From Sipunculus nudus (Eukaryota; Annelida; Sipuncula; Golfingiida; Sipunculidae), in contig CM049312.1 of the NCBI GenBank assembly GCA_026874595.1, positions 69,408,929-69,472,928 on the forward strand: DNA of 64,000 nucleotides, read 5' to 3'. Below the pieces are notes generated by a model. That model saw only the letters and a list, made by a program, of their open reading frames with translations. It was not told the DNA's origin and did not search any database. Below, piece after piece: positions 1 through 64,000 of this stretch; within the stretch, counting starts at the first letter, position 1; every line of letters begins with the position of its first letter. The position numbers were made by a program, and so were the translations under genes.

Positions 1-544
1 GAATTATATTGTATTATTTTATGGAGAATCAAGACATGTCTTCCTTTATAATACATTACACAATTTACGCTTCCTCCCCGATTATTATGCCGTTATGTGT
101 GTGTGTTATAAATATAAGGGTACTAATACAATATACATATTAGTATTGTGGCGATACATTATCTCACGATACCACGCGAATCACGATACTTAATTCACAC
201 CATGCGATACACAGTACGTAATATTATCCTATCTGTAAAATTTTGCCATGCGTTGCTTCCACACTTTATGAGTAATGAATAATGAAACAGCCCCCTCAAT
301 GTTCGATCGTGCAGCATTTAGCCATTCAGATGCCGATTTCATGTTTCCTGGCAATGATATTTCGCTTTACGCGCGCTGCTCCATCAAATTTTTGTCGCTA
401 TTTAGTTAATGACGCCATGTCATTCTGTAGTAATGGTCATATATTTTCGGATCGATACAAGAACATATTCCAATATCGATACGATAAGTGGCTTTGTACT
501 GGTGAATAGTTACAATACGACGCGTTTCATTCTGTTGAATTCAG
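1..544. other. No gene recognised; 5' flank or intron of TMEM179-like gene
   Basis: AT-rich sequence with no convincing exon. The first membrane-spanning exon expected for a TMEM179-family gene is not recognisable here, so this stretch is most simply intron, with the 5' exon lying outside the window. Short open frames in the 280-540 stretch have no family resemblance and run straight through the splice acceptor at 543-544. Confidence 0.4.
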
Positions 545-2814
545 AACCGCTTCTACGGAGGCTGCCTGCTGTACGGAAATATCGAGAGAAGAGGAGACTA
601 TTTCTATGTGATGTACGGACGGAGCAGCAACTGTTCAGTGGTTGCATACTCCCATCTGGCGGCGTCTCTTGTAACGACGCTACTCTTTATGGCCGTATTT
701 GCATTCGCTTTAAGGAGAAAAGATCAGTTCAGGTACTCTATTATTTGGCAAGAAAAAAGCTTTTCCCATCTTACATCTCACCGTTCACAGGTTTCTGTGT
801 TCAGCTTCCCATAATGTAATTAAATCGGTTTTGAAATATCTACTGATTTATACAAACAAACAACTTTATTCGTGTCCAGGACCGCCTGTAAAAAAATAAA
901 AAAAAGCAGAACAATCCATGGCCACACATTCTGCTCTTGTTTGATGTAAATTATTTATGTCATAAGGTAATATTGGCAACAACAAAAAAGACGTCGGATA
1001 TCAGTATAGGCCCCTTTAAGTTAATGATAGTCATATCGGCAGATATTTGATATTCCTTATTTACAGGCTGCTGGAGAACATACTCGTGCAGGTGGTTTCC
1101 CTGGTGGTTCACGTCGTCATCGTCGTTCTTGTACTTGTGACGAGTTGTATCCTCACTGTCGGATTCAACAATTTCTGCTCCTCAGTAGAGGCCAATGGGT
1201 TTGTCAGGTGATTATTCATATTGATTTTCGTGTGTCCTTGTGTGTGTCTATGTGTTTCCTTATCTGAAAATACATGTCTGCTTTTCTGTCTGTGTCTGTG
1301 TGTCTGTCTATGCACCTTGTAGTGACTGAGTCAGCAAAGGTTGTCTGTGACTGTATATGCGTCTGTATGCCCATGTGGCTCTTGGTGTGTCTGTGTGTCT
1401 CCGACTCTATTTGTGTTTCTGCCTGTGACTATGTATGTGTCCCTCGCTGTCTTTGTGTCTTTGTGAATATAATCTGTCCCTGGCTGTATTTGTGTCTTTG
1501 TGACCCTGTATGTGCTTCAGCTTTCTTATGTCTTTGGCTATATATTGGTGTATTCAGTAGACGGTAGACTGTATTCAAGTGTACATTACCTGATTATACG
1601 CTCTAATTTAGTTTTTGTTTAATACAGATGCGAGGATATAGAAAGCTCCAGATGGAGAATTGTTGACGGCTCCACTCTGTATCTGTGTTTTACGATGGCC
1701 ATGGCAAGTAAACATATACGGACAGACTTAACAATGTGATCTGAAAGAAACGTACGGCCATAGCATGATGAATAAGTACAGTAGAACGTCGTTTATTCGA
1801 ATAGCTCAGGGGACAGGGCTTGTGATCGGATAATCGATTCCTGACGATTTACCTTTATTGCGAACCTACCACTGAACAGAAGTTGTTTACAAGAGACTAA
1901 CAGACATAGATTAATGATGCTAGTCCAAAATAAATGTTGACAACAGCAGTATTCTTAGGTTTTCCATCAATTTAACCAATTTATTATGAAAATACATTGG
2001 AATTGTTCGCTAATTGACCCTTGAAAATCAGATTTTCTTGTTGTTTGATCAAGTTTGATCCATATTCGGGTTAGCATTTTGTTCGTAGGATTTTTCAATT
2101 CGCGAGGATCGCGAAAGTGAAATTATCTGCAAATAACCTTCATATAAGGCCATTCATACGATTACATCATTGGCATCTCAATACTACATTTTTGGCCTGC
2201 AACGTCAACGGTCGAAAAGCAACCTGTCGATATAAGAAATCATAACATATATTTCAAGTTAACATTTTATTCTAAGCCTGAATTAAAAAAACTGACGTCA
2301 TAAAAAATATCAGGTTTTGTATATTATCTGCCAATAATGAACAAGACTTCCTTCTCGTTCAACTTTCTCTCATCCCTAGAGCCTTGTAATGTTCAGACAC
2401 AGCGCACATTAGATAATTAATTGATACAGTTATGGGAATGGGTGGGCTTCTATGTATAGATAACGAAAATTAAATATTAATTCTTCGCGAAACGCTGAAA
2501 AAAAAGAAAATCGCAAAAATATAAACCGATAATATTATATAAGTATTTGATCCACAAGGAATGATTCTGACTTACATTATATTGTATTTTATCTTCAGAG
2601 TGCTAGCTGGAACTGTTTCCTGTGCTGGTTCTTACAGACTGTTACGGTGCCTCGTTCGGACCGTGCGTGGAGAAGAAACGTATTCCACACGATGACGTCA
2701 CATCGATCATATACGCAATGCTCATATAAACATTTGTGGGATGTCAACGTTTTCTGTACAATATCACGATCATCTCCTGTCACCCTCGATGTTAACGCAA
2801 TAATATTATATTAA
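545..2814 (+). CDS. TMEM179-like four-pass membrane protein (5' exon missing)
   Basis: Spliced plus-strand gene, partial at the 5' end. Exon 545-732 follows a TTCAG acceptor and encodes NRFYGGCLLYGNIE and then a membrane segment (VTTLLFMAVFAFAL). Exon 1067-1207 starts after TTTACAG and encodes a long hydrophobic helix ending TSCILTVGFNNFC. Exon 1628-1707 encodes CEDIESSRW and then TLYLCFTMAMA. A last exon near 2599-2814 encodes SASWNCFLCWFLQTV. The order of a CLL(F/Y) motif, TM2, TM3 ending in SVGF..(W/F)C, a Cys-Glu loop and TM4 with ASW..W matches the TMEM179 family, a poorly understood group of integral membrane proteins. Phases join cleanly (2, then 2) for the first two junctions. The last junction does not: the GTAAAC donor at 1708 joined to the AG at 2598 puts a TAG in frame. 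Either an exon is missing from this model, the donor differs, or the gene is decayed. The residues after about 2680 look non-coding. Confidence 0.65.
1220..1535. repeat. Imperfect GTCTGTGT low-complexity repeat
   Basis: Intronic GT/CT-rich stretch built from variants of TGTGTCTGT, TGTGTCTTTGTG and TGTCTATGTG. Its apparent open frames, Cys/Val/Ser-rich on plus and His/Thr/Arg-rich on minus, are products of the repeat and not genes. Confidence 0.7.
1779..1850. mobile_element. Solo terminus of the Tigger-like element family
   Basis: After a TA, the sequence begins CAGTAGAACGTCGTTTATTC and continues with a CAGGGGACAGG box. Both parts match the right terminus of the complete element at 5569-6522. 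No opposite end is visible in the next 3 kb, so this is a truncated copy. It lies in the last TMEM179-like intron. Confidence 0.55.
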
Positions 2815-3240
2815 AGACTGCTTTTTTTGCTTTTGTTCGCGAAGGGTTCAAATTCGCGATGTTTGCGAAAGGGAAATTATCGCGAAAATAAAAACTATGA
2901 GAATATGAATACTCTGCTATAGTGTAGTATAGCCTTATTGGCATCTCATTATGTCCCCGTTTAATATGCCTGGTAGCTTCAATATTAGTATATTTTTATG
3001 TTAGCGGTAAATCGAAGGTTTTATATTATAATTAGTATCTTTTGGTATATCTACCAATTTTGAAGAAAACTTTTCCACTTTCCACTCTTAGTTTTGTTAG
3101 ATTACGTGTACATATTTGGTAATTCATATAATAATGGTGAATGTAAAATATGCATGTTAATGTAAGGTCAGTTCGCGAAGATTAAACCCTCGCAAAACAC
3201 TAAAGAATTCGAAATTGGAAAATCTCTCCACACAAATATA
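2095..3240. repeat. Cluster of TTCGCGA-type dispersed repeats
   Basis: Several related pieces carry TTCGCGA/TCGCGAA boxes followed by AAAGTGAAATTAT-like tracts, at about 2097, 2485, 2838 and 3172. The same boxes recur at 51114-51165 and 61269-61325. They look like fragments of a nonautonomous element; I cannot assign a superfamily. The end of the TMEM179-like model overlaps this region. Confidence 0.5.
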
Positions 3241-4411
3241 AAGCCAACCTCAGTAGGCAGTCCGGGGCAAAGCTGATATGTTCCCCTTACTGGGTCAGAC
3301 GATTTTTCTTTTTGTACATCATTAATGATTAAAAAAAGCTAAATCATTTGTAAACTATTTTAATTGAGTGGTGATTGTGCTTGTTTAACTAAAGTGCATT
3401 ATAAACAAACATTATTTACATCATTAATATATGTATCAGCATTAACATCGGATTTAAATTTGGACCGCTGATCCAATTTCCGGCTTTTCCAGCGTCTTCT
3501 GACGATTAACTATGAATGGACATTATACAAGATCTGCGGCGATATAATGATTCATGTGCTAAAACCTGTGGCATGCCAACAGGGGCGGACTAAGGTGAAA
3601 AAACGGCCCTGGAATTCCGTGTAAAAGCGGCTAAAAATTACCACCAACAGCCCATTTGCATAGACATTGTGTCCACACCTCCGGCTCACTGGCATAGATA
3701 ATGTGTCCACAACACCAGTCCACCCTATTTAAGCACTCGGACTTGGGCACGAGGGCCTGGACTCGGACTTGTACTCGGACTCGGAGGTCAGAACTCGAGA
3801 AACCCATCTCGAGTCCAGTAGAAAAGAAAACACTTGCGACATACTACAAAAAAAAACTATGCTCATGGGAGAACTACAAACAAAATATATAAAAAAATGA
3901 GACTATCCATACCAAGTTATAGCTCTGCATCATGGACTAAACATAATTAAACAATCATGTAAAGGGCACTTGTAAACTAACACAACATTTGCATGGTAAT
4001 CTCTAATATCTTATCTTAATTTTTTAATAAAAAAGATTTGTATCGGACTCGGACTCGGACTTGGACTCAGAGTCCCAAATGACACGAAGAAGGTTGACTT
4101 TGACTGGACCTTAATTAGGACCCAGATTTAATCTTGGACTGCCAGTGGCCTGGATAATGTGGGCTCGACTGTTCGTGCTTTCTTTAAGAACATTAAATCT
4201 TTTTACTACAGTGAAATCTCGCCTGACGACCAAACCGTTTTAACGACCACTATGAGATTTATTTCATTTCATGCAAGTATATTACATACAAAAACAAAAC
4301 ACAAAATAACGTGTGTCTTCTTTAAAAGTGTCTTCTTGAAAATGCCTTTAAGAGTTCCATTCGTCCGTAAAGCTCATTAATGTGTGACTCTAGCCTTCCG
4401 TGAACATATAT
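3241..4411. repeat. Intergenic region with degenerate CGGACTC repeats
   Basis: No gene seen. Two patches (3735-3832 and 4036-4085) consist of diverged GGACTCGGACTTGGACTC units. They recur at 16222-16330 and, in opposite sense, at 24615-24760 and 24930-25035. A short direct repeat of a CATAGACATTGTGTCCACAC box occurs at about 3660 and 3692. Confidence 0.6.
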
Positions 4412-5115
4412 TCAGACTCGTGTAAACGGGACACATGGGACCTGGTCGTGTAAACGAGGCACATGGGACTTGGTCGTGTAAACAGGACACATGAGACTTG
4501 GTCGTGTAAACAGGGCACATGGGACTTGGTCGTGTAAACAAGGCACATGGGCTTGGTCGTGTAAACAGGGCACATGGGACTTGGTCGTGTAAACAGGGCA
4601 CATGGGCTTGGTCGTGTAAACAGGGCACATGGGACTTGGTCGTGTAAACAGGGCACATGGGACTTGGTCGTGTAAACGGGGCACATGGGCTTGGTCGTGT
4701 AAACAGGGCACATTGGACATGACCGTGTAAACGGGGCACATGGGACTTCTTCGAGTAAATGGGGTCCACTGGACTTGTTCGTTTAAACGGGCACTTGGGC
4801 TTGGTCGTGTAAACAGGGTACATAGGACATGACCGTGTAAACGGGGCACATGGGACTTCTTCGAGTAAATGGGGTACACTGGACTTGTTCGTTTAAACGG
4901 GCACTTGGGCTTGGTCGTGTAAACAGGGTACATAGGACATGGCCATGTAAACAGGACACATGAGACTTGGTCGTGTTCACGGGGTACATGAGACTTGGTC
5001 GTGTAAACGGGACACATGAGACTTGGTCGTGTAAACGGGGTACATGAGACTTGGTCGTGTAAACGGGGTACACGGGACTTGGTCGTGTTCACGGGGTACA
5101 TGGAACTTGGTTGGG
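4412..5115. repeat. Minisatellite, about 28-bp unit
   Basis: Roughly two dozen tandem copies of a unit of the form TTGGTCGTGTAAACAGGGCA followed by CATGGGAC, with 26-28 bp length variants. A higher-order block of about 112 bp, containing divergent units with GACCGTG, CTTCGAGTAAATGG and TTCGTTTAAACGGG variants, occurs twice in a row (about 4709-4820 and 4821-4930). The minus strand is open in more than one frame with a periodic CPVYTTKSHVP / CLHDQ / ALFTRPSP pattern. This follows from the unit lacking stops and is not evidence of a protein. Confidence 0.9.
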
Positions 5116-5568
5116 CTCACCTGGCAGCGTCCCACTGGAAGAACAACATACAGCCGTACGTTATTTGCTTAAGCGTCACGTGTTAAGTAGAGTGAGGTCG
5201 TACATAAACAAAACACGTGTTAAGGGAGTCACAGAAACATAAAATATAACACTCCATTATCTCCAAATGACATATTTATTATGTTATATATTTTACATGC
5301 AATATCATGATGTAACACATGGGCGCATTCTGTTTTTTTTTTTAGTTTTGAGTCGAGGACTTGCATGTTTACTGACTCCTGTCGACAACACAATTTATGT
5401 ATACTGTAAGAACAAAACAACCAATATTCATAATTTTATCGAATATAAATTTTTCAAACAGAAAACCTTCCACTTTAGTTGTTTTAGTGATTATACTACA
5501 ATGAATATCTACCTAACGGAATTCGTATTAGACACGCTTTGTCAGGTAGTATATGTAAAAAAGTAATA
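5116..5568. other. Intergenic, no gene seen
   Basis: AT-rich spacer between the minisatellite and the transposon. It holds two CACGTG boxes within 5175-5220 and a run of ten Ts at about 5333-5342; nothing else is supported. Confidence 0.5.
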
Positions 5569-6522
5569 CAGTAGAGCGCCGTTTTTCCAATTGCCGAATT
5601 TCAGAAAATTCGTTTTTCCGAAATTTAAAATCTGGAACCAAAATTTACTCGGACTAACGAAATATTTTTCCAGCACGTAAATACCTCAAATGATTTGTTT
5701 TGTAATTATTAGTCACAACGGCAGCAGTCATGTGTTTAAGCCCAGTGGTGACCTTAATTTATTAGTTCTTGGCCGATGTTGTCGCCGGGCAAAGGTGTGA
5801 AAACTACAGCTAGTCCCGCAAAGCTAGGCTCCCAAGCTATACCCCCAAAAAGCGGGTGAGCTGTTTATCCAAGAGTACTTGTGTTTTATCAACCATACAT
5901 CGTTTTGGTCAAACAAGCAGAGTTGGTCGGCTTGGTCTAGGATGCTAGTCCAAATGACCAAGCAATTGAATTGAATGCATGAACATTGGTGAGATATCAT
6001 TCATGCATCGCTTGTGCTCGAGCAGGTTTACGTGCGAGGCCAAAGCATGCGGACCTAGCCAAATTAGCAGTTCATTCCGCAGAGGAATTGTGTCATTTGC
6101 CCAAATTCGCTGTTATTCAGCTTATTCAACATTTCACGTTTACTGTCAAGAAAAAAAAAATAACTCAAACACGATCGTCTTGCTGTCACTTGCAAAAGAT
6201 ATGAAATCAAAGAAGTGAAAACGGATGGCTTTATGCTTTGACGACAGGCTGAAATCCTTGATACCACCGGTTGAAAAAATGGCACGCACGCATCGGTTAG
6301 ACTAATCTTTATCAATCAAGGATTGCAATAAATACAATATTTTTATATGTCATTCACGTAGGCGGAAAAGAAAAACAGTTTTCCCTTAGTAAAATGGCGT
6401 TTCACTAATCATTAGCTGTCGGACAAACTTGCCGCTTGACCACTGACCGATTTTCCGAAAATTCGATTTTTCCGAAAGAAAATCCTGTCCCCTGACGTTT
6501 TCGGAAAAACGGCGCTCAACTG
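5569..6522. mobile_element. Nonautonomous pogo/Tigger-like DNA transposon
   Basis: The two ends are inverted copies: the left begins CAGTAGAGCGCCGTTTTTCC next to TA, and the right, read on the minus strand, begins CAGTTGAGCGCCGTTTTTCC. Further similarity extends inward through TTTTCCGAAA boxes. CAG-initial termini and a TA target fit the pogo/Tigger branch of Tc1/mariner. The 0.95-kb interior has no recognisable DDE transposase, so this is a MITE-like derivative. The right-hand TA is offset by two bases from a clean duplication. Confidence 0.7.
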
Positions 6523-8301
6523 TGTATATGTAAATCAAAACCTGCTTCTTAGTTCTAAGCTGGTTGGCTTCTGACAAAGAAACACTGAAATCAATATGGA
6601 TGTACCATTTTTGATTGACTTCTTGAAATGAAGCGTTCATGTCTACATTAACGGAATCAAAATTGTAAAATTTAACTTGTTGGAATAAACGATGCGCACT
6701 GACATCGGTATACTGTCACCTGTGGGTAAAATAAATGCAGAAAGAGTAAAGTTACCCTACGTAGTAAGCCTCCAGTTGTGATTTACAAGCACTCTATATA
6801 CAATGATGGTGTGCATGAGAGAACATATATTTTTAAATAAATCATATAATTAGCTTATGAAAAAGCAAACATGGGTCTTTACCTTGGTGTGTAAACCATT
6901 TAAAAAAATTTAAACAAGAAAATGTGCAGGTAGCCCCAAGGCCCGCTTTGGCGCAATTATTTTGGCTGAACTTTCTGATTAAGGCACCAGATGGCACTAT
7001 TTAGGGACCAGGCAGTTAATCTCCGGCTTAAATATCCATAATGAATGTGCCTGAAAACTATCAGCCAATCAGAAGAAGAACTAAGAAAACTATGAAGGAC
7101 CCTATGCAAAGTGTAATTCTAGTTTAAACTTGCTCTCATCGCTTCTAAAATGTGCACTTTATGTTTCATCATCTTATTACGTTCTTTTCTCAGCACTTTA
7201 CCTAAAGACCTACTACCTATATTTTAATCTCCGTTTGTTTTGGCCTGGTTTTCTTGGTCGCTACACGAAAGGGGACCACTGTATGTTTGTCCAATCAGAT
7301 GAGACCCGGCACTGACAGTAACATCCTCTACGATTGGCTGAAACAACTGATGCGACAAGGAATCTACATTATTACTGATACGTGTTCATTAGTGGTCCAG
7401 AGAACCAACGGTTTTTGCCAATTAATAACAGCCAATGATGCCACAAACGGTTGCAGTTGTGAAACATACCATAAAATGCCATCAAGCGGCGCCTAAAACG
7501 CAGCCATTTGCGCAGCCATTCATGCTGTCTGTCGAGTGTTTGTAAACTGGCATTGCTTGGCTGCTAGTTACATCATACGCACGATGTTTTTCAGCAGACA
7601 CCGACCCGCCACCAGGTGTCTAAGTCCATCATAACCGGTCATCCCAGGCAGTGGTGAAATCAGTAGCTTCTTAAGAAGCGCAAGATCTCCGCTGTCTCGA
7701 AAGCGTACATCTTATATGAGCAAGAAAACAAGAAAGGTTTAGTAGTTAAGGGTGTGATATAAAGATTGTTTGCGAAAGTTGTCAAAAGAAGGAAAATTAA
7801 TAATATCAGTCAGGACACCTACATAAAGCATGCTGTGCTCTCCATTCATGGTGATACTGCGTCTCGAGTAAATCCTGTTTTTGAGCCACAGTAAATATTA
7901 TGTGCCCTAGCAGCTCATTAATCACAAAAACGCATGCATTTATCGGCTGCTAATGGAAGCGCCTGGTAACCCTCAAACTTTGCCAGCGAAAAACAACCAT
8001 ATTTACATAGAAATAATCGATATGTTGGATTATTGTAATCATACGATCAGACATTGTATCATTAAATTATCTTATGACAGATGCCCAGTTAGCTTTTTTC
8101 TCAGTGTTTAGATCACATATATGAGTAACATTTGATAATTAAATATAACGAATTTGACATTTAATTAACAAATAACTGATCCCAAGTCACCTTTGTGTGC
8201 TATACAATCAATTTAAGAGAAAAACATTATATTCACCAGAACATTATCCCCAAAATAATAAGACAACTGTTGATACTGTACAACAGAAGAAAATTGCAAT
8301 T
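6523..8301. other. Intergenic between MITE and P450 A 3' end
   Basis: AT-rich sequence without a gene I can support. This is the 3' flank of the minus-strand P450 A gene. The short open frames between 7130 and 7500 show no family features. Confidence 0.5.
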
Positions 8302-8520
8302 TTATCTCTTCATTATTTTACAATAAAATGGCTTGGGGGTCACGGCAATAGTGACGTTAAAATCACGTGGATCGTGTGAAGGTAGACCCGCTACCGTTTC
8401 TGGTAGAAACGAGAACTTCTGCCACAAGGTGGCGATGAACAAGAAAACTCTTTTTCTGGCAAATGTCTCCCCAACGCAGGATCTTTGACCTGCTCCAAAA
8501 GGTATCAACCTGTTGAAGGC

Positions 8521-8602
<82 letters not shown>

Positions 8603-10366
8603 GCTGGTTCATTCTATACGGAAATGTCTTTGAGATAACGCGTGATAAGCCAACGAAACGGTCAAGAACCTTAACTGAAGCGCCTAAGCAATGACTCTTC
8701 AACTGTCAGTCTTTTGCCATATTTCTTTTTAAAGTCACAAAAATTGTTGCTTCTATTTCTGTCCCGATGTTCTTTTTTCTGTACTATGATCATTTTCGAT
8801 TTTTTTTATTATCCTCTGTTTGTCTATCTGATGTAGTATAATAGTATATAGATAACATTATCTCTAAATGCTGTTTCCCCTATGACAGTCAAATAGTTAT
8901 TTTTGCTCTAGAATAAAAGTCACAAAGCAGTCTTCTTCAAGACTGAAACGTTTGGTTCAGTTTCATATTTCCATTATATGTTGCTGCCAATGGATGGACA
9001 ATCCGAGAACTTCTGTATTTTATGACAAGTTGCACACTTGATATGTCTGTCTTAATGCTCTGAATTTTGTTAGATAAAATCTGTGTTGTACGTCGAATAA
9101 AACAAATTATTTCATCGTTGATATGGTAATGTATGTTTTCCGGGGTTTGAATCCCTCTCCTTTGTGCGTCAGTAATGTTTCAATATTTCTAAAATTGACA
9201 GCAAGTTTAGAGGAGAATATGCCTTCTATTTAACATAGTGTTATAACCATTAGAGATAATAACGACAGAATTTCACATTTATTGTATATCCTCATTCTCT
9301 CTGATCATGAACAAATTAGTTAAAGGATACCAATATAAAACGACAAAGTAACAACGCGCTTCTTGCATATTTCCTACAATTATTTGTCATATCTTTTGTA
9401 AATATGTGTAAGAAATCCCGAGTTTCCATTTTATATTAACACCTTGAATGAAAGAAAATAGACAATTATAATTTTATACAATTTATATTGATAAATTACT
9501 TAATTTAGTAAGGAACGTATTTCAAATGCATATCACATTTGCCCTGTTTGTATTCACCTCGGATCGTTTTGCCTTATGTCTGTACTATGTCCGTCATATT
9601 GTTTTCCTTTACGCGATTTTCAAAAATAAGGTCTAATATGCACTGTCGTTAAATATAAGATCAAACCGTGTTATTTCAATGATATAGTTCATTTGAATCC
9701 AGCAGCGGATGTCATATGTGTCAACACAACTTTTTAGTATGATTATGCTGTAAACTCCTTAAGGGAGTTTCATTGACACTGAATTTAACGATACGCTTAG
9801 ACCTTAGAAATTTGAAAGTAATATAAACCAGAAAAGCATTCAGAGAGCCAAGACCTCAGCCAAGGCAGCTGTTTACTCAATATGGCATGGTCAGAAATAC
9901 AGTACATTTCCTTAAAAGAATTCCTGGATCCAGAACGTGATCCGGACCACTCAAAAAATTGTATCAATTGTTCCCTGTATCATTGCCCTGCCATCCAAAA
10001 AATTTCATCCAACCCCATTAATAACCTTCGGAGTAATGTTGCTCAAAGACAGACAGACTAAGAGATAAACAAAAAAAACGCGGTCGAACACATAACCTCC
10101 TTGACGGAGGTAACACGCACAATAAACATTACAGCAGGAATGAAGGATTTGAGCGACTCGAGTTATAAATGCTGTCTGTATAGTTTACATTTAGGAAGAT
10201 AAAGATAATTGGGGAGACGAGAAGACGCTGCATGCCACTTACCTGGCACATGTTGGGTGATTAGGCGGTAATAACACTCCTTTTTCATCCAGAAAACGCT
10301 CGGGACGAAACTCCCACGGGTCCTTCCACTCCTTGTTGTGATGGGCTTCCCAGATGTTCATTAAAA

Positions 10367-10415
<49 letters not shown>

Positions 10416-11664
10416 TTGTTATTATATATGAACAGTTTTCATTACTGTAGTGCCAAATGAAAGTGAAAGAAATGTGTTTAAAATTATTGATAAACACAAG
10501 TATTCGGGTATAACACTTTCCATTAAAACCATTAAGACATCATCATTATTAGCTGCCAAATTTGCGGGTATACCCTTTGAATGCTGTCTGATCGTATATC
10601 TTTAGTATCGTCTGCTTTGCATTGTGGGAAAGACAATCTCTTTTACTCCGAAGTTTGACTTGCATTCCGTGATGACGTTGACCTATTATTCATCTGTAGC
10701 TTGTTGCACTTGTGGTTATACCGGAATCGTTAAAATCATATTTGATGCTGAAGTTGGACTTGATCCAAATTCGTCCTTACTGTAGTTAATATTTGATTTG
10801 TGTGATCTTATTCACTGAATTTACACTGGGTGATATGCGTGCTTGTAATGTTGTAATGTTTATTGTGCGTTTCTTCTGAACGTCAGGCCTTGAATAATAC
10901 GTACTTTAAACTACTTGTCCTTTCATCACCAAATTATGCAATCATCAGAAACGCCCATGTTTCAATTAAAAATAAAGATAACACGCACGGATTCCTGTAC
11001 AAAAGTTGTTTCCCTCATCACGATTCAGATCTAACACAAACCTAATTTTTGCCTATATTTGAATTTTCCTAGTGCTTATGGTTCGACGTTGGAGATTTCA
11101 TTGAATTTATATAGAACTGTTGGTGTGAATTGTTTAACAAACAGTGAAGAAGGTGAGAGGAGAATTCAAAGGCTAAAAAACAAACAAACAAACAAACAAA
11201 CAAAACAAACAAATGACAGAGGTTCAAACAGAGGGAAAACATGGATCAACGTATAACTTCAGAAACGATTTTCAAATATTTTTTTTTTACAAAACGACCG
11301 GTCTTACCACGGTACCCTTCTTAATGTCGTACCCGCCAAGTGTTGTATCCCGAGCTGCACACCGGGGGGCCAAGGTTGCGACACTCACATATCTTAGAAT
11401 CTCAAGTAACGTAGCATTCAAGAAGTGCATTTCTTGTCTGTGCTTAAGAGTTGGCATGATATGATGACCAATGACCCGGTCAATTTCATCTTGGAGTTTC
11501 TTCTGAACGTCAGGCCGATGCAGGCATATGAGGATCAAAGACGAAACAGAAGAAAACGTGGTGTTCACTCCTGTTAAAACAATGTAGTATACTAAAGCAC
11601 CGTGTAAACGTTTTCTCGTTTTATATCCAATTTTCCTGTGAATTGTTAATACACACTTATACCC

Positions 11665-11712
<48 letters not shown>

Positions 11713-14378
11713 TATATATATATATGTGTGTGTGATATTTATTTACCATAAAGCTTTTAAATCATGCGTTATTACTAAACTCTAAGGAACTTAGCATTAT
11801 ATGCAAATTATGATATGAACTTCTTTTTGTTAAAATGGCAATAGGAACCGATCAGTATTATATTTCTTTTGGCATTATTGACGTTTATTATTTACATAAG
11901 TCATTATTATTATGAATACAGACAAACAAGAATAATATGTATTTGCACACTGCTGCACAGTTTACCTCTGATTCTGCCAATCATTAAAAAGTAATATGTT
12001 TAATATCTGCTATGTATATATTGATTGTAAAATGCAAATACGAAAGGTTCACCTGCAAGAAACATCAATATCATAGCTCCAAGGATGTTGTTTTCGGTGA
12101 TCATAGACGTCCCATCGGGGGCGAGTTGGCATCGTCGAGCTTCAAGTAACATGTCCAAGAAACTTCGAATACACTTAGGGTCAAAGGATGCCTATAACCA
12201 AATATAGAAATGAAAATACAAACGCCATCTAAGTGCCTCTGCGTTTAAAAGAAAACTTTTATTGTAGGATAATTAGTAAGATTAAATTATACATTTAGCA
12301 TGATAACAATAATAATTAAAGGTCATAGGAAAAGTTTTTCAGAATTCCCTGCAAAGCGCTATTTTCCCTGACCGATGGACTAAACATATATATCATATCC
12401 CTTGTATGATAAATATTAAAAAAAAAATACAAGAAATAACGAATAAAATCAAATTTTTATTCAAACTGCAGAGGTCCGCAGCGGAAACGGCCGGGCGCGC
12501 ACTGCTAGGCATGTGACGTCACAGAGGGGAAACACTGCTCAGTGATCAGCCTGGACGAATGCTCGCATGCACTTATCCGTATCACTATCACAAGGGTCTA
12601 TAAGTTTATCATAGGAACTCATGCTATGGCCGGATTTTTGGGACACAGGAATACTTTGATGAACTTAAAGTGAACCTAGCTGTTCGGGTGCAGGGTTACA
12701 TGTATGTCGGACACTGTATTTTCAAGGGAAAATATAGAACCCTTTTTCTCCCGTATGGACGATCACAGAGGCTAGATGCTTCCCCGCAGATTTATTCGTT
12801 TCACCAACGCCAGACGTGGTTGTTTTCCAGTTGCATTGCCCACTGCTTGTAATTATCTGTGCGAGAACATGTTTAGAATAGCGCTTATAATTCAGTTCCT
12901 GATTAACTGTCATCGGAGAAATGTGCTTCACATAGTTTCGAGTGTTTGGTTGGCTTCCAGTCTTTCCTGCTTCCAGTCTTATCTGCTGTTGGATTGCTTA
13001 TACCTACTTTCCAAGCCTTCCTTGCCCGAACGGTTGCACATATTAAGCCAGTTGAGATCTTGTTGACATCGGTGGGCCGGGCACGCTGTCAGTCACATCG
13101 AACACTCATATTATTGTACGCATGCTCCAAGTGATTCGTAAAGGTGATTAACGGCAAAAAAAACATTAAAACTTCAAAATTTCAGGATTGGGAATTCCTT
13201 TAATGTTTGTCAGTTCCGTGATTTCGTCCACGATGTCGCAAAATCACTGGCTCTACAACTGACAAGCGGCTAGTCTCTCAACTGTTCCTAATAAGGTTTT
13301 TCTTTTAGTGGAAAACCAAACAGTGGCGTCCCGATCTAGAGCCATTTGTACAACCAACGAACCACCAGCAGTCGATCTTTACTGTTTTGTTTTGATACCG
13401 TATAGCTACGCTTATACAAAGAAACACGCAGCTTGCACATAGTGAGTACTGACGCAAAGCAAGCAGTTAGCGTGCTGCCAGCAATGCTTACAGCCCAGCA
13501 TGGCTACTGTGACATTACGGCTCATTCGGGCGCCGGTCACTCCCGTCTGTCTGTTTGAATGTCAAAGTCAAATTAAATGATGTTTTTATTGGATCTCGGG
13601 CCGATTTTTATTTAATTGAGGTCATCAGTGATAACATGTGATGTATTTAGCATTTATATTGCGTTTCAAATCTTTTCCTATGATCTTTAAGGATAAACAC
13701 GATTCATGTGGCATAACGGACTATGTCAGCCTCACCGCATTGTTTATTTATTTCTACTATTTCGGTTCCTTCATCTTAGAAGCCTTTTAGCAAGACGTGG
13801 AAAATGTACTCAAAATATATTCTTATACGAGCGCAATTGATAGGTGCTGGGTTTTATTTGTAATGCCCGAGGTAAGTAACTATGCACCCCAAGGCGCTGA
13901 GGTTAAGGCATTGGACAGGGGTATGAATATTTATACATTCTGTGTAATATGTTGTTTGACATGGACGGACGTTTCGCGAGCATGTGAATTTTGTATTTTA
14001 AGTACTAAACAGAATTTTTAATAAACTTATAGCATCAACGTGTGATGGTGCTCAGCGTGGCCGTAAACGACGACTGGGTGCAAATAACAGTGCAGCCGAG
14101 TTCGAGGGGACACAAGTGTGCAAACATATAGCGGTCGGGCGGAACGGAACGGAGAAGGAGGACAACAAGTCCATTATGTTACAGAGAGGGAGCTTTGTCC
14201 CATCGAACTCTTAATTATTTAATCTCCGTTTCGAACCTACTTTTAAAGATCACTCCGCCGAAATAGTATAAAAATCCCACGCTAAGGAATTCGCACGGGC
14301 TGCTCGTATTTGTGGACTATGAAGAAGTGTCACCAGGCCTGGATCAGGATGTTAGATCCTGCAAGTTACACTATCACC

Positions 14379-14443
<65 letters not shown>

Positions 14444-17012
14444 ATGTTATATCGGTTTGAATGAACATTTGTGAGGCCCAACACAACACCGAGTGGGAAG
14501 ACCCATATACGCACACATAGAAACACACCTATATTTTACGCTTATACGCACACTCGCGCACATGGACACCCACCTTTAAGGTGTTCATGCAGGCAATCTA
14601 GAGGAGTGATTTTAACGCATATACGCGCACGTACATACGCATATAGGCTGAAAGACACATGAAAACACTTGTCGTGGCCACGAGCTGACATTCCTTACAC
14701 AAGTTACCTCCATACAACGTCGTGGACGAGTGAACCAGTGATGAATCTGCAAGTGCTCGCTTAAACTAGGAGTGGAATGACCGGAAACAAGTCTTTTCTG
14801 GTGGGACACATACTACACAAAAAGGTCAACTATGGCATTAATAAATATTATAAAACACCCTATTTCAGTGTGTACTTGAATCCCTTGAATCCTCCATCAT
14901 TGTATACATAAATGGAGGACCCTTCTATGGGGAGTTGGCACAAAAAGTGGCCAGGTGACAAGATAATACGCTAGACATATATGGTATTCTAGGTAATTAT
15001 CATAAATACTGCGTTATTTGAAGATGTTATTTAGCCATCAAAATGTCAAATACCATTTGGTCTTTCCATCGCAGTAAATTATCTAGTCTGAACGGTTCAG
15101 AATTTTTGGGTTATTCCATTCATTATGCAAGACCCTGGTAGGGGGTCGTCCTGCAGATATGAGCCACACCCTGAAAATTAAGTCACCGGTACCAGCTGAG
15201 GGGAATAATTCTAATAGTGATTTTTGGCATGGTATACAACCTTGAAGTTAGAAAATGTCCGATAGCATTGTATTATTGGTAGCTTTCTGTGTGAATCAGC
15301 CCGTTTATATGCCTACATATTAATTGATTTGTATTCTCGAAAGGCTCATGAAATTCAATCCACCGGGTGCCAGCTTGACACCCTTGGGCAATTTTTGTAA
15401 TTGCACAAATTCAAAATGGCATTCGGCGCTCATTTTTAAATTTGCTGTAGTGAATAACAATATAGATTTAGAAAACTGTCTCCTTGACGTAAAATGTGGT
15501 CAAAAACTTTCACCATAATAGTTACATGCCACGATGCAACAATAAAGCAATAATAATCTAAAGTGAAGGCCGAAATGGCTGTCATTTTTCAAAATAACGT
15601 AATTTGAAAATAAGCCGTAGGTTTAACCGTTCAGTGATAGTTGGTGATTGGTTGTTTGGCTCTTGTTGTTTGCCCTTTAGCATAAAGGTCAAAGTAATTT
15701 ATATTCATGAGCATTTAATATGACATCTGGAGATGACATTTTAATAATAATAATAGTTATACTTGGTTTATTTATAGCACCAAAATCTCTGGGTAGTTAG
15801 TATTATCAAATACCATATATTTTGGTGTATTTTTGTTTTAAAATTGATCATAAATCAGTTTAAACATCTTAAAATCAACAAACTTTTGTTATGTTCACAT
15901 AAGAGAGCTAGAATAATATGGCTGAGTTATCCATTCTCATTTAAGCAATTATCGTTTATTTTGTATCTGATTTTGTATTTCGAACAAATAATTTTATTCA
16001 TCAGTATTTTCGTAGGAAAATAATGGTTTTTGATGTGTTTTACAAGGGATATGTTTTTATTCAATGCTTCCTCTGATCCAGTTTCTGTCTCATATACATC
16101 TGAATTTTGGTTGAAATGTAATGTTACCCATGGAAAATATGTATTGAAACTTTAGTGAAATGAAAGAAAAATATATTATTTTATATCAAATTACGTTTCT
16201 TCTGTATGTTATTGATTAGCTATGTAGGACTTGAGTCTGAACTTGGATTCGAGTTTTCCTGGACTCGGATTTTTACTCAGAATCGGAGGTCAGGACTGGA
16301 GATGTCCAGCCGAGTCCATCTGGAGTCCAAGAAAAAAGGCTTTAGCCTGCGATGTTCAGATGGGGGAACCCTCTCATATATAGAAAATTTAGACTGTATA
16401 TACGAAGCTTTATCCCTGCATCGGGAGCTGAATGTATTTAAACATCAGACAAAGGCATGCGAAAGTGTTACAAAAATAACATAATTTTTTTTTGTTATTT
16501 AAAATAACATCGCACATTAACTATTCAATAATCGCAGGCGATGCACTCCGTGAACAATACGGGTACATATTTTTTATACAGTTGGTTAGCTTTTCCCTTT
16601 CAGAGAAATATATTATTTTTTCTCCGTACTGTTCTACATTTTGTGTATTTTTTTCAAGAATTGTTTAGGATTAGAATAAATGATTAGAATAAATCATACT
16701 ATGATTAAAAATCAGAAATATTATTGGATCTTACCTTTGCCTCCTCGTACATGGGATTCATTGCTGCATCTCTTGCTTTTATGAATCGTTTTAGGCATTG
16801 TACGCTTTTCATTGGCAGCCAGCGGAGAAAAGGAAACAGATCCAGTTCAGCACCGTACCCTGGGGTTGAAATTACTATCATCTCGCTGACCATGGCATCA
16901 ATGTTTTTCGCTTCTGTGGAGTTTTTGTCAATTCTTCTCCCAATCAGCTTGAGGAAACATGTAATAGACGGACTTTTAAGTTTTTTGACAAACATACACA
17001 CATACACACACC

Positions 17013-17054
<42 letters not shown>

Positions 17055-17574
17055 GAGATTATTTAAGAAAATGTTCAGTTACACATTAAAACGTGTTTTC
17101 ATGCATTTGCAATCTTCAAATGTGATCTGTCAACGTTTGATGCTGTTATCTAATTATGCCTAGACGCACTTAGCCATGGTCAGGTGAAAATGTACGGAGA
17201 TCAGGATTATGCCTGTATTTCGAAATTATTTCAGATCTTTTGCTCAGCCTTTGTGACTTCGGGAATGTTATTATTTAAACCTTTTCTTCGAGGCAGAGAA
17301 TACACGTGCCATTGTGGAGTCTTCTCGGGGGAGCGCTTTTAAGAACCCGCCAGCTGATTGAATACGGGGATTTCGTGGTTTCTGTCCCGGGATTTGAAAT
17401 CGGTACCGGCAAGTCCTATATGTTTTTCTCGGTGGTCACCTCTGAAGATTGCAAATGCATGAAAACACGTGTTAATGATAACTGAAAATGTTCATAAATA
17501 ATCACTATGTACCAGCTCTTAGCATCCCGCTTATAGGGCACTTTTGAATTCGTTCTGCAAACATATATATTTTC

Positions 17575-17638
<64 letters not shown>

Positions 17639-20600
17639 ACTCTCTTAATTTATGCAGTCACCTGTGCTACATTCTGCAGTGTCGTCCTTCCGTTCGTTCC
17701 GCTGCCCCTTAGCAAGGCACTATTTGTATTTACAAGTCTAAGATAAATTTTGCTTGTCGTCCGGAAAGGTCAGTGGTAAACATCCTTGGGCACCTAAACG
17801 TATATCAGGTTGACCTATGAAGAGAATTCTGTCCCCAGGTACCATGCAAGTTAAAAACGTCCGAGTGTTAAACACAAATTACATGGGTATGAATGTCCCT
17901 GTTAGCAAACAAAGCTGGATTAACAGTTCTTAATATATTCGGCAGAATTGAAATATGTGATGCTTATACATCTGTTATAGCTTTATCTGTAGTACGAGGC
18001 ACAAGGCGCAACCTATGATTAAACAGTACAATTTTGATTCTACAGTTTTATATCTTTACCAATTTTATGCTAATAATAGGAAACTGGTCCGTTTTTGTCC
18101 TCAATTTTCTCTTAAACCCCGTTACGTAAGACACTGCGTTGTACCTCATTTTGAATGTTATTGTGACCTCGGTGATCTCGCCAATATAAGTATTAATGAT
18201 TTTAATGTACACATCATTTTGAGTGGTTTTAAAATCGCGCAGATGTCACCATCGAAATCAGCCGAACAGCCTTCGCCAAAGACCGGAATGCCTGCATCGT
18301 TGGTTGGTGATCTGGCTATTCCCAACACAGGCGTGTGTCACAATCAGCCTCCAACGAAGGTGGGGTCTATTGTGCATATGAATAACCCTTACTGTCAGTG
18401 ACGGATTAAAGCATCTTTGGCCTGACATTTGACAGAGTCACTGACCCATGCACTTGCGTAGCCAGTAAATGTGAAAAAAATATGACTCTCGATCCCTTGG
18501 CACTCGTTTCTTGTCTCAGTATCCAATAATGCCACGAGCAAAGCGCCACAAAAGAAATGTAAAATTTTTGTACATATTGTATTGAGACAGTGTCCCACTG
18601 AAAATCAATTTATTGACTTTTAGAATAAAAATAATTAAGCCAACATTTCTCATCTCATTTAATACATCCTGCCAACTCTGATAAGAAAAGCCCGGTTTTC
18701 AGCTAGCAGGTAATATATAAGATAACAAAGCCTATATAACTTACGTCGTTATCCAATTCCTGGCCATCAACAAATGTTCTCTTTAAAAATGTCATAACAT
18801 ACTTGACATTTCTCTGTATTAAATCCATTTCGAGCCAAGATTCATAAATAGTAAATAATAACTTTTAATAACATACGAATTGCCCTGACATTTGCTATTT
18901 TTACGGAACCTATTTAGGTCTCCCAGACAATCCCAATATTTTATGTTACGGAACCTAATAATAACAGATCACCTAGTCGTGACGAGCATAAATTTTTGTT
19001 ACGGGGATAAATAAAATCAGATTCCGCAACACTAGTCAACCAGCCTGCAAAATCTAGGGAAATGAATAAAGAAATCGGTGGTTTTTTTGTGAACAAATAA
19101 TTATAATTTATTCTTAGAACAATGCCAACATTACAATACACTAAATCAATACGATTACACAGTATTTAAGACATGACAATAATAAAAATATATATCACCA
19201 GAGTCCGGATCCTAGGCTTTGATTTCAGGACACCACAACTATCACAGTCCAACAAGAGTCTTTTAGCACAAATAATCCACGTGAACAGTTCAAGTAAATC
19301 TTCCCGGTGAATATTCCAACTAAATCTCGGTGACAATCTGTTGTAATTCAGAAGTGAAGTTCAGGAAAAATCACAAAGGCAAACTGAAGAAAATCTGCAT
19401 GAAATTGGTATAAAGTCTGTATAAAATCTGTAGAATATCTGTAACTATGCAATTATCGGAGTAGGTCCCAAGACTGACGAGAAAGTCGCACCCTTTCGTG
19501 CCCGCTGGTATTTTTTTCTTCTTTCTGGCTCTAAACACAGCCCCTATTTATAGCTTTTTCACCCGAAGTCCAGAAACTTCTAGCCCGGAACCTTAAAAAG
19601 AACAGACTCGAAACTTTTAGACTACACCGAACACGCTGTCTTTACACCCTGCGGGTAAGCCAGAGTTTAACCAGTGCGGTTCCCATAGCATCGCACAGGG
19701 CTTGCACCTAACACGAATCAAAACGTCAGGCGCATAATAAACAAATGCATGTAACACCATTCGTATAAATCTTGGACAGTATTATTTATTGTTGGGTGAT
19801 AGCCAACTACATTTTTTTATTATTTTACGCAATATCGATTTCAATTTTGAAACTTTTCAAAATACTAGGTGTGCTGTTATATGTTTGCTTCTTATAATAA
19901 ATTTATAGTGGAGAATATATGATACGCCTATTTCGCAGGCACCATGGGATTTTTTTACAACATTTGAATGAACTATACTAAAAACAGATAGGACTGATAA
20001 ATGTTAAATATTTCTATGATTGATCACTTCTTTTGTTACAGTTTTTCACATCTGTCTTTACCAGTATAAAGTTCCTTCTTTCATTTGTCTTGTTTTCAAT
20101 AAAAGCTTAAAAATGATTTTGATAAGTTTACAAAACTCATTAGGGTTCCGATTCATAATCTTGTTTGACAAAATCTGATTTTAACCTATGTCGTATCATG
20201 CGAAATGATTTATTAACATCTTTTTTTTCTGATCCTTTAAATAAGTTTTTATACGCCAAAGATACGCGGGTTTAGTTATCTCTTATTTCCTCTTTTTTTA
20301 TGGTAACGGTTTTATCTTATATTTTCTTTGTTATTTTTAAAATATTTGACTGGTTTGTTATATCTTATTTTCTCTGTTGTTTTGAAAAGGAACATGTTTA
20401 TGTCCTATATCTCTGTTATTTTAAATAAAGGTTTTGTTATTTTTTTAATAGCAGGTTTTAACATTTTCTTGCGTCTGTTCTTCTATAAATATACTCGGGT
20501 TTACATATTGTTGAGTCTCAGGAGGCTAGACGAAGCTTTAATTATTCATAGAAATGGTAATGCCGGTGTGCATGTTTATGTTATGGATAACATGTGCATA

Positions 20601-21307
20601 TCATGTAAAGATCATTTCAAAAAATATATTTTGCCTTCAATAAAGATAAAACTCCATAAGCAAAGTGTTCTTGTCAATATATTCCACATACCTGACAGTC
20701 TGGTGTTTACATTAACACAAAAGAATGGCTAAGTTACATTTAATATAAGAATACTTACCAAACAACCTATAATGTTTGTTAATGATGCTCTCAGATCAGG
20801 TTGTGGATTTGACGGTTTCCCTCCAGTTTCTTCAAAACTATTCACCAACACTTCGAGCTCATTTTGAATTAATTCTTCAATCCGTGTGCTTTCTTCCCCG
20901 TAGGTCTTGATACTTGCATGCACCGTTTTTCTAAACAGAGATAGTGCTCTTGTGTATGGACCGACAACAAGATCGTTTCCTTCGTAAAAGCCGATGTTTG
21001 CCAGATACGTAGGTTTCAATCGATCAGCGAAATCGTACCCTTTCTTAACACACGCTTCCTGTATCAACTCTGTAGTGTTGACAACCACAATTTCTATTCC
21101 CATCAACTTGATGGTAAATATATCGCCGTACACTTTTGCACACTTTGAGAGGCCGTGATGCATAGCACTTGTTTTCACCTGCATAATGTTACCAAGAAAA
21201 GGCAAACCTGGAACACGTGGAGGTTTTCTAATCTTCCTACTCATTGCCCATTTCAGGAAGCGTGACAGAGCGAGCACTGCTATTAGTGCTGAAAGAATCC
21301 CCCACAT
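8302..21307 (-). CDS. Cytochrome P450, CYP2 clan (CYP17/CYP1-like), copy A
   Basis: Predicted heme-thiolate monooxygenase anchored in the ER; substrate unknown. Coding exons on the minus strand: 20759-21307, 16735-16947, 12053-12191, 11308-11570, 10243-10367 and 8302-8509, all with GT/AG borders, giving 498 residues (CYP17A1 has 508). The start is the Met nine bases after a CTCTCAG acceptor, a layout shared by all four copies, so a 5' UTR intron is likely. Visible parts: hydrophobic anchor at residues 2-20, hinge KPPRVPGLPFLGN (28-40), I-helix AGVNTT (300-305), ExxR as EILR (357-360), PERF (410-413), heme loop FGAGQRSCVG with ligand Cys441. Odd: the C-helix WxxxR reads LSLFR (122-126), and the I-helix acid is Asn303. 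Introns 1 and 2 are 3.8-4.5 kb and repeat-filled, unlike the compact copies C and D. Family call is secure; the subfamily is not. Confidence 0.93.
8524..8600. repeat. Compound (TA)n(GA)n microsatellite at a splice acceptor
   Basis: About 22 TA units followed by about 16 GA units. It starts about 15 bases from the acceptor of the heme exon of P450 A, so it occupies the 3' end of intron 5, where the branch point normally sits. Confidence 0.9.
9745..10125. repeat. Dispersed repeat ending in CCTCC...GGAGG hairpin
   Basis: Runs from a CTCCTTAAGGGAG hairpin through TGATCCGGACCACTC, a TTTCATCCAACCCCATT box and GACAGACAGACTAAGAGATA to ACCTCCTTGACGGAGGTAA. I recognise this arrangement as a repeat common in marine invertebrate and fish genomes, but cannot name its class with certainty. 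It lies in intron 5 of P450 A. Confidence 0.55.
10369..10411. repeat. (TA)n abutting acceptor of the PERF exon
   Basis: About 21 TA units directly adjoin the AG acceptor of P450 A exon 5 (exon end 10367). On the minus strand the intron ends TATATATATAG, so the usual pyrimidine tract is replaced by the microsatellite. Confidence 0.9.
11667..11735. repeat. (TA)n/(TG)n microsatellite
   Basis: TA repeat with one ATT interruption, ending in a short TG run. It lies in intron 3 of P450 A, about 100 bases upstream (minus sense) of exon 4. A short AAAC repeat lies near 11186-11213. Confidence 0.85.
12200..15154. other. P450 A intron 2, left part: unclassified sequence
   Basis: Intronic, no gene supported. 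The 12470-13570 stretch is less AT-rich than its surroundings and may be an old insertion. A (TA)n microsatellite lies at 14382-14435. At about 14600-14810 the minus strand has scattered Cys/His and an SLSEHLQIHH string reminiscent of a decayed C2H2 zinc finger, with frameshifts; this is too weak to call. Confidence 0.4.
15155..16490. repeat. Dispersed element, left inverted copy (P450 A intron 2)
   Basis: Matches 24790-26607 in reverse complement. Shared blocks include CACCGGTACCAGCTGAGG with TTTTTGGCATGGTATACAAC, the coumpound CGGACTC patch (16222-16330), and GGAACCCTCTCATATATAGA. A third partial copy in the same orientation is at 22795-23560. No coding sequence is recognised in it. It ends about 245 bases from P450 A exon 2. 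Confidence 0.8.
17014..17051. repeat. (TA)n microsatellite
   Basis: About 19 TA units after a CACA-rich lead, 67 bases upstream (minus sense) of the acceptor of P450 A exon 2 and directly next to the MITE at 17054. Confidence 0.9.
17054..17508. mobile_element. MITE with about 68-bp terminal inverted repeats
   Basis: The first 68 bases (GATTATTTAAGAAAATGTTC ... GTGTTTTCATGCATTTGCAA ... CTTCAAATG) recur in reverse complement at 17441-17508, giving a 455-bp element with long inverted ends and a non-coding interior. It sits in P450 A intron 1 about 100 bases from exon 2, flanked on both sides by (TA)n tracts (17014-17051 and 17577-17635). Superfamily not determined. Confidence 0.8.
17577..17635. 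repeat. (TA)n microsatellite
   Basis: About 29 uninterrupted TA units in intron 1 of P450 A. Confidence 0.9.
17640..20750. other. P450 A intron 1: unclassified AT-rich sequence
   Basis: No gene supported. A TTACGGAACCTA box is repeated at about 18901 and 18947. The stretch 19160-19760 has a different base texture (TCCAGAAACTTCTAG, GCGGGTAAGCCAG) and may be a degraded transposon end. The 20280-20480 part is a loose TTATCTTATTTTCT-type repeat. The open frames at 18015-18401 and 20328-20732 show no family features. Confidence 0.4.
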
Positions 21308-22794
21308 GCTGACAGCCTGAGAGAAAAAAGCAATAGTCATGCAATATTTACTAATAGCATTGTAGTTTATTTTGAATGTGTAGTTTCGTTTGAGCAGGCT
21401 TTGATAATATAAACTAAACAATTAGTAGCCGATTAAGGTTTTCAAAACTGAATAACAAAATCATGTGACCCGTTTGAACAAAAACAGGTAGTTGTTGCCA
21501 TGATTGCATTCACGTCTTTATGTGTTGAACGAATATATATATATATATATACAATGGTGAGAACCTGCAATATACAATATTTATCAGTGATCTTAGGTTT
21601 AATTGTTGACCGATTTAAACATCATCGTCTGACAGCTCACCTTGTGGTGTTAGGTTTGTCCACGCCCGTTTGTCGCTCCTCAAGTCACCCTACAAATGTA
21701 CTCAGGTTATATCTCATTCGGAGCTTAACACGGCCTAACTGTAATTGCTAAAACGCACAGCTAACCGTGTAGTTTGTAGCCTTTGTAGGTTTGTTCACGC
21801 AGGTTCTCGGTCCCCGAGGAGCACTTCACATGCAACATACCTCATACTGAACTTAACACCGCCTGACTGCTGATATGTTCGTAGGTCCTGTTTAGAAAAA
21901 ATGACCCAATTGCTACATACGGTACATGGATTACCATTATACTGGATGTTTAATTATATGTCAAAAGCCTCGCTGGTAGCTGACAGCTTCACATTAAAGA
22001 GGGCAAATGGAGAGTAGGCCTAGAGGTGCAATTATGCAGTGACGGGCGCCCCTCATAACTCATTTTATCTATTTATTTTCCCATTTATTCATGATTTCAA
22101 TCCCCTACCATACTCTTCTCAATGTACTTGTCAATCAGAACAGAACAGAACAGAGGTTTTATTCAGAAAAAAAAGGCCTCAGGCCCAAAGTTTTCTTGCT
22201 TTCAAAATCTTTTGTTCTGTGTTAAGATTTGGTAATGTTATTGACTGGCTGCCCCATAGTTTCCTAGAGTACTTAGGGAGAGAGTTCTGGAGGATTGCAA
22301 ATTAGAGAACGGCATTGAGATTTATACCAGATTGATATAATAGGTATAAGGACAGGGACATATAGCTTAAGACAAACCATGCAGGCGCCTTTTAATAATA
22401 TTTGCATGTCTTATGCAACCTGGAGCAATGTTATAACCCTTCAATGTTATAAGGTTTTCTGGATATAAGTTTAGGCCTAAAGTAAAGATATTATTTTTTA
22501 TACAGTCTACTGAGATTTTAGTCGAAAGAGCCACTGGAAAACTGACGTCTAGCATATTTTTTTTGTAATTTATGCATACATAATTCTATTACAAGTCGTC
22601 TATAAGCCTTGTTTATCTTATAATTATAAAAGATACTCGCTTCACCTTTGCCCTCAATGTTCTATGTAACCACTATGCGTATGACACTGTGCCATAGCTC
22701 TTTTTATAGGTTATTATTCTCGCAGTGACATGGCGCTATGACAATCAATAATTTTCATGTACACAAAGATTTTAGTGATTGTGCTTTCCACATT
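21308..22794. other. P450 A upstream region with small repeats
   Basis: It should hold the 5' UTR exon and promoter of P450 A, but neither can be placed. Contents: (TA)9 at 21534-21551; two diverged copies of about 100 bp at about 21645-21745 and 21780-21880, sharing GTAGGTTTGT and CTTAACAC..CCT boxes; and at 22130-22200 a (CAGAA)n run beside GGCCTCAGGCCC, which read on the minus strand looks like the 3' tail of a LINE. None is secure. Confidence 0.4.
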
Positions 22795-23560
22795 GCGGGG
22801 AGAGTTCCATTAGTCCAGGAGCCAGACGGGTTGGTCGGAACCATCCAAGGGGAATAATTCTCATTGTGATATTTGGCAAGGTATACACCCCTAGTGTTTG
22901 AAAATTTGTGATAGCATTTCATCTGTGGTAAATTTTTGTGCGCGTTACCCTCTTTATATGCCCGCTCTCAAATGAATGTGTTGCACCAACGGGGCAAAAC
23001 ATATGGGGGGAGGGGTAACTCTTTTGAAAAGAACTTTTGAGATATTGAGAGTAGTAATATGAAAGTATATATCTTTTCCTTTTAAATGATATCAAACATG
23101 ATGATTTTGATACATTTTCAAGGTCACGGAGGAAAACAAGTATGAAAAATATTTAAATCTCTCATTGCAGAAACACTTTTCATTTGCATATAGTTTTTTA
23201 AATCAAGTAAGGTATAAGAAATATAGCAGTTTGTATTATTCCAAAAGAAAGAATGGGATTTGGGTATTTAATTGGTGTGCGATATGCTTTCTATTGTACA
23301 TTTGCACCTATTGACACGGGGTAGTAAATGTACTATTGACGTTCCGGTGCAGTGGCCATTTGTAGAGCAAAGCTGGGGTAGGTTTTACGGTTTATGTTGT
23401 AACATTTGTGATAGTTAGAATAAAAATACAAATGGCTTATCTTTGGAAGGTTTATTTTGTTTACCTTTTAAAAAGACACTATATATGATGACCTTGACTT
23501 CAACAAGTGCAAATTTGATAATGTGTAGGACTATACTATGGACTTTTAACCATCCAGCTC
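22795..23560. repeat. Third partial copy of the 15155/24790 element
   Basis: Same orientation as the 15155-16490 copy. Shares AGGGGAATAATTCT, the TTTGGCA(T/A)GGTATACA box and, further in, GCAGAAACACTTTTCATTTG and GTGCAGTGGCCATTTGTAGA, which match the 24790-26607 copy in reverse complement. Confidence 0.7.
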
Positions 23561-24789
23561 ATAGATAAAGAGAGAAGATATTTGACACCGTCTGTCTCAA
23601 TTTCAAAGGAAATATTTAATTTTTGAACAAGTAAAACATAACTACTATATGTTAAATTGAAATAGTGCCGGAAAGCAAACTGTTTGAAAAGAAAGTCATT
23701 CAGCTATTACGAAAGTCATGACTGCCATTCTATCATCAGTTCATTGGAAAAGTATACGAGTCATGTTTCCATGGCCACAAGCTTGTTGGTTTGTCTTCAG
23801 TACTTTGTTAGTGTTAACTGGGCCTGTCAAATTGTTCATTTCTTCCAGTTAATGGTTGAATATTTTTTTCAGAGATGATTTTAATGAAACATTTTTATTG
23901 ACACAGCATTTCTACAATAAACGTTATCCCCTTCAGTAAAAAGAACTTCATTATATATATGATCCTTGAGTCATCATTTATTCTGAATCTGAATACTTTT
24001 GTATTTGGTCTTATCTGGTTCTTGCAGTTTTAATGGTCCGTGATTAAAAGAAACAAACTTGATTACTATGACCTGAATTTGTTTTTTACTCATAGGCTGT
24101 TGCTAATATGTCCTACCTTATTGAACATTGTCTCATCACTTGCGCCGAGGGTATTCCCACAAAGAGAGCACCAAGTATTGCACCAACAATACAATTTCTG
24201 ATCACCAAAATCACAAACTTAATGACTTCGTGTCTAGGTGTCAAATTACATCAACATATCGACCCAAAAGAACCTGTTTCACTTCTGTTTGAGTGAAAGG
24301 TTTCAGTGTCTTATGATGAGGTTCTAAGTTTCAGACAATCACTGGGGAACATCAATATACTAGTGAACAAAATTGACACGTGAGACTTTTTCCATGGCTA
24401 TTGAGTTCACTAAGCAACAACGTCATACAACTGAGAGAAAAAAAAGAATAAGCAAACAGTTTCAAACCAAGTGAGACTTACTTTGTCCTTATGCCCCATA
24501 CGGCCAGAAGAGACCTAAACCTCCACATATTCAAAATAATCAAGGTGTTTCCTTTACACAAATAGAAATTACAAATGGAACATCTAACGCAAACTCTCAC
24601 TTTGGTATCAAAAGCAGTGTTGTAGTCGAGTCGATACCAACCGAGTCCAAGTGAAAGTCCGTGTCCAGGGTACCCAAGTCCGAGTCCTTTAGGTTCGAGT
24701 CCAAGTATTTAAGTCCAAGTCTTTTAGAGCTTGAGTCCAAGTCCGAGTCCAGTACAATATCTTTATTTTAAACACAGTAAATTTGACAT
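23561..24789. other. Intergenic; CGGACTC repeat patch
   Basis: No gene seen. 24615-24760 is a patch of GAGTCCAAGTCCGAGTCC units (opposite sense to those at 3735 and 16222). The rest is AT-rich and unassigned. Confidence 0.5.
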
Positions 24790-26607
24790 ACCAGATTATC
24801 ATGACATATTTCTATTACAGTTTACACATGCCTTTGCTTTCATGTTTAAACACATTCAGCTATTATATACAGTCTATTTTCTCTAAATATGAGATGGTTC
24901 CCCCATCTAAACATTGCAGGCTACAGCCTTTTTTCCTAGGACTCCAGATGGACTCGGCTGGACATCTCGAGTCCTGATCTTCGATTCCTAGTAAACATCC
25001 GAGTCCAGGAAACTCGAGTCCAAGTCCGGACTTGAGTCCTACATAACTGATCAATAGCATACAAAAGAAACTTAATTTGAAGTAAAATAATATATTTTTC
25101 TTTATTTTCACTCAAGCTTCCATACATATTTTCCATGGGTAACATTACATTGCAACCAAAAGTCAAATGTATATGAAATAGATACTAGATCAGACAGAGC
25201 ATTGAATAAAATGCATCCCTTGTAAAACACATCAAACCTCCATTTTCCTATGAAAACTTCTGTACCGAAGAATAAAATAATTTGTTCGAAATACAAAATC
25301 AGATACAAAATAAACGATAATTGATATAATGAAAATGGATAACCCAGCCATAGTATTCTAGCTCTCTTATGTAAACCATAACACGATTTTGTTGAGTTAA
25401 AGATGTTTTAACTTATTTATGTGCAATTTTAAAAACATATTAAATGTTTATGGATATATATTACCTTTATACATATGCGAAAGGGCAAACAACAAGAACC
25501 AACTATCACTCTATGGTTTAACCTACGGCATATTTTCAAATTACGTTATTTCGAAAAATGACAGCCATTTCGGTGGTCATTTAAGACTATTATTGTATTA
25601 TTGTTTCATCGTGGCATGTAACTGTTATTGTGATAGTTTTTGTCCACATTTTATGTCAAGGAGACAGTTTGCTAAAGCTACATGGTAATTCACATAAATG
25701 AAATTAAACTAAAAAAATGAGCGCCGGATGTCATTTTGAATTTGTGCAATTATAAAAATTGCCAAAGTGTGCCAAGCTGGCAACCGGTGGATTCAGATTC
25801 ATGAGCCTTTGGAGTAAATAATAAGCAAGAAAAATATCCTTCAACATAAGGGCAAGGTTACTGGGCTCGGCAACTGGATTATATAATCATACTTGTTGAC
25901 CCCTTCTGAATTTGAAAAATGTGCCAAGGTCATCATATTCGTATCATTAAACAGAAATAAAATATGTTTTTTTTCCAAAGGTAGGTCATTTATATTTTTA
26001 TTCTAAGTATTTAAATGTTACAAACAAAAGTGTTAACACTATCTCCATTTTGCCCTACAGATAGCCACTGCACAAGAAAGTCAGATGTACATTTACTACC
26101 CCTTATCAGTAACATAAGAAGTGCAGTAGGTAAGCCCATTTTTTTCATTTGGAATAATAATGTTATTTTATATAACCTTCGCAACGATGAAAACCTTTTT
26201 GCAAATGAAAATTGTTTCTGCAAAGAGACATTTATTATTCTAGCATTATTGCACGTTGACCAACCCTGACCTTGAAAATTATGCCAAGGTCATCATGTTT
26301 AATATCGCTGAAAAAAAAAATTAAATATATTTTATGATAATATTTATTTCATAGTTTTCCCCTAAAATCGCTAGTGTTAAATGCAAATGTGTTAACCCCA
26401 CCCCTACATGTCTTACACAAGTGGTGCAATAAATAGGTTTAAGGGTAGGCTTATAAACGGGCTGATACACACAGGAAGCTACCGCCGATACAATGCTATC
26501 ACACATTATCTAACTCCAGAGTTGTATACCATGCCAAAAATCACTATTAGAATAATTTCCCTCAGCTGGTACCGGTGAACAAATTTTCTGGCTCATGGAC
26601 TACATGT
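24790..26607. repeat. Dispersed element, right inverted copy
   Basis: Reverse complement of 15155-16490 over its length, with about 0.5 kb of extra or more diverged sequence. Contains a CGGACTC patch at 24930-25035, and ends in CCCTCAGCTGGTACCGGTG, the counterpart of the left copy's start. With the left copy it brackets exons 1 and 2 of P450 A. Confidence 0.8.
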
Positions 26608-27174
26608 AACGAAAGCAGCCGAACTTCCTTCGGCAATGACCGGAATGCGACCTTTTTATTATCCACAAAAATATCTCAAGCACGAGATTAAGCCTCTTAA
26701 ATCAAGGTCTTTTGCGCATGTGACGACAGGCAGGAAGAAGGTCAATATGTGTCATCACACCTGGCGCCGGGGCACTGTTAGGAAATGTAGGCATTTTTGC
26801 CATCCGCAAAACGGATGAATCGATCACCGATCCGTTTCGATGCTGTCCGTTTTTGCGGGTACGCATGCGGACAGCGTTACAACGTTCATATGGAAAAAGT
26901 TCATCCCAAAAAGAGGGATCCGATTTTTTGCGTACGAGACGTACAAACACCTTGCAGAGTGACTTCTAAAACTTGAACTACAACAGTGACCTAGGCTACA
27001 CACGTTACAGCGATTCAACAGACATGCATTGTGGAACAGGTCGGGCGTATGACCTCCAAACATTCAGGACAACAACGCATACCACGACGAAACCACGCTT
27101 TGAGAGTTTTTCTAATCTGATTAGGCACAGGTAACGGGAATGGGCACCGCAAAATTGTAATATGATGGGAAGGC

Positions 27175-27216
<42 letters not shown>

Positions 27217-27651
27217 TACATGTGTGCACACCATCCTTTATATGAAACACAAACATACTACTTCGGCTGCTTCAGTACTAGTGCTTTAACTACACAGAAG
27301 ACGATGACATTAAAGAGTGGATTAAGAATCACCTGTTTAGTGGATAATATTTAAACTTACGTCAAGATTAGTATATACAACGTTCGAATCAGCATTTAGG
27401 AAAAGAAGAATACACGGAATGAAGTTACACGGTAGCATCCTTACACCCAGTGGCCTTAATCCAGGATACCACACCTTTTCTGATTCAGAGATATGTTTGG
27501 CCAATTACACTACCACTGTAGGTCATTGGTATGATAAGAAGAGATCGTCCTTTTCTCCTTAAACGTCTCCTTAAAACTTATCTGACGTACTAATCCGAAA
27601 ACAACATTAAGCCAACTTTCTGACCAAGTTCAAGGTATCCGAAGATACTAA

Positions 27652-27699
<48 letters not shown>

Positions 27700-27800
27700 T
27701 TATAATTTCACACGCTTACTTAGTTTCACCCCTGATTCTTATGAAAAGTAGCCCGTGAACCCTAGAAATTAGATACTGGCAAAGTAAGGATTATATATAT
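26608..27800. other. Intergenic between P450 A promoter side and P450 B 3' end
   Basis: No gene recognised. 26750-27070 is relatively GC-rich, with ATCCG/CGGAT boxes (for example GCATCGAAACGGATC read on minus), and has overlapping minus-strand open frames without family features. (TA)n microsatellites lie at 27178-27211 and 27659-27696. Confidence 0.45.
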
Positions 27801-30800
27801 TCAGTGCCTCTTCATGATTATACAACGAAATGACCCGGGAACCACAACAGTTGTAGTAATAAAGTCACGTGGGTCACAAGAGGGCAGATTCTGTCCCGGG
27901 ATCGGGAGAAATGAGAATCTCTGCCACAGGGTGGCAATGAACAGGAAAATTCTGTTTCTGGCAAACCTCTCTCCAACGCAGGATCTGGCACCGGCCCCGA
28001 ATGGTATCAACCTGTCACAAAGAAAATAAAAAAAAAATGAATATATAAACTTAACCCCATTTTGAGGACAGCTCCTGTTATTGTTTGAAGAACCACGTCG
28101 CCAATACGACCACTGTTATTGATCATCAGGAGAGAATTAGGAATAAAATAAACAAAAGTTATATTCTATTAACAGGATTCCTTGATACCTTTAGAGTAAA
28201 AGATTTACTTTTTAATGTTAACAGTTTTTACATTAACTTATATATGCCCTGTTCTACCCGTCAAACCAATATTAATTATGATATGTATTTCATTAAGGGT
28301 CATGTTGTATTCAGCATATTTAATTTCTAAGACTATATTTTTGGCGAATTTGCTTCACCCCCAGATCATCAGAACTAATACATACCTATCAATAAAGGTG
28401 ATCAAAATCGGTGGTAAAACATGTATCTTTTACATAATATGGTTATAAACAAGCGCAGTGCAAAACAAACGCTATTCACAACAAACTTACGTACCTTAGT
28501 TATAAACTTTGAAATAGCGTATTCATCATATGTACATTGGAATGTTTGGTTAATTTCAGGGTTAGAGCCAAGAAACATATATCTTATATTGATACACTTA
28601 ATTCTTCATTATTATTATTTTTACTTATGGCAAATGATTAAACTTTCGTTGCTTTAGGGTCGCTCTTAATGTTTGTTACAGGGTCATTTATGTAAAGGAT
28701 ACGACTCGTGAAACTGTCGGGCAGTGGATGGCAGCTACGGCACAACAAAGCAGCTTTCAGGTTAATTCTCTAAAATTGATTTGATAAGCAGACGCGAATT
28801 ACCAGCTTACCTGACACGTGTTGGGTGATCGGGTTGAAGTAACTCTCCATTTTCATCCAAGAAACGCTCTGGACGAAACTGCCAGGGATCCTTCCATTCC
28901 CTGTTGTGATGGGCTTCCCAGAAGTTTATCAAAACCTTTATGATATATATGATATATATGTATATATATATACATGGCCATAATTTCATAAAAACCCGTG
29001 TTAAAAACAATACGAACCAATGTACACTTGAACATTTTGACAGACCCAATATCACACATGACTTGACCGTTTATACCAACAAGTCGTACAACAAACACAC
29101 AGACAGACCTGCGACATCTGATCCATCTAAGGTTATCTACTTGTCAGCTTATAAATTAGCTGATTCTGAAACTAAATTACTCTCCAAGGGTCTCAAGTTT
29201 TGCCCGACTAGAACAACAGATAAAATAGCGCTGTGCGGAAATCTCGTAGATCTTTTTCCGGAGACTCCGCCTGGCAGAATATTTTAGCAAAGGCACAGAT
29301 GCATCATGCGGCCTACACACAAACGGATAAAAAAAACTAAAACAGATCGTAACAGCAGATGGACACCTCTACTCGGGCGGAATCAAAAAATTAGATTTAT
29401 ACATTAATACACTCAGGAGCAGAATTCAAACTGAAATTATAGACAAAATAGCCAAACCAGAATATAATTTAACCACCAGTGAACGCAAAGCAATGATTGA
29501 ATTACAGAAATATAATGAAATTGTGATCAGACCTGCCGATATAGAGGGGGGGGGGCAATGTCATACAAAATAAGAATGACTATGTTAAAGAAGCGTATCG
29601 CCAACTTAATAATCATAAGTATTATAAAAAAAACTAAAAAAGACCCAACCTTACAATATCTGCAAGAGCTTAACGGTCTAATCTCGACATTCCCTCAAGA
29701 AATACAACATCAAATTAACGAATTTATCCCATGTAATCCTAAACCCGGCTACTTCTATACACTTCCCAAAATTCACAAACAAAACAACCCTGGTCGTCCC
29801 ATCATCTCCGGATTGGGTATACTCACTGAAAAAATATCCGGCTTTGTAGAATCATGTTTAAAACCTATTGTCCAAAATTCCAGTAGTTACATTCGAGACA
29901 CCAATGATTTCTTAAACAAACTTAGCCAAATCAACAAAATTCCACCACATTCTATCTTAGCAACTCTTGATGTGGAATCCCTTTACACTAATATCCCCAA
30001 CAATGACGAGCTTGCCGCATCTTTAAAATTACTTACAACATTTCATACCGAAAACGCGACAGCCCCATCAGTCGTAAAAAACACTAGCGGAATTTATTCT
30101 CACCCATAATATTTTAGCTTTAACAATGAGATTTATATTCAGATGATGGGAACGGCCATGGGTACACGCATGGCGCCACAATATGCAAAGACATGATTTC
30201 CATGGAAGAAAATTTTCTTGATCAACAAACATTTAAACCTTTACTCTATCTACGTTACATCGACGATATATTTCTTATCTGCATCATGGTCGTGAAAACC
30301 TATAAAATTTAATAGAGATTTCAATAATTTACCCCAACATAAAATTCAAAATTGAGTACTCCGTAGATAAGATTAATTTACTTGACACCACAGTAAAATT
30401 AACAGATGGCAACCTTCACACATCTATATACCTCAAACCCACCTACAGATATAATTATATCCATCCTACTAGTTGTCACCCACCCCATGTGGGTAAATCC
30501 ATTATATCAGCCAAGCCTTAAGATACAATAGGATATGTTCCGACATATCCAATAGAAATCGAAACATTGCGAAACTACAAAATATTTTTATCAATATGGT
30601 CATCTCTATAGTGTATCGCTGGAAAATAATTGAGTCTTTCAATAATTGTTTAGGAAGAACAGATGCGAGTCAGGATTATGAAGACTTCGTTGAGGAGAAT
30701 AACAATTTAAAGCTACACTCACTATGGTACCCTTTTCGATGTCGTACCCTCTTATTGTCGTGTCCCGAGCAGTACTTCGTGGGGTTATGGCAGCAACACC

Positions 30801-33783
30801 GACATATCTCAATACCTCCAATAAGGTGGCATTTAAGAAATGCATTTTCTGGCCATGTTGAACAGCTGGTCGTTGGTGTTGACCAATCACTCGGTCGATC
30901 TCCTCTTGTATTTTCTCCTGGACATCAGGCCGGTGTAGACAAATGAGCATCAAGGACGACAAAGTAGAAAACGTTGTAAACACGCCTAAAAAATGGTAAA
31001 GATATATATATTATTATAGAATGTGCCTATTTAAAACAGTGTAGTTTAATTTTCCCTTTTTTAATCAAATAAGTGCACAAACCAGTTAGATTTATAATCT
31101 ATAAAAGAACAATGATATAATATGCTTTTTGTAAGAAGAATATCATAGATGTATTTGATGGGGTCATAGAAAAAAAATTACCTGCCGTGAACATAACTGT
31201 CATAGCTGCTAGGATATTCTTTTCTTTGATAATTGGTGTGCCGTCTGGTTCCAGGTGACATTGTCGAGCATTTATTAACATATCCACAAAACCTCGCATA
31301 CATTGAGGGTCAAAGGTTGCCTACAATATAAAGCTGCCATTGTAATTAAGAAATTTTTGTATGGAAACTTGGCGAAAATGGTAGAAGTTACTTTGAACGA
31401 TAAAACAGATCAAAAGGAAAATCATCAAATACTAGGTCTGAAATGTGTGCCTGATCCAACTTTTTGTTCCCTGAGGCTTCGAGCCCGCAGAAATGTCGAC
31501 ACCTGATTTAAAACGTGCCAGGTAATCACACATAAATGAGGCAAATGTTTCATTAATTGAATTAAGAAAAAGTTACCCTTATTGGGCGATAAATGATATG
31601 ACTATAAATCGGTTTTATTTTACTGGAATAGAATTGTTAATTTGTTTGGTAATATTTCTTGATATGTTGTAAAAGCATACTGCTGGAAATAAGAATGTAG
31701 AGAGACAGGAAAATAGCCTTCTTGTTATACTTTTGTTATAAAAAAGCCAAATAGAAGGAACATTAAACAGGAAAAAGCTATATACACGATGAAAATAAGA
31801 CGAATCGTCAAGGAATTTGTTTGTCGTTCAAACAGCATTTAAGATAATTTGATCTTTTCTTTTTCCAAGAATGTGTCGGCATGTAAGAGGTTGTATGTCA
31901 TTACAGCTTATAAACTTTTACATTAGAAAAAAAATAGGATTGATATCATGAAGGAAATTTAAAACCTCATTTTAATCAGGAGTACATATTGGGCAAATAA
32001 TGGGTATGCTCTCCATGAAGGTAATGTTCTTTTGGTGCTTTGCCAAAACTTAATTGCTATTTATTTTTGCGCCTTCCTTTAAAGTTGAAATTTTTATTGC
32101 CTGTGCACAACAAAACCATCTGACATTTAAAAGTCAGACCTATCGGACTATGGTCAGACATATTATATGTTTTACATACCTGTACAATTTTTACAATTCT
32201 CAAACCTTCCTACCTTTGCGTCTTCGTACATTGGACCTAGTACGGAATCTCGTGCTGTTAAGAATCTTCGGAGACATCTCATGCTTGCCACTGGCAGCAA
32301 GCGAAGAAAAGGAAATAGATCGAGTTCTGCACCATACCCTGCTGCCCCCAAAACAGTAAAGCTGGTCACCATGTTATTAAGGTTCCTCTCTTCTGTAGAA
32401 TCTTTTTCAATATCCCTTCCAATAAGCTATAGAGAGATCAAAAAAAGAAATTTATCGTTTGTTTTCTCATTAGTTTTGATATAATATATGGTTCCTCTTA
32501 GCATATTTCAACAGTGATTATGACCTTATTATCCTATTACAATTTACATTTTTAAAGATTCGCTGTGCTTATAAATTTTAATTTATGACAGTTTACAAAC
32601 TGTTTTCACAAAGATTTTATTCAAAGACAATGCTCCATTTGGTAAAAAAAATCCTTAAGATAATTCTAACCAAATAATGATAATTAATTAATCAAGATTT
32701 GCAAGTTGGTTCCCTATGATAGATTATTTTTATAAGTTTGTTGAGTCTTTAGGGTTTTCGCCCAAAATCACCGGGTCTTATGCAGTTTGTTGAGTGGATT
32801 GATTAAGTCTAGGAAGTAATAAACAATGGAGAACCAGGTAAAATATGGTGACGGCGGGAGGGGTGGTATATATATATTCTATCAAAAGTAACACTGTACG
32901 ATGTTACGATGTCTCATCAAGATTAGAATACAGCTTTATCGAATCCACAAGGCCGTAACACAATTACATTTTTCATAGCTATGATTTATTATTTTCCTAA
33001 GATCACCTAGGAGACCATATCAGATCACATAGGTGATACGCTATCAGATCACCTAGGGGGTACGTTATCAAATATTATTCCGTGTACTTACGGTAGATGA
33101 AGGTTTATTTTTTTATTTAAAATTTGAGAAAACACAGTCATATAAATAAGACTATATGATGTTCCTATCCAATATTAAAAATAACTGCAGTAGTAGCTTG
33201 ATTGATATATTTCACTGTGCAAAAGTATACTTACCAGACAAGCAATAACGTTTGCTATGGCTGTTCTCAGGTCAGGTTGTGGATCCACAAATTGTCCTGC
33301 AGTACGTTCGTAATTCTCTACCAAAACTTCCAGCTCATTTTGAATAACTTCCTGTGTTTTCGTGCTTTCCTCTCCGCATGACATGAAACTGGCATGTACG
33401 GTTTTCCTAAACAGTGATAGCGCCCTATTATATGGGCCAAGCACAATATCGTTTCCATCGTAAGTGATAGCTTTATACATATATGTTGTGCTTAAACGAT
33501 CTGCAAAGTCATGACCTTTCTCCACACAGGCCTCCCGTATCACTTCAGTCGAGTTTAAGATCACTAATTCCAGTCCCATCAAATTGATTGTATAAATGTC
33601 TCCGTACCTTTTTGCACAATCCGATAAACCGTGGTGCAGAGCAGGCGCTTTCACCTGAAAAATGTTACCAATAAATGGTAAACCTGGAACACGTGGAGGT
33701 TTTCTAAGGTTCCTCCTCATCGCCCATTTAAAGAGACGGGAAACTATGAGCCCTGCTATAATGGCTACCAGGATCATCCACAT
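27801..33783 (-). CDS. Cytochrome P450, CYP2 clan (CYP17/CYP1-like), copy B
   Basis: Second P450 of the array, predicted ER-bound monooxygenase of unknown substrate. Coding exons: 33235-33783, 32214-32426, 31182-31320, 30723-30985, 28811-28935 and 27801-28011, giving 499 residues, with intron phases as in copies A, C and D. The ATG follows CTAACAG by nine bases, so a 5' UTR intron is likely. Features: anchor MWMILVAIIAGLIV, hinge KPPRVPGLPFIGN, I-helix AGVFTT (acidic residue replaced by Phe), ExxR as EVLR, PERF, heme loop FGAGARSCVG. The C-helix reads LSLFR instead of WxxxR. Intron 4 (28936-30722) is almost entirely a degraded Penelope-like element on the opposite strand, while introns 1-3 and 5 are short (0.2-0.8 kb). 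No disabling lesion is visible in any exon. Confidence 0.93.
28940..28976. repeat. TATATGA/TA-rich tract at P450 B exon 5 acceptor
   Basis: ATGATATATATGATATATATG followed by a TA run, beginning about four bases beyond the acceptor of the PERF exon. This is the same place as the (TA)n of copy A (10369-10411). Confidence 0.7.
28985..30690 (+). mobile_element. Penelope-like element, degraded reverse transcriptase
   Basis: Plus-strand remnant of a Penelope-like (PLE) reverse transcriptase. In order: LSKGLKFCPT (near 29190), a KNDYVKEAYRQLNNHKYY segment near 29560, YFYTLPKIHKQNNPGRPI (about 29750-29805), LDVESLYTNIP (about 29968-30000), MGTAMGTRMAPQYA (about 30143-30185), the catalytic YIDDIF at 30256-30273, then LHTSIYLKPTYRYNYIHPTS (about 30417-30475). 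These are PLE RT motifs in family order, including the two catalytic aspartates. The frame shifts several times (about 29280, 29545 at a G10 run, 30108, 30192, 30295, 30520) and has stops, so it is inactive. No GIY-YIG endonuclease domain follows. It lies in intron 4 of P450 B, antisense to the gene. Confidence 0.88.
33000..33070. repeat. Short tandem repeat, about 30-bp unit
   Basis: Three copies of an ATCAGATCACCTAGG-type unit with ATACGCT spacers, within the 3' part (plus sense) of intron 1 of P450 B. Confidence 0.7.
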
Positions 33784-34029
33784 GCTGCCAATCTGTTAGA
33801 AAATTAGAAAAGCATAATAACCAGTAATGAAAGCTATTACAATATCACATTGTGAGTTTGAACGTATAATTGGGTAACACATTTGTATATGGAGTTTTCA
33901 CTTACTCTGTGGAAAAAATTATTTCGATTCGAAGTAAAAAAAAATACTGATATTATTGATGAAATCTTAAACGAGGATTCTGAAGAGAAATACATCATTT
34001 AAATACAAAGGACCTATAAATGCCTCCTA
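33784..34029. promoter_or_regulatory. Upstream region of P450 B
   Basis: Contains the end of the inferred 5' UTR intron (acceptor at 33793-33794 on minus). The transcription start and 5' UTR exon cannot be placed from sequence alone. Confidence 0.3.
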
Positions 34030-35420
34030 ATCCACAACAAACAGAATTCTGTAAATATTGTAAGATTATTTGTAAATCAATTATTAAATGAAAAAACCCG
34101 TGTAAACATGGCAAATTATTAAATGAAAATTCAAAACTCACCGAATGAACTCGAATCGTTTCTTTACAACAGAAATTGCGGGATGAAACTTTACAATTTA
34201 CACTATGGAGTGAAATGTTAGCGACGTGTATTTTATAGGTTAACTCGTTGATATGGCGCTTAAAACGTCACGCTGGATGAACAAAATTCGTCGTAGTGAA
34301 TATAACACGATCTGTCCCGGTTCTCGTCCACCCATGCAACTGGAATATGCTCACAAGCATAGACAAGGTAACAGAGCAGTCACGCTTGATGTACGCTTTC
34401 TCCTTTCTATTTAAAGGCCAGGGTGAATAAAAAAAATCAAATGAAAATCATGTTTAACATATTGTGTGTGTGTGTGTGTGTGTAAATACAAGTTTTACTT
34501 TTGTGTTTGTATATATACAACCGAAATTCGTACTCAGAACAGATATAAATGTCTTATATATACATAAAGAAGTACCGGAAAGTCTATGTGATGAATATAT
34601 AATAATAGTCCTGGTTTTAAACACTGCTGACTGTAGGGTATTACTGCTGTTCACGAACTGACATGAAAGAGAACACAAAGTTCTCTTGTATGTGTCAAAA
34701 TGACCCGTTGGGAACCCAACACCCCATACACTCAGGGTGGTTGCCTGCACTGTCCAGTATCATGAGCGAGCGAGTCCTTACATCACTGCCTATTGATGAC
34801 TGTCCATAACATATACATAACAATTTTTTTTCTGCACCATCGTCATTTCGATTCGAGTGTATCATAGTTTTTACGTAGAGGTGGTCTTTTTGATGAGCAG
34901 GCTGTGATACTGTCCTTTACAGGATAATTGGTGCTTGTAAGGTTACAGGTCAATCATTACTGAAATATAAGATATTCCTCAGGACATGCTGTGTCTGGTC
35001 TTAAATAAGTATGTTAAATATACAGAATTCCTTCGATATAGAGCACAAACCTTACCGAATCATCATACTCCTCTCATTCAAGGACTCAATGTCCAATCTC
35101 TGTATGCAGGGACGAGGACTTCGCCTCCCCCCCACCCCCCCCCCCCCCCCACCCCCGAATAGGCACATGCGGACGTACGCACAGGTCATTGTATTGGGTT
35201 ATTCCATATTTACCCCCACCAACCCCAATTTTTACATTATAGGGAAATAATAACAATAACTTGCATTCTGTGGAATGGAAACCTCCTCCATGTGGGTTCC
35301 CTAGTATAGGACGCTCTCAAAGATACCTTTGCATTCCCGTATTCAGCTCATATTCCCGGTTTATTTGTGCAGAAGTAACTGTGCATTTGTGATTATTCCT
35401 AGATGATGTTCCTAAACACG
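34030..35420. repeat. Copy of the P450-array intergenic block
   Basis: Diverged copy of sequence repeated at about 43535-44400, 53095-53960 and 62080-63240. Shared strings include TGTTAGCGACGTG, TCTGTCCCGGTT..CGTCCAC, AGCAGTCACGCTTGATG and ATACAGAATTCCTTCGATAT. Similarity with the 62-63 kb copy continues to about 35420 (CATTTGTGATTATTCCT). Contains (TG)n at 34463-34485 and a C-rich run at 35124-35156. No gene. Confidence 0.8.
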
Positions 35421-35986
35421 GATCATGTTGTGGGTCCACACCAAAATCCATTCTGGAAATGTCATGAAAATTTCATGAGATTCTGTTTATGATTGTGTGG
35501 TAAAGAAACCCACAAACACTAGACGTCCAGAGGTCGAGCGCTCGCCGGAAATAACGTGGAAGCATTCAAATGAATGAGAAATGAGAAAGAGGTAAAAAAT
35601 AGACACATTTTGTGAAAATAGGACCAATATTGACAAAGATATGATATATATCGACGTGTTTTGATGCCTTTACCCTGAAACTGGACCTATAAAGAAATAC
35701 ACATTCATCTCCCAGAAATCTTTGCAATACATATTATGTGGAAATTACATTGTGATTTCTGCAAAATTGTGGCCTGTAGAATGCTATTAATAAGACGCAG
35801 GACTCAGCAAGAAGCCGAAATTGAGTTGACATGGTGGGTTTTATGGAATTTAAGCGATATATGCCAAAAACACAGACAGGGCCCCTATTTCTGACGATGA
35901 GCCAGAATTCGTTTGCCTTAATCTTATGGGATATAACAATTAGTTTCTTTTTGATGCTATAACTGACCTGGAAGAAGCTTAAGTTA
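35421..35986. other. Unassigned sequence before the inverted repeat
   Basis: No gene seen. The end of this stretch carries the first copy (35941-35972) of a 32-bp perfect direct repeat whose second copy is at 36071-36102. Confidence 0.5.
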
Positions 35987-36759
35987 CAGATGCTTGGTGG
36001 GAAACACTCATTATATACCTTGGCCTGTGCATGGAAAATACGCGGCGACCGGAGTCTGCGCATTAACATTTAGTTTCTTTTTGATGCTATAACTGACCTG
36101 GATTGTTAGTGTCAATCGTCGCTGACAGATGTCGCTAGTGTATTCACTTTAAACCTGACGAAGAAGCTTATAGTCCCCGGGATACATCGATTTAATTGCA
36201 AAATTTTATCGTTAATCTTAGGTTTATTTTCCGTTGTAGTATACTTTAGGACATAAGAAAATGGTAGTTGTGCCCTGCAGCTCAGAAAAAAGCCAACCCC
36301 TACCCCTATATCGGTGATTTGCCACAATCATGCTATGCAACCTTCGGATCACAATATTTCTTGAATGCCTTGGAAGATTTGGATAATCTTGCATTCTTGG
36401 TATCTAGTTGTATGTTTTCAAGCATGGCTGACATGATAAGCATGATTTCATGGCCATCTGAGGTCAAAATCAAGGCGAAAGGTCAAGGTCACAGTCACTT
36501 CGAAGCCTTAAAAGCAGATGATAGTCTGTTTTTGCACGAAATCTCTCTATATATTTTTATTTTGACACAATATCATAGTTTCAGTGGGAGATTGATTGAA
36601 TGAGTTTCAGATGAGGTAGTTTTCAAAGCCAAGTAACTTGGTTTAAGGTCATGGTCATCAGGTATGCGAAACAACTTATAAGGTCAGCTTGATCCGTTGT
36701 GTGGTAATATAGACGAGTTTGACCATACTGATTAATCAAGAGATGATCCTTTAATTCAC
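35987..36759. repeat. Large inverted repeat, left arm
   Basis: Reverse complement of 39381-40319. Matched blocks include GCTTGGTGGGAAACACTC with CCTTGGCCTGTGCATGGAAA, GGATACATCGATTTAATTGC, CCCCTACCCCTATATCGGTG, the WPSEVKIKAK-encoding stretch, and GTTGTGTGGTAATATAGACG. The plus-strand open frame at 36268-36603 has a diverged mirror in the right arm (minus 39539-39754), so it is repeat-derived and not a gene. Contains TCAAGGTCA at 36483-36491. Confidence 0.85.
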
Positions 36760-37204
36760 TGGCGGAACGTACATTCACTTTAATTTATGAAACAAATTTC
36801 AAAACATACCATTTATTCTTCTTAATTACTATTTTAGGTATAACAACCAACTGGTTTAGACAAAGGAACCATGGTTATGAAAGATTTTGATGAAATCCTG
36901 CTATATAGGGAAGAGGACTTAATAATTTACATTTGGAAATGGAGTGACTTGGCCTGTTGCTACAAGTATACACCATTTTGTCAGTTTTATTTATCATGTG
37001 AATTGTATCTCATGAGTATTTATTCAGTTTCAGTCAAACAAAATTGATGAGAATCTAAGACAGACAAATTTCACAAATTTACAGGGGGCCCATTTACCTG
37101 TAAAGCATGTCGTATTAACACGAAAAATAGCTTCTTCCCTTTAAAATAAATTTGTACCTCCCAAAATATTTTCCTGAAACTGTTTGCTTTCTCCTGTAAA
37201 CAAG

Positions 37205-37500
37205 TATTAATAACAGTGGACCGGGCGCGATCACGTGTCATCATAACACATCACGTGGGACTCAACCACAACACCTGTCAATCATGCGGTGCCCTGACTC
37301 ACTTGGCCCCGAAAATGTAATTCATTTTCCCGCCGGCTGAAACATTGCGTGTTGAGGCTCACAATCGGACCTCCGGTCACGCGGCCTTGTTATGGTAAAC
37401 ATACACACGTGGACTGTGTTATTAAACACGCAGAGCTATAAAAGGTGTCAAACAGCCTTGTGTGAAGTGCTGGGATGGTTTTGCTGGAAAACATTTGCAT
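37205..37500 (+). promoter_or_regulatory. Promoter-like GC-rich island with TATA box
   Basis: CpG-rich island in an AT-rich setting. It has two CACGTG E-boxes (about 37230 and 37253), a TTTCCCGCC E2F-like box (about 37326), and a TATAAAAG at 37437-37444 followed by a moderately GC-rich start-site-like stretch (TCAAACAGCCTTGTGTGAAG). No downstream plus-strand gene is recognised, so it may belong to a transposon or be a coincidence. Confidence 0.35.
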
Positions 37501-38811
37501 AAAGTAAAACTGAACTGAGAGTTTGAGAGAATACGCATCATATTGATATGATAATGTCCCTTTAAATAAGGTTCATACGTAACTGGATAAACGGCTTTAA
37601 TTTATGTTTTAAATATGTTAATTTATGTTCTACACACTGGACATAGCAAGAGTCTTTGGACAATTATTAACATTGTAGACATAATGAAAACTTGTCTAAG
37701 CTCTAATTTGTTTAATCACATTTGAATAATTTTATTTTTTAATACATGTATAGAAAAAATGAACAATAATCTCAGATGTTAAACTAATACACATGTAAAA
37801 TATACCTCAAGGATTAGAACACCCAATAAGTTATACGAGGAGCAAGCTTGATATGAGGAAATAAAGGGATCTTTAATTTAAATTTTGATTATTTACATAG
37901 AATAATGTGACATCTATTATATCCATGACTCTTGATATCATAAGTCAAACATAATGACATCTGTAATGAGTTTAAATCTGGTTAAAATTTTAAATTTTTT
38001 ACATATTTCAATTTTTCTAAATTTTGCAAATAATATAAATTAACAAACTGTAACACTTTGAAAATACCTGTAAATTTAGATTAATTTTTATATAATCAAC
38101 TGCAACCTTGTATATCATTGGTTTGGTTCATTCCTAAAAGTATAAATCAATTTTATTCATTTTTTTGTCTATATTTAATTTGAAATGAAAAATACCCAAA
38201 GGTGACTACACGGTGTCCTATGGAATGCACTTAGGGCCATTCATACAAGATCAATACAACATAAGTAATTGCAAGGTAATTCCCTGTTACCGGATTGGGC
38301 TGGTCAAAAAATATTCAAAGGTTTTTACTGTTTTGATGTAAGGAAATCTTTATCTTATAAACATCCACAATTCAGTAGCAATTCATTACTTTATGGACAT
38401 AATTAAATGTTCACTTTAATCATTATAACACCTTGTGATACAATTCATAATCCAAAATGTAGCAAAGGTCTTGAACAAGAATGAATCAAATATAGAAAAT
38501 TACAATATTCATCTAGTTGACATCATCCGGGGGGGGGGGGGGGAGAGGTGTAGGGCAGGGGGGAGGGGGAAGGTGAGAGCGGCAGAGCGGAAGCCCATCC
38601 AAGCTGAGCTAGGGCAGATGCCTGTATCGGGTTACATAACACAGGGCTGTATAACTCAATGTAAAGGTGAGGTTGATATAAAAACAGTTGACATGGTCCG
38701 CGTAAATTGAAAAAAAATACTTTTCTTAATCAGTTCTTTGAAAATTTTAATCAATTCCTTTGATATTTCAGATATTAAAAGAAGTGTTAAGCATGGAATA
38801 AACTCATTAGC

Positions 38812-39273
38812 TTAAATAATCATCACGTTAAGTAAGTTTATATAATCCCTGATTTGAACACTGCTCCCATTGTCACTCTCACTGTCTTCTTCATAATTAC
38901 CAATATCGCTCATGTCATCAGCCTCTATCTCGTTTTCCTCATGAAACAGGTTAACCGGAACTAGCTCTCCATCAAACAATTTAGGGAAGAAATTTCCTCT
39001 TTCGCCCAACCATGTTTCAGGGGTCCCATTCATTTATATGTGCCTTGTGCGCATTTGCCGAGACATGGTTGACAAGTTTGATACTGGAGATTTTCTGCTC
39101 AAGGACATAGTGGCAGGGGGAAGGTTGGCGGGGTCAAAGGAACTGAGCTTAGATAGAGTTTGCTTTGCTTTTCTCTGCGGAATATTGTTGGGAAGAAATG
39201 TGTGCCGAACACGGTTCATATCATGGCACTTACTCCTAATTCCCAAAAGGGCGCAAAAAAAATTCTTGTTCAT
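38812..39273 (-). CDS. Unrecognised pair of minus-strand open frames
   Basis: Two frames in tandem, separated by a single TAA: 39034-39273 (79 residues, basic, Ser/Arg-rich, starting MNKNFFCALLGIRSKCHDMN) and 38812-39033 (73 residues). The second starts GTPETWLGERGNFFPKLF and has an acidic tail with EEDSESDNGSS. The two read as one frame apart from that stop, which suggests one decayed coding segment, perhaps of a transposon occupying the inverted-repeat spacer. I do not recognise the family, and no start or splice signal decides the model. Confidence 0.25.
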
Positions 39274-39380
39274 TGTCTTCAGAACTTAAGCTGGTACTGT
39301 TTGAGAAGCCCGAGAATAAGAAGGAATAATTTTATGTTTGAAACTGATTTCGAATATTTAAAGTGTATTACGTTCCGCAA

Positions 39381-40319
39381 GTGAATAAGAGAATGATCTC
39401 TTAATTAATCAGATAAGCGTACTCAAACTCGTTTGTATTACCATACAACGCATCAACCTAGCCCTATTTGTTTCGTATAACTGATGACCTTGACCTTGAA
39501 ATAAGTTACTATGATTTTAGATCTACTTTATCGGGACCTCAGTTAATCACTCTTTCACAGAAACTGTAAGATTGTGTCAAAATAATAATACATATAAAGA
39601 TTTCGTCCAAAAATAGGATATCATCTGCTTTTAGGGCCTCCAAATGACTGTGACCTTGACTTTTGGCCTTGATTTTGACCTCAGAAGGCCATAAAATTAA
39701 GCTTATCATGTCAGCCATGTTTGAAAACATACAACTAGATACCAAAATTATCATTCAAGAAATATTGAGATCCGAAGGTTGCATTGCATGATTGTGGCAA
39801 ATCACCGATATAGGGGTAGGGGTTGGCCTTTTTTTTAGCTGCAGGGCACAACTACCGTCTGTGCAACTTAAGACTGCCATTTTCTAATGTCCCAAATTAT
39901 ACTACAACGGAAAATAAACCTAAGATTAACGATAAAATTTTGCACTTAAATCGATGTATCCTATTAAGTATTAAGTAGATGGGACTATTAAGTCGCGCAC
40001 ATAGTGCAAAACCAAAGCGCAGACCGGAGATAATTTCACCGATCCCTAATCATACAGCCTTGTACACGTTTATATGTGTTTTACCTGTTCACTATAAGAA
40101 AGCATTCATGAATTTATTTCAAAATAACAAAAAATATGTTTGTGTGGAGGGGATGGCGCTATATGCAAACCACGTGTTCGCCACCCGTAGATCGTCATAT
40201 AGCTATTTATACATAGACATTCAAACTGTATATCATTAGACTAAGTATTATAATATAATATTATTTTCCATGCACAGGCCAAGGTATATAATGAGAGTGT
40301 TTACCACCAAGCAATCTGT
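39381..40319. repeat. Large inverted repeat, right arm
   Basis: Pairs with 35987-36759. The inner 39381-39970 part is the clearest inverted copy. The 39975-40265 part instead matches the array's tandem unit (about 44405-44545 and 54130-54180), and 40265-40319 is again inverted relative to 35987-36050. It carries overlapping TGACCTTGACCTTGA at 39485-39499 and TGACCTTGA at 39651-39659. Confidence 0.8.
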
Positions 40320-40668
40320 GAAGGTCAAAACAATCGGCAAAAACTTGTTGAACAAATGTATTTCACATACCCATTAGGCCCAGAACAAACTCCGTTCGCT
40401 CAATTATTGTTGTACAATAATTTTAATTGCGGAACATTTTTTTATATAGCTGGTAGCAGTTCAGTCAAATGTTCTCTGTGTTTCAAATTTATATTTTAGA
40501 AGCCAAAAAAATATTTGCCTTCAAGTTCAACCTTAAGCTTGCGTATGAGTAGACATGTCTGATTCGCCATATCATGTCAGAGCCCTCAGTTGTGCTCTCC
40601 TGCAGCTGTGCTTTGGGGATCAGATATATCTACGCATAATGAGCACTGCTCTTGAGGAGTATACAGCT

Positions 40669-40787
40669 TGGATCACATGAAGGTATAACCTCTCCCTCGA
40701 TGGGGAAAGACGGGAATCTCTGCCACAAAGTAGCAAAGAAGAGGAAAACACTGTTCCTGGCAAATGTTTCTCCAACGCAGGATCATG
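40669..40787 (-). pseudogene. Relic of a fifth P450: truncated heme exon
   Basis: On the minus strand, an open fragment encodes SCVGETFARN, then FFATLWQRF and PIEGEVIPSCD: the middle of the last P450 exon, keeping the heme-ligand Cys. It lacks the start of the exon (FGxGxR) and its 3' coding end. Left of it, 40535-40668 matches the 3' flank of copies C and D (about 45190-45290 and 54800-54890), with about 0.5 kb missing. Right of it, 40980-41160 already matches the region upstream of those genes (about 50590-50770). The gene body has therefore been deleted, leaving this exon piece. It is too short and lacks splice partners to be functional. Confidence 0.85.
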
Positions 40788-40879
40788 GAGATTTTTTATG
40801 GAACTCTCTGGATATCAAATTGAAAGATACTAGGTCCAAATAGTGATGATTGATTACGACTCACGCCCTATGAACGGAC

Positions 40880-43242
40880 GACCACTTGATTTCTAAAAAA
40901 TACAGGTGGCGCTACCAGTCTGCAAGATTTGCGATTTGTACCCTGTGAAAGGACGATCGGCCCGACGGTCAGCTGAGCTAAAAAGAGAAACAATTACCAT
41001 ATTCTTTATTCTGTTGAATTTAATATCATTCGATTGCTTTTGCCTGGAAATTGTATCACTTAAAGAGTTATACTTGTTTGTCTCACTAATGTTTTAGAAA
41101 AGGATTACATGAAACGTGATTACAGGAATATATATGACTTATGAACAGCATTGAAAGGGATAAAGTCTAAACCAAACAAAAATGAATCTTATCCTTTGTA
41201 AAGGGGATACTTTTCATCGCGAAACCCCAAATAAAATCACACAACTCACCAGCAAGACGGCCTCTCAGTGTCTATTTAGCAGGTCTTACGTGTTAAAAAA
41301 AACATTTTACGCCCCAGATCTCATATACGGAGTAGCTTTTACTGAAGACCTAAAAACCTACAAATTGGCCCCGTCAGACTGCATTCATAAAGGTGAAGTG
41401 ACGCTCGTACTCGGTGCTCAGTGCAACAGTACCTAACAGACTCAAGAAAATGTATATGTATATTTATATGCATAAACATATACATATACTTATACATGTA
41501 TACATATCGCCTCAGGTTTTTATATTACAATTAGAAATAAAGGTAAATAAAATTAATAAAAATATTGCACAAACGAGAACCGGCACTGGCAACCGATGAA
41601 TGGTCTTGTCAGTGATTCACTTAATTGCTATGACACAAAGGGGCGTGGCGTAGCAAGAGTGTGCAATTGGTTCTTCCACGAATAATTACTCGGAATGTGA
41701 AACTAAATGATGGCCTGTCAAAACCGTATTGAGACAATAGACACATCTCTAAAAGGGTCTCTATGGTTTAAATATTTGCTGGCTTTCTTTTAATCGGGGG
41801 ACAATACTTTTTTGTTTTCAGGTTGAAGTTTACTTTCCAAATTGAAAAAAAAATATATAAATATTGTGGGGATTTTTGTTTAAATTCTAATTAAGGCAAC
41901 ATATTTTAAGAAATACGTATTCTTCACTTCACTTTGTATTTACTATAAAGACATGCCCTTAAATTTTAGTATTTTCTAGGGTGGCTGTTTTTATCTTAAT
42001 ATCACCAGCTATTAAAGAAATAATGTTTGTGGATGGAAACATGTAACGGACTCCCTTGTGCAGTGAAGAATGTAAACCCGGTCAGGCGGCACGTGAATGC
42101 ATACCTTTGCTCACGTTGTGTCAGTTATCTCTGCGGCCAGCTTGCAATGGTCGCATCTACAACTTAGCAACCATTAAACGACCTGCACATAGGGTACTCC
42201 TGGTAGGATTAGAACTGGTGCAGACTTATTTTGAAAGACAGCTTTCAGTGAAAAATGTGGCTGCATCGTGCTTACGAGTCCTGTGACATTAACTGCAACC
42301 CTAGGCTGAGTGATCTTTTGGTGGATACGCTGGGGAACTTTACAGTGTGGATCCTCACAGGTTGTTTCATAAATTTTAAAAATAAAAGGTGAACTTATGT
42401 GCGGGATAAAGCGGAATGAAAGGTATCATTTTGTTTTGACGAACACAGAAGCTAAACGAAATTTTGAGCTTACAGTTATGACTGATGCATGTGGGGTAAA
42501 AAAAAACGGTTATATGATACCCGGAATATTCATACAAGAGCCTTTTTGTCATCAAGCAAACTTGACACCGATTTTGACAATACTGATAGAAGAAAAACGA
42601 GACTATGGCTATATTTGTCATTCATGGAATGAATATTCTTTTATACAGATTTATGACAGGTGTAAAAAAATTCCACTTTTGTTAAGCTTGTATATGAAAG
42701 GGGAATTACATGTATTTAGTCAGATATTGTCATGAGGGCCAGCCCTGGGAAGAGCCCCGGCATATTTGGACCAACAATCAGAGATTATTAGATAATCAGG
42801 TGGGGCAAATTTAATATGTTAAAAAAATAATAAAAGAAGCAAATGAAATCATAAAAAGGCTCCGAACCAGTTAAATTTCAGTTAAAGAAAAAAATGTGAC
42901 TGACGGGTATTTAGTATCGTCCTGTGTATCCTCATGACTACCATGTTATAATCTGTGTTCTGTAATTACAGTAAAACAGCAGATGCTATACCGATTGGGC
43001 TGATTTACATGAGAGGATATTCAATTAAGGTGTGTGTACAAACTGAAACCGTCGAGTCTCTCGTCACAGGAGCCCAAACATTGCGCCATAGAGTTCATTG
43101 TTACAAGATTACAGTGACAACTTTTTAATGGATTTTGTCAGAGTACAGCCACTATTTTAATTATTTTCTTGACTGCTCCTGTATTCTATATTGCTAACAG
43201 CCATTACCTTGAAGGCCTTACTAGCTCATGTATTCTGTATTG

Positions 43243-43304
<62 letters not shown>

Positions 43305-45686
43305 GACGTTTTCATGCAATATGAAGTCCCTGTGGGAGGTCACTATTTGGCACATATTGTGTATCACCGTTGGTGATTTAACATTGTTAGGGTCTTTATG
43401 TATTACTTTAACCATGACAAATTCATGTAAAATTGATTATGGGAATATTATTCTGTAATTATATTGGCAGGCCTTCTGATTACATTGATTTCTATACATT
43501 GTTTTGAGAGGTTATTTTCAATAAACTGGCTTGTCCCAAGAGAAATGTTAGCGACGTGTTTTATATAGGTCAACTCGCTGATGTGGCGGTAAAAACATCA
43601 AGTTGTATGCAAGAAACGGTCATTAGAAGAACAAAACGTTCTGTCCCGGTTCCCGTCCACACATTCAACTGGAGTATGCTCGCAAAAAAGGGTCTGAATA
43701 ATAAAGCAGTCACGCTTGATGTGCACATTCATTTCTTTTATGTGTTAAGGCCAGGATGAATGAAAAGGAATTCATAAAAATCATGTATAACCAAGACATA
43801 TTGTGTGTGTGCCGCCTGTATACTTTGGATATAAGTGTTAATTCACCACAAATATGTATACTGAACACTTTTTTCTACCCGCCCTGCCCATGATAACCCA
43901 GAATTGTAGCATTCATATAATAAAAGTGTTGTACCAGCGGCACAGCGATTCGATTGTATCACGTTTTTCACACAGATGTGGCCTTTTTTAAATATAGGCT
44001 CTGTTACTGTCCTTCACATTATAAGTACATGATCTTTTTTAACATTCTTAACAGAGACCGCTCTATGACGGGCAATTGATAGACACCCAGGAAAAATGGT
44101 GATTGTCAGGTCACAGATAAATCATTACCGACATATCAGACATTCCTCACGATATGGTGTGTTTGCTCTTCTTTATGTATGTTAAATATACAGTATTCCT
44201 TCGATATAGAGCACATACCTAAGCAAATTATCATAATCCTCTTATTCAGGGGGTCAATTCCTATTCTCAATATAGGGGGACGGAGACTCCGACCCGCCCC
44301 GATAAACAATCGCAAATTCGCATAGGACTTTGTAAAGGGTTATACTATATTAACCCCACTCCATCCCTAATTCCACAATATAACGTAATAATAACAATGA
44401 CGAAGTTGCGTAGATCGTGCATAGCGCAGTCCAGAGATTCTTTCACCCATCCCAAACTATAAACCCTTGTACTTTTTATATGTGGTTAATCTTTTTATTT
44501 TGTATTAGCATACATAAATTATTTTAAAAATAAAGACAAATATTGGTTTGCGGGGTGGTTGGGGTGAGATCGTCAAATCACTGAATCAATATACAATTTC
44601 TGACTGTATATCTTTATACTTATTCGCATAATATGGTATTATGTATCCCTGTATGATGTGGGTGAGGCAATATAATATGTAGCCTATATAATAGTATTTT
44701 CGCGAAGCGCAGACCGCAGTCGCCGCCTATGTTCCATGCACAGACCGACGGATGGCGACCTCTATACGATCACTATTCCAGGCGTGTTAAATTAGGATGT
44801 ATACCACTTAACATAAGTAAAACTAGAAACAATCGCCACAACATTGATGAATAAATATATTATTAAACCTACGCATAAGGTCTACAGCATACTCAGTTTA
44901 TTCCGTTTGTTGTTCATTAATTTTTGGGCGGATGTTTTCTTATAATATCTGGCAACAAACACTTCAGTAAAATGTTCTCTTAATTCCAAATTTATATTGA
45001 GTAGCCAACAAATATTCCCTTCAAGTTGAATCTCAAATAGTTATGACTAGACCTTCCTGATTTTAATAAAAATTTTATTTATGACCATCAACCGCAATTT
45101 TTGGCAGAATACTTTGGGTTTGGTAACGTAAAGTATGTACGTTATTTCCGTGTTTTCCCAATCGACAGACCGCGGTTGCAACCAGTTTGCCTTTTCATGT
45201 CAGAACTTTTAAGTTTTGCTCTCCTGCTGCTTTGCTTTGTGGATTAGATACATCCACGTATAATGACCACTGTTCTTGAGGAGTATTTGGCTTAAACGTT
45301 TATTTTGAGGAAAATATTTCCCAGTAAGTATTAACAGTTCACAAAAAATAGACTCCCAGATATCCGTTTAATTGATTTTTTGAGAAAAACATTATTTCCT
45401 AATGCATAAAGAAGATACTAAAACATGGTGACATAAAACACATATTATAACAAACTGATCGGCTGCTGAATAAACAAATCAAGCCACCCAAATGTGAAAA
45501 AGCTGAAAAGGAGTCGTCACTTCTATACACAGACATATTCTACAAATATGATAACAAAACAGTCAGGCAAGTGGGAGAATACAAACGTGCGATTAAATAG
45601 TCAAATCTCTGATCCCAAGTCAGCTTTTCGATGGATAAGTATAGCTCTGAGAAATCATACAAAAAGTGAGAAATAAAAATACTACT
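40880..45686. repeat. Tandem-unit intergenic sequence, first complete copy
   Basis: Diverged copy of about 50400-55295, with parts again at 60400-64000. It holds the upstream flank of the lost fifth P450 (40980-41440) and the 3' flank of copy C. Recognisable sub-blocks: 41620-42300 (GCGTAGCAAGAGTGTGCAAT; ATGGAAACATGTAACGGACT), 42380-42720, 42900-43500 and 43535-44400. A (TC)n(TA)n microsatellite lies at 43249-43306. Open frames here recur only in broken form in the other copies, so no gene is called. Confidence 0.75.
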
Positions 45687-45897
45687 TTAGTTTCTCTTCA
45701 TGATCTTACAGTGAAACGACCTGGGAACAATGGCAGCGGTTGTTTGAAAGTCACGTGGATCACATGAAGGTATAGCCTTTCCCTCGATGGGGAAAAACGA
45801 GAATCGCTGCCACAAAGTAGCGATGACGAGGAAAACTCTATTTCTGGCAAATGTCTCTCCAACGCAGGATCTTGAACCAAGCCCGAGTGGTATCAAT

Positions 45898-45899
45898 AT
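45898..45899 (-). other. Lost 3' splice site of copy C last exon
   Basis: On the minus strand the intron ends GATTATTTACAT in copy C and GATTATTTACAG in copy D (55507-55508). The G-to-T change removes the AG acceptor directly before the heme-binding exon. Confidence 0.88.
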
Positions 45900-46940
45900 G
45901 TAAATAATCATTTTGATAAAAAAAAACTTATTTACTGCACTCTATCTAGTCTCAAAAGACAAGTACATAGAATGAACATTGGTTCATTTCTATAACAGAG
46001 GATATATTCTGGGCGAATGTATTATAAATTATCCTTGGAATCTAAACCTACCGTTGCCTGCTTGTTCACAATAACAGGAGCCTCCTTATCACAGTTTTCA
46101 CCATAGTAACTTTTTATCCAAGACCTAATTGTTCCCATTTATGTCATGATCGCCCCATCTCATTCTTAATTTAACCTTGACATAACGACCCCCTTTTCAA
46201 CCAGCATTATATTCCTCTTTCTCTCCTTTTTTATCTTTTACATTTCATATTTTATGGGTTAGGCTACTCAAGTTTTATTTAATTAAGAGTTAATTTTGAC
46301 GAAGAGACCCTGGTTAACGCTTACCTAACACGTGTCGGGTGTTCGTGTGGAAGTAACTTTCCCTTTTCATCCAGGAAACGTTCTGGGTGAAATTCCCAGG
46401 GTTCTTTCCAGTCTGAGTTGTTGTTGGCCTGCCAAATGTTCATCAAAACCTATGGATATATACACGTACTTTTGCACTATTTAAAGTGTCACTTGAAGTG
46501 TTTTCACGAGAATATACCAAGATATTAAAGGATTGATTGCTGAATGCACACTGAAAGGCATGGAAATCTATGAAAATACAAGAGTAAATAATAATGACAG
46601 ATCCTAATTGTCCTTTTTATTATGTACTGTTGCCCGAAAAAAGGAAGGTACTTAGTAATTTTTTATGCCGTATCCAGGGAGAACCAAAGATTTATTTGGC
46701 CTGTCATATAATTTAACTGATTATCCATTCGCCAACGGTCCATCTTTCTACAAAAACCAAAAATATAAACAAAAAGACAAATATTTAAAATTTGCGAACT
46801 ATCTTAGACAGGATTACAATTTAAAATTATGGTTACTCTTAACTAGTTCTCACCCGGGTGCTGTTTTCAATGTCGTATCCTCCAACCACTGTATCCCGAG
46901 TAACACCTTTTGGTACAAGGGCGCCTACACTGACATATCT

Positions 46941-46943
46941 TTA
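46941..46943 (-). other. In-frame TAA within ExxR of copy C
   Basis: Copy D reads GAA GTA TTA AGA (E-V-L-R) at this place; copy C reads GAA TTA TAA AGA. The exon starts at 47116 with a two-base split codon, and 57 codons precede the stop in frame. Confidence 0.92.
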
Positions 46944-48016
46944 TAATTCTAAAAAAGTTGCATTCAAGTAGTGCATCTCCTGTCTGTGATGAAGTTCTGG
47001 TCGATTATGTTGACCAATTACACGATCGATTTCATTCTGTAGATTTTCCTGGACGTCAGGCCGGTGCAAACATATGAGCATCAATGACGACACGGTAGAA
47101 AACGTGGTGAGCACACCTGGAATGAAGTTTGTGTGTCATTGCTGGACATGTTTTCAGTCTTGTAATGAAAAATGCTCAATTACTGCAGTTTATAATGTTT
47201 TCGAAAGAAATTAAAATAACTCGATATCTATTATTATTGTAAATTTAAACAGCCGGTCGATTAATTTGAGTAACCACAAGGTATGAGTTTTCATTACCAT
47301 GTCGATAATGACTATTTCAGTAGATATAAAATGTCAGCAGTAAAGTAAACAGCTTGAAAAAAAGTCTGACGAATGAATAATTTATGGAAGTTTTTATTTA
47401 ATGAATAGGGATCATGTCAAAACCACAAAACTTAGTAAACATTATTGAATCTAAATTACCATATAGGCCTACATATAAGCCAGACGATCCCCGTCACAAT
47501 AAATACTAGCCCTCGACACACAAGGTGTGTCCGATAAGTAACGGGACTGGTGTCAGAAACAATTAATTTCAATTTCAAACAAAAAACTTTGTGGGTTCCC
47601 TGAACATTCGGCAGTTCCTTACCCCAAGAGAATAGCACTACTGGAACCACAACCGCGTTAACATGTTCTTTCTCTTTGTGGCTTATTTCGTTTCCTGAAG
47701 TGCACAGCGATTTTTAAAGGGACCTGTTTTAAAGACGTGGAAACCATAGGGAGGACCGAAGTGCCAGAGCTGATGGGCATCCTAAAAGAATCCTTGTAGT
47801 AGTGCACAAAAACGTTGCAAAGAAGGACAGGAAAGTGCTTTAGACTCGAGGTGGTGTATTTTTAAGGAGAAACCAGGTGCTTTGTTGTTTGGTATGAAAT
47901 TAATTTCTTGCGACACCAGTCAAACATTTTTTCTTTTCATTTTATATTCAACGGTTGGGATTTGAGGGTAACAAAACGCGCGGACGGACTACGGACAAAT
48001 GTGATCGCCGTAACAA

Positions 48017-48329
48017 AGGTGACCTTCAGTCAGTTTTTTATAAAGCAGTTAGAAAATTCTACTGAGCACCAATAATTTCCTTGCTAAAAGATAACATATC
48101 TTGCCCTATATTTAAATTTGAAATAAATGTATATGATATGCTCACCTGCGATAAACAAAGATGTCATGGACCCAAGGATGTTTTGTTCATTTAAAATCGA
48201 AGTTCCGTCAGAGTCTAGGTGACACTGTTGAGCTTGAATTAACATATCCACAAAACCCCGCATACATTTAGGGTCAAAGGAAGCCTACAACAAAGAAAGG
48301 TCAAATCAGTTTAAGGAATTCCGGAAGCA
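48017..48329. repeat. 313-bp tract identical between copies C and D
   Basis: Matches 57610-57922 base for base through intron 3, the whole I-helix exon and part of intron 2, while flanking intron and exon sequence differs by frequent substitutions and indels. Confidence 0.8.
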
Positions 48330-50403
48330 ATATGTTCTATGGTACATTATAATAATATTACATATTATCTTAACACGATAAAAACTGGTTTAACGTAAAC
48401 CTTGAATTATAAGATGTTATATTATTAAGTAAGCGTCATCCGAATGTGACTATCCTTCTATTTTCCGATCCTTTCTTTCCGTGTTCTCATCTGTCAAAAA
48501 TGCCGCAAACGTATTCCAAGCTTATCAGGAATGTACACGTGGAAGATTTCGGCATTGTTTTCATACTGTCCTACTTGTAATTTCTAGCGTTTTAGATTCT
48601 GTCAGATTAACACCCAGGTCGGCTTCTTACATTAATACCATAACACCATTACAGCACAGCGTGTGCCTTTACCATATATTGGCGTATTTTGCTCTTACCT
48701 TTGCTTCTTCGTACATTGGACCAAGTACGGGATCTCGCGCTGATATAAATCTCCTAAGACACTTTGTGCTTTTTATTGGCATCCAGCGAAGAAAAGGAAA
48801 TATATCTAGCTCTGCGCCGTATCCAGGAGTCCCTATCAAAATCATTTCGCTGACCATTTTGTTTAGGTTTCTCGCTTCAATAGAATTCTTTTCGATACTC
48901 CGCCCGATAAGCTGGGGAATAGAAAAATAGGATTTTTCATAAATCTGATTTAGAATTTCATAAAACAGATATGCATCAAGCGAATATTCTTGTTTAAGAT
49001 ACTTATTTAAATAGGATTCTATAATTTATTCATGGTACAGAAGATGATTACATTAACAGCTAATTTGGATTCAAAGATATAAAGACCAAGATAGTATTGA
49101 TTGATTTTGTTATTCAAGAGTACAGATCTAACCGCCATAAACAGATTGGTATTGATGGGAAGTAGTTAGTTAGAGCAACACAACTTTTTCTATTTTGTTT
49201 TACCTTCAGTTCCTCGATGCATATGCCATCAAATAAAGGGGCTTCTCGACTGATCTTATTTTCTGGATTGTATTTGTTCAAACCCCTTTATGTTTTCTTA
49301 TAAACTGCCATGTTGGGAAACCTCGTATTCCCATTTCATTCCTCCAAAAACATGGTCGTGTACTTTCGGCCATTATAAATGACAGTGCATTTTTTTTATA
49401 TATATTTGATTAAAGAGACAACATGTTTGTGTTGTATCCATAGTTATGAGTCTATTTTGTCTTAATCTTATGTTGAAGGCATCCTCTTAAGCTGAAGGCA
49501 ATATTGATTTTTATCATTCGTTCATGGCATCCCGTATAAATGCCTTTTTATTCATACAATTCCTTACATACAATATTTGTTCACTATCTGGTTTTGATAG
49601 AAGTCTTTTTTTAAAGTGTTCCTAGGTTGAAAAAGTGTCTTTCAGTACGGTGTATAGTAAATGAATTTTTATTAGCCACAATTCTAGGATGGTGTGAAAG
49701 GTCTAAAGAGCTTCTAGTTCTTACTTTTAAATAAAATTATATTTTTGATTCCCTTCATAAAACAGCTTCTACTGAAAAGAAAAATGGTTATTTCTTCATG
49801 ATAAGATACATCTCAGACGAAAATATTGGTTTGTACTCTTAATGGTATACGTACCAGACAGGCAATAATGTTTGTTAATGCCGCTCTCAAATCAGGTTGT
49901 GGATTCAAAGCTTTTCCTTTAGAGTGTTCATAATCGTCCATCAACGCCTCCAACTCATTTTGAATCAGTTCTTGTATCTGCGAGCCTTCTTCCCCGTATG
50001 TCTTAATGCTTGCATGCACAGTTTTCCTAAACAGTGAGAGTCCCTTTGTGTAGGGACTGAACGCGACATTGTTTCCGTCATATGTAGCGGCGTTAAGGAG
50101 ATACGTACTATTTATGCGATCAGGGAAATCATGACCTTTCTCTAAACAAGCCTCCCTTATCAGTTTTGAGGAAGTCAAAACCACAATTTCATGTCCCATC
50201 AAATTGATTTTATAAATGTCTCCGTATTTCTTTGCACACTCTGAGAGACCGTGATGTATAGCGGGTGGTCTCACCTGGTGGATGTTACCAAGAAACGGTA
50301 AACCGGGAACCCTTGGAGGTTTCCTAAGATTCTTCGTCGTGGCCCATTTATAGATGCGAGAAACAGCGATCACAGTTATTACTGCCACCAGAATTGCCAA
50401 CAT

Positions 50404-51000
50404 GCTGTCAATCTGTTCCATAAATGAAAACTAATATTGAAGCATATGTCACTTAATTTAATGTAATTGTGTGGTGATACAAATTTGACATAGGTTGCAT
50501 GTGATTGAGACCCTCGGTGTTAAAATAATGCAGTTTCAGTTAACTGAATGGCTAGGCAGTAATGACAGTTACCACATTTCTGTTCTACCACATTATTCTG
50601 TTTTATTTAAAATCATTCAAATGCTCGTGTACTGGAATCGTTTCACTCAAGGATAACCACTCGTTTGTCTAACTAATGTATTAGACACGGACTACAGGAA
50701 ACATGATGTAGGAATATATGACTTATGAATATCCATGAAAGAAACTTAGTTTAACACAAAAACAACTGTTGTGATCTTTTGTGGAGTGAATACTTTTTAT
50801 CACAAAATCCCAAATAAAATTAAACAACTCACCAGCAGGACACGATCGCCTTTCAGTGTATTTTTAGGAGGCCTGAACAATATGTCACGCCCTAGATCTC
50901 ATTTATGGAGCTGCTCTATCTGAAGACCTATAAACCTACAATTCGATCCCGTCACAGTGCATGCATTTTTATGGTTAATGTGGCGCTCGTAACGGACTAG

Positions 51001-51042
<42 letters not shown>

Positions 51043-54000
51043 ACATCGTACGTTACTGACTGCTTGACAAGTATCAAACACGGTAGCATATGCTATTTTC
51101 GGGAACTAAAGATTCGCGAATTGACACGGACCTGACTTTCGCGGGCTTGTTTTATTCGCGAATCGCATGGCGTTTTTATATTAAAATTGAAATTATACGT
51201 TAATAAATTTATTAAAAAATTAATAAAAAATCACATCAACGAGACCCTGCACTGGTTTTGCCAGTGATACACAAAGGGGCGCTGCGTAGCAAGATTGTGC
51301 AATTTGTGCTTCCATGATAAACAACGTGGAGAGTGATAAAGTAAAATTCCGGGTTATCAAAACCGTCATGAGTCAATAGACACATTTTGGTGTCTCTAAA
51401 AGAGTCTCTCTGGTTAAAATAATTGCTGACTTTTTAGTAATTAGGGGACAATACTTTTTTTGTCTTCAAGTTAAGGTTTACATTTAAAATTAAAAAGAAA
51501 ATATAAATATTGTTGTGATTGAGTTTTCTTTATTCTAAGAACGAGAACATATTCTAAGAAATACGTGTTCTTCACTTCAGTCTGTCCAATTTTCAACGAA
51601 ATGCCCTTAAATTTCAGCGTTTAAAACAAGGATGTTTTAGTGTGACTCTTTGTATCTTAATTTCACTAGCTATTAATGAAATTATGTTGGCGTATGGAAA
51701 CATGTAACGGACTCCAGGGTGCAATGAAGAATGTTAACTTGGTCAGGCGGCACGTAAATGCATACCTTCGCTCACTTTGTTTCAGTTATCTTTGCGGCCA
51801 AATAGCAATGGTCGTATTTACATCTTCACAACCACTGAACGACCTGATCATTGGCTACTCCTGGTAAGATAAGATTTGCTGCAGACTAATATTGAAATAA
51901 AGCTATCAGGGACAAAAAAAATGTGACTGGAAGTGTAACCCTGGACTGGGTGGACTTTGGTTGATATTCTGGGGAACTTAGTGTGTGGACCGAAACTGGT
52001 AGTTTAATAAAGTCACCAATAAAATGTGAATTTATGGACAGGGTTAAGAGGGCGGAAAGGTATCATGTATTATGGTCGAACACCAGGATTGATAAAGCTG
52101 TACAATATTTTGAGCTTACAGATAGGAGTGATGCAGGTGGAAAACGATTTTATGATACCCGGAATTTTCATGCAAGAGCCAGTTTCTCATCAAGAAAGCC
52201 TGACATCGCTTCTGATAACGCTGATAGAAGTAGTGGGCGAGACTACGGGTCAATTTGTCACTGATGGAATTTTCGGAGTGAAAGTTCTTTAAAACAGAGA
52301 TATAGCAGGCGTAAAAAGGTCCACTCTTGTATAAAAGGGAAAACATTTGGTCAGATATTTTCAGACGGGTCAGCCCAGGGAAGAAATTGGCCGTAATATT
52401 TGGATTAACGATCAAGAATGATTTGATATTCGGGTTGTGCAAAGTTAAAATAAAAAAAATAACAAAGAAGCAAATGACATCATAAAAAGGATCCGAAACA
52501 GTTAAATTTCGGTTAAAGAAAAAATTGTGACTGACGGTTATTCAGTATCGTCCTGTTTATCCTCATGACAAACATGTTATGTTCGGTGTTCTGTAAGTAC
52601 AGTAAACAGCAGATGCTTCACCGATTGGCCTGATTTACATGATGGGATTAACAATAAAGGTGTGTGTACAACTTGAAACCGTCGTGTCTCTCGTCACAGG
52701 AGCTCAAACATTGCGCCATTGTTACACGATTACAGTGACAACTCTTTAGTGGAATTTGTCAGAGTACAGCCCGTTTTAGCTGTTTTCTTGCCTTCTCCTG
52801 TATTCCCTATTGCTTACAGCCATTTCTCTGAAGGTCCAACCAGCTCATGTATTCTGTTTTGTCTATATATATAGCCGTTTTCATGCAATATGCATGAGCG
52901 AGGTCACTGTTCTGAATTCCTTGTGTATCACCGTTGTTGGCTCAACATTGTTAGGGTCTGTCCTTTTTTATTACTTTAACCATGTCAAATTCATGAAAAT
53001 ATGATAACTGAAATAATATTCTGTAATTATATCGGAAGGCTTTCTGATTACATTGGTTTCTAGACATTGTTTTGAGAGTTTTTTTTTCAATAAACTGCCT
53101 TGTCCCAAGTTAAATGTTAGCGCTGTCTTTTATATAGGTCAACTCGCTGATTTGGCAGTGAAAACGTCAACCTGTATGCGAGAATACGCCATTTGAGAAA
53201 AACAACACCTTCTGTCCCGGTTCCCGTCCACGCATTCAACTGGAGTATGCTCGCTGAAAGAGTCTGAATAAAGAGCAGTCACGCTTGATGCGAACATTCA
53301 TTTCATATATGTTTTAAGGCCAGGGTGAATGAAAAGAAAATAATAAAAAAAAATGATGAATAACCAAGACATATTGTGTGTGCCGCCCGTATACTTTGAT
53401 TATTAGTGTTAATTCACCATAAATATGTATACAGAACACTGTCTACCCGCCCTGCCCATGATAGCCCAAGATGTAGCATTCATAAAATAAATGTGTTTTA
53501 CCAGCGTCATTACGATTCGAGTGTATCACTTTTTTACACAGATGTGGCTTTTTATATATAAGCTCTGTTACTGTCCTTCACATTAAAATGCATATGATCT
53601 TTTTTTGCATGCTAACAGAGACCGCTCCATGCCGGGCAATTTATAGACACCCAGAAAAATGGTGCTTGTCAGGTCACAGATTTTCCATTACTGACATATA
53701 AGACATTCCTCACGATATCTTGTGTGCTCTAATATATATGTCAAATATTCAGAATTCCTTCGATATAGAGCACATACCTAAGCAGACCACCATAGTCTTC
53801 TCATTCAGGGGGTCAATTCCTATTCTCAATATAGGGGGACGGAGACTCCGACCCGCCCCGATACACACTCTCACATTCGCATAGGCTTGTAATGGGTTAT
53901 ACTATATTTACCCCACTCCATCCCTAATTCCACAATATAACGTAATAATAACAATAACGAAGTCGCGTAGATCGTGCATAGCGCAGACCAGGGATACTTT

Positions 54001-55295
54001 CACCCATCCCGAACTATACACCCTTGTGCTTTTTATTTGTGTTTTCTCTTTTCATTATGGATTAGCATACATAAATTATTTTTATAATAACGAAAAAAAA
54101 ATTAGTTTGCGGAAAGTTGGGGGTTTGGATTGTGCTAGACGCAAAACCATGTTTCGCCACCCGTAGATCGTCGAATCACTAAATCAATATACAATTTCTG
54201 ACTTTATATCTTTATACTTATTCGCATAATATGGTATTATGTATCCCTGTATGATGAGGGTGAGGTAATGTAATATGCAGCCTATAGTCAAGTATTTTCG
54301 CCAAGCGCAGACCGCAGTTACCCCCTCTTTTCCATGCACAGACCGATGGATGACGACCGATATACGATCACTATTCCAGGCGTGTTAAATTAGGATGTAT
54401 ACCACTTAACATATGTAAAACTAGAAACAATCGCCACAACATTGGTGAATAAATATATTATTAAACCTACGCATGAGGTCCACAGCATACTCCGTTTGCT
54501 CCGTTTGTTGTACGTTAATTTTTTTGGCGGATGATTTCTTGAAATATCAGGCAACAAACACTTCAGAAAAATGTTCTCTTAATTCAAAATTTATATTGAG
54601 TAGCCGACAAATATTCGCCTTCAAGTTGAATCTCGAATAGTTATGAGTAGACCTTCCTGATTTTAATGAAAAATTTATTTATGACCGTCCACCGCAATTT
54701 TCGTCTTGATACCGTAGGTTTGGCAATGTAAAGTATGTACGTTATTTCCGTGTTTTCCCAATCCACAGACCGCGGTTGCAACCAGTTTGCCTTTTTATGT
54801 CAGGGCTTTTAAGTTTTGCTCTCCTGCTGCTGTGCTGTGTGGATCAGATACATCCAAGTATAATGACCACTGCTCAAGAGGAGTATTTGGCTTAAACGTT
54901 TATTTTGAAGAAAATATTTAAGGTTTCCCCGTAAGCATTAACAGTTAACAAAAAAAATTGACTCCCAGATATCTGTTTCATTGATTTTCGAGTAAAACAT
55001 TATTTCCCAAGGCATAAAGAAGACACTAAAATAGGGTGACATAAAAGACAAATATTATAACAAACTGATCGGCTGCTGAATAAATATATCAAGCTACTCA
55101 AATGTGAAAAAGCTGAAAAGGAGTCGTCACTTATATACATAGACACATTCTACAAATATGATGACAAAACAGTCAGGAAAGGGGGAGAATACAAACGTGC
55201 GATTAAATAGTCAAATCTCTAATCCCAAGTCAGCTTTTCGATGGATAAGTATAGCTCTGAGAAATCATACAAAAAAGAGAAATAAAAATACAATT
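50404..55295. repeat. Tandem-unit intergenic sequence, second copy
   Basis: Upstream flank of copy C and downstream flank of copy D, aligning with about 40880-45686. Sub-blocks: 50590-50990 (upstream flank), a (TA)n microsatellite at 51008-51039, TTCGCGAATTGACACGGACC at 51114, 51650-52350, 52600-53080, 53095-53960 and 54130-54900. Open frames are not conserved between unit copies, so no gene is called. Confidence 0.75.
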
Positions 55296-58200
55296 TTAGT
55301 TTCTCTTCATGATCTTACAGTGAAATGACCTGGGAACAACGGCAGCGGTGGTTTGAAAGTCACGTGGATCACATGAAGGTATAGCCTCTCCCTCGATGGG
55401 TAAAAACGAAAATCTCTGCCACAAAGTAGCGATGAAGAGGAAAACTCTGTTTCTGGCAAATGTCTCTCCAACGCAGGATCTTAAGCCAAGCCCGAATGGT
55501 ATCAATCTGTAAATAATCATTTTGATAGGAAAAAAAACTTATTTACTGCACTCTATCTAGTCTCAAAAGACAAATACATAGAATGAGCATTGGTTTATTT
55601 CTATAACAGAGTATATATTCTGGGCTAATGTATTATACATTTTCCTTGGAATCTAAACCTACTGTTGCCTGCCTGTTCACAATAAGAGAAGTCTCCTGAT
55701 CACAGCTTTCACCATAGTAATTCTTTATCCAAGACCTAATTGTTCCCATTAATGTCATGATCGCCCGATCTTATTCTTAATTTCACCATGACATAACGAC
55801 CCCCTTTTCAACCAGCATTATATCCCTCTTTCTCTCCTTTTTTATCTTTTACATTTCATATTTTATGTTTCGACGATCTGCAAACAAGTATTTATAAACC
55901 TCTTTTGTTTGTCAGGTCATCCTGAATATCCTTGTAGGCTACTCAGTTTATTGGAGTTATAAGATAACAGCTTACCTAACACGTGTCGGGTGATCGTGTG
56001 GAAGTAACTTTCCTTTTTCATCCAGAAAACGTTCCGGGTGAAATTCCCAGGGTTCTTTCCAGTCTGAGTTGTGGTTGGCCTCCCAGATGTTCATCAACAC
56101 CTATGGATATAAGCACGTACTATTACACTGTTTAAAGTGTCACTTGAAGTGTTTTCACGAGAATATACCAAGAATGCACACTGAAAGGCATGGCAATCTA
56201 TGGAAATACAAGAGAAAATAATAATGACAGATCCTAAGTGTCCTTTTATATTATGTTATGTTGCCCGAAAAAAAGAAACGTACCTAGTAATTTTTTATGC
56301 CGTATCCAGGGAGACCAAAGATTTATTTGGCCTGTCATATAATTTAACTAGTTATACATTCGCCAACGGGCCATCTTTCTACAAATACCAAAAATATAAA
56401 CAAAAAGACAAATATTTAAAATTTGCGAACCGTCTTAGACAGGATAACAATTTAAAATTATGGTTACCCTTAACTAGTTCTCACCCGGGTGCCGTTTTCA
56501 ATGTCGTACCCTCCAACCACAGTATCCCGAGTAACACCTCTTGGTACAAGGGCGCCTACACTGACATATCTTAATACTTCTAAAAAAGTGGCATTCAAGT
56601 AGTGCATCTCCTGTCTGTGATGAAGTCCTGGTCGATTATGTTGACCAATCACACGATCAATTTCATTCTGTAGCTTTTCCTGAACGTCAGGCCGGTGCAA
56701 ACATATGAGCATCAATGACGACACGGTAGAAAAGGTAGTGAGCACACCTGGAACAAAGTTGGTGTTTCATTGCTGGATATGTTTTCAGTCTGGTAATGAA
56801 AAATGCTCAATTACTGCGTTTTATAATGTTTTCGAAGAAATTAAAATAAAATTATTGTCAATAAAAAACAGCCGGTCGTCTCCGCTGAGTAACGACAAGG
56901 TATGAGTTTTCATTATCATGTCAATAATGACTCTTTCAGTAGATAAAAAAATGTCAGCAGTAAAGTAAACAGCATAAAAAATTGGACGATTGAATAATTT
57001 ACGGAATTTTTTTAATGAAAAGGGATCATGTCAAAACCACAAAACTTAGTACACACTTATTGAAATTAAATTACCATATAGGCCTACATATAAGCCAGAC
57101 GAGTCCCGTCACAATAAATATTAGCCCTCGACACACAAGGTGTGTCCGATTAGTAACGGGTCTGGTCTCAGAAACAATTAATTTCAATTCAAAGAAAACA
57201 CTTTGTGGGTTCCCTGAACATTCGGGTGTTCCTTGTCCCGAGGAGAATAGTACGTAAGTACTTCTGGAACCACCACCGCGTTTAAATGTTCTTTCTCCTT
57301 GTGACTTATTTCGTTTCCTGAAGTTTGCAGGGATTATTTAAGGGACCTGTTTTGAAGACGTGGAAACCATAGGGAGGACCGAAGCGCCAGAGCTGATGGG
57401 CATCCTAAAAGAATCCTTGTAGCAGAGAGTAAGGGGAAAATGCTTTAGACTTGGTTTATATTTAAGGAGAAACCATGTACTTTGTTGCTTCGTATAAAAT
57501 TAATTTCATGCGACACCAGTCAAACATTTTTTTTTATATTCAACGGTTGGGATTTGAGGTTAACAAAACGCGCGGACGGACTACGGACAAATAGTGATCG
57601 CTTTAACCGAGGTGACCTTCAGTCAGTTTTTTATAAAGCAGTTAGAAAATTCTACTGAGCACCAATAATTTCCTTGCTAAAAGATAACATATCTTGCCCT
57701 ATATTTAAATTTGAAATAAATGTATATGATATGCTCACCTGCGATAAACAAAGATGTCATGGACCCAAGGATGTTTTGTTCATTTAAAATCGAAGTTCCG
57801 TCAGAGTCTAGGTGACACTGTTGAGCTTGAATTAACATATCCACAAAACCCCGCATACATTTAGGGTCAAAGGAAGCCTACAACAAAGAAAGGTCAAATC
57901 AGTTTAAGGAATTCCGGAAGCATTATGTTCTATGGTAAATTATCATAATATTACATATTATCTTAACACGATAAAAACTGGTTAAACGTAAACTTTGAAT
58001 GACAGATGTTATATTATTAAGTAAGCGTCATCCGAGTGTGACTTTCCTTCTTATTTCCGATCTTTTTTTCCGTGTTCTCATCGGCCAAAATGCCGCAAAC
58101 GTATTCCAAACTTATCAGGAATGTACACGTGGAAGATTTCGGCATTGTTTTCATACTGTCTTACTTGCAATTTCTAGCGTTTTATATAGTGTGCGGACCT

Positions 58201-60255
58201 TTACCTTTGCTTACGCTAGACAAATAAAAAAATGCCCTTTCATGCTCTCTCCTTTTTCACATATAAATATAAAGAGGATGAAACGTGGTAATCACTATAT
58301 TTAAGGAGAAAGGATCTGGTTTTTAAACATTTGATATGTTAATACAATTAACCATAAGTTCAAAAAGCCAATTTAAGGAAAGTCATTGTTCCTGGTAAAG
58401 ATTTTTTTAATGATTTTCTCTGCAGTCAGTCAAATGTATTAGATTGTATGATTCTGTCAGATAAACACCCAGGTTGTCTTCATACATTAATAGCATAACA
58501 CCATTACAGCACAGCGTGTGCCGTTACCATATATTTGCGTAATTTGCTCTTACCTTTGCTTCTTCGTACATTGGACCAAGTACGGCATCTCGCGCTGATA
58601 TGAATCTCCTAAGACACTTGGTGCTTTTCATTGGCATCCAGCGAAGAAAAGGAAAGATATCTAGCTCTGCGCCGTATCCAGGAGTCGCTATAAAAACCAT
58701 TTCGCTGACCATTTTATTTAGGCTTCTCGCTTCATTAGAATTCTTTTCGATACTCCGCCCGATAAGCTGGGGAATAGAAAAATAGGATTTGTCATGAATC
58801 TGATTTAGAATTTCATAAAACAGGTATGCATCAGGCGAATATTCTTGTTTAAGATACTTATTTGAATAGGATTCTATAATTTATTCATAGTACAGAAGAT
58901 TATTACATTAACAGCTAATTTGGATTCAAATATATAAAGGTCAAGATAGTATTGATTGATTTTGTTATTCAAGAGTACAGGTCTAACCACCATAAACAGA
59001 TTGGTATTGATGGGAAGTAGTTAGTTAGAGCAACACCACTTTTTCTATTTTGTTTTACCTTCAGTTCCTCGATGCATATGCCTACAAATAAAGGGGTTTC
59101 TCGACTGATCTTATTTTCTGGATTGTATTTGTTCAAACCCCTTTATGTTTTCTTATAAACTGCCATATTGGGAAACCTCGTATTCCCATTTCATTCCTCC
59201 AACAACATGGTCGTGTACTTTCGGCCATTATAAATGACAGTGCATTTTTATATATATTTGATTAAAGAATCAACATGTTTGTGTTGTATCCATAGTTATG
59301 AGTCTATTTTGTCTTAATCTAATGTTGAAGGCATCCTCTTAAGCTAAAGGCAATATTGATTTTTATCATTTGTTAATGGTATCCGGTATAAATGCCTTTT
59401 TATTCTTACAATTCCTTACATACAATATTTGTTCACTATCTGGTTTTGATAGAAGTCTTTCTTAAAGTGTTCCTGCGTTAAAAAAGTGTCTTTCAGTACG
59501 GTGTAGAGTAAATGAATTTTAATTAACCACAATTCTAGGATGGTGTGAAAGGTTTTAAGATTTTCTAGTTCTCTCTTTTAAATAAAATTATATTTTTGAT
59601 TCCCTTCATAAAACAGCTTCTACTTAAAAGAAAAATGGTTATTTCTTCATGATAAGATAAATCTCAGACGAAAATATTGGTTTGTGCTCCTTGATGGTAT
59701 ACGTACCAGACAGGCAATAATGTTTGTTAATGCCGCTCTCAAATCAGGTTGTGGATTCACAGCTTTTCCTTCAGTGCGTTCATAATCGTCCACCAACGCC
59801 TCGAGCTCATTTTGAATCAGTTCTTGTATCTGCGTGCCTTCTTCCCCGTATGTCTTAATGCTTGCATGCACAGTTTTCCTAAAAAGTGAGAGTCCCTTTG
59901 TGTAGGGACCGAACGCGACATTGTTTCCGTCATATGTAGCGGCGTTAAGGAGATACGTACTATTTATACGATCAGAGAAATCTTGACCTTTCTCTAAACA
60001 AGCCTCCCTTCTCAGTTTTGAGGAAGTCAAAACCACAATTTCATGTCCCATCAAATTGATTTTATAAATGTCTCCGTACTTCTTTGCACACTCTGATAGA
60101 CCGTGATGTATAGCGGGTGGTCTCACCTGGAGGATGTTACCAAGAAACGGTAAACCGGGAACCCTTGGAGGTTTCCTAAGATTCTTCGTCGTGGCCAATT
60201 TATAGATGCGAGAAACAGCGATCACAGTTATAACTGCCACCAGAATTCCCAACAT
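55296..60255 (-). CDS. Cytochrome P450, CYP2 clan (CYP17/CYP1-like), copy D
   Basis: Intact member of the array, predicted ER monooxygenase with unknown substrate. Coding exons: 59707-60255, 58554-58766, 57739-57877, 56485-56747, 55976-56100 and 55296-55506, giving 499 residues, all with GT/AG borders. The ATG lies nine bases after a TGGAACAG acceptor, as in the other copies. Features: anchor MLGILVAVITVIAV, hinge KPPRVPGLPFLGN, C-helix LSLFR in place of WxxxR, I-helix AGVLTT (acidic residue replaced by Leu), ExxR as EVLR, PERF, heme loop FGLGLRSCVG. Compared with copy C it has SKLRREACLEKGQDF (C: SKLIREACLEKGHDF) at about residues 80-94. It is the best reference for repairing the reading of copy C. 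Introns are short (0.4-1.0 kb). Confidence 0.93.
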
Positions 60256-60779
60256 GCTGTCAATCTGTTCCAAATGAAAACTCTTATTGAGGCATGTGTA
60301 ACTTGATATTATGTCACTGTGTGTCCTTTTTTTGGTGTAAAATATTGACAAAAATTGCACGTGTACGAGATCCTCTGTGTTTTAATGTAATGCAGTTTCA
60401 ATTATTTGTAATGACAAACAATGCAAATCACAAGCTGCTGGACAAAAATAACAGTTACCACATTCCTTATTCTGTTGAATTAAATATCATTCCAATGCTG
60501 CTGACTAGACATTTGATCACTTAAGGATTAACACTCGTTTGTCTAACAAATGTATTAGTTACGGACTACATGAAACATGATTATATGAATATATGACCTA
60601 TGAATATCAATGAAATAGACTTAGTTTAACACAAGCACAAATGAGTGTGATATTTTGTGGAAGGAATACTTTTTATTGAAAATCCCAAGTAAAATCCAGG
60701 ACAAGATCGCCTCTCAGTGTCTATTTCCGTGGTTAAAATAAATATGTATCAGTACAACAGCACCTAACAGACAAGAGAA
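60256..60779. promoter_or_regulatory. Upstream flank of P450 D
   Basis: Aligns with 50404-50870 upstream of copy C and 40980-41200. It should contain the 5' UTR exon and promoter of copy D, but no TATA or start site can be placed with confidence. Confidence 0.4.
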
Positions 60780-60861
<82 letters not shown>

Positions 60862-60966
60862 GATGTATGAATAGCCATGCTGGTTCATTGTTTTATAGAT
60901 GGAAAGGGTATACACAGAAAAGTGGTTCACTGGCAGTGAACCACTTTTTTGTGTATACCCTTTCCA

Positions 60967-61017
<51 letters not shown>

Positions 61018-61100
61018 GATATAATATATATAATATATATAAGGTATATATATATATGTATATATATTTATATATATATAATATTTATATATATTTATAA

Positions 61101-61152
<52 letters not shown>
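60780..61152. repeat. Long (TA)-rich tract interrupted by a hairpin
   Basis: (TA)n runs at 60780-60857 and 60970-61012, and an imperfect TA/ATA tract to 61152. The interruption at 60858-60969 includes the palindrome at 60894-60972. The other unit copies have only a short TA run (51008-51039) or none at this place. Confidence 0.9.
60894..60972. repeat. Near-perfect palindrome, 39-bp arms
   Basis: TATAGATGGAAAGGGTATAC opens the left arm, which pairs with the right arm around a single central base (60933) and has one mismatch (60917 versus 60949). It is embedded between (TA)n tracts. Confidence 0.92.
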
Positions 61153-61156
<4 letters not shown>

Positions 61157-64000
61157 ACACATAAATTTTCTTAACCTAAGTTAAATCAAGTGGAGAAAAA
61201 CTACGTACGTTACTGACAGCTTGACAAGTATTAAACACGGTAGAACATGCTATTTTCGGAAACTAATAATTCGCGAATTGACACGGACCAGTCTTTCGCG
61301 GGCATGTTTTATTCGCGAATTGCCTGTCGTTTTATATTAAAATTAGAATAAAACGTAAGTTAAGTTTATTAAAAATTAATAAAAATATTGCATCGAGACC
61401 CGACAATGGTTTTGCCAGTGAAGCATTTAATTGCTTTAACATAAAGGGGCGCTGCGTAGCAAGAGTGTGCAATTTGTGCTTTCACGATTAACGACTTGGA
61501 GAATGATAAACTAATTACCGCCTGTCAAACCGTCAAGAGTCAATAGACACACCTTGGTGTCTCTAAAATGGTCTCTCTGGTTAGAAAGGTTTCTGTTTTC
61601 GGCTTTTGTAAATCATGGGAAAATAATTTTTTATTTTCAAGTTGAAGTTTTTATTTGAAATTGAAAAAAAGAGATATAAACATTGTTGTGCCCGAGCTTT
61701 CTTTATTCTTTTTACGGCAACATATTCTAAGAAATACGTGTTCTTCACTTCACTTTGTTTTTACTTTAAAGACGTGCCCTTAAATTTTAGCGGTTTAAAC
61801 AAGGATGTTTTAGGGTGACTCTTTGTATCTTAAAATCACTAGCTATCACTAATATCACCACTCACTGGTGCAATGATGAGTGTAAACCCGGTCAGACGGC
61901 ACGTGATACTAACCTTCGCTCACTGTGTGTCAGTAATCTTTGCGGACGGCTAGCAATGGTCGGATTTACAACCCCAGAACCATTAAACGACATGCACATA
62001 CTATTCCAAATAAAAAAAAATACTGGTTATCTGGAATCTTAAAAGATCATATTATTTAGTACAAAGCTAATAGAAGAACCTATAATTGATTCCCTAGCCA
62101 CACCACACACAATTCTTTAAGTAAGATATGATCATTTGTAAATCAATTATAAAACTAACACACCCATTTAAACATTGCAAATTTTAAAAGAAAATTCACA
62201 ACTCACCTTATCGACTGAAGTTGTTTCTAAACAACGGAACGGAACTAGTAATTTTAGCGACGGGTTTGATATCTGTTATCTCGCTGATGTGGCACTAAAA
62301 ACGTCAGGCTTATTGAAGAAACCGTCGTTAGGGGAAAATCATACGTTCTGTCCTGTTACCTGTCCACGCCAGCGATGAGTGTCGAGTCCAGATAATAGAG
62401 CAGTCACGCTTGATGTGCGCAAATATTTTTTTCTCCGGTGAAAGCTCACGGTGAATAAAAAGACAACCATTAAAAATCATTTTAACCATCATTATTTTGG
62501 ATGTGTGTAAAATGCAAGTTTCCAGCTCGTACCTTTGATATTGGTGTTGATTTATCACCACAGATATATATGCAGAAAACTTTCTTCCTGTCTCCCCCCT
62601 AACTATAATAGCCCAAGATGTATCAATTATATAACAACAGTGTGTTTCCATCGGCACAGAGATTCGAATGTAACACAGTTTTTACATCGATGTGGCCTTT
62701 TTGATGTATTGATTCTGCCTTAATACATCACATTATATATAAATGATATCATTTAAATTCTCACAACGCAGTATGCCGTGCAATGTATAGACACCCAGGA
62801 TAAATGGTCCTTGTCAGGTTACAGGTCAATCATTTCTGACATATAAGACCTTCCTCAGGACATGTCTTTGATCTTTAATATGTATGTTATTTATACTGTA
62901 CGTCTTCAAAAAAGAGGACATACTTTAGCGAATTCTCACAATCCTCACATTCAGGGGCTCGATATCTATTTAGAAATCTTAACCCCAACCAAACACAAGC
63001 ATACATCCGTGAGAAGGGTTATGTCATATTTTACCCCACTCCTTCCAATTTTCACAATAAAGTTTACCACTACCAAAAAATCTGCATTCTAAGGAAAGCA
63101 AGCTTTCTCTATGTTTGGGTCTTGATTCAGGAATGCTCCCACAACCATGTATGCCTTCAGGTATTAGGCCCATATTTACCGGTTCAATCATGCATAAGAA
63201 ACTGTACATTTGTGATTATTCCTGGATTACATTCCTGAATCCGTTGCATGCATATTATCTACACAAAGATCCAAAACTAAAATGCCATGTAAAGTGTATC
63301 AGATTGCCTTAGTGACTGAGTTATGTGGAGGAAAAATACACATAAACCATGAGAAGGTAATCAATTAAGTTGTTTACAACTAGAGACCATCGAGTCGCTG
63401 CTCTCAAAGAGCCTAATTATGGGAATTTATTGTTACAAGATTAGAGGTACAACAATTTAGTTATTTTATTAAGGGTACAGCTGATCTAGCTCCTAAAAAC
63501 TTTATACCTTAAGCTATTTTCTTGCTTGCTCCTGTTTTGTCCATTGCTTATAGCCAAATGACTGAAGGCCCGGCTAGCTCAGGCATTCTTTTTTTATATA
63601 ATATGCAGTACCTATGCGAGTTCACTATTAGGCATTCCCATAGAGGGCCATGATGGTTTAACACTGGTAGGGTCGGTCCTTATGTATTTCTTTAACTACT
63701 TGAAATTCAGTAAATATGATTATGGGAATGTTATTCTGTATTTATTTGTACGAAGGAATTGTGATAATAATTCGGGATTTTGGGGAATTATTTCGAAAGG
63801 CTGGTCTTCATAAACTGACTTGACCCCAGTAGTCTTTTGTTGTATGTATCGCTCACAAAGGAAACATTGTGTATATTACTGGTAATTAATGAAATAATGT
63901 TCGAAATTGGAACATGTTACGGACACTCTATGTATTGTTGGTCTTCGCCATCATTCGAAGCCTTCAAAAGCATGATGTCAAATTTTATTCAGCTTTGACA
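61153..64000. repeat. Further tandem-unit copy, gene-less and rearranged
   Basis: 61200-62000 aligns with 51040-51850 and 41440-42170. 62080-63240 aligns with 34030-35420 and 43535-44400. 63345-63830 aligns with 43010-43500 and 52640-53080. 63840-63930 resembles the ATGGAAACATGTAACGGAC block at 42005 and 51660. The order of the middle two blocks is reversed relative to the 42.9-44.4 kb copy. No gene supported. Confidence 0.7.

Follow-up and report, generated by a model that had tools for sequence, protein, structure and literature searches.

The closest solved relative of the P450 genes described here is CYP17A1, in which the acid-alcohol pair of the I-helix (E305-T306) has been altered by mutation. 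According to the accessible part of one study, hydroxylation drops 10-15 fold in the mutants E305G and T306A, and C-C lysis is, per its authors, not significantly affected (PMC13312268). The lyase rates given there for E305G went from 0.76 to 0.21 per min with 17-OH pregnenolone and from 0.34 to 0.48 per min with 17-OH progesterone. The I-helix motif is kept by the large majority of metazoan P450s, as stated in the accessible text of PMC8110760, and the portion at hand of PMC5818669 gives Arg-Pro at the acid-alcohol pair of peroxygenases. Among annelids, the accessible Table 2 of PMC4229089 lists AGTATT for CYP3052A1-A2, GGTATT for A3 and AGTSTT for A4 of Capitella teleta. Among the papers listed by the literature searches, none was seen to deal with an acid-less P450 group of molluscs or bivalves, and we do not claim that print holds no such group.

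The gene models built from the 64,000-nucleotide stretch of Sipunculus nudus DNA that was analysed (the window) placed four P450 genes, A to D, of six exons each on the minus strand at 8302-60255, and these outermost positions agree exactly with the limits drawn by the original prediction. Splice phases 0,0,1,0,2 were common to all four genes; A, B and D were intact and C was a pseudogene. Gene A starts with exon 1 (20759..21307; this and all following exons on the minus strand), which holds the Met, a hydrophobic N-terminus and the C-helix LSLFR at residues 122-126, and continues with exon 2 (16735..16947) and exon 3 (12053..12191), the last base of which opens the codon for the I-helix Gly. 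Exon 4 (11308..11570) encodes the I-helix GVNTT and the ExxR motif as EILR, exon 5 (10243..10367) PERF, and exon 6 (8302..8509) PFGAGQRSCVG and the stop, giving a product of 498 aa. Gene B has LSLFR in exon 1 (33235..33783), followed by exons 2 (32214..32426) and 3 (31182..31320), GVFTT and EVLR in exon 4 (30723..30985), PERF in exon 5 (28811..28935) and PFGAGARSCVG with the stop in exon 6 (27801..28011); its product has 499 aa. Gene D, also with a product of 499 aa, has LSLFR in exon 1 (59707..60255), followed by exons 2 (58554..58766) and 3 (57739..57877), GVLTT and EVLR in exon 4 (56485..56747), PERF in exon 5 (55976..56100) and PFGLGLRSCVG with the stop in exon 6 (55296..55506). In A, B and D the hydrophobic N-terminus is followed by KPPRVPG. 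Intron 3 has a GT donor and an AG acceptor in all four genes and splits the I-helix motif between its A and G, so that a six-frame scan is blind to this motif.

Gene C (45687..50403, minus strand) kept LSLFR and GVLTT and carried three lesions: a stop within ExxR, a change of the exon-6 acceptor from AG to AT, and PLG in place of PFG. Genes C and D are products of a tandem segmental duplication (41633..60726), the two units of which, at 41.6-50.9 kb and 51.3-60.7 kb, are 84-90% identical. A last-exon fragment with one in-frame TGA (40666..40785, minus strand) is the relic of a fifth copy; relics and truncated copies were present both inside and beside the array.

The C-helix read LSLFR at residues 122-126 in 4/4 genes, where CYP17A1 has WxxHR. 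The I-helix read AGVNTT in A, AGVFTT in B and AGVLTT in C and D, compared with AGVETT in CYP17A1; the codon for residue 303, the acid position, was AAC (N) in A, TTT (F) in B and CTC (L) in both C and D. The CYP17 acid-alcohol pair is thus absent from A-D, which have N/F/L303-T304. When aligned to zebrafish CYP17A1 from the PDB, both motifs were free of gaps (DIAFADYSSTWKFHRK against DLVVGPYTRALSLFRK for the C-helix, FGAGVETT against FLAGVNTT for the I-helix). The six-exon models and this ungapped alignment bore out the claim that LSLFR and a non-acid I-helix are found in all four copies, and the predicted retention of the heme-binding motifs in A, B and D also held, with ExxR, PERF and PFGxGxRSCVG intact. 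The C-helix Arg, the I-helix Thr (Thr304) and the heme Cys are kept in the same three genes.

Whether the Trp and the acid sit elsewhere in the chain could be answered in the negative from the ungapped motif columns. A misaligned Trp was ruled out, since a W occupies exactly the same column in 14 of the 22 family genes of this genome and CYP17 aligns without gaps. On the gene strand, the bodies of all four genes were scanned for G-x-[DE]-T-[TS] immediately behind an AG, with 0 matches; alternative splicing that restores the acid has no support, as no acid-bearing exon-4 start was present there. The same strand held seven W...R[KR] strings, all of which were rejected as C-helices: one lies in the N-terminus of A and two lie between stops in B, and C and D contribute the other four, two in a different reading frame of exon 2 and two in intron 1 in a context unlike a C-helix.

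All three intact proteins matched the Pfam p450 family (PF00067) over the whole domain, with 321-335 bits against a curated cut-off of 22.8 and E values of 1e-95 to 1e-99. The top match among solved structures was zebrafish CYP17A1 (PDB 6b82; human 3ruk) with an E value of 5e-72, and of the 295 PDB matches 60 were listed, of which the first 52 were CYP17, 1, 2 or 21. Judged by sequence, the array belongs to animal P450 clan 2 (CYP1/2/17/21-like). In the tree, 22 genes of the genome stood on one side of a branch with 100/100 support, which supports a divergent P450 group, one that may be lineage-specific as the original prediction proposed. The tree was unrooted; the two CYP17A1 rows lay outside the 22-gene group, and the family, CYP17 and the other P450s met at one point.

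The I-helix acid was missing in all 24 exon-4 pieces of the family that were read in this genome; two of these pieces come from pseudogenes, and another belongs to a copy that lacks exon 1. Across the paralogs the acid site held N, F, L, I, M, Q, A or V. It was the third column by entropy among the 88 exon-4 columns of the 24 pieces, as anticipated from the view that this position is free to vary among paralogs. At the C-helix Trp site the paralogs had Trp, Leu, Tyr, His or Gln: the Trp was kept in 14/22 genes and missing in 8/22, namely in the array and a neighbour 94 kb away and, separately, in three genes on another contig, which amounts to two changes on the tree. The Arg of WxxxR was kept in 22/22. 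Both losses in the array are real, as predicted, and they are separate: the acid is gone in 24/24 pieces and the Trp in 8/22 genes through about two losses. One could ask whether such proteins still catalyze, as two residues linked to catalysis or heme are lost and the acid site is variable; a role as a heme-binding carrier, sensor or decoy is nevertheless most improbable, because Thr, Cys, ExxR and Arg are all retained in A, B and D, and the Thr would be needless in a protein without catalysis.

A hydroxyl (Thr/Ser) at the Thr site was kept in 21/24 exon-4 pieces, and the relatives without it read GLLAP, GILPT and GVFNT. These few relatives, with the lost carboxylate and, in the array, the lost Trp, would fit P450s that are driven by peroxide or act like isomerases (peroxygenase, CYP74- or CYP5/8-like) and no longer need to activate O2. 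We consider this very unlikely: the heme loop and the Arg of the array are standard, and the Arg-Pro motif described for peroxygenases in the portion at hand of PMC5818669, and typical of CYP152, is absent in A-D, which have N/F/L-Thr there.

Pairwise dN/dS values (NG86) were 0.215 for A-B, 0.174 for A-D and 0.185 for B-D, with dS near 1, and YN00 gave 0.186, 0.138 and 0.179 for the same pairs. Among the paralog pairs compared over exons 1 and 4, 10/11 had values of 0.16-0.37, and dS was saturated in the eleventh. The pseudogene C and the relics and truncated copies in and beside the array could point to a degenerating array, in which the motif losses are decay toward pseudogenes, and taken as a whole this is quite improbable. 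For A, B and D decay as the cause is rejected on the basis of dN/dS (0.17-0.22 at dS near 1) and the reading is largely refuted, as their frames and splice sites are intact. The acid was also gone in 18/18 non-array genes, of which 17 had no stop in their exon-1 and exon-4 pieces and all 18 kept the FxxGxRxC heme-Cys loop.

We interpret the locus as a tandem array of acid-less clan-2 P450s that act as ordinary reductase-fed microsomal monooxygenases, with a rough probability of 0.68; the array is an unusual P450 branch and not proof of new chemistry. In the ancestor of the 22-gene group the I-helix acid was most likely missing already, probably through a single early loss. The site would then have drifted, mostly among hydrophobic residues, and the C-helix Trp would have been lost later in the array and its neighbour. 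For the oxygen chemistry of A, B and D we infer that they are most likely microsomal monooxygenases with NADPH-P450 reductase as the predicted redox partner, and that Thr304 and water probably relay protons in place of the carboxylate, by analogy with CYP2D6 (Val) and CYP51 (His). The gain and loss of tandem copies suggests xenobiotic or diet-linked substrates. Counting against the monooxygenase reading are the hydroxylation drop of E305G and T306A in CYP17A1, in the accessible part of PMC13312268, the further differences from CYP17A1 that go with the losses, and the conservation of the I-helix motif in most metazoan P450s, in that of PMC8110760.

The altered oxygen chemistry of the original prediction (peroxide-driven, isomerase-like or electron-poor) was not sustained, with Arg-Pro absent and Thr, heme Cys and C-helix Arg kept. 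CYP2D6 and CYP51A1 are Compound I monooxygenases, although the former lacks the acid and the latter both residues, so altered chemistry is not implied by the losses. The same two enzymes weigh against regarding the array genes as natural analogues of CYP17A1 E305G, with slow delivery of the second proton, poor Compound I formation and a long-lived ferric peroxo-anion that attacks a carbonyl substrate as a nucleophile in C-C cleavage or deformylation. CYP17A1 as the top solved match, the loss of the acid in every family piece and the selective effect of the mutations on hydroxylation speak for this idea, but the E305G lyase rates in the accessible part of PMC13312268 are mixed (one substrate down, the other up), and vertebrate CYP17 performs both reactions with the acid present; we regard it as unlikely. 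A broader form, in which the family is a gene-rich counterpart of E305G made up of C-C lyases or deformylases with the peroxo-anion as working oxidant, and in which the array has gone furthest, its Trp to Leu change loosening the heme-propionate contact, appears rather improbable.

If the acid is dispensable across about 20 genes, the textbook acid-alcohol pair would matter less in the clan-2 P450s of animals than one would conclude from motif tables. In the accessible text of PMC8110760, genes missing any Prosite motif were counted as fragments; filters that demand [AG]Gx[DE]T[TS] could miss or downgrade such acid-less families. The paralogs form a natural mutant series at the acid and Trp sites for the study of proton delivery and peroxo-anion chemistry.

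Compared with known systems, the array shares with CYP17A1 the AGV-x-TT register, ExxR and PFGAGxRxCxGE, and differs from it in having N/F/L for the acid E305, Leu for the C-helix Trp and Phe for the His, Ser where a Trp follows the Thr pair, an ExxR that is not followed by 'RP', and deletions of one residue each in SRS5 and in the HHN-KEW stretch. CYP3052A1-A4 resemble it in their non-acid I-helix residue, a comparison by tabulated motif only (PMC4229089, accessible part). In bacterial CYP152 peroxygenases the acid is replaced as in the array, which, unlike them, keeps the Thr and has no Arg. Human CYP2D6 (PDB 3qm4), of another family, has AGMVTT and so, like the array, a hydrophobic residue at the acid position with the Thr pair kept; it keeps the C-helix Trp, and it may be a poor analogue because the further differences from CYP17A1 (C-helix Phe, Ser, no RP, deletions) accompany the losses. 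Human CYP51A1 (PDB 3jus, 4uhi), which belongs to a clan other than clan 2, has AGQHTS and a C-helix Phe and so, like the array, neither the acid nor the Trp; it differs from the array in the polar His at the acid site and the Lys at the Arg site.

Gene models were obtained by comparing open fragments inside the window, which is part of contig C7 of the 1.43-Gb genome, and then refining the splice sites. This showed an array of four minus-strand P450 genes with six exons apiece and splice phases 0, 0, 1, 0, 2. Genes A (21307-8302, 498 aa), B (33783-27801, 499 aa) and D (60255-55296, 499 aa) were intact members of the P450 family and retained the heme Cys loop, ExxR, PERF, Arg126 and Thr304. Gene C (50403-45687) is a pseudogene and carries a stop within ExxR, an exon-6 acceptor changed from AG to AT, and PLG in place of PFG. 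C and D originated by tandem duplication, with a step of ∼9.6-9.9 kb and 84-90% identity. A relic last exon of the array with an in-frame TGA was located at 40666-40785.

Several other features were observed around these genes. A minisatellite with a 28-base unit, 25 copies and a higher-order period of ∼110 occupied 4418-5111, where the long open frames probably arise as artefacts of the repeat. Two inverted-repeat pairs (15170-16478 / 24807-26591 and 36180-36824 / 39317-39961; 79-87% identity) were present in an intron and in spacers; both are possibly mobile elements, and the one open fragment tested per pair gave no Pfam match over the cut-off. Within intron 4 of gene B, a plus-strand open frame of 196 aa (29519-30106) had a sub-threshold reverse-transcriptase match (E 0.065) and is perhaps a retroelement scrap. 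AT-dinucleotide tracts that make up a near-palindrome lay at 60780-61153, ∼0.5 kb upstream of gene D.

The original prediction held that the array lacks both the C-helix Trp and the I-helix acid, and this was confirmed. LSLFR stands at residues 122-126 in each of the four genes, residue 303 is N in A, F in B and L in C and D, and the alignment with CYP17A1, the top PDB match (zebrafish 6b82, phmmer, E 5e-72), was gap-free inside either motif. Intron 3 interrupts the I-helix motif within the Gly codon, between the first and second bases, and its GT and AG were both present in all four genes. Scanning the four gene bodies for an exon choice restoring the acid revealed no acid-bearing alternative exon-4 start on the gene strand.

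Related genes were found elsewhere in the genome. Since the search scores best candidates only, family counts are lower bounds: the exon-1 search gave at least 70 matches, including, besides A-D, at least 14 near full-length ones at 41-51% identity and at least four further ones on contig C11 at ∼30% identity. A second search gave at least 82 exon-4 matches, from which pieces were fetched. The family sample comprised 24 of these, from genes A-D, two copies to the left of the window, 14 paralogs and the four C11 genes, excluding fetched piece L065, which had no readable P450 frame. In none of the 24 was the acid site occupied by Asp or Glu; the residues were L (10), M (4), F (4), I (2) and Q, A, V and N (1 each). 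As had been proposed, the site varied among paralogs, ranking third in entropy among the 88 exon-4 columns. The catalytic-Thr site read T in 16 pieces, S in five, and N, A and P in one each. This Thr was altered in L060 (C7:78.96 Mb), L058, L059, L023 and L024, with GLLAP in one gene and Ser-Ser in four. At ∼33.36-33.53 Mb on C11 (L027-L030, L061-L064), four divergent members all lacked the acid, and three of them had independently lost the C-helix Trp as well.

Beyond the family sample and L065, 50 of the 57 other exon-4 matches were read (40 short pieces and 10 from loci already sampled), of which 36 had the acid and 14 did not. Ten of these 14 were single-exon P450s scattered on C7 at 15.0-36.6 Mb. 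All ten pieces read (L037, L079, L083-L085, L089, L091-L093, L102) were acid-less, with I-helices such as GAGVTTV, GPGLGTV, VPGMATV and IPGISTV, and at least two contained in-frame stops. Their sole tree representative, L037, grouped with an acid-bearing gene, and their acid loss was therefore apparently a separate event. Given these 14 acid-less pieces, ten of them single-exon, loss of the acid is no rarity here and apparently took place more than once.

The tree drew on exons 1, 2 and 4 as far as they were available and compared 22 family genes, six non-family P450s from the same genome and two CYP17A1 (30 rows). In this unrooted tree, family, CYP17 and other P450s join at one point, and its checks flagged long branches coming together where the outgroup attaches. 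A 100/100 branch set the 22 family genes apart. The array genes formed one group (98/96), and so did the array together with P05, a gene at C7:69.563 Mb (99/99). The C-helix Trp was retained in 14 of the 22 genes and replaced by L in A-D, by Y in P05 and by H, H and Q in three C11 genes, which needs two changes on the tree. The simplest history is a single early acid loss in the family, with the Trp lost later in the array lineage. The WxxxR Arg was retained in all 22 genes. An exon-6 genome search yielded 18 pieces, and FxxGxRxC was intact in all 18 of these non-array genes; in gene Q1 alone, Ser replaced the Gly that follows it. Left of the window, an opposite-strand array copy (L046/L047, C7:69369055-69382958) had open exons 2-6, AGVITT and a full Cys loop. 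A search for its exon 1 found none, and the copy is either 5'-truncated or had its first exon replaced. A second copy there reads GVLTT and carries a stop.

Over 497 of 499 aligned columns, NG86 dN/dS was 0.215 (A-B), 0.174 (A-D), 0.185 (B-D) and 0.334 (C-D); the YN00 values were 0.186, 0.138, 0.179 and 0.353, respectively. Among 11 paralog pairs (exon 1 plus exon 4), dN/dS was 0.16-0.37 in ten and dS was saturated in one; P11, one of the 12 genes prepared, had a stop in exon 1. On average the proteins are constrained, but the acid site is unconstrained.

A, B and D most likely work as monooxygenases that are bound to the membrane and driven by a reductase, with Thr304 and waters most likely supplying the protons. 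The comparison that weighs most is with known enzymes: human CYP2D6 and CYP51A1 are competent O2-activating monooxygenases. In PDB sequences, human CYP2D6 likewise lacks the acid (AGMVTT), and human CYP51A1 lacks both residues (AGQHTS, with Phe at the Trp site and Lys at the Arg site). Excerpts of PMC4229089 give AGTATT, AGTATT, GGTATT and AGTSTT for Capitella CYP3052A1-A4, respectively, and AGQHTS for Capitella CYP51A1. Losing either residue or both therefore does not imply the peroxide-driven or isomerase-like chemistry originally proposed. A passage of PMC8110760 treats variation in the I-helix as not uncommon, yet describes the motif as kept by the large majority of metazoan P450s. Bacterial peroxygenases, as excerpted from PMC5818669, have Arg-Pro at the acid-alcohol site, whereas A-D do not.

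Results for CYP17A1, the closest solved relative, lean away from the monooxygenase reading, and a family with permanent acid loss could instead have specialised in peroxo-anion C-C lysis resembling that of CYP17A1 mutants. In the portion of PMC13312268 describing E305G and T306A, hydroxylation fell 10-15 fold while C-C lysis was not significantly affected, which its authors ascribed to the peroxo-anion; the E305G lyase rate went down with 17-OH pregnenolone and up with 17-OH progesterone. A review published in 2025 on the endocrinology of molluscs (PMC12965858) cites reports of CYP17A1 homologs in bivalves and warns that the vertebrate substrates are not necessarily theirs. The array is a clan 2 P450 group that differs from CYP17 in an SRS5 one residue shorter, in Ser where CYP17 has Trp after the Thr pair, in Phe where CYP17 has the C-helix His, and in lacking the CYP17 acid.
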